Source: Acorus gramineus
Taxonomy: Eukaryota; Streptophyta; Magnoliopsida; Acorales; Acoraceae
Direction: 5' to 3'
NCBI GenBank assembly: GCA_030737835.1
Contig: CM060847.1
Span: forward strand, 3,562,484 to 3,626,483
DNA: 64,000 nucleotides
The position numbers and the translations under genes are program-made. Shown here piece by piece: positions 1 to 64,000 of this stretch. The first letter of the stretch is position 1. Each line of letters begins with the position of its first letter. The notes under the pieces were generated by a model. It did no database searches. It saw only the letters and a list, made by a program, of their open reading frames with translations, and was not told where the DNA came from.

Positions 1-51
1 GAACAACTGGAAAATTATCTGCTCCTTTTGCTTTACTCTCTATCAGCTTTG

Positions 52-1665
52 CTTACTTGTTCCGGCGGCAGAGAAGATGATTGGCGACTTGCAGAGAGAG
101 GAAGAGAAGAAGATCGGTGATTTTTGTTTTTCTTTTTGTTCTTGCTGGGTGATTCCGTAAGAGATGAAACTGGGGAGGGTTGTTCTCATCTAATTGGATT
201 GTGTTTTGCCCTAGAATATGTGTTATTGGATTTTGATATAAATGTTGAAACTAATTCTATTGTATATAAATAAAATAAAAATTTAGATAAAGATATTTTT
301 CAGATCAGATACGATCTATATCCGATCCGATAAAAAAATTGTCGATACAATAATTTGGTTCGGATATGGTCGGATATTTTTTGCATTTTTAGATACAGAT
401 TCGGATCAGATATAGATATTTTTTTGAATATCTTATATTTTTTTAGATAATTGATATGTTTGTATCTTCCCAACACAACAAATGCTCTCCAGCAGGCACT
501 GATCCAAAATCTATTATTTCAACAAGACTACACTTCAAATGGTCAATCCATATATGCTCGGTCTTTTAAAATGATTAATTGGAACAATTTCCAAAGGTTC
601 ATCCCCTCCTCTCTATTTCCTTTTGATCACAGAAGATTTCTCCATTGACCGCCACAGTTAAATTCCACATCCAAAAAATTTCAGAGGTTAAATAGAGCAC
701 AACTTTCCCTGCATAACCTCTTGTCAAGTTGTCCATTAAAAAGTCTCTGAATTATAGATTCACCATCTTAAGTGATTTTGACAGGTCACCCAATTCAGCC
801 CTAACATATAAAACACAACTTCATAATTATAACAATGGAGGTCTCCTTGCAACTACTTAACTATTTTGTTTTCTACAATTATTGGAGAGCGGGTTGGACT
901 TAGCTGGCATGCGGTTTAATAATTATATATATATTATTATACTACAGAATATTAAGTTTGAATTAGAATTGTTTACAGGTATTCATAGTTACGGGTCAGT
1001 GGCAGGAACAAATACATTTGTTTTTTAGAGTGTGTTTGTGCACAATCATAAAAGGAAAATGAGAAGAAGTGAATGAATGCTGGTCAAAATGAAAGTGATG
1101 GAAAAGAAAAGATTTTCTCTTTGATCAGTTTTTATGTTGTCTGTGCATGTAATGGAAAGTGATGGAAAATAAAAACTGTTGTTTGTGCCTGTAATGGAAA
1201 ATGACGGAAAATAAAAACGGTTGTTTGTGCTTGTGATGGAAAATGACATAAAATAAAAATGTATTGTTTGTGTTTTCAAGAAAGTAATACAAAATGAAAA
1301 AAAATATATATTTTGACAATTAATTTAAATATAATATAACATTAACATTAAATTACTTGTCAAATATTTTTAATAAAATGATATATGCTACATTGCTATT
1401 GACAAAAAAAAAAAGAGATAAAAAATTTCGAACGTTTTTTTTCTGACAATCAAATCCAGTCAACATGATTTCTTTCTATATCTAAAATAAAATAGATATT
1501 ATTATCTTGAACAAAAATTCACTTTATAATATACTTTTGAGATTTCAAACTATGAGGATTTTAATTTTTTGAAAGTTACCACAAACTTGAGAGTTATCTA
1601 TGGAAACAACTTTTTTTAATAGAAATCTTAAGATTTTCAAAAGATTGAGGGCTTTCATTTTTTTA
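52..1665. repeat. Segmental duplication, copy 1 (3' flank of first DUF247 gene)
   Basis: This non-coding stretch is nearly the same as 10003-12583. Both begin at a shared CTTGTTCCGGCGGCAG and run in the same order through GGTTCGGATATGG, a GCATAACCTCTTGTCAAG block and a run of TGGAAAATGA repeats to GAGGGCTTTCATTTT. Part of it is also present at 5540-6400. Copy 1 lacks the 957-bp transposon found in the second copy, so it preserves the empty insertion site near 431. The short reading frames here are not conserved as protein and look like chance. Confidence 0.85.
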
Positions 1666-2399
1666 GTGAGAGCACTTTTTTCTAAAACTCGATTCCAAAA
1701 ACTACCCTCAATCATATTCATAGACACATTGGTAATAATTTTTTCCTAGCCTTTTTTCTTATATACAAAAGCATACTCTTAAATTTTCATTTGACGATGA
1801 TTTTATTGAATGTAAAACACCAATATTAGAAAACAATGACTATGAACCCTAAATCCTAATTAAAGCTGCTAATACACCTTGTCATTCCTGCAATCCTCAC
1901 TTCTCCTTAACCTATTATTTACCGGGTTAGATTAGTCTATACTACATTGAATAAATAGATTTTTTTGCATATATACTCATCTTAAAATCCATTTTTTTAG
2001 TAATAGAGTATAGGCTAGCATAATGGAATATATATATTTTATTAGAGATTTGATACATTGTGTTAGATGAGTTGGTGTCCGTGGGAGTGTCTGAATGTAT
2101 CCTGTAATGCATATATTGGCCCAATCTAGATATTTAATATGGTCGATCTCATCACTTCATTGATGGAAAAATAGACATAAAAATCGATTTATCGATCCCA
2201 TTATTCATGAAATTTACATAAAAATGATTCATAAAAATTTATTCACACAGCACGTGAGCACACACATAACAATACGCATAGTATTTTTTTTTTTACTATG
2301 TGTATGCTCTGCCACACACGCTGCTAGATTGCACAAGACCCTTTATTTGATAAATCCCATATGAAACCATCGATTCCTATAAACATATCATAAAAAAAA
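1666..2399. other. Intergenic, 3' flank shared by tandem DUF247 genes
   Basis: No gene seen. The part from about 2040 to 2399 recurs beside the next two DUF247 copies (about 7420-7726 and 14060-14259), with shared blocks such as CATTGATGGAAAAA and ATTCACACAGCACG. It includes the probable 3' UTR and polyadenylation region of the gene that ends at 2400. Confidence 0.6.
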
Positions 2400-3965
2400 T
2401 CAAGAAGATGGAGGGTGGTAGTAAGCATATATGGTGTAAAAGGTTTGAAGTAAAGTGAGACCCAAAAGGATGAAGGCGGCGACCACAGAGATGACCGCCC
2501 ACGGGTTGTTGAAATAGTCTCGCGCCAGCACCGCCCTCCACCTGTGTGTCTTCGAATCACAGTACCTGTTCACATCAACAATCAAGTCCCCGAGGTAGCT
2601 ATGATTATTATTGAAGTATACCTCCCTATTCAGGTTGTTGAAGAACTGCGCGACCTCCTTTTCGCTGCTGATCCCAATCTTTAATATTCCCTCCTTTTGG
2701 AGCACCTTCACATCCGTTGGGGTGTCGATCAAGAAGTCCAAAAACGCTGCGTAGAAGGTTATGTGGTCCTTCGTGTCGAAGTAGCACTGCTCGAACGCGA
2801 TTAGGTTGCGGAAGTCAACCATGGTATGCTCGTAGATGTGGAGGACAGGGAACGCCAGCACACCGCCTTTAAACGACAAGTCCAAGAAGCTGGAGTCCTC
2901 CTTCTTCACGAATCGTACCCCGGCCTCCTGCAGTTCTGTTGCGCTCTTCAACCAGCTTGTGATAAACTGTTTCTTCAATCTTCTTTTGCGCCTCAAGTAT
3001 GATGGGATTGCCTTGTGTACATGAAGGAGAAGAACTTCAATCTTCTTCTTGAGCTTCATAAACCCTGCAACAATCAAATTCCGTTGGATGGAGGGGAAGC
3101 GCTTCCGGGCACCTGGCGCGAGCAACTCATAGTAAAGATGGAAAAGGTGATGGATTTTGTCGGGTTTATTTAAAGAAACGTTGTAATCGCTTGGATCGAA
3201 CTTTTTGAGAAGACTCATTGCGAGATCGTAGATGGAGGCACTTTGTCTACCTTCTGACTGGAGCACGAGCAAGCCGAATAGCGCCTCCACCACGAAATAG
3301 GGCATTTGATTCTCCACCTTGAGGAGATCATGATCGACAAGGTCTAACACCGATAAAGAGCTATGCAAGGCGCCCCTCTCCACCTCCTCCTCGTCTTTCT
3401 GCTCCTTCCACACCCAATCATCCTTTTCCTCCTCCTCCTCCTCCTCCCCCGTCATCGCCTCTGGGTTTTGATTCCTTTTTTTGTTGGTCTCCGACCTCTC
3501 GAGGAGTAGAACGCCGATGATGAAGCACCCATCGAGGACCATCATCTCTACAAATTCATTGCTTTTCATATCAATCACCTCTGAGTAGCAGCTCCTTGCT
3601 TGGTCCTCCAATGCCTTCACCTTGCGGAGGCACTCCTCGAGCACACCCTCCTCGGGCCTCCTCAATAGGAGGCGCCGGACCATCCGCCACTTGTGCTTCT
3701 CCATCGGTTCGAGGTGAGCTTTGCCGTGGTGGTACGGGCCGATGGAGACCACGATCGGTTCATAGTCCTCCGGGTGCAGTGTGCGCAGATTGTCGGGGAC
3801 TCGGAATATTGAGCACCGCTCCTTCCGCCATTTAGGGACGAAAGAGCCATTCACTCTGCTCTTCACAGAATCCACCCATGATTTTTCAATCTCTATGACA
3901 ACCTGAGGCTCTGAGGTGGTGGTGGAGGTGTTAACCTGCTGGATTTCACCATCACTCCCCTCCAT
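2400..3965 (-). CDS. DUF247 (UPF0481) membrane protein, intact, intronless
   Basis: A plant DUF247 protein of 521 residues. Conserved family motifs, in order: SIFRVP near residue 53, VSIGPYHHG near 73, an EMMVLDGCFI segment, ENQMPYFVVEALF, a FLDLSFKGGVL block and NLIAFEQCY. A single hydrophobic C-terminal segment (AVISVVAAFILLGLTLLQ) is followed by a short YAYYHPPSS tail, as expected for a C-terminally anchored membrane protein. The open frame extends further upstream but only from a GTG. I chose the ATG at 3963-3965 because the paralogue at 14260-15840 shares MEGS and has no earlier ATG; an ATG at 3990-3992 is the alternative. An acidic run of seven Glu from a CTC repeat lies in the variable loop. 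The family's biochemical role is mostly unknown; in grasses some members are self-incompatibility determinants. Confidence 0.93.
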   Translation of the reverse strand: MEGSDGEIQQVNTSTTTSEPQVVIEIEKSWVDSVKSRVNGSFVPKWRKERCSIFRVPDNLRTLHPEDYEPIVVSIGPYHHGKAHLEPMEKHKWRMVRRLLLRRPEEGVLEECLRKVKALEDQARSCYSEVIDMKSNEFVEMMVLDGCFIIGVLLLERSETNKKRNQNPEAMTGEEEEEEEKDDWVWKEQKDEEEVERGALHSSLSVLDLVDHDLLKVENQMPYFVVEALFGLLVLQSEGRQSASIYDLAMSLLKKFDPSDYNVSLNKPDKIHHLFHLYYELLAPGARKRFPSIQRNLIVAGFMKLKKKIEVLLLHVHKAIPSYLRRKRRLKKQFITSWLKSATELQEAGVRFVKKEDSSFLDLSFKGGVLAFPVLHIYEHTMVDFRNLIAFEQCYFDTKDHITFYAAFLDFLIDTPTDVKVLQKEGILKIGISSEKEVAQFFNNLNREVYFNNNHSYLGDLIVDVNRYCDSKTHRWRAVLARDYFNNPWAVISVVAAFILLGLTLLQTFYTIYAYYHPPSS

Positions 3966-4001
3966 AGTCTTATTTTGAGATTGATCGTCCATAAGTCTCA
4001 G

Positions 4002-4008
4002 ATTTATA
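4002..4008 (-). promoter_or_regulatory. Probable TATA box of the first DUF247 gene
   Basis: TATAAAT reading on the minus strand, 37 bases before the chosen ATG. The same word in similar context (TTCTATAAAT or TCTTATAAAT) precedes the other intronless DUF247 copies at 9476-9482, 15877-15883 and 55307-55313. Conservation between paralogues supports a core promoter. The short distance implies a very short 5' leader. Confidence 0.55.
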
Positions 4009-4917
4009 AGAAGGAAAGGCACATTCTAAGTAGCTTCCCAATTCTCATTATCACTTCCAGCTTTTGATTCCTAATCCATTGACTTACAAGGGAGATTATG
4101 GTCTCCTTTTTGTCTTCTAGCACAGGAATCTCAACACATGCATGTAAGTATATTATATATTTATGTTTATTCTATTTTGTTTTGAAGATGGTCGGAGTTG
4201 TTGGGATGTCCAATTAACATTTTATTTTTTGGCTAGAAGGAATCGAGCTGTGGATCTATTGGCTGCACATCACTCCACATGGGATCCTAATGTAGCACAA
4301 TTATAGACCATTCAATCTAGGACTATTAAATGAACGATAGTTGATGATTTGTAATTTTTATATTATTTATTAGGTTTATCATATCTTTTATGAATAATTA
4401 GGATTAGTTAATATTTTTATATTTAGATATTTTTAGATATGTTTTGTATTTTTTATTTAGGATTCAATTAAAATTAGGTGATTTGAGAGATTTATTGTTC
4501 AGATCCTAGTTTGGTAGGATTCTCTATTCTATAAATAAACTCTGTAAATACAAAATTAAAGAAGATTAAATTTTTTTAAAATTTGAGATTATTCTCTTTA
4601 TTAAAATTCTTCTATTGTCTTTGTTGTTGTGGTATTCTTAGGAATCAACAGATACAAGCTCATCGTTCTAGCATTCTTCGTGAAGAATCAACAGCGTCAT
4701 TGGAGCCTACAGATCTCTCATCCCTAAAGATTGATCGGGTCAACAGAAGAGCGTGATTATTCACGCTGCATCAGATCCACTATATACAGTCCGCATCAAT
4801 TCTAGCCAGAATTATCTCAAATCATACAGGAGGATAAAGGGGGGCTCATTCAGCTCTTAATGGACTTGCTCTTTCCCATATTTTGACTCCACCTGCTCCC
4901 CTATTTTGGTTCTCTTA
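4009..4917. other. Intergenic, no gene seen
   Basis: Upstream region of the first DUF247 gene. The first ~60 bases resemble the upstream sequence of the copy at 14260-15840 (GTAGCTTCCCAATTCTCATT). From about 4190 to 4800 there is AT-rich sequence with a CTATAAATAAACTC stretch that is reminiscent of retrotransposon terminal sequence, but I could not find ends or a duplicated target site. Confidence 0.4.
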
Positions 4918-5320
4918 ACCCCACGTTTGGTTCGAGAATTAACTTATTTTAATGTTTATAAATATTCTAATCTAACCAAGGATAAAGTGAATTTTTATTT
5001 GATTGTGTGTTTGAATTATTCTAGTTGGAAAATCTAATAATAAAGTTTTTGTTGTTTGGAGAAATGTGAATAAGTTGTGGATAAATATTTATAAAAAGTA
5101 AAAAAATGATAATTGATTTGACAGTGGACCTACATATTCTTTTATGTTAAATAATTTAAAATAACTTAATTCTAAAGGTTGGCTGAAATCCATATAATAT
5201 TCTATACCAGTTAATTCTGGTATACATGCTCTCATTTATTCCAGTCATCCACACATCCATTTTGAGGTTATTCTGACTAATCCTCACTGATTCTGGGTCT
5301 ATTCTTGAACCGAACAGGGC
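4918..5320. mobile_element. MITE with TTA target duplication (Harbinger-like)
   Basis: A 403-bp segment bounded by TTA on both sides. Its ends are inverted repeats: ACCCCACGTTTGGTTCGAG at the left matches the reverse complement of TTGAACCGAACAGGGC at the right. A 3-bp TTA duplication with a GTTTGGTTCG-type end is typical of non-autonomous PIF/Harbinger elements. No coding capacity. Confidence 0.6.
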
Positions 5321-5539
5321 TTAAGGTTTTCTTAGTAGATGAAATTCCTCTGTATTTTTCAGCCGCTGTAAAGTCTTTATGGTTTACTTGTTATTAGCTG
5401 TTAGGCATTGTAAATACATTTTGGAAAGGAACGAAGTACACAACTTTACCAAGCTTTTTTTTTTTTTAATTTATAGCAAAGCCCAACTCAGCGCATTTCA
5501 TGTTAACTTTTATATGGTGTCATTTTCATTGCGTATTCA

Positions 5540-6500
5540 ACAGTGAGCTAGGGATGATTGTTTTTCATGTTTAACCATAATGTCAACCACCAGAGGTCTC
5601 TCATATATCTTAAAAAAATTTTGATTAATCATAACAATATCCAAATTGTTCATCCCTTCCTCTCTATTTCCTTTCGATCACATATTGATTTCTCCATTGT
5701 CCGACAGTTAAAACCACATCCAAAAAGTTTCAGATGTCAAATAAAGTACAACTTTTCCTGCATAAATTTTTGTCAAATTGTCCATTAAAAAGTCTCTAAA
5801 TTAATGGTCCGTTTGGAAACACAGATTGCAAAATAGCTTTTGAAATAAAACTGTTTTTTAAGATGATTTTAGACCTTGACTGTTTTAGGATGTTTTTTTT
5901 TAATTCAGAAATCAATATTTAAAAGGAGTTTAATGTTTAGCAGAGAAAACTGCTTTTCAATTTAAAAAATCGATTCCGACAAAAAATCGTTTTTGAACTT
6001 TTTAAAACACAGATTTCGAGAAGAAAATTAAAAGGAATCCAGCTTTCGATTCTGTAAAAAGCTGTCCCGTTTGACTGCACGATTTTAGCTTTTCAGCTTT
6101 TTAAAAAGCAAAAACACGCTTAAACGCGCAATCAAACGGGGCTTAAAGTTTTTAAGTGATTTTTGACAGGTTGCCCTACCATATAAAACACAACTTAAAA
6201 ATTATGACAACAGGGAGGTCACAGTTTCCTTGCAACTACTTTACTATTTTGTTTTGCACAATTATTGGACTTCGCTGGCATGTGGTTTATGCAGGGAAAG
6301 TCTGAATTAGAATTGTTTAAGGGAATTCATAGTCACCGGTCCAATTGCTGTAACAGACACATTTGCTCCTTTTTTATAGGTTAGATTTTCAAATCAAGAC
6401 AAATATGTAAAGCTAGGACATGATTAATGTTCATATCAGTATTATTTTCAAACAAAAACACGTGACAATGGGTTACACCTTGGTCAATCAAGCGTTCAAA
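5540..6500. repeat. Segmental duplication, third copy (flank of DUF247 pseudogene), with insertion
   Basis: Diverged copy of part of 580-950 and 11510-11850, with shared blocks TCTCTATTTCCTTT, TTTCTCCATTG and CTTGCAACTACTT. It is interrupted by the MITE at 5804-6142. The end (about 6405-6495) recurs at 13955-14035 (AGCTAGGACATGATTAATG, AAAAACACGTGACA). It marks the 3' side of the middle tandem DUF247 unit. Confidence 0.7.
5804..6142. mobile_element. MITE with TTA target duplication inside the duplicated flank
   Basis: A 339-bp insertion bounded by TTA and with related ends: TGGTCCGTTTGGAAAC at the left and ATCAAACGGGGC at the right, whose reverse complement is GCCCCGTTTGAT. The related copies near 760 and 11680 lack it, which supports insertion after duplication. 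Probably PIF/Harbinger-like; hAT cannot be excluded from ends alone. Confidence 0.6.
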
Positions 6501-7726
6501 CCACATCCACATGCAAAGTGGTTGCAATATTTTTTTTTTTTTTATAGTCGCTAGTATATATAAACTATCAAAAAAAATATATAAAAGAGTCTATTTGTCC
6601 GTCCGTGGACTGACTTGATACGAAACAGAGTGTATTAACCTTCTAATTAGTGAATTCTCCAAATCCTGAACAAAACAAAATTGTTGGGAATGTCGAGCAT
6701 ATTGAGTTAATATTTTCGGAGCTTGTACCGCCCTTCGATTGACTTTTTTGAAGCAAACCATCTCTACCTGCTCTTTGTATTTAAATATACTCTCTACCAA
6801 ATGTATAAGTAGAGGAGGTCCCATACCTGAACCATGCAAAATACGGATCATAATTTCAGAGTCCGTACAAATGCAGGTCATTAATTGCAAAGTGGTTGCA
6901 ATTAATTCTTTGATAATTTAAAAGGAGTTTTTCTAGAATAAAATCTTTTTAAATGAAGACGACGTTGAATATTCTATGATAATTTACCAAATATGTTGAT
7001 TAGAAAGATGAAGACAATGCATATACGCGGGACTCCATAAATCCACAGAGAAGAAAAAAGAGACAAAAATAAATAAAATACCTAAGCCCACGTAGTGTTC
7101 TTTGAGTTCATGAGGAAGATAAAAATCATACCAGTCAGAATAGGACTATTTTAAGTACAGAAGAAAGGAGAGTATATAAACTCTAAATGAAATAAATTTT
7201 ATTAATAAAAAAATTGTTTTGGGAGTTGTAAGAAACTCCTTTTCAAATATTAAAAAAAAATTTAACTACCTAAATTATAACCAATTAAATCAAATTATAA
7301 GAAACATATTTAAATAACAAATCATATCCTATATTAATGATATCTAATCATATTCAACTATAATAATAAGTAGACTTTGACACCGAGCTGGTTGAGCAAG
7401 CGCGCTGCATAATGAATGTACATTTTATTAGAGATTTCATATACTAATGTTAGATGAGTTGCATTTGTAAAAAGGTCTTTTGAGTGCCCTTGCTAATAAC
7501 GCATATATTGGCCATGGCTCAATCTAGATCGATGTCCAATCTGGTTGACCTCATCACGTCATTGATGGAAAAACAAAACATAAATATCAATTTATTGGCC
7601 CCATTATGCATGAAATTTACACAAAATGATACATAAAAATTGATTCGCACAGCACGCGTGCGCACACAGAACAGATGAAACCATCGATTCCTAGAAACAT
7701 ATCATAAAAAAAAAAAAATCAAGAAA
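6501..7726. other. Intergenic, no gene seen
   Basis: AT-rich. A 99-codon minus-strand open frame (6591-6890) shows no recognisable family and no conserved copy in the sister flanks. From about 7420 onward the sequence is the 3' flank shared with the other two tandem DUF247 genes. Confidence 0.4.
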
Positions 7727-9440
7727 TCAAGAAGATGGAGGGTGGTAGTAAGCATACATGGTGTAAAAAGTTTGAAGTAAAGTGAGACCCAAAAGGATGA
7801 AGGCCGCAACCACAGAGATGATCGCCCATGGGCTGTTGAAATAGTCGCGTGCCAGCACCGCCCTCCACCTATGCGTCTTCGAATTGCAGTACTTGTTCAC
7901 ATCAACAATCATGTCCCTTAATATCTAAGCCGGTCTATAAAAATAAATATTCAACCACCAAGAATTGATTTGAAATTAAATAAACAGCAGAGATACTGTA
8001 GAACTATTTCTGTAGCAGAAATACTGTCCCTTTACAAAAAAAAAAGTACACCTCCCTATTCAAGTTGTTGAAGAATTGCGCGACCTCCTTTTCGCTGCTG
8101 ATCCCAATCCGTAGTATGTCCTCTCTTTGGAGGACCTTCACATCCGTCGAGGTGTCGATCAAACAGTCCATAAACATTGCATAGAGAGCTATCTGATCCT
8201 TCGTGTATAAGTAGCATTGCTCGAACGCGATGAGGTTGCGGAAGAGCGTCATGGTATACTCGTAGATGTAGAGGACGGGGAACTCCATCACACCGCCTTT
8301 AAATGACACGTCCAAGAAGCTGGAGTGCCTCTTCACCACGAATTTAACACCAGCTTCCTCCAGTTCCTTTACGCTCTTTATCCAGCTTGAGCTCCGCTCC
8401 TTCTCCTTCCTCACACTGTCTTTGTTTCTCGGGAACGATATTGGAATTGCATTGTGCAAGCGAAGGAGAAAATCTTGAGTTGTCTTCTTAATCTTCAAAA
8501 AAACCCGGTCAACAAAATTGATAAGCTCTTGGAAGGAGGAGGAGGAGGAGGAGGAGGAGGAGGAGTTCTCGGTGACATCTGATTTATTGTAACCGACGAC
8601 CATCTGATAATAAAGGTGGAAAAGGTGATGCGATGATTTGGGGTGGGTTCATCTTTGTCGCGTCGTAAGTACTGCTTGGCTCAAATATGTTGAGGAGAGT
8701 CTTGGCGAGATCGTTGATGGAGACACTTGGTCCATCGGCCGGCCGGAGCACGAGCAAGTCGAATAGGGCCTCCACCATGAAAAAAGGGATCTGGTTCTCC
8801 ACCTTGAGCTATGCATCGACAAGGTCTGTCACCCATAAAGAGCTATGCATCGCACCCCTCTCCTTCTCCTCTTCCTTCAGCTCCTTCCACACCCAATTAT
8901 CGTCCTTCATCGTCGTCATCGTCTCCTTGTTTTCATATTTCTTTTTTATGGTCTCCGACCTCTCGCGGAGTAGACGGCCGATGATGAAGCAACCATCAAG
9001 GACCATCATCTCTACGAATTCATTGCTTCCCATATCGATCACCTCCGAGTAGCAGCTCCTCGCTCGCTCCTCCAATGCCTTCACCTTGCGGAGGCACTCC
9101 ACGAGCATGTCCTTGTCGCACCTCCTCGATAGGAGGCGCCGGAGCATCCTCCACTTGTGCTTCTCCATTGGTTTGAGGTGAACTTTGCCGTGGTGGTACG
9201 GGCCGATGGAGACCACTCTCGGTTCGTAGTCGTCCGGGTGTAGTGTGCGCAGATTGGCGGGGACTCTGAAGATAGAGCACGGCTCCTTCCGCCACTGCCG
9301 GACGAAAGAGCCATTCACTCTGCTCCTCATAGTATCCACCCATGATTCTTCAATGTCTATGACAACCACAGGCTCTGAGGTGGTGGCGGTGGTTGTGGTG
9401 TTCACCTGACCTGCTGGATTTCACCATCACCCCCCTCCAT
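7727..9440 (-). pseudogene. DUF247 pseudogene, middle member of the tandem trio
   Basis: Full-length homology to the genes at 2400-3965 and 14260-15840 but disabled. The equivalent of the start ATG is at 9438-9440, followed by a small insertion (GTCAG) that shifts the frame. Codons for SIFRVP, VSIGPYHHG and EMMVLDGCFI are present. An in-frame TAG lies at 8809-8811, just before ENQIPFFMVEALF. A second frameshift lies near 8630-8650. Near the C-terminus a roughly 127-bp insertion (about 7918-8044) replaces codons for a conserved YLGD stretch. The membrane segment and YAYYHPPSS tail then follow. A GAG repeat gives a ten-serine run in one piece. Most of the sequence still reads as a DUF247 protein, so inactivation looks fairly recent. 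Confidence 0.88.
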
Positions 9441-9475
9441 GTCTCATTTTGAGATTGATCTTTCTCAAGTCTCAT

Positions 9476-9482
9476 ATTTATA
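9476..9482 (-). promoter_or_regulatory. TATA-box relic of the DUF247 pseudogene
   Basis: TATAAAT on the minus strand, at the position matching the TATA boxes of the two intact tandem sisters, in the shared context TGAGA before the start region. Confidence 0.45.
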
Positions 9483-10002
9483 AAAGGAATGCACTTTTTA
9501 TGTAGCTTCTCAATTTATTCTCAAATCTCGTATTTAAAAATTTATTTTTATTTAAAAATAAATTTTTAAATACAAGACTTGAGAATAAATTGAGAAGTTA
9601 CATGAAAAGTGTCTTTCTTTTATTAAACCGATCCCTTCAACTCCCCCTCCAACGAAAGATCCACCGACTTTATTAATTAAAAATAAAAAATCACTTTCCA
9701 CTAGGAAGTTTTATCTTCCTTGGTAAAAGTGAGTTATATTTCTTTGCCCATCTTATAAATATCTATAATCTATGAATCATGCATCTAGTTTAATTTTATA
9801 TAATATTTAAGTTTAAATTATAACTATATAATTTATACATGTAAATCGCTGTAACACGTATGACGTGACGCATTCATTTGTACATGTAGGACATGATAGG
9901 TGTTTCACTGATCTTGTGTAATTCCTAACTCATAGATCCTATCACAGGTCCTATGAATTGACAATAAAACATTATTTATTATGTTATTTATTTGATGATT
10001 AT
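9483..10002. other. Intergenic, no gene seen
   Basis: Contains a perfect-looking inverted repeat around 9515-9595 (TTCTCAATTTATTCTCAA and its complement around a TTTAAAAATAAATTT core), possibly a small foldback element; otherwise AT-rich unique sequence. Confidence 0.35.
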
Positions 10003-12583
10003 TTACTTGTTCCGGCGGCAGAGAAGATGATTGGCGACTTGCAGAGAGAGGAAGAGAAGATCGGTGATTTTTGTTTTTTTTTTTGTTCTTGCTGGGTGAT
10101 TCCGTAAGAGATGAAACTGGGGAGGGTTGGTCTCATCTAATTGGATTGTGTTTTGTCCTAGAATATATGTCATTGGATTTTGATCTAAAGATTGAAACTA
10201 ATCCTATTATATATAAATAAAATAAAATTTTAAATACGGATATTTTTCGGATCGCATACGGTCTATATCCAATCCAATAAAAAAATTGTCAATACAATAA
10301 TTTGGTTCGGATATGGATTTTCGAATATCGGATATTTTTTACATTTTTAGATACAGATTCGGATCAGATACAGATATTTTTTTAGATATCTTATATTTGG
10401 GTTAAAGACATCTAAGTCCCTACAAACATGGAAAAACCCATATAAATCCCTACTAAAATTGGGACAGACATACGAGTCCCTGAAAACTCAGAAAAACCCA
10501 ATTATCATCCCTGAGTTAAATTTCCATCCAAATTTAACGGAATATTCCTAGAATATTCCATCACATATAATTGTGTAGACATTGAAGTCCTTATAAACAG
10601 TCATAAAGACAAATTAGTCCCTGCAAAAGATAAAATTGCCCCTAAAAGACTTTTACATTAAATTGTGTATATATTATAGTCCCTATAAATAATCATAAAA
10701 ACAAATTAGTCACCGCAAAAGACAAAATTGTCCTTGAAAGACTTTTACATGTAATTGAATAGACATTACAGTCCTTATAAATAATCGTAAAGACAAATTG
10801 GTCCCTCTAAAAGACAAAAATACCCTTGAAGGATTTTTACATTTAATTGTGCATACATTGCAATTTAAAAATTAAATACCCTCTAAAAGACTGCAATTTC
10901 TACACAATTAAATGTAAAAATTCTTCAGGAGCATTTTTGTCTTTTACATGTACCAATTTGTCTTTACGATTATTTATAAGGACTGTAATGTCTATCCAAT
11001 TAAATGTAAAAATCTTTGAGGGGCAATTTTGTCTTTTGCAATGACTAATTTGTTTTTATGATTGTTTATAGGGACTGCAATGTGTACACAATTTAATGTA
11101 AAAGTCTTTTAGGGGCAATTTTATCTTTTGCAGGGACTAATTTGTCTTTATGACTGTTTATAAGGACTTCAATGTCAACACAATTATATATGACAGAATA
11201 TTCTGGGAATATTCCGTTAAGTTTGGATGGAAATTTAACTCAGGGATGATAATTGGGTTTTTCTGAGTTTTCAGGGACTCATACGTCTATCTTAATTTTA
11301 GTAAGGACTTATATGGATTTTTTCATGTTTGTAGGGACTTAGATGTTTTTAACCTCTTGTATTTTTTTAGATAATTGACATGCTTGTCTCTTCTCAACAC
11401 AACATATGCTCTCCAGGCACCTGATCCAAAATCTATTATTTTAATAAGACTACACTTCAAATAGTCAATCCATGTATGCTCGGTCTTTTAAAATGATTAA
11501 TTGGAACAATTTCCAAATGTTCATCCCCTCCTCTCTATTTCCTTTTGATCACAGAAGATTTCTCCATTGACCGCCACAGTTAAATTCCACATCCAAAAAA
11601 TTTCAGAGGTTAAATAGAGCACAACTTTCCCTGCATAACCTCTTGTCAAGTTGTCCTTTAAAAGTTTCTAAATTATAGATTCATCATCTTAAGTGATTTT
11701 GACAGGTCACCCAATTCAGCCCTAACATATAAAACACAACTTCATAATTATGACAACGGAGGTCTCCTTGCAACTACTTAACTATTTTGTTTTCTACAAT
11801 TATTGGAGAGCGGGTTGGACTTAGCTGGCATGCGGTTTAATAATTATATATATATTATTATACTACAGAATATTAAGTTTGAATTAGAATTGTTTACAGG
11901 TATTCATAGTCACGGGTCAGTGGTAGAAATAAATACATTTGTTTTTTTTAGAGTGTGTTTGTGCACAATCATAAAAGAAAAATAAAGAAAAGTGAAGAAA
12001 TGCTGATCAAAACGAAAATGATGGAAAAGAAAAGATTTTATCTTTGACCAGCTTTTATGTTGTTTGTGCATGTAATGGAAAGTGATGAAAAATAAAAACT
12101 GTTGTTTGTGTCTGTAATGGAAAATGATGGAAAATAAAAACGATTGTTTGTGCTTGTGATGGAAAATGACATAAAATAAAAATGTATTGTTTGTGTTTTC
12201 AAGAAAATAATATAAAATGAAAAAAACATATATTTTGACAATTAATTTAAATATAATATAACACTAAATTACTTGTCAAATATTTTTTAATAAAATGATA
12301 TATGCTACATTGCTACTTACAAAAAAAAAAAAAAGAGAAATAAAAATTTTTGGACATTTTCTCTGACAATCAAATCCAATCAACATGATTTCTTTCTATA
12401 TCTAAAATAAAATAGTATCTTGAACAAAAATTCACTTTACAATATACTTTTGAGATTTCAAACTATGAGGATTTTAATTTTTTGAAAGCTACCACAAACT
12501 TGAGAGTTATCTATGGAAACAACTTTTTTTAATAGAAATCTTAAGGTTTTCAAAAGATTGAGGGCTTTCATTTTTTTTAGATG
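10003..12583. repeat. Segmental duplication, copy 2 (3' flank of third DUF247 gene)
   Basis: Collinear with 52-1665 and very similar over its whole length. It is interrupted only by the 957-bp palindromic element at 10399-11355 and small indels. With the DUF247 gene at 14260-15840 it forms the third tandem duplication unit. No coding potential recognised. Confidence 0.85.
10399..11355. mobile_element. 957-bp palindromic (foldback) MITE, Mutator-type
   Basis: Starts GGGTTAAAGACATCTAAG and ends with its near-exact complement (CTTAGATGTTTTTAACCT). Target duplications of 9 bp flank it: CTTATATTT at 10390-10398 and CTTGTATTT at 11356-11364. The collinear copy at 52-1665 has the empty site with a single CTTATATTT. 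The element is an inverted repeat along almost its whole length. Each arm carries about three imperfect ~90-100-bp repeats built on GACAAATT(A/G)GTCCCT and AAGACTTTTACAT. The 9-bp duplication and long arms point to a non-autonomous Mutator-like foldback element. It has no open reading frame of note. Confidence 0.85.
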
Positions 12584-12876
12584 CTTTTTTCCTTTTTAAC
12601 AAAATCTCTAGAAATCATTTTACTCCAAAAGAAAAAAAAAAAGAAAAAAAAATCTTATTGGGGGTAGGTAAAAACATATTTTGATTGCTTTAGATCTTCG
12701 ACCCAGCCTTGGGATGAATTGAAAAAGGTCTCAATTATCAAATAAACCACAAAAATAGATATAAGATTTCAATCTAGGTTAAGCAAAAAAAAAAAAAACT
12801 AAATCTATTCAACAAATAAAAAAATCTAGATTCATTCAAAAAATCAAATCAGATTGGATAAAAAAAAATAAGCAAG

Positions 12877-12916
<40 letters not shown>

Positions 12917-13154
12917 TACACACCCTTAATAGATTACATATTCTCTCACTTTCCCCTACTTTCCCTCACTTTCCCTCCAGTTCTAATAAGACAAAATAAC
13001 AAAGTGAAAGTGAGAGAAAATTTTTTCCCTGTGTTTGTATGGTATAAACACCAGGTTTTTAAGTGGTCAAATTCTTTTTTTTTACTTTTCCTCATTTTCC
13101 CTCTGCCACAAACACGCCCTTAATAGATTAGATTTTCAAATAAAAACAAATACG
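12584..13154. other. Intergenic with (GA)n microsatellite
   Basis: A GA dinucleotide run lies at about 12880-12913, followed by pyrimidine-rich CTTTCCCT repeats to about 13100. The frame through the GA run is low-complexity and not taken as a gene. Confidence 0.6.
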
Positions 13155-13945
13155 GTTTTTTTGCATGTATATCATTGAAAAAGAATTGTATTTATTTTTA
13201 TTTCATTCTAAATAATATATTTATTTGTATACTATTATATTTATAATATTTAAAAATTATGTATTTTTACTATCTTAGTTAACTTACATTAAATTTTATC
13301 CTAAAACCTCACAGGCAAAAAAATACACTTAATTTTTTATTTTCATATTTATCCTTACAAAATATAATTTTTTTTTTATTCCATTCAAAATTATATTTCT
13401 GTTTGCTAACTCATGTAAGCACACAAATCATCTACTAGATTTGAACACCGAAGAGGAAAAACACATTGTAATCTGAAAAAAAAAAACACTCATGCTCCTA
13501 TCATGCAAAATATGCCCAATCACATGCAGTCAATTGATCTTATATAAATTAAGGTACCATGTATGTTGATGATTGTTGTTGAAGAATGATGAAATCCATC
13601 ATACTAGACGAAGTAAAAAACACTTAATTATTGATTCATGAAAAAGGGAAAGAAGGGGAAGAAAAGCGCATGTATTGGAAAAAACAAAAAATCAATTGTA
13701 TTATTGAGTCTAATTATTTACATTATGTAAGAGAATATGTAAGAGTTCTTTTTGTCATTTTTATTTATTAGTTAGAAAATTAATTCTAGTTAAGTTTTTT
13801 TTTTGTTTTAAAAGGTATCAGAATGGAACATTTGTTCATTAACAACTATTTTAACGGTAAACAAAGAAATAGAATATTTATGATGTTAAAAACATAAATA
13901 CACTGTTTTTTGGTGATACATATGAAAAAAAGAAAAAAAAACCAA
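13155..13945. mobile_element. Probable diverged copy of the 57962-58693 MITE
   Basis: Begins GGTTTTTTTGCATGTATATC, matching the terminal sequence of the element at 57962, and ends near 13945 with a degraded complement (a run ending AAAAAAACC). Inside, TTAGTTAGAAAATTAATTC matches in reverse the stretch near 58100-58130. Ends are less certain than for the reference copy. Confidence 0.45.
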
Positions 13946-14259
13946 ACAAATATGTACAGCTAGGACATGATTAATGTTCATATTATTTCCATACAAAAAC
14001 ACGTGACAGTAGGTTACACCTTGGTCAATTGTTTGACTGTATCAGTGCCCTTACCCGTAATGCTTGGCCTAATGCATGTAGATCTTCAATATGGTCGATC
14101 TCATCACGTCATTGATGGAAAAATAAACATAAAAACCCCATTATTCATGAAATTTATGTAAAAGTGATACATGAAAATTGATTCACACGGCACGCAGCAC
14201 ACACACAGAACAGATGAAACCATCTATTCCCATAAACATATCAAAAAAAAAAAAAAAAA
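13946..14259. other. 3' flank of third tandem DUF247 gene
   Basis: Shares AGCTAGGACATGATTAATG with about 6412-6430. From 14080 it shares the CATTGATGGAAAAATA and ATTCACACGGCACG blocks with the flanks of the other two tandem copies. No gene seen. Confidence 0.6.
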
Positions 14260-15840
14260 TCAAGATGGAGGGTGATAGTAAGCGTATAAGGTGTAAAAGG
14301 TTTGTAGTAAAGTGAGACCCAAAAGGATGAAGGCCGCAACCACAGAGATGACCGCCCATGGGCTGTTGAAATAGTCGCGCGCAAGCACTGCCCTCCACTT
14401 GTGCGTCTTCGAATTGCAGTACCTGTTCACATCAACAATCATGTCCCCGAGGTAGCTATCATTGTTATCAAAGTACACCTCCCTATTCAGGTTGTTGAAG
14501 AACTGTGCGACCTCCTTTTCGCTGCTGATCCCAACCCGTAGTATTTCCTCTCTTTGGAGGACCTTCACATCCGTTGGGGTATCGATCAAGCAGTCCATAA
14601 ACATTGCGTAGAGGGCTATGTGATCTTTCGTGTATAAGTAGCACTGCTCGAATGCGATGAGGTTGCGGAAGAGAATCATGGTATGCTCGTAGATGTGGAG
14701 GGTGGGGAACTTCATCACACCGCCTTCAAATGACAAATCCAAGAAGCTGGCATCCTTCTTCACCACGAATTTTACACCAGCCTCCTCCAGTTCCTTCGCG
14801 CTCTTTATCCAGCTTGAGCTCCACTCCTTCTTCTTCCCCACACTGTCTTTGTTTCTCGGGAACGTTATTGGCATTGCATCGCGTAAGTGAAGGAGAAAAC
14901 CTTGAGTTTTCTTCTTGATCTTCAAAAAACCCCGGTCAATCAAATTAATACGCTCTTGGACGGAGGAGAAGGAGGACTTCTCGGTGTCGTCATCTGAGTC
15001 ATTGTAGCCCACGACCATCTCATAATAAAGGTGGAAAAGGTGATGCACTGATTTGGGGTTCTTCAACGTCGCGTCGTAAGTATCGCTTGGTTCGAATCTG
15101 TTGAGAAGATTCATGGCGAGATCGTAGATGGAGGCACTTGGTCTATCATCCGGCTGGAGCACGAGCAGGTCGAATAGGGCCTCCACCACGAAAAAAGGCA
15201 TCTGGTTCTCCACCCTGAGGAGATCATGATCGACGTGATCCAACAGCCATAAAGAGCTATGCATCGCGCCTCTCTCCTCCTCCTCGTCCTTCTGCTCATC
15301 CCACGCCCAATCATCCTCCACTGTCACCTTGTTTTCATTTTTTTTATTTATGGTCTCCGACCTCTCGCGGAGCAGAACGACGATGAGGAAGCACCCATCA
15401 AGGACCATCATCTCCGTGAATTCATTGCTATTCATACCAATCACCTCCGAGTAGCAGCTCCTCGCTCGCTCCTCCAACTCCTTCACCTTGTCCAGGCACT
15501 CCCCGAGCAGCACGTCCTCCTCCTCGCGCCTTCTCGATAGGAGGCGCCCGATGATCCGCCACTTGTGCTTCTCCATTGGTTCGAGGTGAGCTTTGCCGTG
15601 GTGGTACGGGCCGATGGAGACCACTCTCGGCTCGTACGCTTCCGGGTGCAATTTGCGTATATTGGCAGGGACTCGGAAGATGGAGCATGGCTCCTTCCGC
15701 CATTTATGGACGAAAGAGGCCTTCACTCTTCTCCTCACAGAGTCCTTCCATGATTCTTTTTCGATCTCTATGGCAATCTCAGGCTCTGAGTTGGTGGTGG
15801 TGGTGTTAACCTGATGGATTTCACCATTACTTCCCTCCAT
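14260..15840 (-). CDS. DUF247 (UPF0481) membrane protein, intact, intronless
   Basis: A DUF247 protein of 526 residues, closely related to the product of 2400-3965 and to the pseudogene between them. Motifs in order: SIFRVPANIR near residue 54, VSIGPYHHG near 76, TEMMVLDGCFLI, ENQMPFFVVEALF, FLDLSFEGGVMKFP, NLIAFEQCY and NNLNREVYF. A C-terminal hydrophobic segment (AVISVVAAFILLGLTLLQ) is followed by YAYYHPPS. The ATG at 15838-15840 is the first ATG in the frame; the frame upstream is open only from a GTG, and the upstream peptide similarity to the sister gene reflects conserved leader DNA. A TATAAAT lies 37 bases upstream. The middle, acidic, poorly conserved loop is rich in Glu and Asp codons. 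Function is not established for this family outside a few cases. Confidence 0.93.
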   Translation of the reverse strand: MEGSNGEIHQVNTTTTNSEPEIAIEIEKESWKDSVRRRVKASFVHKWRKEPCSIFRVPANIRKLHPEAYEPRVVSIGPYHHGKAHLEPMEKHKWRIIGRLLSRRREEEDVLLGECLDKVKELEERARSCYSEVIGMNSNEFTEMMVLDGCFLIVVLLRERSETINKKNENKVTVEDDWAWDEQKDEEEERGAMHSSLWLLDHVDHDLLRVENQMPFFVVEALFDLLVLQPDDRPSASIYDLAMNLLNRFEPSDTYDATLKNPKSVHHLFHLYYEMVVGYNDSDDDTEKSSFSSVQERINLIDRGFLKIKKKTQGFLLHLRDAMPITFPRNKDSVGKKKEWSSSWIKSAKELEEAGVKFVVKKDASFLDLSFEGGVMKFPTLHIYEHTMILFRNLIAFEQCYLYTKDHIALYAMFMDCLIDTPTDVKVLQREEILRVGISSEKEVAQFFNNLNREVYFDNNDSYLGDMIVDVNRYCNSKTHKWRAVLARDYFNSPWAVISVVAAFILLGLTLLQTFYTLYAYYHPPS

Positions 15841-15876
15841 AGTCTTATTTTGAGATTGATCGTCCTGAAGTCTCAG

Positions 15877-15883
15877 ATTTATA
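15877..15883 (-). promoter_or_regulatory. Probable TATA box of the third tandem DUF247 gene
   Basis: TATAAAT on the minus strand at the same spacing from the start codon as in the gene at 2400-3965, within a leader that is almost unchanged between the two genes. Confidence 0.55.
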
Positions 15884-16159
15884 AGAAGGGGAGGCCTCAC
15901 ATTCTAGGTAGCTTCCCAATTCTCATTATCACTTCCAGCTTTTCCTCCATTCTTTTATTCCTAATCCATTTGACCTACATCTCCTTTTGTCTTCTAGCAC
16001 ATGAATCTCAAAACACATGCATGCTTTATATATATTAGGAAAATTTTAGGATAATAACCGCCTGAACTTTTTTTTTTTTTTTTCCCTCTCCCAGAGCAGG
16101 TTTAATTGCAAAACCGACATTAGTGCCTCTTTTGATAAGATGTCGCACCACATTGTAAG

Positions 16160-16216
16160 ACATGATTATCAATCACGTCTCTACCGCTCCTCGCTTGCTT
16201 CTCTAATGCCTTCCGA
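16160..16216 (-). pseudogene. Tiny DUF247 fragment
   Basis: About 50 bases (GCTCCTCGCTTGCTTCTCTA with neighbours) match the stretch of the tandem DUF247 genes that encodes the ERARSCYSEVI region, in the same orientation. Too short for translation; probably a deletion remnant or a stray copy. Confidence 0.45.
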
Positions 16217-16254
16217 GAAAAATTAATAAAAGCATATACATGTTATATTTGAGC

Positions 16255-16915
16255 TTAAATTTATAGATCATATATTATAACTTATAAATTATATATTATA
16301 ACTTTTTTTGATAAGCTGTACACATACTTGTTGTAACTGTTTAAAAGCAGTAAATAAATAGTAGTTGATGTTTGTTTAATAAGTTGTATAATTGTTAAAA
16401 ATACCCATAAACTGTAGAAGTAAAAAATTGATTTATGTTTGATAAAATAAATTGATTTTTACATATAATATTAATTTTATAAATATTTAAAAAAAATCAA
16501 ATTAACATAAATAATATTTCAAAATCACTACAGTATTTTTCAAATATTACATTATAAAATTTTAATAAATTAAGTGACAAGGGAATTATAAAAAAAAAAG
16601 TTGATAATGTAATTTTTGTAATAGTAAAAACATTGAGAAGATAAAATGTGGTTTAGTGATTTTTAGTGTAATAGTAAAAAAATAGATATACATATTATTA
16701 GTAAAAATGATTAAGGGCACGAGTATCCAAAAGAAAAAAATTTAATGCATTTTATAAGCTATAATCTCAAAACCATCTTTCTCAGTTTAGAAACTATGAC
16801 TTTTTTAAAAAAAAATTAACTTAAATAAGTTTCAATAAGTTTAAATAAAAATGTAACAACTGTTTATTTTAAGCTAAAAGTTATAATTTGCAGTTTATAA
16901 ATTTTAACAAACATG
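16255..16915. repeat. Dispersed AT-rich element, copy 1 (partner at 45830-46315)
   Basis: Shares several blocks with 45830-46315, in the same order: a TTATAGATTATA-type left part, ATTGTTAAAAATA, TAAGGGCAC-AGTATCCAA, GCTATAATCTCA, ACAACTGTTTATTTTAA and TTTTAACAAACATG. The ends look like weak inverted repeats (ACATGTTTGTT type). Probably an old non-autonomous DNA transposon. Confidence 0.45.
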
Positions 16916-17859
16916 TGCAATATGGTAAACAAACATAAAAAAATAAAAAAACATAATTGTCATAGTCGTTATTCCCCACCCGTTTTTTGGAATTTAGAAG
17001 CATTTGTTTTTTGATATCTTCCATCAGCTTCATATTCAGGAAACGGATAGCTCTTCTAGCCTTGGAAATTTTAAGCCTTTCAAGATATCGCATTTCATTT
17101 ATTCCTAAGTACAAAAAATACTCATCATATTTTTTTTCTCATTTTCAAAATAATATTTAGTTAGAGATAATCTAAGAAAGATAAGCCTGACTTTGATTTA
17201 AAATTAAGATCAAGATTAAATTTTAAAATTAGAATAAAATTTAGATAATATTTAAAATTTAATTTTATAAAACAACCATTTATATATAAATGGTTGTTTT
17301 ATGAAATTAAATTTTATAAATGGTTGTTTCCTTTTGTTGATTTTTTTTTATACTTGTTCACATATTATATCATTTTATTAATTTTTTCAATACTTAGTGA
17401 GATATATTTATCTTATCTCCACAAATAATCTATTAAAATAAAAATGTAGATCGTACAATATTCTGTTTGGAAAAAAAAAATCAAGTAATCACGTCTCCCT
17501 GTGCTCCACCATTTCCTCACCAACTCTACATAACTGGCATGATATGCATTTAACCCTTATTATTATTTGATAATTATATGGGTCTACGGTTTTTGAGTCG
17601 TCATATTTTAATCCTGGTATCAGATGAACAAAACAATGATACAAATTTCAGATGATGACAAATTTGATCTCAATACACGCCGGCCGCCGGCCGCCCTGGC
17701 CCGAACATACAACTTAAAAAAAGAAGAAGAAGATATATAATAAAAAAATAAAGAAAAACATCACGTGTTGTTGAGTTGTTAATGAAGAAAATCCACCGAC
17801 TTTATTAGTAAAACATAAAATCATTCTCCATAGAAAGTTCCTGCTAGAAGACAAATTCA
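16916..17859. other. Intergenic, no gene seen
   Basis: AT-rich. A short palindrome centred near 17285 (TTTATAAAACAACCATTTA and complement) and a GGCCGCCGGCCGCC patch at about 17680 stand out. The GC patch resembles those found near other second-type DUF247 relics (22600, 43110, 48620, 61680). Confidence 0.4.
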
Positions 17860-17916
17860 TCACTCTATATGATCGCCTCAAAATGCCAATTGAATTCCAA
17901 CAAAAGTGTGAGAAAG
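17860..17916 (+). promoter_or_regulatory. Conserved core promoter and leader of the two-exon DUF247 gene
   Basis: CACTCTATATGATCG followed by CAATTGAATTCCAA just before the start codon. The same arrangement (CTCTATATA or CTGTATATA, then CAATTGAATTCCAAG) precedes the related first exons at 22800-22845 (+), 42770-42815 (-) and 59320-59365 (-). This supports a shared TATA element and leader. Confidence 0.55.
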
Positions 17917-19817
17917 ATGAACCGCCTTGTACAGATTGTCTCAGCTTCACTTCAAGGCAGGCAGTCAGCTGATGGACCAGCTGAAGTGATGACTTTCAGG
18001 TAATGCTTCATTTAACGCCATAAAAAAATATCAAGGATTAGTGGTTTGGGGACTGGTACGCAGTCTTCACTTTTTTTTTATTTTTTTTATAAAAATTAAT
18101 AATAAAGAAACATTTTTTTTATAAAAATATATATTTCAATAATGATATATGTCCATTTATATTTCCTTTGTTTAGGTGCACGGCCTTAAATAAAAGCGTG
18201 GCATTTAAGGTGGAGCTAAAAATTGGAATTGGTATATAAAGCTCAAACAAAATCCAAATAAAAGCCTATTTGATTAGATACGATAGGATTTTAATCATCT
18301 TTAGACCTGATAGTGTTGTTATTTCTATGTAAAGCTCGGAGCGTGCAAAAAAGACGACAGGTGAAGATTGGGAGGGATCCATAAGGAGGAGGATGAAGAA
18401 CGCCCACAGCAACCATTGGCGCCAAGAGCCATGCTCCATCTTCAGAGTCCCCCATAACATCCGTTGGTGCAGTTTCAAATTCTACGATCCAAATTTAATC
18501 CACAACAGCCCATATGACCCCAGATTTGTATCCATCGGGCCATACCACCGTGGGAAGACTCACTTGCAGAAGATGGAGGAGTACAAGTGGCGCATTCTTC
18601 ATCTCCTCCTCTCAAATGATAATGGGGATAACAGTCTACAAAGAAGCCTCAAGGAGATGCAGAAGCTAGAAATGCGCGCGCGGAGCTGTTACTCAGAGTC
18701 TATTGACATGTCCAGCACAGATTTTGTGGAGATGATGCTTCTTGATGGGTGCTTCGTTGTTTTCACGCTAGCGTGCCAGATCGACGATCTAAGCTTCGAT
18801 GTCAAGGGACCGGCAGAAGATGGCGGCCCCATAGCTCCTATGAATTGGATATGGGGAGAGGTGAATAAAGATTTCCTTTTGCTCGAAAATCAAATCCCAT
18901 TTTTCGTGGTTAAGGCACTCTTTGAATTATTTATAGCTACTCCACATAATGTAAATCGTTCCCCAGAAGAGCTTGCAATCATTTTAATGGAATTGGATTA
19001 CATGGGGAAAAGAGATTCACCCCCCACTGTACCCAATGGCGGCGGCGAAGTCCATCACTTGCTTCATCTTTTCTATTTAACTATTCTTCCTGCTGCCACT
19101 CATCTTGAAAGATCCGGGGAGTCATCCAATAACCCAACCATGGCCATCAAGTTCAAGAAGAAGATGAATAATGTCCTTGGCAAAGTAATACACCGTCGTC
19201 ATTTACTTCCTCTGTTCAAGAGGCAAGCTACTTCATCAACATCAAGCACAAGCGTCTCAGAATGGATTCCGACCGCCACGGAGCTCACAGAGGCGGGAGT
19301 GAAGTTCAAGGTAAAGAAGAATACAACATCGTTCTTAGACGTGACTTTCCACGATGGACTGATGGAAATCCCAACTCTCGAACTTTATGATAGTAGCGAA
19401 TCCAAACTCCGCAACCTCATCGCGTTCGAACAGTGCTATCCCAACACTAAAACTCACGTCACATTCTACACGCTCTTCATGGATTTCCTTGTAAATAGTC
19501 CCCAGGACATCTTAATTTTACAGCAGAAGGAGATTATATTGAACTGGTTGAGCGGCGAAGAGGAGGCGACACACTTGTTCAACCAGCTTGGCATGGAGGT
19601 CAGTTGCGATTCAAGGGAAAATTACCTTTCAGGTTTATATGATGAAGTGACTAGATTTTGTGGGTTGAGGCGAAACAAGTATCGGGCCTTGTTGATGCAT
19701 AATTATTTCAGCAACCCTTGGTCAGCTATTTCATTCGGAGCAGCTGTTGTGATCCTCATCATGACCTTCTTGCAAACATTCTTTACTATGTATGCTTATT
19801 TTCACCCCCGGTCTTAG
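17917..19817 (+). CDS. DUF247 (UPF0481) membrane protein, two-exon type
   Basis: Proposed exons 17917-17999 and 18335-19817, with a 335-bp GT-AG intron (donor CAG/GTAATG, acceptor TATGTAAAG). The join keeps frame and gives 521 residues. The first exon encodes MNRLVQIVSASLQGRQSADG and a few more residues; the second opens with SSERAKKTTGEDWEGS. DUF247 motifs: SIFRVPHNIR, VSIGPYHRG, EMMLLDGCFVV, ENQIPFFVVKALF, FLDVTFHDGLMEIP and NLIAFEQCY. A C-terminal membrane segment (AISFGAAVVILIMTFLQ) is followed by YAYFHPRS. Without splicing, translation could only begin at the ATG at 18393, giving 474 residues that lack the usual pre-domain. The first exon is supported by four related copies in this window; expression data would settle it. 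The protein is clearly diverged from the intronless tandem type. Confidence 0.85.
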
Positions 19818-20778
19818 TGTTAATCCATGGGATTTCTAGGTTGGATCTCGTCAATGCATGTCAATCCTTCATTAGAGGCTGACATATCCTCTCACATGAA
19901 TGTTACACATTTGAGAGTTAACTTGTAATACTTTGTGATTTTGATTGCATGCCGAGTCTCCACCTATTGTATAGGTTCCACATGGTATTTTTTTTCCATG
20001 CTACATTAGAGTGAAGGTTCAAATCTATGACATTTCATGTTATGTATAAAAACTAGCTGACTCAGCGTAGAACTCAATCCTAACTAACTATAAGTTGAAG
20101 GAAACAAACTCAAACTCAACCCAACCCAACCCACAAGCCCGTGTAGCTCAATCAATTAGTTCGGGTTTGGGTTTGATTTGGGTTAAACTCGAGTTGGCTC
20201 AAGTTTGACTTAAAACAAGTTTGTTTTAAACAAACAACATTACTAAAGTCAATGCTATACACGAAAAAAAAAAGAAATTTTTTTTATTTATAAAATATAT
20301 AGATGAAACTATAAAAGTTATAGATTCTAGGTAAAAATAAGTTGCACACTTCAAATTTTATCTCATAAATTAAAATTTTAAAATAAGATTTAAAACATTT
20401 AAATTTATCACTCCCCGTTCAGGTTGAGTTCTAGTTATTCGACCCTCGATCAAAATCCAATCCGGATCAGGTTTAGAGTTGTTTGGATTCGGGTTCAAGT
20501 TCTAAAAATTTAACTCAAATCTGTTTGGGCTCTCATTAGTAGGACGGACAACGTGACAAACACGAGATTATGAACGGGTTCATGTTCAACGTCATAACTG
20601 AGAAGACGCGTAGAAATCGCTCCCGACCCTTTGTTCTTTGTTTAATATTCTATTATTTGAATAAGAGCACCGAGGAAATCAATACAACAGAAGCATGACG
20701 GGATCGTTGGCGACAACCACTCAAAAGAATTGGTGACCAAAGGAAATATTTATGGACAGTGTGGTAACTCTAGTTTAA
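19818..20778. other. Intergenic, no gene seen
   Basis: Probable 3' UTR of the preceding DUF247 gene, including TTAATCCATGGGATTTCTA that also survives beside the relic tail near 24170. After that, AT-rich sequence with GGGTTTGGGTTTGATTTGGG runs near 20160-20190; no gene recognised. Confidence 0.45.
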
Positions 20779-21008
20779 GGTCTCGTTTGGATATACGTTT
20801 AGGTAGATTCTGCTTTTAAAAAATTAAAAATTCTCAAACACGGATTCAAATACATTTTCAGCGTTTAGTTTTTCAAACCACAGTATTCTATTTTTAGGTT
20901 AAAAAAATCTTATGGTTAAAAAACTAATAAAACAACTATTTTAAAAGTTGAGTTTGAAACACAAGATTCTAAAATCTTAGTGTTTCAAACTCATATCCAA
21001 AGACAGCC
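20779..21008. mobile_element. Short MITE with TAA target duplication
   Basis: 230 bp, bounded by TAA. Left end GGTCTCGTTTGGATA; right end TATCCAAAGACAGCC, whose complement GGCTGTCTTTGGATA is a near match. Further internal symmetry occurs (AAACACAAGATTCTAAAATC against GTTTCAAACTCA). Harbinger-like non-autonomous element. Confidence 0.55.
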
Positions 21009-21389
21009 TAAAAAATAGAATTCTAGGAATCCAATTCTGATCAATTTCGAGAAGAGGAGTAATGAAAATAAATTTGCTTGGAATGTCTAGAAATGACAAA
21101 AAAAATAAAATATTGGAGGAGTTCAATTGCCATTTATCTGGCTTCACCTTCTCATTAGCACTTCCAGCTAGCCATTGTTAGTATTTTTGGATTACAGGCT
21201 TTTGCAACGGTGTCTAGATAAATTCAAACCACCCTTATCTTTGTCTCGAATTCAAACCCCCCAAACTTATCCAATGCACATGATTTGTATGTAACTATGT
21301 GCATCAGGATTATATTTTTCCTAACAAATGTTGGGTTTCTAGTCACAAAACAAACAATGTTTTTTTTTTTTAATTATTTCCATCCTTTA

Positions 21390-21960
21390 AGACTTTGATG
21401 GTCTTTGTTAATCCATTTCTTCAAGAGCAATGGTCTTTTTTAAATTGGTACACCAATAGGTCTTTGTTAATTCAATTTCTGTATTTGATTTCAATGACTA
21501 CGGCAGCTGTATTTCATTGACTTTATGTTATTATTTCCGCTTATTTAAGTAGTGTCTGGATTGATTTTTAATTTGAAGTAAGGCTATTTCCACTAGATCC
21601 AGTGCACGTTTTCAAAATTATTTTTAAAGTTTCAAAAATGTTGTTTAGCTAATGTGCACGTGTATGACAACATTTGTTAAAAGCTAAGATAGGTTATTTT
21701 TAATAGACTTATAAATGTCCTATTTTGAAAATCAACTTTAACGTTTCCAAAACATCACTTCATGAATCATGAAACTTTGGATCCGTTTGAATCCGTGGTG
21801 GGACGAATTTTGTGGTGAAAAAGCCGCTAAACATCATCGTGGATGTATTTAGCTTTTGCGTCGACATTATTCTGCACACCCTAGCTACAACGCTTGTTCC
21901 AACCTTTTTTTTTTCATATTTTCAGATGCAACCAAAACAATGCTTTTGAAATGCGGGTTT
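21390..21960. repeat. Dispersed repeat, inverted partner at 50170-50890
   Basis: Blocks GACTTTGATGGTCTTTGTTA, ACCAATAGGTCTT, ACAGCTGTATT and ACATCACTTCATGA recur in reverse orientation and matching order at 50170-50890. No coding potential. Either a duplicated flank of the second-type DUF247 genes or an old transposon. Confidence 0.55.
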
Positions 21961-22739
21961 TAACCCTTGAATTATCATAATGCGGTATATATTTATATAC
22001 AATAACATATTTTATTTGTTTTAAAAAATAAAAAATATTTATATCATATACTATGATAGAAAATCTCATACCGTGTTATCATAATGTATGAGCTGCAGCT
22101 AGGACTGTAAAACGGATTGAATGTATCAATGCTTTATATGTTTAGTTGGTGTTGATGCAAAGACATTTAATGGACCGCAATGTTTCTCACATACAACATT
22201 GAGAAAACTAAAACTAATACTGTCCATAATAAATTGTAGATCAAAATCCACTAGAACATGCGAATATCAGCCCATTGGACTTGCACAACTTATTTTTTCC
22301 ACATGCGCAGCGCAGTCAAAATAAGTGAAATGAGGGTGGCCACAAAAGGATAATGTCCCATACATAATTATTAGCAGGCCATGAGCCTTTGGGACGACCA
22401 TTTAACAGGTTTACTAATCAATAATATCCTACACCACTTCGATATTTGTTTTAAAGTTTATCCTTTCCCCTTGGAAAATTATGTCACATGTGAGGAATAT
22501 TAATTTTAAAACAAACTGGTTTAAGGTTATGGAGTCATACTACAAATCTTGGAGCACGCTTAAAAGTGAAACTTGTCCACAACCCACCCACCCCTGCCGG
22601 CTGCCCTGGCCCAAACACACAACTGGGAGAAAGAGAGAGAGAGAGAGAGAGTAAATATATAAACCATTTTTCTTGACATTTGAGAAGCTTTTGAAAATGT
22701 GATTCTCCATCTTATGGTTTTTAAACCCCTAGATTTTCA
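21961..22739. other. Intergenic, no gene seen
   Basis: AT-rich start, then a block near 22085-22130 (CTGTAAAACGGATTGAATGT) that resembles 43030-43065. A GCCGGCTGCCCTGGCCCAAA patch at about 22596 and a GA microsatellite at about 22630-22650 precede the DUF247 relic. Confidence 0.4.
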
Positions 22740-24190
22740 TAAATGAAAAATCCCTTTCACACTGGAAAGTTCTTGGTAGAGACATTCATCTTCACTCTGT
22801 ATATAATCTCTCAAAAAGCCAATTGAATTCCAAGAATGTAATGAGACCAATGAAAAACATTGGAGAGAGCAGCTTGACTTCACTGCACGCCAGTCAGTCG
22901 GCTGATGGATCAGGAGGAGTGACTCAGTCTCAGGTAATGCTTCGTTTACACCACAACAATTATAGCAAAAAAAAAAAAAAAAAAGGAAAAAAATCACTTA
23001 ATTTTTTTGTTCAAAAAAAAAAAAAAATAATATTATTTAAACTCACGATTGGATATATGAATGGACGTAGAATATGATGGAATTTAAGTAAATAAATCTA
23101 TAAACCTATTTGTTTGCAAGAATAAGTGGGTGTTAGGTATTTGTATTCCATGTCCATTTGAAATTGGATCATTTCACATGATTTATTTTGATGGGACACA
23201 TCTAAATAATTAGTTATTATCTCTTATAAATGAAAGAAATATACATCTCAAACATTTTATAAATTTATATTCATATTTTATTTAAAATTTATTTATAGTT
23301 AATCAAACAATAATAATTTTATTATTACTTTTTTCAAACTATATAAAAATAATTAAATAGAAAATGATTTATTTTACTGATATAATTATCAATAGTAAAA
23401 TAATTATTATCAATGACTACCTTATACTGCTATCCATTAGGGAAGAGTGAGTTTGGGGGATCGGACATATATGACAGACTCATCTTTTAGACAAATGAAG
23501 AACATTGGAGAGAGTGGATTAACTTCACTGCACGCCAGTCAGTCGGCTGATGGGTCAGGTGTGACTCTCAATCTCAGATTCTCAGGTAATGCTTCGTTAC
23601 ACAACAACAAAGATAGCAAAAAAATATATATACATCCATCAATCAAACTTTTTCGGTTCAATGGGAGAAAAAAAAAAAATGTAAACCCATGCTTGGAATA
23701 GAATAATAGATTTGAAATATCGTCCAATACGAGTGAATAAACCAAAAAAACATATTTGTTTGCAAGAATCAGACGAGTGTTGGAATATTAATATTTCAGG
23801 TCCTTTTGAAATTGTGTCATTCTATACAATCTAGCTATTTCAGTCAAATCATGTGATATCACCTTTTATAAATGAAAAATACCTACATATCAAATCATGC
23901 ATTTTTTTTCTTTTTATAAATTCTAATCAACATCTTATTCACATTTTATTCACAATTTATCTATGGCCAACCAAACAACAAAAACTTCATTATTATATTT
24001 TTTTAATTATATAAAAACAAAACAAAACAGAAAATGACTTATGAATAAGTGGTGGGTCACATTGTGCATACATATTTTAGAAACCCATGGTCGATCTGAG
24101 CAGCTGTTTTCCTACTCATCTTGAACCTTTTGCAGACATTCTTTGCTATGTATTCTTATTTTCATCTTAGAATTATCCATGGGATTTTTA
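22740..24190 (+). pseudogene. Decayed second-type DUF247 gene: two orphan first exons and a tail
   Basis: Two diverged copies of the short first exon stand in tandem: an ATG at 22850 with donor CAG/GTAATG at 22934, and an ATG at 23495 with donor CAG/GTAATG at 23586. Both encode MKNIGES, SLHASQSADGSG and a few more residues. Each is followed by similar intron-like sequence (shared TATTTGTTTGCAAGAAT at about 23107 and 23754, AGAAAATGA at about 23359 and 24030), so the unit of about 650 bp was duplicated. The whole central DUF247 domain is missing. A fragment at about 24075-24190 matches the C-terminal membrane region and 3' UTR of the gene at 17917-19817 (ACATTCTTTGCTATGTATTC, ATCCATGGGATTT). 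The two donors leave different phases. Not expected to make a DUF247 protein. Confidence 0.75.
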
Positions 24191-24252
24191 CTATCAGAAT
24201 TGCATAAATAAATGTCTTCTCATTGCAGAGTTTAATTTTCAACAGTTGTACA

Positions 24253-25159
24253 TGTTAAAACTTTATCAAGATTAGGGCAATGTAAAGAACCTAGTAAGAC
24301 CACAGATTCAAACCAATATGAAAACACAGTAAAATATTCTGCAAATAAAGAACAGAGGATTAGATAAATATATCAGTTTTAGTGGAAGCGAGCAGAGACG
24401 CTCTGTCCTCGGTGAATAAGGCCCCCCCACGCACATGGATGAACGGCTCCTATCACTGAGAGATACAACCACCAAAGTTATGCCTCCTCGGGGTGTGAGC
24501 TACGAGGAGACCACAGTGAACAGCCGCGATCCTTTCAGACGCTCAGATCAGAGAATAAAGAAAGTGGAAAGAACAGACTCCTCTGTAAAGGAAAAAAACA
24601 AAACAAAAGAATAGTGGTTGTAGGTGGGCTCTGGTGATTTCGTTGATGTTGAGAGAGACCAATTTGACACCTTTATATAGGCAGTCCAGCAACGGGAAAC
24701 CTGACCACTTAATTGTGCACATTAATTGAAATAATAATCTCGGCGCGGATGGTTTTAGAAACAATTCAAATTCAAATAATAAAAGGAGTTGTCGCGAGAG
24801 ACAAAAAGAAACTCACGCGCATACGGGCCAAGCCCGAGGAGAGGGATTTGCACCCCCATGCGCACGCACCCAAGTGTGGCCCGCAACCCAGCCCGCCTCG
24901 TGCGAGCGCACACGCCTGGTTAACTAGTTTTTCTATCAGAAATCCAAACCCACGGGTTGATGAGTTGGGCCTCATGCGCGCGCGCGTAGAGGTTTGGTCC
25001 AACAAGTCTCAACAATAGAATTGTTTTACTCTATGTATAAGGTGAAACAATGAAGTGGTTTTAACCGATGTGGGACTAAAGTGTTGGAAAATGAAAAGGG
25101 AATACTCAATTTTTAGTCAATCAAAGAATGAGTCATTCAAAATAGGCCCAACACTAACA
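24253..25159 (-). mobile_element. Solo LTR, 907 bp (LTR retrotransposon fossil)
   Basis: On the minus strand it begins TGTTAGTGTTGGGCC and ends TTTTAACA (TG...CA with TGTTA/TAACA termini). Exact 5-bp target duplications, GTACA, lie at 24248-24252 and 25160-25164. A TATATAAAGG promoter-like box reads on the minus strand near 24675. No internal coding region remains, so it is a solo LTR, probably Copia or Gypsy; the family cannot be told from the LTR alone. Intact ends and an exact target duplication suggest moderate age. It lies just after the decayed DUF247 tail. Confidence 0.8.
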
Positions 25160-25164
25160 GTACA

Positions 25165-27776
25165 TGTTCTTCAAATGTGCGCTCATTGTCCTTGTACATC
25201 TCACTTGCTCAGTGTATATATATGTATAATTATGCATATATGTTGTGAGGATTGCATGTGTGATTTGAGTCCTTGCTCATAATTAACATTTTTCTACATC
25301 ACATGATTCACATCAATATATATATGAGTCATTTCCCTAATAACTGAGCTATATATTGGTGCTATAAGTCTTAATGTGCGTGTAAACTGGAGCAATGAGG
25401 CTGTACCCAAGAATTCAAGACTGTAGATTTTGATGCCCCTCTAGTTTACAAGGGAGCACATGTTATGTTTGTATCATATATAACATGATAATTAAAATAC
25501 AATTAATAAAATATATGACATGTTAAAAATATTTTGAATTAAATTATATAAAATATTTATTAAATAAATTTCAAATAATACAGTTAATACATAGAATATT
25601 TAAAAAAATCAAATTACACAAAATAACATCACTTGCAGCAAATTGTGAAAGAAACAAATGTATATTACCTGAGTTTAACTTACCATTTTGTTTCTCTGAT
25701 CTAGTTTACAAGGGAGCAGATGGTATTGGTTGTGGACATATATTATGTTTGTAAATATATAACACGATACATTTTATTAGTTGTGTTTTAGTTATTTGGC
25801 CACGGGCCCGGGTCTTGTTTCAATGGGCCGGGCTGGTCCAATCTGTTGCCGATGCCTATGTGTACCTCACCGGATCATCTAAGGATGTTATATCTGGTTA
25901 GATGGCTATGAAAGTATATGGATTGTTCTCATTGATGATATGTAATAGCATTCATTTAACAATTTTTTTGTGCCGTCAGAAAACACCAATGTCCCAAACC
26001 AAACCAAGGGCCCAAAAACCTGATTAATAAAAAGAGTAATATTACATTCAACTCCTTTTACATTGCCACCTATATTCCGTTTATGGTTTTATTCGAAACT
26101 CTTTACACAGTAACACATTTTACAAGTGAATCTATAACCTATTGAAATAGTTATTTCACTGGTCTTCCTCCATACACGATGTGTGTGAATATAAAATTCA
26201 ATAATTAATATGATATATTAATATATTAAAAAAACAAACAAACAAAAAATATAATAAAATAATATGATATTTTAACCTTTTAATATAATAGAATAAAATA
26301 AATGTACCCCACTAAATAGTATGACATGTTTTTTTTTTTAAAGGAAATGTAGATATTTGTTACTCGATATCATTGCTAACCTTGGATTAAAACAGTATAA
26401 CATGTTAATAAATCTTCAAGGGCAACCTACTAATAAAATAAAAAAATAAAAATGTAAATATATCCCCAAACAATAACGATTTAGTAACAAAAAATAATAC
26501 AAAAATAAAATAAATTAACGATTTAATCTTAACAAACATTTTTTTCACCTACATTACTTTTTACAAATGAGAATGCTTATCCTAACAAACTAATTTTTAA
26601 GCCACTATCCTCAAAAATCCAAAACCAAAAAAAAAAAAAATAGTTAAGAAAACCATTAATCTCCCCATCCACCATTTGCCGTAATCCTTTTTACCGGAGC
26701 GGACAGAGGAAGGAGGGGGGGGGGGAGGCAAAAAACTGGGGAGGAGGGAAGATGGGTGACGGGTGGAAGAGGTGGAGGAGGGGTACAAAGTGGGGGAGAG
26801 GGAAAGATAGAAGGTGGGGTAGGGAAGGGTAAAGGTGTAAAACGAACTATATCGATCCAACCCGGCCTGTTAGAGAAATTGGCCAATGGGTTACTGGGTC
26901 ATACCGGCCTAACCCAACCGATCCTATGAGCTGGACCACCATTATTTTTAAAAATATTTTTTTAGTTTAAACATAATTTTTCTTAGTATTATACACAAAA
27001 TATATTTCATTTTTAATGATCCACGAGGGAGACATAGACTAATTTTAGTTAAAAAAAATAAACAAGTATTTTTTTAAATTCTGTGCTCTTAGATCTCAAT
27101 AAATAGGCACTTAATAGTAATTTTTTTTATAATCAAGTAATTTATTATTTATTTGTTTAAAAATTCATAATTCAATCTTATCCAAGTCAAACAATTCAAA
27201 ATTTCATTTATCAGATAGAGTGCAACAAAGTAACTAAGTTGAAATCATTTATAATTAGTATAATAGATAGATGATGATCAATTATGATCCCTAAAATCAG
27301 GGATTACATTTTTAAAAATTGATATATCACATATTCCTAAAACTATGGGTATCCTAAAATCAGCTATAAATAATAATATATTTTAAGATCTAATATAAAG
27401 TCATTAAATTTTTATTTCTCAGATTTAAATGATAGTTCCTTTTTAATCCCTGAGAGGGACCTATCCATAAATTATTTAATTTACTTTTTAATCCCTGTGA
27501 GGGACCTATCCATGAATTATCCTTTAAATCGGGGGACTAAAACCTAAATACGAAGAAGGGAGGGATCGATTACTAAATATAATGATTTGTGAAGACTTAA
27601 AATTAAAAAACTCTATTTTTTTTAAAAGAAAATTTGCTGTTTGTATTTGGATTTTGGGCTAACATTTTCTTTCATATAAAAAACCAAAACAAGCTAAAAA
27701 GACGAAATCATCCCTTCTGAAACAGAGCAAGCGAAGGGTATATTAGTAAAACTCAGGCCTTTATGAATATACCCCC
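25165..27776. other. Long intergenic region, no gene seen
   Basis: AT-rich, with only short open frames. A purine-rich strand-asymmetric tract lies at about 26698-26830 (GGAGG/GGGGAG repeats), whose frames give low-complexity Pro/Ser peptides and are not credible genes. GAGGGACCTATCCATAAATTA repeats itself near 27450 and 27500. CTAGTTTACAAGGGAGCA occurs twice (25441 and 25703), a small local duplication. Confidence 0.45.
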
Positions 27777-27850
27777 AAACCCTAGGGTTTCTCTCCTCCA
27801 ACGAAAGCAGCTGCGCTTCACTTCATCTCCTCTCGCCGAACCCTCTCGAG
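27777..27850 (+). promoter_or_regulatory. RPS28: Probable RPS28 5' exon with palindromic telo-box
   Basis: AAACCCTAGGGTTT at 27777-27790 is a perfect palindrome containing the AAACCCTA telo-box typical of plant ribosomal-protein gene promoters and leaders. A pyrimidine-rich leader follows (TTTCTCTCCTCC, CTTCATCTCCTCTCGCC), with a possible donor GAG/GTCAGA at 27850/27851. I assign it to the RPS28 coding exon at 31713 because no other gene lies between; the implied intron is about 3.85 kb. This link is inference. Confidence 0.5.
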
Positions 27851-29807
27851 GTCAGACTCCCATGAAAACCCTAAATCGTTCGTTACATACACATGTTGTT
27901 ATAGGAGATCTCTTTATCGATCTTGCTTTTGCTGATCGGGGCATCTTCTTGATCTTTTTTCTTCCTGAGTTTATATATATATATCTGTATATCCTGGCTT
28001 GACTCGTTTTTACGGATTTTTAGTTGTAAATCCGTAGAGATTTTGTTGTGATTTCATCCTATTTGAAGGATTTCGGGATGGAATTAGTTGACCTAGAACA
28101 TAGGTTACATTGAAATAATTGTGGGTGTTTTTTCATTTGACTTTTTAATGGTTGTTTTGATTGATCCATGTTGACTTATTTGTTATTGTTTCCCTTGTTT
28201 GATCTGAACTTCAGATGTTGCTGATTGATTTGCTTCAGATCATCCGTCAAGTAGATGTGAGCTTGAGAATGAGAAATATATTAAATTTTATGAGATCGGT
28301 TTACTTAATTGATGCAGATTATGACATGATTTATGAGTCTCTATACTTAATTTTTGTAAATTAGGACATATATATTTTTTGGGTTAGAAATTGCCATGTT
28401 GATGGAAGGAAGCAGTTTATGAGCTTGTTACGGGTGTTTTGTTCATCTGGAATGGTTTGATGTTTTTTTTTTGTGTCTTTGTGCTTGTAGAATTAGCTTT
28501 TTTTCGTTTTCGAACAATGTAACTGGACCTTCTTCTTGGCCTTGTGGACTTTTTTTTTTACAGATTTATAAAATATGGGTTTATGATGGTTTGGAGTGTG
28601 TATTTAGAAATATTGGTTGGTTATCAGAGTACTAGGTGAGTTTGTTATTGGATTGGAAGTTTATTTGGAGCTAAAAAAAGGAGAATGGAACTTTCGTAAT
28701 TGTGGTTTCTTATAATTTAAAAAACAATTGTATTTCTTCAAAAGAAAAAGTTTGTTAGGAATGCTCATCTAGCATATCTCTTCTTCTCCTCGTCCTCTTT
28801 TCTTTGTGCTGTGCTTTCAGTGCATGTCTTACCTATGATCAACAATGTTAGATGCACAAAGTGCATTTGTTAAAAAAGGTACCACTAAAAAGGGACCACT
28901 AAATGTGAGGCTAGTTGGGGATTCATTTGAGGTGGAAGAGTAGGTGTATTTGCCGCATACTGTCATGGTTGAGTTGGTGAAGGCTTGCTCCCTTCACTGG
29001 CTCGGCCGGGCATCGAATCCTTAGAGAGATCAAAGAGTAGGTGTATCCGTGTATGAAAGTCTCACCGAAGTAGAGTTCTCCTCTACTGCGGTTTTATCTT
29101 TTTTGCTTTTCTGTAAGCTTTGGGCGTTTGCCCGTTTATCTAATACACAGGGCAAACAGCCTACCTCCATCAAACAAAAAAAACCAAATATAGGGATTTA
29201 CGTGATTGTATTCTCTTTGTGACATACTTTGCACCAAATTTATGGATTTCAATTATTGTATTATCTCTTAAGAATTAAGATATATTACTTTATGCTATTA
29301 ATGCGTCTCAATAAATGTTAGATACTAGAGCACAACACTTTGAATGTGCATGCAGGATTTTGAAATTTTTATTTGCCAATTGAGATCCTCCTTAACTTGT
29401 CAGCTGGGTGAGGAGTTGATCTGACCTTATTGTCTTGCAGGCCATGATCAGTATGCCTAACATTGTAAGGCATCCTAGTATTTTAATCGTGTGTTTGTGT
29501 GTTTGCATGTGTGAATGGTGATTGTTCATGTCTCCTTGTTCTTATTGCATTTGCATGGTGAACTGGTTGCATTATGAACTTCAGCAAACAGTGAGTGAAT
29601 ATTGGTTCATCTCAAAATTGTGTTGGACTCCTCGATCTCTCCCATTTCAGCAGTTCATCATTCGGTCACCCTCTATAAGCCATGGGCCACGCAGATATGT
29701 TTTCTTAGCAGATACTATTAAAATATGGTATTCAGTATGCTCATCAAGATTAAATGCTTCCTAATACCTGATTTAATTTGGTGTCAACCCTTCATGCTTC
29801 TCACCCT
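27851..29807 (+). other. Probable RPS28 5'-UTR intron, first part
   Basis: T-rich, intron-like sequence with no coding signal. At 28905-29175 there is a possible tRNA-derived SINE: an A-box-like GGTTGAGTTGGTGAAGG and a B-box-like GGGCATCGAATCC 25-30 bases on, then a T-rich end. At about 29441 a TCTTGCAG acceptor-like site, then 24 bases, then GTAAGG could be a micro-exon of the leader; unproven. Confidence 0.35.
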
Positions 29808-30604
29808 CAGTGGCAGACCTAGGATTTTTTTTCTAGTGGGGGCCATCACTAATAAATAAACATAAAAGATAATGTTATGTACGATATCTTTTCCAATCCC
29901 AGTTACAGTCTATGAGTGTTTTGAATTTTTTAAAAATATTATATCCCATCTAACGAGGCATATGCTTTTAAAAAAATGTGAAACATTTCTAAAGAGACAT
30001 ATATCTCATTAATGTCAGCATATGATGCTGACGAAGTATATGTGACTAAAATTAGAGCTAAAAAAAATAATGTGTAAGTGAGTTCTAAAATTTTAATAAC
30101 ACAATACGTTACACATTTTTTTTAGCTCTAATCCAGTCTCATATGCGTCGATAGAAAATCATTGAAGCATATACTCATATTAACGAGGTATGTGCATCAA
30201 TTAAAAAATTTCACATTTTTTATAAATGCATCAATGCAATTCATTAAAGCATATGCTTCATTTTTCATAAAAATATGTATTTCATTAGATGATGTATATA
30301 TTATTTTAAAAAAATTCAAAACATGTGTAAAACTAGAATTGAGACTGAAAAAGGAGCTGTACGTAGCATTATCCAACACAATAAAGATACTTGATATCAT
30401 ATCCCCCTCTCATTTTTGTCATTTTATTTTTCAGATCCTCAACTATCTCAACTATCTAAAAGATTAAAACCCTTTGCCCTTTTCTCTGTTCTCTACAATT
30501 TCCTTCCGCTATGAAAGTTACTAATTGCATTTCCATTGTATATTTTTTTTATAAATCCAGTGGGGGCCACAGCCCCCACTAGCTCCTTCTTGGGTCTGCC
30601 CATG
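29808..30604. mobile_element. hAT-like non-autonomous transposon, 797 bp
   Basis: Exact 8-bp target duplications, CTCACCCT, at 29800-29807 and 30605-30612. Terminal inverted repeats: CAGTGGCAGACCTAGG at the left and, on the complement, CATGGGCAGACCCAAG at the right; a second matching block CTAGTGGGGGC lies just inside both ends. An 8-bp duplication and a CA(G/T)-GGC end are hAT features. The interior (about 29870-30385) is itself bounded by GATAATGTTATGTAC and its near complement GTACGTAGCATTATCC, so it may be a nested MITE. The half-element recurs at 43150-43435 and 44210-44480. No transposase. Confidence 0.8.
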
Positions 30605-30814
30605 CTCACCCTCAGCTTATTTTTTATTTTTTTTCTCTTTCAGCATTTCAAATTATATATTTTATTTTGCAAACCAAGCTTTGATTAGTTGGCTAGCACC
30701 TCCCCTCTCCATGAAGTAGGTCAGCCCAACGAGCACTCATTTTCGAAAAATAAAATAAAATTATATGTTTCTTTAAAAAACATCTCATATATTATGATGT
30801 TGTAGGGTTGAGTC

Positions 30815-31704
30815 AAGATGGTCATACCACTGGCTGTTCTTAACGGCTGCTTAAGAATCATTTTTGGCCTTTTGCTGAGTGAAGCATTAGATGCTTAACT
30901 TTGAATTGATATAATGGGCATTTTTTAACATTTCATATTATTACTTGATTATTTTGGTGTGAGTCAAAAGAGTGATGCCACTGACTTTCATAGTGGCTGC
31001 TTAAGAATTCTTTTTGTTGGTTGAATAAATTGTGAGATGTTTATCTTTGAATTGTTATATTTGATATTTTTATTGTATATCCGTTTGTTAGGCTGTGGCA
31101 ATTAGTGGACATGCCAACATAGACACACAGCTGATTTTTTATCCTCTGAAGTTTTTACCCCATCCGTGGAATGATATTCCCCACTGGGAAATGATTTCTT
31201 TCCAGGCTGCCCGCTGGTTTTTTTTTTCCATGTATTGAAATGATTTCTTTCCAGGCTGCCACCTTTTTTTTCTTGATATTGAATCAACTGGTAGTCCTTT
31301 GATCATTCTCTCTCAGATGCATAATCATCTTTTGTGTCTATTTTCAGAGTCATGCCACTGTTCATAACGGCTGCTTAAGAATTCTATTCGCTGATTGGAT
31401 GAATTATGAGATGTTTGTTGTTGAATTGTTAAAATGAATTTTTTTTTACTGTATACCAGTGTATAAGGCTGTGTGCCACTTAAAACACAGACCTGTTTGT
31501 TTTTTATACTAATTTTTACCCCTTATGATGAAATGATATTCCCAGCCTAAAATAATTTCTTTCCAGATCACCAACCATTGCCTTTTTATTGTGAAATGGT
31601 TTCTTTCCAGGCTGCCAGCTTTTTTCTTTGCATTGAATCATATTGTATCCCCTTGATCATTTCTTTTCTCCAACATATGACACCTCTTTTTTGTATATTT
31701 CCAG
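30815..31704 (+). repeat. Tandem repeats at the 3' end of the RPS28 leader intron
   Basis: Two units of about 370 bp (about 30961-31335 and 31336-31704), with a partial third before them (from about 30815), share ATGCCACTG, GGCTGCTTAAGAAT, TTGAATTGTTA, GGCTGTG, AATGATATTCCC and TTTCTTTCCAGGCTGCC. Each full unit ends in an acceptor-like stretch, TATTTTCAGAGT at about 31340 and TATTTCCAGAGT at about 31697. The real acceptor of the RPS28 exon thus appears to have an upstream duplicate. The word GCCACTG can pair with a following GTGGC or ACGGC to form a small hairpin. Confidence 0.65.
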
Positions 31705-31712
31705 AGTGAAGC

Positions 31713-31910
31713 ATGGACACGCAAGTGAAGCTCGCGATCGTGGTGAAGGTGATGGGGCGAACAGGATCAAGAGGACAAGTGACACAAGTCAGGGTGAAAT
31801 TCCTGGATGACCAGAACCGTCTCATTATGAGGAACGTGAAGGGACCGGTTCGTGAGGGTGACGTCCTCACCCTCCTTGAGTCAGAGAGGGAAGCAAGGAG
31901 GCTTCGCTGA
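31713..31910 (+). CDS. RPS28: 40S ribosomal protein S28 (eS28)
   Basis: Complete 65-residue ribosomal protein eS28, a small-subunit component with an OB-fold near the mRNA exit and E-site region. Begins [18 protein letters not shown] and ends [12 protein letters not shown], matching the family's normal length and its nearly invariant [13 protein letters not shown] core. The LDDQNR form resembles, from memory, that of grasses. Coding sequence is in one exon. A CCAG acceptor lies 9 bases before the ATG, and a leader intron probably joins it to the telo-box exon near 27.8 kb. Expression is expected to be high and growth-linked, as for plant ribosomal-protein genes with telo-boxes. Confidence 0.96.
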
Positions 31911-33698
31911 TCGCCCCCTTTGAGCTTTAGCTGAAGGCATCTTACATTCATGTTTTTGTTTGTCGCAGGCTTTTCGTTGAACATTGCACATTATTATGTC
32001 CTTGAACATTGTTTGACTTTACTGTCATTTTGGATGAGTACAATTAATGGATGGATTTATGCTTTAGTATGAAAGAAAATGTTCTATTTGTTTGTGGACC
32101 CTATGATGCTTTGTACCTCTCCCATCATAATTGCAAAGCTTCTCTCTTCTCATTTCTTATCAGCACTATTGGCTATTAAGTAAATTTAATTTTATTTGAA
32201 TCTAGAGAGAGATTCACTTGTTAAGAACCATGTGAATTTCTCAGAATTATGCAGCACTGGATACTATTTTATGTGGTTGTATAATTTTCAATTGTGTCAC
32301 AGGCTTCCTTGTTTCACATGTGTATCAAATTCGTTCAAACTTGAAAGGAAAACAAACGAGGTATATTAATGATGGCATAGATAATAATAATCATTCATTA
32401 TTTTCAATGCATGTTTTGATATTTTTGAAAATATGTTGTGAATTGAATGGAACTAAGCCATGTAATATATTTATTATTACTCTACCCTGGTAGTACTTTA
32501 ATATGGGCCACTCATCCTCTCTTGTGCCCACAAAACATTATAATTCTCAATCTATGATTCACCCTTCACTTATATGGTTCCATGTTACAACTCCTGGTTC
32601 CTCTTTTTCTTTTTCTTTTTCTTTTTCTGGCCAATGTCACAACTCCTGGTTCTTGAGAATTATTTTATTTCCTATCCAGTCCACCCATTAATAATATCAT
32701 CTACCACAATCAAATAATAAACAGAAATGCCAAAAATATTGATAACGGAGCAATCAAGAAAAGAGGGTCAAGATAAATAGTCCCAATAAAACCATCACTC
32801 ACACCCATGTGAAAAGTATGTCAAACAAAGTGATCCTCGAATAACTGCAATTGATCGATAAGCTCCAGCAAAGACACTCTGACCCTTAAAGTCGAAAAGA
32901 TAAGAATATCAAAAGAGTATTAAGAGGAATTAAGGACGTGATAACCACTTAATCGATATGGTTTAAAAGATCACATCATCTTTCACATATCTTAGGTAAG
33001 GCCTAATATGCCATAGTCAGAATATTTAATAAAAAAACTAAGCCACCCATTTTTTCATTTGAAAATTTGGTCATCAACATTCACCTTAATCGTCGTTGCC
33101 AAAATGAAATACGTCACGCGTAGACTAAAGAAAGAATCAAGAATCCCTGTCTATATTTATATTATTATCTTAAAATAGTTATTAATTTAGATCAACCACC
33201 TACCAAAATATATAGCCAAAATAAAAAAAAGACAAACATGAAACATGATGATGTTTGATTTTCTATGCTTCCTTAACATATCATCCAAAATACACAAAAC
33301 CACCATTATTGACTAAAATGCCCCCACCCCCTCTTCCCCTAACAGCCATTTCCTTAAGGGGTAAATAAGGTATTTCCCATCCCCCGATCAGGATATACAT
33401 GTACGGACAACTTCAATTTCAACGAGTGACGTTGATCGTCTTTTCACCGTTAGATTCATGTCTTCTCCATCAGCACAAACCGCACGTTTCGTGTTATTTA
33501 TATATATTTTCAGACAAAAATCAACGACAGTGCAAACCATAATTTATTAAAAAAAAAAAAAAAAAAGCCAAACAAAACCCTGAACAAGAAATGATGGACC
33601 GAAACCCTCCGATTCCGATCCGTCCGACCCGGCCGTCCTGGTCCCCGTCCGTCCAATCTGCGGATCTGAGCCGTTGATCACCGCCGGACCGTTTCGCC
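31911..33698. other. Intergenic between RPS28 and the receptor kinase
   Basis: The first ~200 bases are probable RPS28 3' UTR. The rest is AT-rich. A TTTTTC repeat lies at about 32603-32625. The last ~200 bases become GC-richer, with a poly-A run at 33548-33566 and CGATCCGTCCGACCCGGCCG, and probably form the kinase promoter and leader. No gene seen. Confidence 0.45.
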
Positions 33699-36600
33699 AT
33701 GTTGGTTTCCCCTTCTCGAGGTACCGCCACCACCACTACAGCTTCGTTTCGTGTTCTTAATTTCTTGGTTGTTTATGCGATCCTGATTTCCGACCCGATC
33801 AGTGAAAATGTGAAGTCTTTCGAGTGTCTAATTCGATGTGTTGACCAATCTTTGTAGGAGTCCCTCGAATTCTGAATTATGTGTTGATTTTGTGTCATTT
33901 GGGATCCGTCGCGAAAGCTGAATTGTCGGAATCCCCGTTTTTGGCTCCTTCGGTTTCTCCGCTTCCCCGGTGGACGCCGGCTGGGGATGAGCTCCCACCC
34001 CCTGTGAGGTTTCCGTCCGTTCACCGGAGGCATAGAAAGCATTTCGCGCTGCCTCCGGAGGCGGAGGCGGCGCCACGGCCGAATTTCGGCTCATTTTCTG
34101 TTGATGGGCACCCACCGTCGGGTTCTTCTCATTTGGCGAGACCGTCGATGCGGAGGGGCCAGTTTGCCGCCCCGAGTTTTGCGCTTGTGCCGTCCGCCAT
34201 GGGGGCGAATGATAGCTCCGTGCCTTCGGGGTCGGCTCAGCCGCCTTTATCTCCGCACGTCTCTGGTGAGTTTATTGTTCACTTCTATGTGTAAGTTGGA
34301 TGTGGATGCGTGCATTGTTATGATTTGAATTTATTACACCAGTCACCTTGAAGTGCTGTAGAATTTGGATATTGTTTGGACAATTCTCTTGCAAGGATGA
34401 AAAAATGATCCTGCATCTGTTGAGTGTTTGCTTTTTGCCAAAGGAACTGTTTGCGGATGAAAATTCACTTAAAACTGATTTTGGGGAAATTACTTTTACC
34501 ACCTATATTTTAGAAAAAAATAGATTTTGTATGTTTGGAGAAGTCAAAATCTGGAAATTACAAGATAAACTGCCGAAGAAGTTTTTTTTTTTTGAAAGAA
34601 ATTTATGAACTTGTTATTAAAAAAGAAGTCCCCGAACAAGGGAGACGAGGGATCTCCAAACAAAATATTAAAGGAAAACATATCAGAGGGGCATTCTGAA
34701 AATGGATCCATATTTTTGGACATCGGATTTTTCTGTAGAAAAAGCAATGATCAATTACATATGGGCACTTTTTCATTGGCAAAATATTTATATGTTGGCC
34801 TGTATTTTAATGTTTTGTATGGATATTTGTCACTTTTTCAGGTTGCTGTGAACCCCACATGGTGCAGAGACGAGGCAGTCGAGATTGTCACTGTTTCTAT
34901 CCGATAACTCTTGAGTTGTATCTCTATAATGTTTCTCTTAGTTCCAATTGGAGCGATGTGTTTCTTGGAGAATTAGCATCTCAACTTGGCCTGAAAGTCA
35001 CACAATTTCAGATTACCAATTTCTATGTTGTGGGCGTTAGGGGGCTTAATATATCCATGGACCTTGCTCCACATACAGGAATCAGTTTCCCCGCCAGCGA
35101 AGTTTATAAAATGAACTATTCCCTTTCGTTGCATATGGTCCGTGTTGACCCCAATCTTGTTGGTGATTACAGGCTCCTTAACTTGACCTGGTTCAAGCCT
35201 CCAGCTCCATCCCCTGGTAACCATGATCACTCTCCTGTCATTTCATTGTTTTTTATTTGATTGCATGACTTGTTTTTCCTTGGAAATGAGATATGTTGAT
35301 CATTATATATTCCATGACACTCAGATACTTATCCATTCATATCCATCTTTGTTGGTCACTCAGGACCAACTTTTGCATCCTAGAATAAGATAATGTCAAA
35401 CTTGACTACAATGACAACATATATTTGTTATGTTTTATAAGTGCTTATGTGTAGATGATTTTATATTGATGATATATCAGCAAATACCTGGTGTGTGTTT
35501 TTTAATATTTTTCAGAATGCTCTATTCAGAATCCAGATCACTGCGTGTTATATCATGTCCATGATTAAACCACCATGCAGGCATTTTTATTAAACAAAAT
35601 CATGTAGAAGATAATTTTGGAAAATACTACTTTGAATTTCCTTGTTTTTTCTACAATCAAGTCCCTGTTTAAAAGAAGCTCAGTGTTGTAAAAAGATACG
35701 GAACTTCTGATATAGAATTGTGATGCCTTTTACTGTTTTGTCTGATTTCAGCTCCAGCCGTGGCACTTTCACCTTTTTCTCTTCCTCATTCTCAGTCATC
35801 GCAACAAGCATCTACTAACGCTGATAGTGGGAGGCATCAAAATTTAATTGTTATAATTGGCATTGGGGCTGGTATACTGATCATCATCATTATATTTGTG
35901 CTGGCTATATGCTTATGTGCTTCTCGCATTGGAAAGAAGACAGTGACGGTCAAAGAACCTGGTATAGATTCAACGATGTCAACACATTGACAATTGTTCT
36001 TGAATTTGATTTTTTTTTTTCTTTGTTAGTACACTTTTATCTACTGGATCTGATGCCTCATTGTGGAACTGACCAAAACACACTGATATTAAAGTTATAA
36101 GGCATTGTGTCAAATAAAATACTTTGAAATAAGTTGCAAGGTCTCATTCAGGATTGGTTGATGCTGGAACAAATTTAACTGCATAACTGCATAATCTTGG
36201 TGTAACTATTATTTCTAGCTCATTGATGATGCTGTGTGGGGATACAGTTCTTTAAGAAATAGAACAGATTAAAAAGCTATAGCATATGATGCAGAGCATA
36301 AAAAATCCCACATTTATAGAAATTGTTGCAAACTAGATAGCTGGATTTTCGTGATGCTTGGTTTAATGAGCTGAAGGTGCTAGCAGATGCTATTTATTGT
36401 GCAGAATTATGCCAATACGTGGCTGCACTGGCCATCTTTTCACCCATACATCTCGTACAACAAGAAAAATGAGAATGATCAAGGTAAAATTTTAAATAGC
36501 TCTACATTAGCAACAATTAGTTCTTGCATATTGAGGTGAATCTGCTCAATTGTTATCCTTAATGGCCGTTGGATGTGTCAAATAAGTTTAATCAAATGTT

Positions 36601-38805
36601 TGTTGCCACATACATTAGTGATGTAGTGAGACAATCTCAAATTTCTCTTCACGAAGATTGCATGTAAAATTTTGAAAAATTTTCACATAAAAGGATCCCA
36701 TCTTTGGGAGGTTGATCTTTATGACAGAGATTGTCTGTTTTTTTCATGCATGATGGTGGAGACAAACTGGCAAAGACTAAACTTTGTGTTAGTCAAGCTG
36801 CACTGAAGAATATCACCCCAAAACCAAGGGTGGAACCCCATGAATATTCTTCGAGTCCTAATGTGGAATCATGATCACCCTTCTAGTTGTATTGTTCATT
36901 GATGTTTGGGGGGAGTTTGATCTTCTTAGGCACACGTAATTATGTACATCTAGAACTGATGCCCCACTTATCACCTCAAACTTGTTATGTCGTTGTGCTA
37001 CTGATCATGAAAATTCAGTAACAGAAATTAGTGACACTGTTGGCTAGTTATTTTGTAGCTTGGAGAGGTTTCTGATGGATTTCTCATAGAGCATGATTTT
37101 TTTATTCATCGACTATAAATCTTTAGTAATTGTATATTTTTTCCCGTTGTTTTGTTTTCTACATTCTGAGTTTGCGAGATGTTGTCCATCATTTTTACAG
37201 TGAAGCCAAGGTCTGTTGATGCTCTTTCTGTAGAAGGGTCTCTTCCTCACCCTGCTAGCACGAGATTTCTTGCTTATGAAGAGCTTAAGGAAGCAACAAA
37301 TAATTTTGAAGCTGGGAGTGTGCTTGGGGAGGGTGGGTTCGGAAGAGTTTTCAAGGGTGTGCTAAGCGATGGCACAGCTGTTGCCATTAAGAAGCTTACA
37401 AATGGTGGACACCAGGGTGACAAAGAATTTTTAGTTGAGGTTGAGATGTTGAGCCGTCTACATCATAGGAATCTAGTCAAACTTGTGGGTTATTACAGCA
37501 GCCGTGACGCTTCACAACATCTCCTCTGTTATGAGCTTGTTCCAAATGGAAGTTTAGAGGCCTGGCTTCATGGTATGTTGTCCTTCCACCCAATAATGTG
37601 AGAATTTTCCTTCAGAAACCGCTGTTGGTAAAAAAAAAAAAAATTTGAATCTTCCCAGGTTCCCATCGAATGATAACCTTTTATAGGTAATGTTTATTCA
37701 GAATTCACTGCTTTGCTTCATCAGGCCCCTTGGGAGCTAACTGTCCCCTTGACTGGGACACCAGAATGAAAATTGCTCTTGATGCTGCTAGGGGACTTGC
37801 CTACCTACACGAGGATTCTCAGCCATGTGTTATCCACAGGGATTTCAAAGCATCAAATATATTACTTGAGAACAACTTTAATGCCAAAGTTTCGGATTTT
37901 GGTCTAGCCAAACAGGCACCCGAAGGCCGTGCAAATTACCTTTCTACCCGAGTAATGGGTACATTTGGGTAGTTTTCTCTTTCCTCTTCTTTGAATTTGT
38001 TTGGGTTTTATTTTTTTATTATTATTATTGACAGATTATTTTCAGGTATGTAGCACCTGAATATGCCATGACTGGACATCTACTAGTCAAGAGCGATGTT
38101 TACAGTTACGGAGTAGTTCTTCTTGAGTTGCTAACTGGAAGAAAGCCCGTGGATATGTCCCAACCTACAGGCCAAGAGAACCTTGTTACTTGGGTATAAC
38201 TTGTTTCTGCCAACATTGATCATTTCGTACAATTATTTCTTCTTCCTATATGGGAGTTATAAACACACCCACTAAAATGGGATTACTTGTTCAATCACAT
38301 TCGTCTGTTCCTTTGGTTATTCCATGATGTCAGCAATATTATAAGGCCTTATTGAAGCTGAAGCTACAAGAGCTTCTGTGTGATTTGCACCAACTTGTGG
38401 CAGATTTCTCAGTGTTTATATTGTTTGCAGGCTCGGCCAATACTTCGAGATAAAGATCGGTTAGAAGAGCTTGCGGATCAAAGGCTAGAAGGCAAGTACC
38501 CAAAAGATGATTTTGTGCGGGTTTGCACAATTGCAGCAGCGTGTGTGGCACTCGAGGCAGCCCAGCGGCCCACGATGGGGGAGGTAGTGCAGTCCCTTAA
38601 AATGGTGCAGCGTGTGACCGAATACCAAGATGCTACCCAGATCACCTCCGTTCGTCCCAACATCAGACAGTCTTCCACGACCTATGAATCAGACATTTCA
38701 TCGTCGATGTTCTCCTCTGGACCCATTTCTGGTCTGAGTGGCTTTGACCACGAAGGCTTTCCTCGGACGACGGTGTTCTCAGAAGATTTGCACGAAGGCA
38801 GATAG
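33699..38805 (+). CDS. Receptor-like Ser/Thr kinase, ALE2/At4g02010-like
   Basis: Eight coding exons can be placed with GT-AG junctions: 33699-33720, 33858-34265, 34842-35216, 35752-35961, 37201-37572, 37725-37968, 38046-38193 and 38431-38805. The sum is 2154 bases, in frame, 717 residues. The first 22-base exon completes a signal peptide (MLVSPSRG, then [12 protein letters not shown], cleavage near SVAKA/ELS). A Pro/Ser-rich segment and a Cys cluster (GCCEPH, DCHC) form the ectodomain; a membrane helix lies at about 301-325. The kinase has GEGGFG near 382, AIKK lysine near 404, HRDFKASN near 500, SDFGLA near 520 and APE near 547, so it should be active. The C-terminus ends [10 protein letters not shown], as I recall for the Arabidopsis At4g02010 product. 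It is plasma-membrane signalling by family; the named relative ALE2 acts in epidermis and cuticle formation. A 3'-UTR intron (about 38821-39154) is possible. Confidence 0.92.
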
Positions 38806-39814
38806 GGAGCCCTTAAAAGGTGAGTGTTCTTGACCATTGTTTTGGATATCTTCGCCCCTGTGTTTTCATGAAGGGTGGGGAGGCCCTGGTTAGTTACTGG
38901 TGGGTCATGGGGAGTGACATTGTGACGAATCTCTAAATCTTGATTTGATTTCGATGGGCTATTTGGGTGTTAATCTGCGTGATGTTGTTGTGTATCTTTG
39001 GCTGGCTGGGCAGGTATGCATGCAAGAACTGGCTCCTGATGCTTTTAATTTGTTATCTCAAATTTTCATTTTTTGAGATATCAAAGGTCCTGAGTTTTCC
39101 CCTCCTATTGTTAAGCATCTAGTACTACCACGAATTGTTTGTCCTGTATTTCAGGTTTTTCAATTTGGCGGTGAATGCAGATATCTTTGTCTTTGCACCT
39201 CTATTCACTTACCAAAATTTAGGTGGGTTTTCTTAGTCATCGTCGAGTAGTTTTTTTTCTCTAATCAGTAGTTGCTTTTTTGTGTAAAAGGCCTCAAAGG
39301 GCTTATAACTGATAAAAAAAAAAAAGTTGAGTATTTACATCTTCCATTGTCTGGCAACCCAATACATCCTGGATTAACTGCAGACAAGACTCAAAATTTG
39401 AAACATTTTTTTGAAGTATATATCTAATATTAACATCATACAAGAACTGGGTGGATGCTGAAGAACGCGGCATACTTGCAAATCGGGCCAAGGAATCAGG
39501 GTCCGATACCACGGTCCTAGGGACCTTGACAAAAAAGACTGGGTCTCAAGGATCATCCGTCTGTCTAATGTCCTCAACGCATTCTCATATATGCAAAGAA
39601 CCATTCATACTTCTTTAATTTGTAATAAGGGAAGCTGAATCTGAGCATGCATATAACTTCTTTAATTTAGTTGCTTTTGGCTAGGACTTCATGACCCGCT
39701 GTTAGACGACAGCAAGGTTGATTTAGTTTTATAAGCTATCTAATGTGAATTCTTTTTGTTTAATATGTGATAACTATCCCTTTAAAAAATATATATATAT
39801 ATTTGATAATCAGG
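38806..39814. other. Kinase 3' UTR and intergenic
   Basis: A donor-like AAAAG/GTGAGT just after the stop codon and an acceptor-like TGTATTTCAG near 39154 suggest an intron in the 3' UTR. No further gene is seen to 39814. Confidence 0.4.
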
Positions 39815-39927
39815 GTTGTGTAGTCTCTTATGGACTCCACCCATGACTCTTCGATGTATATGGCGATTGTCGCCATCGGTCCGTTCATGCTCTGTGTTGA
39901 ATTGATTTCCTTAGTGATCTCGTTCAT
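39815..39927 (-). pseudogene. DUF247 N-terminal relic
   Basis: On the minus strand an ATG at 39925-39927 opens a short frame with MNEITKEINSTQSMNG followed by IAIYIEESWVESIRDY. This matches the pre-domain segment of the intronless DUF247 genes (VIEIEKSWVDSVKSR). The frame then runs into AT-rich sequence and the DUF247 domain proper is absent. It is from a lineage distinct from the tandem trio, since EESWVESI differs from their sequence. Confidence 0.65.
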
Positions 39928-41458
39928 ATGAAACAAAGTGAGTTGTTACACTCAAGTCTATCTTATAGACCAAATCACAGTTCTATATATATCTTATTGA
40001 AAATCCAGTGAAACATATATATCGTCTCATGATGTATGTACATTGATTGTTTTTTTTTTATATATTTATTAAAAATGGGTTTTCACACTCACCTGATAGA
40101 TCGCCTCTGGCTTTTCTTTTGTCTTCTTTCATTGAACCTGGAATGGAGTGATATATATTTTTTTTATTAAAATATATATCTCAGTAGACGATGTTTATTA
40201 TTTAAAAAAATAAAAATACATGTGATTTATGTTTTAAACTGTAAAAAAATATTGAATGTAACATTCTCTAAAGAAAAAAAGAATAAAGGGGAGCAAGTTC
40301 TATGCGGCTTCCCGGTTATTACTTTTATTTTGTTTTATATTATATTGTGTGAATTGCGTCTCATATTTTGTAGCATTGAACGTGAACCTGTACGTAATCT
40401 TGTGTTTGTCACATTATCGATCACTCAATAAAAGGTATAAATACCTGATTCAAAGGAGCTGACAATCAAAACAGGTTAAATCTAAGTCCACCCACACCTG
40501 ATACTATGGATTTAATTCGATTGACCCGATCTAAATATTATATGATTTTTTATATTTATGATTCAATCCAACATTTATTACTAAATACTGAATAATCATT
40601 TAAAAATTTAAGCATAAAAAACATTTGTTTTCCCGTAAAAACAAAATAATTCAAACCGTATTTCAAATTCTCCCATGAAACATAAAAAATTAAAATAGTG
40701 AAAACTATTTATAATACACTGGACTTTATTTATTCAAACTCAGTCACATAAAAGTAGAAATGAAAAAATCCAAAAAACAAAAAAATGTGCTTTCCACAAC
40801 CCCAATGTGCAATGTTTGGCTCTTAATTAATAGTCCCGTAACCTCTCCAAATCCAACCTTTCTTGATCCGACTTAGTCATGTTAGTGGGTCAACCTAGAC
40901 CCGATAAAAGGTGTAAAATATCAGACTCGAAGGACCTGATAATCAAACGGGTCGGGTCTAGATCCACCACGACTCGATCCAGACTTGACTCATTGATATA
41001 CCTAATAATTATCGGTCCTAAAAGAGAGTCCAAAACATCAGCGACAAATTGGAAAACATCCGAAAGATATAACTCTTCTTTGGATAACAATTAATCTCCA
41101 CGTAGAGTTTGTTGAAGATAAGTTTGCTGCCAAGAAGTCATTAATTAATTAATGTCTTGTAATTCTCTATTATCAGTGGATATTCTTGATTTTGCAATCT
41201 TGTAAATATAGACTTACACTGAATCATGTAAATGTATTTTTCATGTGTTTGTGTTATTCTTTTATCCCGTATTAATATTTGTCTTTGTAAATATTGACCA
41301 ACACCGAATCACATATTAATATTCTTTTATCTTGTATTAATATTTGTCTTGTTGACTTCCGCTATACACAACATTTATGAGACGTATGAATATATATATG
41401 ATATATATATGAATATATATGATACTGAAAATGATAAAAATAATAACAATTTATGCTT
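39928..41458. other. Intergenic, no gene seen
   Basis: AT-rich. Two related stretches about 40440-40520 and 40900-40980 (GGTATAAATACCTGATTCAAAGGA and GACCTGATAATCAAACGG types, with ACCCGA words) suggest a degraded element. AATATTTGTCTTTGTAAATA-like words repeat near 41270-41350. No coding signal. Confidence 0.4.
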
Positions 41459-42751
41459 TGAACAGAGAAAGTAAATGACGACGGTGTATTACTTTGCCAA
41501 GGACATCATTATTCATCTTCTTCTTGAACTTGATGGCCATGGTTGGGTTATTGGATAAGTACACCTCTGATCTTCCAGGTTGAGTGACAGGAGGAAGAAT
41601 AGTTAAATAGAAAAGATGAAGCAAGTGATGGATTTCCTCGCAGCCATTGGGTACAGTGGGGGGTGAAACCCTTTTCCCCATGTAATCCAATTCCACTAAC
41701 ATTATTGCAAGCTCTTCTGGGGAACGGTTTACATTATGTGGAGTGGCGATGAAAAATTCAAAGAGTGCTTTAACCACGAAAAATGGGATTTGATTTTCAA
41801 GCATTAAGGAAATCTTTATTCAACTCTTTGCCCGATCGATTTCATAGGAGCTATCGGGCCGCCTGTTACGATTTCGGATCTTGGAATGCAATCAATCAAA
41901 AAAAATAAACAAACAAATCGAAGCAAAGACACAAAATTTTTACGTGGTTCAGCAAATCTTGTCAACGTCCACGGAGCACACCATATATCAATCCACTATC
42001 AATAAGAAGTTTTTACAATGGTCACACCGAAGATAAAAACCCGACCCTGCGTAGCGCCAACAATCCCCTGCGCACATCATCAGGCTCCACAATATATAAC
42101 ACCGCCATCATCTTCTGCCGGTCCCTTGACCTGGAATCTAAAATCGTCCATCCGGCACGCTAGCCTGTAAACAATGAAGCACCCATCAAAAAGCATCATC
42201 TCAACAAAATCTGTGCTGGACATGTCAATGGACTCTGAGTAACAGCTCCGGGCACGTAGTTCCAGCTTCTCCATCTCCATGCGGCTTCTCTGCAGACTGA
42301 TTTCCCCATTAGTATTTGAGAGGAGGAGATGAAGAGAGCGCCACTTGTACTCCTCCATCTTCTGCAAGTGAGTCTTCCCATGGTGGTATGGACCGATGGA
42401 TACGAATCTGGGGTCATAAGGGGTGTTGTGGATTAAATTTGGATCGTAGAATTTGAAACTGCACCAACGGAGGTTATAGGGAACTCTGAAGATGGAGCAT
42501 GTCCCTTGACGCCAATGATTGCAGTGGGCATCCTTCATCCTCCTCCTCATGGATCCCTCCCAATCTTCATGGTCTGTGTTCTTTTTTGTACACTCCAATG
42601 TACTTTACGCAGAAATAAGAAAATCTTCATCAGCTGACTGGTTGGCTTGCAGTGAAGCTGAACCTATCTCCCCGATGTTTTTCATTTCTGATCCAACACC
42701 TGACTGGCCGCCATTAAGTGAAGCGAAGACTATCTCTTCAAGGTTGTCCAT
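41459..42751 (-). pseudogene. Second-type DUF247 pseudogene, split by a solo LTR and truncated
   Basis: Closest relative is the two-exon gene at 17917-19817. The first-exon ATG is at 42749-42751. The first exon is internally duplicated (MDNLEEIVFASLNGGQS then MKNIGEIGSASLQANQSAD). The intron is almost wholly missing, and its remnant adds an in-frame TAA. The domain start (SIFRVPYNLR, VSIGPYHHG, EMMLFDGCFIV) reads well from 42550 to 42106. A 238-bp solo LTR at 41864-42101 interrupts it, and two one-base frameshifts follow in the short stretch before ENQIPFFVVKALF. Homology stops after HRRHLLSLFK near 41462, so the C-terminal third, including the membrane segment, is absent. Non-functional as a DUF247 protein. 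Confidence 0.85.
41864..42101 (-). mobile_element. Short solo LTR (TRIM-like), 238 bp
   Basis: On the minus strand it runs from TGTTATATATTGTGG to ATCGTAACA. It has TG...CA ends and TGTTA/TAACA termini. Target duplications of 5 bp (CCGCC in plus orientation) lie at 41859-41863 and 42102-42106. The paralogous gene at 17917-19817 has the uninterrupted site (GATGGCGGCCCCATAG), so the insertion is seen directly. GAACCACGTAAAAATTTTG inside is a common phrase near plant LTR ends. Only an LTR is present; its short length suggests a TRIM or small Copia family. Confidence 0.82.
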
Positions 42752-43079
42752 TTCTCTCGCACCTTTCTTGGAATTCAATTGACCTTCTGAGACAATAATA
42801 TAGAATGAAGATTTGATGTCTTCTGTGACGACAGCCCATTTTTTTTTTTTAAATCATACTCTCTCAATAAAAATATATGATGTTATATAAAATAAAATAT
42901 ATACAGAGATACAATAATATATTTTTTTCGTTTTGAAAAAATAAAAATTTATTTTGTATCATACACTATAATAAAATTTTATACACTATAATAACGCAAT
43001 ATATAATGCGCTATCTTAGTGTATATGAGACTGTAGAACGAGCTACATAACGGACTAAATATATCAGCGTTCTATTAAA
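42752..43079. other. 5' region of the second-type DUF247 pseudogene
   Basis: Contains the minus-strand TTCTATATTATTG and CAATTGAATTCCAAG promoter-leader words (about 42771-42815) shared with the other second-type first exons, then AT-rich sequence. The block near 43030-43065 resembles 22085-22130. Confidence 0.45.
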
Positions 43080-44750
43080 AATTTAACAAGTGATGCTTTT
43101 TGATATGTTTGGGCCAAGGCGGCTGGCCTGGGCAACATAATTTTCATGCGGATAATGTTACATACAATCCTTTTTTCAGTCTCATTTTCAATTTACACGT
43201 GTTGAATTTTTAAAAAATAGTATACCTCATTTAATAAGGTACATGTTTATATAAAAAAAATGAAACATATACTCCAATAAATTGCATAGATACATTTATA
43301 ACAAAAAATAAAAAATTTCTATTGAAATATATAAATCATTAATGTGAGTATATCTTTCGATAATTTTTCATCGACACATATAAAACTGAAATTGAGGATA
43401 GAAAAAAATTGTGTAACACTCTTTTTATGTGGAAATGATAAGCTTTCATATATACTATGATTTGGAGTTTTATTTTGGAAAAATCCAATTTTTAGCCTCA
43501 CCAATCTTAAGATTTCCTTCATTATTATTTAACTTTCAAATAAATGATATATGTTTTCTAGTATCAAAGAATTTTTGCGCGAGTGGACGTCCCCGTTGTT
43601 GAAAACTCAGCCACAAGTGATGCTTTTTGATGTGTTTTGAGACAGAGTGGCCGATGTGGGCAACAAATTTCATGAGGAAATTAAAGGATAAGCTTCATAA
43701 AATATGAACCCCAAGTGTCACATCATTTATTAGATCCCCAGCTAAATGGATCATCATTTCCCTGGTGATAATTAAGGAACATTGCCCATTCACACATCCA
43801 AACAAAAAAAAAAAAAAAAAACAGTTGTGCGAATACCTGTCTTTATAAACAGAGCCATCAGAGTTACCCTTTAACCAGATGCTTGACCCATTTTGAATAG
43901 GTATCTTTTTTTTGTTTTTTTGTTTCACATTTTGAATAGGTATCTTAGCTTTAGGAATGAACTAAAGGCCAAATAATGAGGTCATCTTTACTGCTAAGGG
44001 AGAGATGTGGTCTTCAAATGAATGGCTCAAGAATATGAAGTTTGTAGCTTACCCATTATTGGAAAGGAATTTTTGAGTGGGTGGACGTCCCGTTATTGAA
44101 AAGGAAAATAATATATTCAGCCCTAATCATAGTACTGTCAAAATTTAAAAAAAGCATTGGTTTTTTATGTGTTTGGGCTAGGGCGGCCGACGTGGGAAAC
44201 ATAAATTTTATACGGATAATATTCTTTACAATTTTTTTTTTCAATCTCAATTTCAATCTATTTATATATTGAATGTTTTAAAAATAATATACTTCATTTA
44301 ATTATAAAACACGTGATTTTATAAAAATAATAAAATACATACTCCAATGAATTATATATATGTATTTATAAAAAATATGAAAAATTGATATCAAAATATT
44401 TTTTTTTATTAATGTAAGTATATATTTCGATAATTTTTAATTTAGCGTATATAAGATTAAAATTAACACTCTTTTTATGTGGGAATGATAAGCTTCATAA
44501 AATAAGAACCCACAAGTGTCACATCATTAATTAGATCTCCAGCTAAATGAGAGCCCCGGCTAAATGGGTCCCAAAGGCATTTTCCCGGGTGATAACTGAT
44601 AATTATGGACCACTGCCCATTCACCCATGAAAAATAAAAAAGGTTCTTTAGTTTTAAGTCTCTTCAGAGACATTTTCCCGGGTGATAATTACGGAGCATT
44701 GCTCATCCACCCATTAAAAAAAAAAAAAAAAAAAAAGTTTTTTAATTTTA
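43080..44750. repeat. Duplicated repeat block upstream of the DUF247 pseudogene
   Basis: Two successive copies of the same module order (first about 43080-43800, second about 44060-44620, a fragment about 44660-44740): GTGGACGTCCCCGTT-type, GATGCTTTTTGATGTGTTTG, a GGCGGCCGA patch, a ~280-bp MITE-like piece with GATAATGTTACATAC and TGTGTAACACTC ends, then GATAAGCTTCATAAAATA, AAGTGTCACATCATT and a CCCGGGTGATAA-type end. Parts recur at 59380-59430 and 61596-61840, and the MITE-like piece recurs inverted at 30100-30385. Confidence 0.6.
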
Positions 44751-45829
44751 AATCTACCTAGACATGCTTATTTAAAGATCGATACATCTCTTCTTTATAT
44801 TTTTTTAAAGTCCTCAACTTTAATCACTTATTTCGATTTGAATTCCTCCGTCAAACATTCGTTGATACATTGCTAGTTTGTAAAATATGATTTTTATTTT
44901 AAGTACCTGTAAACTAGGTTATTTAGTAATCAGTCTCTTCATTTTTCATATTTTATTTTTAAATCCTCATCTTCAAACGTTTTTTTTCTTATTAGTCCCT
45001 CAACAAAATGTCTGTATGATTTTGTAAGTAATTTGATATTTGAAACTTGTATACAAAATGTTTGGGGAAATATCTAAATCAAAACTGCATTTGTATTGTT
45101 AGGTGTTCAGTGACAATTTCAGTGTTATTCAACACAGCATATGTCCACCCAATCCGACATTGTATTGTCCTATAGTCTTAGCTGTCTAATTATGATTGAT
45201 TAGATAAATAGAAGAAGAATGATTACAAAAGCAAATTTTGAAGATTTTTTCATTATTGAATTTTGATCAAAATAGTGTGTATAATGAGAGGGAGATGAAG
45301 GCTATGGGAAATCACCAAACAGTGTGTACATTAAAAAATGGTTAAAAAAAAATGTATAAAAAAACAATGTGTATTATTAAGATTTTTTTTTTTTCGGTAT
45401 ACATGTATTATTAAGATTTGTTGTTTGGGTTTTTGTATGAGTTTGATGAGATTTTGGTTTTGCACACTTGATTGTTGATGATTGTATTTGCAAATTTTTT
45501 TTTTCTTTTTTGGCCATGATAGATCATGAATGTGTTCTTATTTTATTATTCAGGGTCCGGGTTAGACCCGGGTCCAACGGTCTGAGTTCGGGTCCGGATT
45601 TGGATTCAAAATTTTATTGACCCACAGCGTTCTGTCACAGGTTGGGTTTGAGTACACCCTGACCCGGCCGAGATCCGACCCGTTGACAGGTATCATTGCG
45701 AGTGGTGTATTAATCATTTTTAGTGCCGAGTCTTATCCAGCTAGACCTTTATTTTACTTTTGGTTTAATTTCTTTTTGTTTGAGTAGGAACCTCTTGTCT
45801 TGTCCAATAATTAATGGACATATTTATTA
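44751..45829. other. Intergenic, no gene seen
   Basis: AT-rich, with a CCGGGTTAGACCCGGGTCC palindromic stretch near 45557 and several ACCCG/CGGGT words. No open frame of interest. Confidence 0.4.
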
Positions 45830-46315
45830 TAGTTTTAATTTATATATTATAGATTATAAACTACAAATTTTATAATTTTAATTTTTTTAATCAATAGACA
45901 TGTTTGTTTTAACGGTTAAAAAACAAGGAATAACAATGGTTGTTTGTTGGAATAAATTGTAAAACAATTTTGTGTAATTGTCAAAAATATCATTTTAAAC
46001 TATACAAGAGGAAGAGTTTGAAATAAGAAGAAATAATGGTTGAGTGAAGATTTTATAGATAGGAAACCTGAAGAAGCGGTTAGTGTAAAAAGAAAGAGTT
46101 AAGAGCATTAGTGTCCAAATAAAAATTATTTGAAGCACTCCATTAGCGGTTATAATCTCATAAGCATCGTTTACCTAGTTTTCAATTGCTGATTTTTTAA
46201 AATTATTTTTAATTTAAATAAGTTATAATAATTTAAATAAACATGCAACAACTGTTTATTTTAAATTAAAAATTAGAATCACTAACTTAAAGTTTTAACA
46301 AACATGCATGTAAAA
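45830..46315. repeat. Dispersed AT-rich element, copy 2 (partner at 16255-16915)
   Basis: Collinear with 16255-16915 through GGTTATAATCTCATAAGCAT, ACAACTGTTTATTTTAAA and TTTTAACAAACATGCA. ACATGTTTGTT at the left and AACAAACATG at the right look like short terminal inverted repeats. Probably an old hAT-type non-autonomous element. Confidence 0.45.
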
Positions 46316-47845
46316 AACGATGAAATATTCTCATCCTTGATTCAAATAATACAAAAAACCCAAATTAAGCAAATTTTACCCCGGATTCAAGAATCACTCC
46401 TAATAGATCTCTCCAAAGTTGTTGTTATCTCCTACACCTTCGCCTCGGATTCGTAGGTATTTTGCGACACAATTTGTGTATATATAGGGTGGTGAAAGGA
46501 AGGATTCCTTCTATCATAAAACTTTCCTACTAATTGTTTGTCATTGTTGATGATGTCCTACTGACATATCATTCAGAGAAGATGAATGTACTCTTGGTGG
46601 TGAAAGAGCAATTGCAGACCTTCCCAACGAACTTCTAAGGTTCATATATAGAGCAAACCTCGTATCCCACCTGTAGAGAGATGTATAGTTAAATAAACAA
46701 AATATAATATTACCCTTCACTTAATACCCTACATTTTCTTTCTCCTTAAACACATCCCATCTTTTCAAAAAAAAAAAAAAAAAATAACCATTTCTTTTAT
46801 ACACATACACCACTTAAAAAAATCATTTCGGCTGATCTGTTTTTAAATTGTTTAAACGTTACATGGAATGTAAAATATTTATGTAAATGTAATTGTTATT
46901 TTACATTTATGTAAAGGTAATAAATAATTATGAGAGATGTAAACATATAGAATTCAGTTACATTTGTACATGTAACTAAATTTGAAACACCAAGTGAATA
47001 AAGATAAAGAAAACATTATACAGACCTGACACGACATACACTGTTAATCCAATTGATGAAATAGTTGATCGATCGAACACAAAATACGGTGGATGGACAA
47101 AAAACAATGGATGATAATCATTTTTAAAAAAATTCAATATGCTATTTTCATGTATTTACAGCATTTAATCATTCAAAGTGGTTAAATAAAAGAGTGAATA
47201 CCAATCCAAATTTTTGAACGGAATAAAAAAAAAGAATAAATACCGATCAAAATTTTGGAACGAAATAAAAAATAAACAAAAAAAAAAAAGAAAAACATTT
47301 GATTCAATTGTCTAAACGATTATAAGGAAGCTATGAAAACATAACTGCATGTATCCACAATTTGAGGGGATTACTTACAGAAAAGGCAAATTAACTTGCA
47401 TGGTAATGCAAAATGCCACCTCATAAGACTTGTGATGAGTCCTATAACTTGGAGCCTTAAAACCATTATTGTTGTTTTAAAAATATATTCCATTATAATA
47501 AATATAAAATAATATGCGCTATTCAATTTTTTATAAGTATATGTACATTATTAGTTAAATATGTTGATGCAATAACGTCTATAGAATTAGATCTCAATAC
47601 ATGTAGAACGACCAAGAGAACAAAATATCACAAAAAAAAAATACAATTTTTCGTGTGGTTCGATAAAAATATGTTGACATTCACGAAGGTAAGCAGAAAA
47701 CTATTCACTTTATAAAATAATTGTAGTACGTCTACATTGTCCCTTTTTTTCAGAGAGAAAAAACTAGAACGGTCGCATCTCATATAATGAGCCTCACAAT
47801 TTTTTTAATTATAACAAGGAGGAGACTAAATAAATACGATATAAA
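46316..47845. other. Intergenic, no gene seen
   Basis: AT-rich. Near 47595-47815, phrases such as TTTTTCGTGTGGTTCGATAA and GACATTCACGAAGG resemble LTR-like leader phrases on the reverse of those near 41950, but no ends were found. Confidence 0.35.
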
Positions 47846-48369
47846 TATGTCGTTGTGCTGCTACTTATAATGAAAAATTCAGCAATAGAAAGTAGTAAAA
47901 ATGTTGGCTAGTTATTTTGTAGCTCGGAGAGGTTTCCAATGGATTTCTCACGAAGCATGAATGTTTTCTTCATCGACTATATATTATAAGGCATTATTGA
48001 AGCTACAAGAGCTTCTGCGTGATTTGCACCAACTTGTGGCAGATTTCTCAGTGTTTATATTGTTTGCAGGCTCGGCCAATACTTGGAGATAAAGATCGAT
48101 TAGAAGAGCTTGCGGATCGAAGGCTAGAAGGCAAGTACCCAAAATACGATTTTGTGCGGGTTTGCACAATTGCAGCAGCCTGCGTGGCGCCCGAGGCAGC
48201 TCAGCGGCCCACGATGGGGGAGGTAGTGCAGTCCCTTAAAATGGTGCAGCGTGTGACCGAATACCAAGATGCTACCCAGATCACCTCCGTCCGTCCCAAT
48301 ATCAGACAGTCGTCCACGACCTACGAATCAGACATTTCGTCATCGATGTTCTCCTCTGGACCCATTTCA
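47846..48369 (+). pseudogene. Chimeric duplicate fragment of the receptor-like kinase
   Basis: A partial copy of the kinase at 33699-38805, same orientation. About 47846-47982 matches intron sequence at 36987-37127. It is joined directly to a copy of 38337-38725: the end of the last intron, its TTGTTTGCAG acceptor and most of the last exon. Exons 5-7 (about 1.2 kb), with the catalytic core, are missing at the junction. The exon part reads [20 protein letters not shown] and on to [10 protein letters not shown], with few changes (for example Arg to Gly in ILRDK). Homology ends after GGACCCATTTC, so the last ~27 residues are absent. Neither promoter nor ectodomain is present; non-functional as a kinase. 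Confidence 0.88.
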
Positions 48370-48615
48370 CCAACTAGATGTGTCTTCTTATATGATAATA
48401 AAAAAAAAACAATGACACGCTTGAGAATCTGTAAAGGTTGAAGTTATAATAAATAGTGTAGACGTTAAAACTGCAATGTCATTTGGGTCTGTGACGACGT
48501 TTTTTGTCTTTTCAATAAGAAATTCACCCCAACGCGCATTTGCCTTAGTCAATGAAAGATGTCTACTCAACGACATTTGATTTTTTTTTTTTCCATCTTT
48601 TTCCCCGTTGTCTAT
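48370..48615. other. Junction sequence after the kinase fragment
   Basis: ACACGCTTGAGAATCTGTAA at about 48415 recurs near 49264 and 53180, so the kinase fragment abuts a dispersed repeat family. No gene. Confidence 0.45.
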
Positions 48616-48892
48616 TTGGGCTGGGCGGCCGGCGGGGTGGTTGTGTTGTGGAAAAATTTATCACTATCAAATGCGCTTCAAAATTTGTATAATCATGATA
48701 ATATTCATGTGAAAACAAATTTAATATTTCATGTCTCAATGACCTTAGACCCATTTGAGCTAGGGCGGCCGGCGGGGTGGGTGTGTTGTGGAAAAATTTA
48801 TCACTATCAAGTGCGCTTCAAAATTTGTATAATCATGATAATATACAGGTGAAACCAAATTTAATATTTTATGTCTCAATGACTTTAGACCC
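48616..48892. repeat. Two tandem ~139-bp units with a GC-rich head
   Basis: Units 48616-48753 and 48754-48892 each start GGGCTGGGCGGCCGGCGGGG or GAGCTAGGGCGGCCGGCGGG, continue TTGTGGAAAAATTTATCACT and end TTAGACCCAT. They differ at only a few positions, implying a recent duplication. The head resembles GC-rich patches at 17680, 22600, 43110, 44180 and 61675. Confidence 0.8.
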
Positions 48893-49054
48893 ATATGTTC
48901 TAAAATTAATATTCCTCACAGGAGACATTAACTTTCAATGATTTTCATGGGGAGGCATAAACTTCAAAAAAATAAATAAATAATTCCAAGTGGTGTCACA
49001 TTATTGATTAGTTATGGCCTGCTAATAATTAATGGACACTGTCCTTCTGGGGTC
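48893..49054. other. Intergenic, no gene seen
   Basis: Contains AAGTGGTGTCACATTATTGATTAG-type sequence like that at 43715 and 61755, part of the dispersed repeat family. Confidence 0.4.
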
Positions 49055-49350
49055 ACCCTTATCACTTATTTAAACTACTGTAGCTCGCATGCGGAAAAAG
49101 TAGTGTGATACCAAAAGGTTGTTTTCCGTTGGTTGCAGTGAACTCTAATTACAATGTTCTAAGTACATGTAAGGATCATGCCATTAGATGTCATTGCACC
49201 GAATAAAATTCACCCACTTAATATGTCATCTTAGAAAGACAGGAAAAAAAAAAAAAAAAAACATGCTTGAGAATCTATAAATATTGAAGTTCTAAACTAT
49301 ACTCTCGTTCTAGCCAAGGGGGATTCTAATATGTGGAGAATTGGCCAATG
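49055..49350. repeat. Dispersed repeat, partner at 52935-53265
   Basis: Shares GTGTGATACCAAA, GGTTGTT, GCATGTGAAAAAAG-like and ACATGCTTGAGAAT blocks, and CTAGCCAAGGG with ATGTGGAGAATT, in the same order and orientation as 52935-53265. Confidence 0.65.
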
Positions 49351-50169
49351 ACTGATCACCGGTTGGGTTGTTAATATTCGGACATGTTTTGGATTTTCTT
49401 TTTAACCGTTGTTCAGTTTTATTTCAGTTTAATTTGGATAACATTACGACTTGTTATTAGACTCTACTATATAGATGCTTTGAAATGATATCATCTTAAT
49501 TTGGATATTATGAAACAAAATATAGCGGATTCATCCTCTTTGTGGCAAGATTTCAGGTACTACATGGTTTACATCATCAAAGAAATGTTATTAATCTCTT
49601 TGACTTGGTTTGGCATGGAAACAAGGGATTGGAATAAGAAAATAATTGAGTTAAATCACATGTTATCTCATATAGTATAACAACGAAAAAGGATAAAGCA
49701 TGGACAATTATCCGTATTTTGAAAGAAAAAGCGTAGATATTTTGTTCTAGGTAAAAGGTGGAACATACTTTATTTCCATTTTTAATCTCATTTTGTAAAA
49801 CATAAACAACATTTATAACTGTCATTTCTAAAAAAATAAAAACAAAAAACTTCATAAAACCACAACCAACAATATTAACAACAATATTAACGCATAGAAA
49901 GGATAGACTTGGTATTTTTTAAAAAAAATAAAAAATTGAAGTTATCTTATATTTTAGATCATGTGATCCAAATACAAATTTAATAATAAGAACACGAAAA
50001 ATAAAAATAGCAAAATGTATTATCAAATGTAAATATAAATAAAAATAATGATCTTAATAAAATTAAATTAATTTATCTTAAATATTTATCTATTTATCAA
50101 ACTAGACCTTTATGATTGTTATGACTTATGATGTAATACGATTCATTTTGATATGCAGTTCTACAAATG
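49351..50169. other. Intergenic, no gene seen
   Basis: AT-rich. A minus-strand 92-codon open frame (49577-49855) is low-complexity and hydrophobic with no family resemblance; not accepted. Confidence 0.4.
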
Positions 50170-51070
50170 GAGGTGTACTTCAAATCCCAAATTTAAAAAA
50201 CATTGTTTTGACCAAAAATGCAAAAGACAAAAAATAAAACAAAAGTTGATGGGTGGTATGGAGCGATGCTCCCGCTGAAGTTAGAAAACTTGTTTAGATT
50301 TATGGTAAAATTTTATCGGCTTTTCCACTGCGAATTCAAATATTCCAAGGTCATGAAGTGACGTTTTGGAAATGAAAGTTAGATTTTCAAAACATAGAGA
50401 TTTTAAATCTATTAACAAAAATCATCTTCAGCCCCTTCTTGTTTGTTTGTTTGTCAAAGAGATGTTAATGAAGTCTTATGGGGGCGTTTTGTGTAACGCG
50501 CATTAAGACACACTTCTGCTTTTAAATAAAGCAAAAACAGGTTATCAAACGTCTCGCAAAAAACAGATTTAATTAAAAAGTTATTTGATATAAAAATATT
50601 ATTTTTTAAAAAACACAGAAAATGAGTTTTCTATGAATTAGGTTTATTTAAATCAGTTTAATTAAAATCTTATTTTTCAAATGTGTCTTTTAATGTTACT
50701 TATTTACATGTAGACACAACTTAAATAAAAAGAAAATTAATAACGTAGAGCCAAAGAATACAGCTGTGGCAATCATTTTGAGAAGTCTAATAAAGAAATT
50801 GAATTAATGAAGACCTATTGGTCTATCAATTAAAATAAGACTATTGCTATGAAAAAAATGGATTAACAAAGACCATCAAAGTCTTAAAGCATTGTATATG
50901 TATATATATATATATATATATTGCACGTAGAACATTTACATGTAGAAGCTATTTGAATAAAAAGAAAATTAATCACATGGAGCCAACGAAATACAGCTGC
51001 CGCAATCATCAAAGTCTAATACAGAAATTTAATAAACAGAAAATTAATAACATAGAGCCAAAGAAAATTA
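50170..51070. repeat. Inverted partner of 21390-21960 plus local tandem copies
   Basis: 50170-50890 is the reverse-oriented copy of 21390-21960. From about 50700 to 51070 the sequence AAAGAAAATTAATAAC with GAGCCAA(A/C)GAA and ACAGCTG is repeated two to three times, with a TA dinucleotide run (about 50899-50922) between copies. Confidence 0.5.
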
Positions 51071-51689
51071 ATCAGCCGACGCGAAGGGGCTGATCGACCT
51101 CAAAACGGGTGAAATGACCACCATATCCTAGTTCTTTCTTTCATAACCCAACCACAGTCCCCAACCATTTTGTTTCATTAGAAAACCCCATTTTTAACAT
51201 TCCCCAGCAAACGTTAGGGGCTCCTCTGAAAACCCTAACATTCTTCACTCCCCAAGAAATTATATATCTGAAACATATATAGCTAATGCGGTTCAGTTTA
51301 TACACAGCCGAACTCAAAATTTTCGCAGAGTGGGAAAAGACGAGCATTGAAGATGTTAGCAAGCCATTATTCATTCATTGATTTTGTGCTTACCCCTGAC
51401 TGGTGTGAATGGAGGCGCTCCACCTTTGGAAGCAGCGGCGGCAAGTGAAAGTGATACAGTGATAGCAGTAATGCAAAATTTAGGGTTCTCTCACACTTCG
51501 GTCAGGTGGTCAAGAAGGCTCTCAGGGGTATACTGGTAATGTGTTTATGCAGCGTCTGCAACGTGAGGAGATAAGCCAAACAGGATCCAAATCACGTTAG
51601 ATAGCATCGTCATTGCGCACCTGTTGAAAACCCCGCCTCATTCGCTGCGGTCCAATCATCTCGCGTTTGGATGCCCTGATTGAACCAAA
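51071..51689. other. Intergenic, no gene seen
   Basis: Somewhat richer in GC than its neighbours, with TAGGGTTCTCTCACAC at about 51480. The short frame at 51141-51374 (minus) has no recognisable family. A degraded gene end cannot be excluded. Confidence 0.3.
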
Positions 51690-52528
51690 ACACCCAATAT
51701 TTTATGTAACCCACCTTTAAAAAAAAAAAAAAGAAAAAAAATTACCCTGTTGTAAACACTTAATTTTTTTTTCTATCTTCATCCCTTTAATTTTCTCTAG
51801 TCCCATAAAATCACAGTTCTCCCCCTGTAAGTTCATATATGTTTTATGTAACTTTCAGAACACAAAATATAATTTATGTAAATATAATCTGTATGTGCAT
51901 TATTACGCATGTCATATAAAAATGTTAACTTGCAAAACACTAGACAAACATATCTTAATGTAAAACATCTGAAAATATTTTATCACAATAAAAACATCAA
52001 AGCATTTGAATTCATTGAATGTTTGCATTCCAATGTTTTTTTCCTACCTTAATGAACTAAGATATTATATTTTCTCTGATTATCTTCATGTCATTTTAGT
52101 TGAAATTGAATATAATGTTACACCTCGAGTTAGCAAGTGTACATCATTAGGAACAAAGCGTAGTTCAAACTATATTAGAGATGTCACAATTAGTCATACA
52201 CTCAAATAAATCAAACATCAACAAGTGTGTACTTTATGATAATATAAGAACCACATATATATTAATGTTATGCATTAATGTATGTTTCTCTAGTATTTTG
52301 TAAGTTATCATTTTCACATAACATAATAATGCATTTACATATAATATTTACAGAAATTACATTTTGTGTTCTCCAAGTTATAGAAAGCATATATGCACTT
52401 ACAGAGAGAAACTACGATTTTGTGGGGTTGGGGGAATTAAAGGGATGAGGGTAAAAATTAAGTGTTTACTGCAAGGATAAAGAATTTTTTTAAAAAAGAT
52501 GGGGGTTACAGAAAATATTGGGGGTTGG
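51690..52528. mobile_element. Foldback MITE with ~150-bp inverted ends
   Basis: Left end CACCCAATATTTTATGTAAC and right end whose complement is AACCCCCAATATTTTCTGTA. Pairing continues through GTAAACACTTAATTTTT, CATCCCTTTAATT and CACAAAATC-type blocks to about 51840 and 52385. The interior is AT-rich. A target duplication could not be fixed (a TTA repeat follows the right end). No transposase. Confidence 0.65.
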
Positions 52529-52799
52529 CTGTCCTTATTATTATTATTATTATTATTATGAAAAATCTGACATTTGTTAAGAAAATTCTGGATGCATAGT
52601 TTACACATTAACCATCTGCCTTGGATAAGTTCAGTGGGATTCAAACTTGAGAAAGAGATAAAGGTTGTTTTGAATTTATCTAGATTTAGTTAGTTAGGTA
52701 ATTAGTTAAGTCATCGATCTTGAAAAAATAAAATTTTGAATTTTTTTTTTATATCTTAGCTGTTTCTAACATCGATCATTATCTTTAAAAAAATATTTA

Positions 52800-52925
52800 C
52801 ATAAGTCACATTAGGGCTCTCCCTATAAAAAAATCCGAACTCCATCATCATCACCGGGATCAAACCCTGGACAATTGCGCGATGCGGGTGCATTCCAACC
52901 TACTCGCCAGCAAGGTGTGGTGCGG
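52800..52925 (-). mobile_element. Probable tRNA-derived SINE (Au-SINE-like)
   Basis: On the minus strand: GCTGGCGAGTAGGTTGG (A-box-like), then GGGTTTGATCCCGG (B-box-like) about 30 bases on, then GGAGTTCGG and a T run. Spacing and order fit an RNA-polymerase-III promoter of a plant SINE. The full 5' and 3' limits and target duplication were not resolved. Confidence 0.45.
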
Positions 52926-52934
52926 GACGTTACG

Positions 52935-53265
52935 TTGCGGCTTTAGGGTCACCCATGTTTCACCTATTTCGACAACTGTTGTTGGCATGTGAAAAAAGTT
53001 GTGTGATACCAAAGGGTTGTTCTCCGCTGGTTTTAGTGGACAATCCCATTGTCTGTTCTAGATACATAGTGTCTTAAAAGTCTTCTCTAATGTTAGTAGT
53101 GTTGTACATATGTAAGGAATATTGCATACCATTAAATGCCTTTGCACCCACTTAAGTCCATCTGAGAAAGAAAAAAAACGACATGCTTGAGAATATGTAA
53201 AGGTTGAAGTTCCAAACTATACTCTTGTTCTAGCCAAGGGAGATTCTGATATGTGGAGAATTGCA
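52935..53265. repeat. Dispersed repeat, partner at 49055-49350
   Basis: See partner: GTGTGATACCAAAGGGTTGT, CATTAAATGCCTTTGCACC, ACATGCTTGAGAATATG and GCCAAGGGAGATTCTGATAT in matching order. It leads directly into the C-run tandem array. Confidence 0.65.
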
Positions 53266-54185
53266 CCCCCCCCCAACCACCCCTTCCTGTAAATTTCCTC
53301 TCGATCAACTACACTGCTGCATCATTTGACATCAGAGTTTTGCTTTTAAATATATTGGATAATGTCTAGGTGAGATTCTTGTTCTGACGAGATGATGAAA
53401 GATTAGAGATAGTCACATAAGATTATGTATATCTTATGTTAAAACAAATCAATTTTAAAATTCATTGATTGAAAATTCAACACCCCCCACCTTCCTGTAA
53501 ATTTCCTCTCGGTCAACTACACCGCTACATCTGGCATCAAAGTTTTGCTTTTAAATATATTAGGTCATATCTAGGCGAGATTCTTGTTCTGACGAGATGA
53601 TGAAAGATTAGAGATATATAGCCACATAAGATGATATATATCTTATGTTAAAACAAATCAGTCTCATAATTCATTGATTGAAAATGTCAACCATTTGCGT
53701 TTGAATATATTAATAGGGCGCTGGGCGAGTAAGAAATTACCTTATGTGTCCCTGTAATTTTTGATATGTGGAGAATTGCACCCCCCCCCCTCCGTTCCTG
53801 TAAATTTTCTCTGTCAACTATACTGCTGCATCATCTGACATCAGAGTTTTGCTTTTAAATATATATTGGATAATGTCTATGCGAGATTATGTATATCTTA
53901 TGTTAAAATAAATCAGTCTCAAAATTCATTGATTGAAAATCCTTCCCTCCCCCCCTTCCTGTAAATTTCCTCTCAATCAATTACGCCGTTGCATCATCTG
54001 ACATCAAAGTTTTGCTTTTAAATATATTGGATAATATCTAGGCGAGATTCTTGTTCCGACGAGATGATGAAAGATTAGAGATAACCGCATAAGATGATAA
54101 AATGTCAACCATTTGTATTTGAATATATTAATGGTGGGATTGGGAGTAAGAAATTAACTTCTGTGTCATTGTAATTTTTCTTTAT
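53266..54185. repeat. Four-unit tandem array headed by C-runs
   Basis: Units start near 53266, 53481, 53780 and 53942. Each has a run of C, then CTGTAAATTT(C/T)CTCT, CATCAGAGTTTTGCTTTTAA, ATATTGG and in most GACGAGATGATGAAAGATTA. The second and fourth units carry the same extra tail (GAGTAAGAAATTA). The first and third are preceded by GATATGTGGAGAATTGCA. The array is therefore a duplicated dimer. Confidence 0.8.
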
Positions 54186-55165
54186 TTGGGATATGTCACT
54201 CGTGGGGAACCTAAAAGGCTGCCCAACCTGTCTATGCTAGGAGCTTAAGGCCAACCAACCTAGTTATCACGATACATTGCGAACATAATTCAATAGGGAG
54301 ATAAATCCATGTTAGTTTCAAGGGATAAAAAAATCTATCAATGTTATTTTTATTCACATTTGTCAGCATTGTGACAAAAAATGAAAATAAATGTTATTTC
54401 AGTTTTAGTAGAACAAAAAAAAATACCTATTTTTATTTTGAAAGTGGGACAAAAATAGAAATAAATGTTATTTTAGCCTTTAGGTGGAACAAAAAAATCC
54501 TCATTTAATTTTCATTTCAAAATTGGGACAATTGTTTACACTTTATCTCGATTATTTTTTTATACTAAATGGGATAAGTTGTCATCCCCTCCACTTATTC
54601 CCACAATTGCACTTTATCTCACCACTTATCTATGTGTCAAAATAGTACACAAAGTACAATAAAATTACCATTTTTATTTCACCCAAACATTTGGGGAGGC
54701 AGATTTTCCCAATAATATTTAACAAGCAAAAATAAGTGAGGATCATTCATTACTCTTGAGTTAATATTATATATATTATAAGTGATATGGAATGTCCTGA
54801 GTGGGGCTTTTTTTTAAAAAAAAATGATTATGTTATATTCAATTTATATTACAGTTTTGTATATCTTCTTCGCTACCAAAACTCACTGTGACGTGATTAT
54901 ATAACCTATTAGAATTTTTTTATGTATTTTCTAAATAAATTGATACAATTTATTACCGTATAAAGATTCATATCTCATCAGAGGAGTGCATTTTGATCGA
55001 GTTGATAACAGTATAACATTTTATATATATAAAAAAAAAAAAGCATTTAGCGACAACTGACCACCTGTCCCAATGCCCAATGCCTCATAACAAAGTAAAC
55101 AAATAATAAAATAAATCTATTCGCATGTGCTGAGATCGTCTGTCAAAAACAACAATGATCAAACC

Positions 55166-55167
<2 letters not shown>
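54186..55167. other. Upstream region of the fourth DUF247 gene, no gene seen
   Basis: AT-rich, with a repeated GTGGGACAAAAATAGAAATAAATGTTA-type phrase in two or three variants around 54350-54510. No coding signal. Confidence 0.4.

Positions 55168-55196
<29 letters not shown>
55168..55196. repeat. Poly-C run of 29
   Basis: An unbroken run of 29 C on the plus strand about 110 bases before the TATA box of the DUF247 gene at 55385. Long C/G runs are rare here otherwise. Length may be affected by sequencing error. Confidence 0.8.
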
Positions 55197-55306
55197 GTTT
55201 ACAGTCAAAGCTCAAAGCTGGGAAGGAAGCTACAGACAAAGGCCAGCTGGAGTTGATAATCAATGAGAGAGAAGGAGAAGCCACCCAGAATGTGCCTCTT
55301 CCCTTC

Positions 55307-55313
55307 TATAAAT
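55307..55313 (+). promoter_or_regulatory. Probable TATA box of the fourth DUF247 gene
   Basis: TATAAAT in TTCTATAAATTTGGG, 78 bases before the start codon. The same word in related context precedes the three tandem intronless copies, at about half the distance. Confidence 0.55.
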
Positions 55314-55384
55314 TTGGGTTAGATAAACACAAGGAGGTGACCAACCTAAATTCTAAACCTTAAAACCAAAAAAAAAAAAAAAAA

Positions 55385-56935
55385 ATGGCCGAGGGAACTG
55401 TTGGTGAATTCCAGCAGGAGAGCACCACCACCTCTGACTCAGAGCCTGAGGTTGTCATAGAAATGGACAAATCATGGGTGGATTCTGTGAGCAGCAGAAT
55501 AGATGCCTCTTTGGTCCGGCCGTGGCGGAAGAAGCAGTGCTCAATATTCCGAGTCCCAGCCAATCTGCGCGCACTACACCCGGAGGACTACGAACCCAGG
55601 GTGGTCTCCATCGGCCCGTACCACCACGGCAAAGCTCACCTCGAACATATGGAGAAGCAAAAGTGGCGGATGGCCTGGCGCCTCCTATTGAAGAGGCGCG
55701 AGGAGGATTTGCTGGGTAAGTGCCTCCACAAGGTAAAGACGTTGGAGGAGCGAGCGAGGGGCTGCTACTCGGACGTGGTTGATATGAGCAGCAATGAATT
55801 CACCGAGATGATGTTCCTGGATGGGTGCTTCCTCATCGGATATCTACTCCTCGAGAGGTCGGAGACCATCAAAAGAAAAAATCCAAACACGACGATGGAG
55901 GACGACGATAATTGGGTGTGGAAGGAGCAGAAGGACGAGGAGGAGGCCGAGAGGGGCGCCATGCACAGCTCTTTATATTATACAGAACAGGTCGCTCGTG
56001 ATCTCGTCAAGATGGAGAACCAGATGCCTTTTTTCGTGGTGCAGGCCCTGTTCCACCTGCTCGTGTTCCAGGCAGATCTAACCATCTACGATCTTGCGAT
56101 GAATGCTTTGCGCGGACAAAATCTAACCACATTTATATTAAAGAACCCCAACGTGCATCATCACTTTTTCCACCTTTTTTATGAGATGATCGTGTCGGGC
56201 TTGAACTCAAATGACACTGAGAAGTCCTCCTCCTGCATCCATGAGCTTATTGATTTGGTTGACCGGGGTTTTTCGAAGATCAATAAGACAACTCAAGGTC
56301 TTCTCCTTCCCTTACGCAATTCAATTCCAATATCATTACTTCGGAAGAGCAAAGACCGAGAGAGCAAGGAGGAGGACTGGAGCTCAGGCTGGGTAAAGAG
56401 CGCCAAGGAGATGGAGGAGGCTGGTGTTAAATTCGTGGTGAAGAGGGATTCCAGCTTCTTGGACGCGTCATTTAAAGACGGCGTGATGCGGTTCCCCATC
56501 CTTCGCATCTTCGAGGATACAATGGTGAACTTCCGCAACCTCATTGCGTTCGAGCAATGCTACCCCGACACAAAGGATCACATAACCTACTACGCGGTGT
56601 TTATGGACTGCTTGATCGACACCCCAACGGATGTGAAGGTCCTCCAAAGAGAGGGAATACTACGGATTGGAATCAGCGACGAAACGGAGGTCGCAGAGCT
56701 CTTCAACAGCCTGACTAGGGAGGTGTTCTATGCCAATAGTAAGAGCTACCTCGGGAACTTGTTTGTTGAGGTAAATAAGTACTGCGATTCGAAGACACAC
56801 AAGTGGAGGGCGGTGCTGGCGCGTGACTATTTCAACAGCCCGTGGGCGGTCAGCTCTGTGGTCGCGGCCTTCATCCTTCTGGTTCTGACTCTGTTGCAGA
56901 CGGTTTACACCATGTATAGCTACTACCACTCCTGA
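55385..56935 (+). CDS. DUF247 (UPF0481) membrane protein, intact, intronless
   Basis: A 516-residue DUF247 protein of the same intronless type as those at 2400-3965 and 14260-15840, but on the opposite strand and about 40 kb away. Begins MAEGTVGEFQQES at the first ATG, right after a poly-A stretch. Motifs: MDKSWVDSVSSRI, SIFRVPANLR near residue 57, VSIGPYHHG near 77, TEMMFLDGCFLIG, ENQMPFFVVQALF, FLDASFKDGVMRFP and NLIAFEQCY. A C-terminal hydrophobic helix (SSVVAAFILLVLTLLQTV) ends with YSYYHS. The C-terminal tail is shorter than in the tandem copies (no PPSS). No frame damage is visible. As for the others, family biochemistry is largely unknown. Confidence 0.94.
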   Translation: MAEGTVGEFQQESTTTSDSEPEVVIEMDKSWVDSVSSRIDASLVRPWRKKQCSIFRVPANLRALHPEDYEPRVVSIGPYHHGKAHLEHMEKQKWRMAWRLLLKRREEDLLGKCLHKVKTLEERARGCYSDVVDMSSNEFTEMMFLDGCFLIGYLLLERSETIKRKNPNTTMEDDDNWVWKEQKDEEEAERGAMHSSLYYTEQVARDLVKMENQMPFFVVQALFHLLVFQADLTIYDLAMNALRGQNLTTFILKNPNVHHHFFHLFYEMIVSGLNSNDTEKSSSCIHELIDLVDRGFSKINKTTQGLLLPLRNSIPISLLRKSKDRESKEEDWSSGWVKSAKEMEEAGVKFVVKRDSSFLDASFKDGVMRFPILRIFEDTMVNFRNLIAFEQCYPDTKDHITYYAVFMDCLIDTPTDVKVLQREGILRIGISDETEVAELFNSLTREVFYANSKSYLGNLFVEVNKYCDSKTHKWRAVLARDYFNSPWAVSSVVAAFILLVLTLLQTVYTMYSYYHS

Positions 56936-57961
56936 TCTCACTTCATTTCTTTTTCTTATGATCAATCCGTTTCCAGGCAGATTTGATGGTTTCACATGAG
57001 ATGGTGTCAATAAAGGGTTTAGTTTTACAGAGCTTACATGCATGTGTGGGCTTTTGTAATCTAGAAAATGTCATGTATTGGCCCTATTGGGTAAATTTGT
57101 GTATTATGTGTTGCGTGAATCAATTTTCATGCATTGTTTCTGTTTTAAGTTTATCGTATCAATAAATTAAAATATTAAAATTAAAAATTAAAGATATTCA
57201 TTAATTATAAATTGATTCTATAAAATTTGTTATGTTATTTTTATTGTAATATAAAATATTATATGGTACCAAAATTTATTACCTTTTGAGCTTTTAAATG
57301 TTCAATATATCTATAAATATACTATTTTATCATAATAAACCACTCAATGAGCGATTTAGCGAAGTAATTCATTCAAGTTGGTGGTATCATTAAACTTGAG
57401 AGTTGAGACTGGATCCATAAAAGCAAGCCTTATAGGATCATGTGACACTGAATGGGATCATGTCAATTAAGTTGAACGAATAATTTTACTTAAGTTTTAC
57501 ATGTATGGTTCCTTTATAAATATAAAATAAAGTAAGGATTCAATCATTTTTTTTAGTAATTATTTATCACTTACATTTTTTTTTTTATTATTATTGAGTG
57601 TCTCAAGGATCCACTGTGACTTAAACAAAAGGGACTCGGAACACATTAAACTTGATGCCCCCATTTGAGTGGAGGTATAAGCTATTCTAGAAACTAGTAT
57701 AGATAATGAATAAATCATATTATGTTTGGTTGTGTTTTTAGTTGTTCTCATTGAAAAATATAATAATGAAATTTTTGTTATTTGGTTGACCATGGATAAG
57801 TTATACACGCGCGCGCATATATACATATTTTATGTGTGTAATATTAAGTTTATAGTTAAAAATCTGGCACGACCCTATTAACAGACAACCCGACACCGTC
57901 TGATTCCTAAACCGAAAAAGTTGACCCAGACAACCCATATTACACATCTACTATTTATTTA
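56936..57961. other. 3' flank of the fourth DUF247 gene, no gene seen
   Basis: Probable 3' UTR to about 57170, then AT-rich sequence. A CGCGCGCATATATACATAT alternating stretch lies near 57806. Confidence 0.4.
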
Positions 57962-58693
57962 GGGTTTTTTGCATATATACAATTGAAAAACATAGTATTT
58001 ATTTTTTTACCATCACAAATAGTATATTTACTAGAATATCATTAAAATGTTTTTTAATGAACAAATGTACCATTCTGTCACTTTTTAAAACAAAAAAAAC
58101 TTAACTAGAGTTAATTTTCTAATCAATAATTAAAAATGACAAAAGAACCCTGACATGATATCTTTTATAATGTTAATAATAATTAAACACAATAATATAA
58201 TTGATTTTTTTATTCTTTCCAAATTATACATGTCTTTCTTTCTCCCATTCCTTCCTTTATTTTCATGAATCAAGAGTTAGGGTTTTTAACTCCTTCATCT
58301 ATTATGGTAGATGTCGTCATTCTTCAACAACAATCATCATCATGATACTTTAACATAGATCAATTGACTACATGTGATTTTTTACCATATTTTGCATGAT
58401 AAGAGTTCTTTTTTTTTGTGTGTTTCAAATTTTAATGTGTTTTTCCTTTTCTTATAATATTTTTCATGATATAAAAATAAATGTTATATTTTGTCATGGA
58501 AGATATAAAAATAAAAAATTAAGGGTATTTTAATCATTTTTTCATGACGTTAAAAGTCTTAGTAGAAAATTTGATAAATGTTAACTAAATATGCATAATT
58601 TTTAAATATTTTAATAGTATATAAATAATAACCTATTTATGATAATAAAAAAATAAATATCATGTTTTTCAATGTTATACATGTAAAAAACCC
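57962..58693. mobile_element. 732-bp Mutator-type MITE with exact 9-bp target duplication
   Basis: Ends GGGTTTTTTGCATATATACA and, on the complement of the right end, GGGTTTTTTACATGTATAAC; pairing goes on through ATTGAAAAACAT (about 33 bp). ATTTATTTA lies immediately outside both ends (57953-57961 and 58694-58702). A 9-bp duplication fits Mutator-like elements. No coding region. A diverged copy is probable at 13155-13945 and partial end sequences occur near 58910-59125. Confidence 0.82.
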
Positions 58694-58702
58694 ATTTATT
58701 TA

Positions 58703-59225
58703 TAAAAGGAGAAAGAACAACAAAATATGATGAAATCATAACCACCTCCATGAAATAAGGGATCAGTTACATATTAGATTTAGAAATTACAATTAAGCTA
58801 ACGTGAGATTTTAACCTTTCCACCTCATGGGGCTTGGGATGGAGCCTATCAGTTTAGGCCCAAAAATCATTATTGTAAAATTAATATTCTTATTTGTATA
58901 AATATTTTATTTTAGTAAGGTAAAATATGCAAAATAAAAAATAGTAATTTAATCATTTCACAATGATTTTAACAGTTTTATTAAAAATTTGAGTAAGAGT
59001 TAATTAAGATGGTAAATATGCATAATTTTTTTACATATTCCAATGGTATAAAAATAAATAGATTGTTTACAGTGATATAAAAATAAATAATATATTTTTA
59101 AACAGTATACATGTAAAAAATAATTTATTTTAAGTATTAACTTAAAAAAAAATCAAAATATGTAAGAACTGCACGCAATGATATGATCCATGCCATTTTT
59201 CTTGATGTAAAGAAGCATTAATTAC
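58703..59225. other. Intergenic with partial copies of the neighbouring MITE
   Basis: Stretches near 58920-59120 (TTTTAACAGTTTTATTAAAA, TAAACAGTATACATGTAAAA) resemble the right half of the 57962-58693 element. No gene. Confidence 0.4.
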
Positions 59226-59400
59226 GTGAGAGGCACGTCAGCTGGTCCACCGGTTGAACAGTTGGCTTGCAGTGAAGCTGAATCCATCTCCCCAAGGTGG
59301 TTCGTTTCTCTCCCACCTATCTTGGAATTCAATTGGACTTTTGAGACAGTTATATAGAGCGAAGATTAATGTCTCTTCTAGTGTCAAAAAGAATTTTTGT
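59226..59400 (-). pseudogene. Orphan first exon and promoter of a second-type DUF247 gene
   Basis: On the minus strand the CTCTATATAAC and CAATTGAATTCCAAG words of the second-type promoter are followed by an exon-like stretch (59305 down to 59226) that matches codon for codon the first exon at 17917-17999, including TCAGCTTCACTGCAAGCC and GGTGGACCAGCTGA. The start codon is ACG instead of ATG and the donor is AC/GTAATT. No DUF247 domain lies beyond it on this strand. The plus-strand frame here is a shadow. Confidence 0.65.
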
Positions 59401-59453
59401 GTTGATGGGTGTCCCCGTTATTTTTTTGAATGGAAACGTGAGTATATTTATAT

Positions 59454-61507
59454 GGGAATTTTTTATTTATACCCCTGTTAAATATGGTATTTTGCATTAT
59501 ACCCCCTTAAAAAGCTAATTGCATCTATACCCCTGAAAAACTCTTTCGTGTTGCAACTGTGCCCCTCCGTCTGTCTCCGTTACCAAGGCTGAACCAACCA
59601 TGGTTACGAACCTAACTCTACCCCACGAAATGTCTCTTTTACCCCATGGAATTTTGCATTTATACCCCTGTTAAATATGGTATTTTGCGTTATACCCCCA
59701 TTGAAAAGCTAATTGCCTCTATACCCCTGGAAACTTCTTTCGTGTTACAACTGTGCCCCTCCGTCCATCTCCGTTACCAAGGCTGAACATATAATTTATG
59801 TTGTTTTGTATTGCAGTTAGAATAGGACACTCATGTTGATCTAATTTTTAGGTATGGAGGGTTTTGAAAGATTGATAAAGGCTCAGGAAAAGGAACATAT
59901 AAGAACATATAAGAGAACATATGTCTTGTATTTTTCAATGCTTATACATTTCACATATCATTGTGATCTTGTTTATTAAACAGCAAAAATAAGTAGCTGA
60001 ATAGACAAATATACATAGATCCATTTTTTTTTCTTGAAATATTTGTAATATCAACTTTAAAATCAAGACAATTGTTTAAACAGTTTATCTAAAAAGTATC
60101 AAATTTCTACTTGGTTCTTCTATGCTTGGAGTGGATCATTGTTGAGTTCCATATGGTTCTCATTATGCTAATAGAGATTCTATTGTCTTTTGATTTTTGT
60201 TCGTGAAATCTCAACATTGAAATAAAATTTGTGATTTTTTACTTTTGTTCATCCTACAATCAATCGGTGTTTTTTTGTCTCTATGTGGTGTATTATGCTA
60301 ATTGATGCTTATTCTACATGTTGAGGATCATCTGACATGAAAATTTAATCAATATTTTTATATTTTTTTCACTGTGATAGTCAGGATGATTATGCCTTAC
60401 TTTCTGGCTATATGATTGAAATAGTGTTTGTTGATATTTTCTATTATGGAAAATAATATCTATCAATGAAACCCAAATAAACACTATTTATCTTAGTCTT
60501 TTGAATAATTGTAAGGTTTTCAACATGAAGAATTTAGCTAGATCCTGGTATATTTTATTTTTATGTTGAAGAATGTGAGAAAAAAGAGTTTCAATAGGTC
60601 TGGAGGTTGCAAAACTCACTCTTGACATGATGTTCACATACAATTGAAGATATAATTTGATATTAAAAGTCTTTAAACACGTTATGTTTTTTTTTTTTTG
60701 TAACATGTAATTTTGATTATTTCATTTAATTCATATTTAATACTATTGTGTCATTTATACAAAAGATCAAATAAATAAATAGAAATCCTAATAGTTAAAG
60801 TTTTGTATTATTTTATTTTTTGTAATAATTTTTTAATTTAAATGAACAACCATAACTAAAAAAAATTATTTAGTAATTTTTTTTATTTTGTTTTTCACTT
60901 TAGAATGAAATACCTAACTTCTGGTTTCAAAAAGAATGAAAGGAACTGGAGTTATCACTTCATAATTTTTTAAGGGCAATTAGTCATTGCTTTTTTATTT
61001 CAAAATGAATTTTGTGATTATTTTCTGGTATGGTTATATGATTGAAATAGTGTTTGTTGATAGATTTTCTATTATGGAAAATAAAATCTGTCAGTGAAAC
61101 CCAAATAAACACTATCTATCTTAGTCTTTTGAATAATTATAAGGTTTTCAATCAATCATTGAAGAAGATGAGAAAAAAAGGGTTTCAGCAGGTTTGGAGG
61201 TTGAAGAAAAGAGGTTTTATAAGCATCAGGCAAACACAGGGGCATAGATGAAATTTCAGACAGACACAGGGGTATAAATGCAATTTTGAGCCCCTGTGGT
61301 GCAAAGGGTAGTTTGGTCAATTCATTTTGCATTTAACGCCGTTAATGGAATATTCCTGGTATATTCCACTCTCATCCGACGGAACTTAACTTCAAGGGCA
61401 CAGTTACAACACGAAAGATTTTTTCAAGAGTATAAATGCAATTAGCTTTTTAATAGAGGTATAACGCAAAATACAATATTTAATAGGGATATAAATGCAA
61501 AATTCCC
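59454..61507. mobile_element. 2.05-kb element with long terminal inverted repeats
   Basis: Left end GGGAATTTTTTATTTATACC and, on the complement of the right end, GGGAATTTTGCATTTATATC. Pairing continues through GGTATTTTGC, AAAGCTAATTGCAT and TCTTTCGTGTTGCAACTGTG (about 140 bp). Flanking ATTTATAT and ATTTATTT may be an imperfect target duplication. The left inverted repeat is itself duplicated (about 59635-59790). An internal direct repeat of about 120 bp (TATATGATTGAAATAGTGTT) lies at 60410-60530 and 61030-61145. No transposase seen; probably non-autonomous Mutator-like. It sits between two halves of a repeat shared with 43560-43800. Confidence 0.65.
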
Positions 61508-61595
61508 ATTTATTTTAAAATATTAACCGAACAAATCACCTTTGAACGAGGGATGAGGAGAATAGAAGCAAGAAAATAAAAACCCCGAGTATTTA

Positions 61596-61840
61596 AGACA
61601 GGGAGGCCGATGTGGACGTCCCCGTTATTGAAAACTAAACAACAATTTATGCTTTTTGATGTGTTTGAGACAGGGCGGCGGGCGGCCGATGTGGGCAACA
61701 TAATTTTCTTGAGGAAATTAAAGGATAAGCTTCATAAAATAAGCACCCCAAGTGTCACATCATTGATTAGATCCCCATCTAAATGGTAACAAAGCCATTT
61801 TCTCTGGTGATAACTAAGGAACATTGCTCGTTCACACATA
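61596..61840. repeat. Copy of the 43580-43800 upstream repeat
   Basis: GTGGACGTCCCCGTTATTGA, GCTTTTTGATGTGTTTGAGA, GGCGGCCGATGTGGGCAACA, GGATAAGCTTCATAAAAT and AAGTGTCACATCATTGATTA match 43580-43800 in order and orientation. This is the continuation of the orphan first exon's upstream flank, displaced by the 59454-61507 element. Confidence 0.7.
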
Positions 61841-62889
61841 AACTAGTCTATTAATACGCGTATTAACAAATTATATTTTGTATATAAAAGTACATTTTTA
61901 ATATAAATCTTTACAGTATTGCTATTTTTATAATTATGCGTAAATACTCATTTTTCACATTAACACGATATTAAAGTGATATATTATTTTTAGAATTTTA
62001 AATTTACATTTTGTAATATGTATAAAACTAAATTACTCCCAATCTACATAGTGCATGAAATTGTTTTTATATTTTTAGAATTCCAATCTACATTCTGCAT
62101 GTAATCCTGCAACTAAACAGTTTTACTGTAATAGTTTATTGCAAACATATTTCAGGTAATTAATACTTAAAGTTAAACAATCAGGGGGTGAGTTTCTTAT
62201 ACAATCAATTTTTTCAAGTTAAAAAAAATAAGATGTACAAATTTTTGTAACTTTAATGTTTAAATATCATAAAATAAAATATATTTATATTTTTTTATGT
62301 TGATTTATTTTATATTATTTATGTTTGTTAACGATGAAGAAAAATTCTTACATACTAAACAATGTATGTCAAACATCGTGAAGAGCAGTAGAAAAAAAAA
62401 AAAAAAAAAACAGGGCACTTGTAATGACAGCTTATAAACACGAGTCCCTTGCCCGTGAAATTATAGAAGCAACATTTTCATTTCGTAAAGTTACCAATAT
62501 GTCTGGATGAAAATTTGACAGTATTGTGGTGCATTAAAGTGTATGTTAGATACGAGGTTGTTGGCCCTTTTACATGTGTTATACATTAAAAGATTGCTCT
62601 GTCACGAATCAAAAGTAGAGAAAATGAAAACAAAATCATAATTATATGAGATGAAAATTTACATGATTTGGTAAAAAAAAATGTACCTACATCTATAGAA
62701 TCCATCATATATTACTAATATATAAAAAAAAACAGTGCCCTAAAAATAATTAAAAAAATACTTAGTTTCACATCTATAGAAAAATTAATACATATAAATC
62801 AAAAACCAATCCAAAATTCTGAAAACTATGTTAATGAAATAAGTGTGAAAAAACATTAAAATTCAGATAAATATGGCCCCCAAGAAATT
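61841..62889. other. AT-rich intergenic, no gene seen
   Basis: No open frame of interest; CATTCTGCATGTAAT and TACATTTTGTAATATGTA phrases suggest degraded short repeats near 62000-62110. Confidence 0.4.
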
Positions 62890-63525
62890 GCAAATAACCC
62901 TGTTAGTTGGTTGTACACGCACCCATGCATAATTGAATTATATAAGCTACTTTATATTATAATTAGAAGATAAACAAAAGTCCATATTATTATAAATAAT
63001 TCTTCTAAAACAAAAACAATGCATGTTTGATAACTGGGATTCTATTATGTATATTTTATATCGTTGAAATAAAAATACATTATTGTATTTCAGCATATAC
63101 TTATTTTTCATTTAACAGTTCCTTTTACAACTCGAAATACACCCTCATATACCTCTTTATTCATTTAATAGTAATTTTACGATCTATATACCATCGTAAG
63201 TGAGATATATATATATACCTTGTTAATTTTTTGAATGTACGCACACCCGTGCGTCATTGAATTGTATAAACTACTTTATATTATAATCGAAAGATAACAA
63301 GAGACCATATTATTATAAGCAATTCTTCTAAAACAAAAACAATGTTTGATAACTGGGGTTCTATTATGTATAATTTATATTTTTGAAACAAAAAATATAT
63401 TATTGTATTTCACCATATACTTATTTTTCATACACCCTCATATACCTCTTTAATCATTTAACAGTCATCTTCCGATGTATATATCTCCGTAGGTGAGATA
63501 TATACCTTGTTAATTTTTTTTAACA
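62890..63525. repeat. Two tandem ~300-bp AT-rich units
   Basis: Units about 62905-63230 and 63236-63525 share ACTACTTTATATTATAAT, TTCTTCTAAAACAAAAACAA, TTTGATAACTGGG, CATATACTTATTTTTCAT, ACACCCTCATATACCTCTTT and ACCTTGTTAATTTTTT. The second lacks about 30 bp in the middle. Non-coding. Confidence 0.75.
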
Positions 63526-64000
63526 TTTACTAAAATTAAGTATATTAAATTCAAAATAGTGCAATGTTTACTATTTAAAAAAATATATATATATGATAAC
63601 TATATTTGGGGTTATATTTAGGATTGTACCTAACATTAAGTGAACATCCACTCAAAGTTATATTAAAAATAAAACCAAAAAAACATTTATTCATTCTCTA
63701 TCAAAGACATTAATTTTTGAAAAATTTTAAACTAAATCATTTTTACCGATCAAAACTCAGACCACACAAAAAAAAAATCCACCATTACCTTCAACGAGAG
63801 TATGCACAATCGACCACGTAATCAAATTTTCAACCACTACTCATTAAAAAATGGATTACCAAACCCCCTAAAAACAATCTAATCAATAAAAAAAAAGGAA
63901 ACAAATTTCAAATTAAAAAACAAGACATTCATGAATAATTTCATGGGCTCAAATGGGTTTGATTCCATTTGTACTTTCTGTATTTATTAATATAATTAAA
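63526..64000. other. AT-rich end of window, no gene seen
   Basis: Only short chance frames; nothing recognised. Confidence 0.4.

Follow-up and report, generated by a model that had tools for sequence, protein, structure and literature searches.

A short first coding exon shared by a branch of two-exon DUF247 genes in Acorus gramineus, and its probable remains in decayed duplicates

A short sequence that recurs along a 64,000-nucleotide stretch of the Acorus gramineus genome (C1:3562484-3626483, here called the window) is very probably an ordinary exon of ancestral origin, the first coding exon in a two-exon branch of plant DUF247 genes, its stray copies being leftovers of dead duplicates. In such genes, exon 1 would have a TATA-type core promoter and a short 5′ leader attached to it, would encode about 17-28 residues (48 when doubled), and would join via a phase-2 intron to an exon holding the whole DUF247 domain. 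Tandem and segmental duplications would have increased the number of such genes, which would later have decayed one by one; where the body was lost by deletion (22850/23495) or by downstream loss (59305), the exon would have been left behind to drift. Exon 1 is thus presumed to be transcribed and spliced, with the leader as its putative promoter, and the N-terminal peptide is best viewed as a flexible, fast-changing extension. Confidence in the ancestral-exon view is slightly lowered by splice acceptors that were picked by eye and by a weak link to a second subclade of genes.

The intact gene of the window is composed of the following features:

17840..17916, + strand: TATA-like box and short leader, with CAATTGAATTCCAA at 17887-17900; probably core promoter and 5′ UTR
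17917..17999, + strand: exon 1 of the intact two-exon DUF247 gene, 83 nt (27 codons plus 2 nt, phase 2)
18000..18334, + strand: intron 1, GT-AG, 335 nt
18335..19817, + strand: exon 2 with the DUF247 body (PF03140, E 1.1e-112)

Joining 17917-17999 to 18335-19817 yields an open protein of 521 residues followed by a stop. As a preliminary description of this DNA had proposed, the full-length protein appears to need a spliced first exon of 27 codons: the junction 17999/18335 is in frame and GT-AG, with the donor CAG/GTAATG and the acceptor TATGTAAAG/CTCGGAG. The Pfam model PF03140 matches window positions 18333-19817 with 377.8 bits against a cut-off of 24.8, which places the gene within the DUF247 family. 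The other intact gene of this subclade, on contig C2 near 2400 kb (C2:2400), has the same base at 51 of 75 aligned positions of the leader region; exon 1 is 76% identical between the two genes (61/80) and the intron 53% (160/302).

The same architecture, namely a short coding exon 1, a phase-2 GT-AG intron and the body in exon 2, can be drawn in frame at all eight loci that were read on both sides, three of which belong to the second subclade; at several of the eight, exon 2 shares a (N)TCGGAG-like beginning. The exon lengths are:

Exon 1 (nt): 17917, 83; C1:3532, 86; C1:3537, 86; C2:2400, 80; C2:22677, 146
Exon 1, second subclade (nt): C32:10601, 53; C2:17819, 56; C2:18070, 56

Every one of these lengths is 2 mod 3. 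The eight loci include two near-copy pairs (17917/C1:3532 and C2:17819/C2:18070), and their acceptors were picked visually, guided by homology and frame. The last 90 nt up to each chosen acceptor contain 3-9 AGs, of which one is in frame and open (two at C32), so that chance would partly account for finding one usable AG at each locus.

It is conceivable, if improbable, that exon 1 is mainly a regulatory and 5′ UTR exon, important for its promoter, leader and intron, with translation starting within exon 2 (MKNAHS at 18394) or with any N-terminus being tolerated. The constant remainder of the eight lengths speaks against this. So do the residues encoded before the first methionine of exon 2 (EDWEGS.RRR-like), which have counterparts in paralogs; coding sequence must therefore reach upstream of that methionine, and this supports the splice at 17999/18335. 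On the other hand, the start codon of the second subclade lies at a different, internal place, and a citrus DUF247 gene is described as carrying an annotated intron in its 5′ UTR, with a spliced and an unspliced band in RT-PCR (PMC7247714). A further point in favor of an untranslated exon comes from the comparison of the two intact genes 17917 and C2:2400. For exon 1, dN is 0.302 and dS 0.273 (NG86; 4.5 differences at 19.7 synonymous sites, 14.5 at 58.3 other sites), so that dN/dS is about 1 and no purifying selection on exon 1 is shown by this pair. For exon 2, the values are 0.131 and 0.385, and the non-synonymous rate is higher in exon 1 than in exon 2 (Fisher p 0.013). Pooling 15 non-independent pairs of six copies gives pN 0.26 and pS 0.28 for exon 1. 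The codon-based check that had been suggested at the outset thus finds the peptide residues weakly kept, and the recurrent peptide pattern would reflect mostly common descent and a kept frame, not strong residue constraint, as far as the roughly 20 synonymous sites allow.

A different picture is given by a sister segment about 48 kb upstream (L057; sister locus at C1:3537.7-3540.6 kb), which carries two versions of the exon, 1a and 1b. These differ at 5/19 synonymous and 2/62 other sites (Fisher p 0.007; dS 0.317, dN 0.033, the pair having been picked afterwards from 15), which counts against an untranslated exon. Their introns are 72% identical (370/517). If one of the two exons had been neutral, the probability of two or fewer other changes would be about 0.007; the low non-synonymous change may mean that both were used, although gene conversion may be an alternative source of it.

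Of the five exon-1 copies in the window, 17917 is the only one whose frame runs unbroken into a donor and a body. Four of the five end at GTAAT, as first reported. The remaining copies and what is associated with them are listed below:

22850..22933, + strand: exon 1a of a pseudogene, leader just upstream; 84 nt against 86 in the sister, phase lost
23495..23585, + strand: exon 1b of the same pseudogene; 91 nt against 83 in the sister, no leader, phase lost
24061..24171, + strand: C-terminal DUF247 stump (residues 481-520), left by a deletion of about 1.5 kb near 24040
42628..42751, - strand: exon 1 of a pseudogene, with a doubled unit; lacks the donor and almost the entire intron
42080..42602, - strand: first part of the DUF247 body of the 42751 pseudogene
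41457..41807, - strand: another piece of the same body (residues 209-323, identity 84%)
59226..59305, - strand: solo exon-1 relic; ATG changed to ACG and donor AG to AC, start of intron kept

At 23495, exon 1 and intron are present as a tandem copy. The alignment of the window with L057 covers positions 3739-6890 of the latter and resumes at 8415, with a jump at window 24.04 kb, and the skipped 1.5 kb or so of L057 comprises most of the sister's DUF247 body, which is itself frame-broken. This jump, together with the surviving stump at 24061-24171, identifies 22850 and 23495 as exons 1a and 1b of one dead gene. The exon at 42751 has lost its donor and reads on into a stop. Over 203 bases, the relic at 59305 has 85% identity with the leader and exon of C2:2400, and the start of its intron still matches that of C2:22677; no DUF247 body or stump was found for it within the window. 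Beside it lies a 1.16-kb stretch (57965-59120) with 84-nt inverted ends that are 73% complementary.

These copies are real, as had been claimed. With the leader and exon of C2:2400 as query, BLAST gives E values of 9e-22 (22850), 2e-21 (42751), 1e-50 (59305) and 4e-27 (17917), and an exon-1 profile matches 23495 at E 1e-16. Six copies went into the profile, 17917, 22850 and 59305 among them, and their own profile scores are therefore not independent; 23495 was not one of the six. The statement that all copies carry the leader holds for four of the five: CAATTGAATTCCAA is missing at 23495, where similarity starts about 6 nt before the ATG. This 14-mer occurs 25 times in the genome and was ruled out as a specific marker, seven of the 20 copies inspected being located at exon 1.

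The search for exon 1 was extended to the genome (398.6 Mb, 137 contigs) by DNA and protein searches with several queries; the DNA search skips common words, and the census is a lower bound. Nine loci belong to the first subclade:

Contig C1 (kb): 3532.6, 3537.7, 3554.4, 3580.4 (17917), 3585.3 (22850), 3605.2 (42751), 3621.7 (59305)
Contig C2 (kb): 2400.4, 22677.5

A more distant DUF247 gene, L034 (C32:10601 kb), has a weak upstream match to the profile, and two exons with 79-80% DNA identity to that of L034 lie at C2:17819.6 and C2:18070.7 kb, both followed, some 3 kb further along the same strand, by a DUF247 body. The exon of this second subclade is probably shared by descent with that of the first, through a weak link (profile E 2e-4 to 1e-3). 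A window match of like strength at 46400-46496 (E 0.002) has no known meaning, and a 40-nt match on C10, in AT-rich intron sequence, was not counted as a locus.

The genome scan gave at least 116 DUF247 matches. When 30 DUF247 loci with 1.5-kb flanks were compared with the profile, three matched, namely the window gene (L015), L030 and L034. There was no match at L007, L011 and L018, the window's three intact intronless genes, with the same flanks, in agreement with the initial observation that they lack the exon. Exon 1 was likewise not found for L026, L024, L020, L012 and L023 in 1.5-kb flanks, nor within about 3 kb upstream of L029 and L027. L026, L027 and L029 do have a candidate acceptor, an AG similarly placed at the start of exon 2 and, as judged by eye, in phase 2. 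In a tree of 30 rows, the seven rows with exon 1 fall within one group of 13 (support 100/99) that has two subclades, and the short first coding exon can be assigned to one DUF247 gene type, as originally proposed. The group also contains L012, L020 and L024, without exon 1 detected in 1.5-kb flanks, and L026, L027 and L029, with the candidate acceptor only; against the latter three the exon-1 label needs two changes on the tree, and 100 of 500 shuffles do as well. L009, L010, L023, L028, C1:3539 and the upstream sister gene C1_3533 were left out of this tree.

The preliminary description had seen in the repeated exon a modular N-terminal peptide, kept and moving independently of DUF247 bodies and outliving them. 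This is very unlikely. Among the 12 exon-1 loci, nine are followed on the same strand by a DUF247 body and one by the deletion stump; the expectation that the exon always sits upstream of DUF247, checked in this one genome, is borne out to that extent. The other two, 59305 and the relic at C1:3554394, are the evidence for an independent module: no body or stump was seen near them in a genome scan that could miss short stumps. Of the supposed orphans in the window, 59305 is indeed solo; 42751 has a body of its own, and 22850 and 23495 are one gene with a stump. All three body-less window copies (22850, 23495, 59305) have lost phase, start or donor, contrary to a module that is kept, and on sequence grounds their condition is as neutral decay would predict. 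In addition, at the ten loci other than the two solo copies the exon was nowhere seen attached to a different type of gene, and it is present at each of the five bodies most similar to the C2:2400 gene (74-99% identity). The C1:3539 body, which has it, and the C8:911587 body, without it in its 1.5-kb flank, are both 61% identical to the C2:2400 gene.

That the similarity is due to chance or low complexity and the gene is intronless has a next to negligible probability, since the poor specificity of the leader 14-mer taken alone is outweighed by BLAST E values of 1e-50 to 2e-21 between loci on different contigs and by the in-frame junctions.

Within the preferred reading, that of an ancestral first exon, the N-terminal unit seems to have been doubled at some loci. 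We put forward with considerable doubt that this occurred twice independently, once as a 66-nt in-frame repeat inside exon 1 and once as a tandem duplication that gave rise to exon 1b. The repeat would be represented by C2:22677, 42751, which holds two peptide units in tandem, and the relic C1:3554394; a GAA-ATG joint, at base 66, is common to the three. Between C2:22677 and 42751, the second units agree at 49 of 57 bases. The first units of the three loci show 43-46 matches to each other and 41-45 to 17917, nearly as many, so that they cannot be grouped by identity alone. Exons 1a and 1b agree at 53 of 57 bases, and neither reaches more than 45 against units other than those of L057 and its copy in the window. 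In L057, CTTTTAG precedes exon 1b, which shares AGACC with the 3′ part of the intron. Exon and intron would have been duplicated in tandem at the shared AGACC, which would place the TTTTAG tail of the intron before the copied leader and so create an additional exon 1b of 87 nt and phase 2-2. As an internal exon of 87 nt, 1b is in frame; its skipping or inclusion is frame-neutral, and the gene may once have made both one-unit and two-unit N-termini by alternative splicing.

DUF247 genes with so small a first exon risk being annotated as truncated or as starting inside exon 2, and copies of leader plus exon without bodies should be scored as pseudogene remains. Exon 1b illustrates, on a small and legible scale, that tandem duplication could create a spliceable, frame-neutral exon in one step. 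Apart from this, the findings point to ordinary gene structure and to ordinary birth and death within a gene family.

No description of this first exon was found in the titles and abstracts of the open-licence literature searched. DUF247 is reported to be a plant-specific domain (PMC9018854). A one-intron structure is common among DUF247 genes (PF03140, UPF0481), in line with the preferred reading: in rice, 18 of 69 are listed without introns and 36 with one (PMC11184719), and the latter resemble the window gene in intron count. The SI-DUF247 genes of the S and Z loci in grasses are described as intronless and as encoding 508-559 amino acids (PMC9825253). The window gene shares the domain with them, and its 521 residues fall within that range; it differs in that it appears to need the first exon, whereas theirs is an intronless frame. 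In oak, a large block of complete and partial DUF247 genes is attributed to tandem duplication (PMC9018854). The window is similarly a dense cluster of complete and partial DUF247 genes, and differs in its first exon and the remnants of it, neither of which appears in the part of that account describing the block.

Part of the window has been duplicated as a segment, and the main stretches of the two copies are 84-96% identical. The two-exon DUF247 gene at 17917 is intact in the window and frame-broken in the sister copy, L057. The segments and loci concerned are the following:

Window ~17.3-26 kb and C1:3532000-3541500 (L057), segmental duplication, copies ~47.7 kb apart
L057:3188-3337, isolated piece from the DUF247 C-terminus (48% identity over residues 439-486)
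Window 2400-4025 (-), intronless DUF247 frame L011
Window 57965-59120, stretch of ~1.16 kb with inverted ends (84 nt, 73% complementary)
Window 46400-46496 (-), matched weakly by the leader/exon profile (E 0.0023)
C2:18.88-18.90 Mb, DUF247 frames L032, L033, and L035

Exon 1, the short first coding exon, was not found immediately upstream of the C-terminal piece in L057, and DUF247 body pieces may also survive alone. L011 is, with L009 and L010, the product of a recent triplication: the three intronless frames (C1:3519, 3559, and 3566 kb) encode 541 aa each and share one N-terminus.

The inverted-ended stretch, which adjoins the far side of the intron remnant of the solo exon-1 relic at 59305 and is similar to window 13141-13931, may be an old DNA transposon.

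The weak profile match carries a TATA-like box and lacks an ATG in the expected place. Its 82% relative at C1:3631943-3632068 carries CAG|GTAAAA, and the match is possibly an untranslated first exon belonging to another DUF247 type. Because L032, L033, and L035 have no in-frame ATG ahead of the domain start, an upstream exon is probably needed by another DUF247 subclade too.
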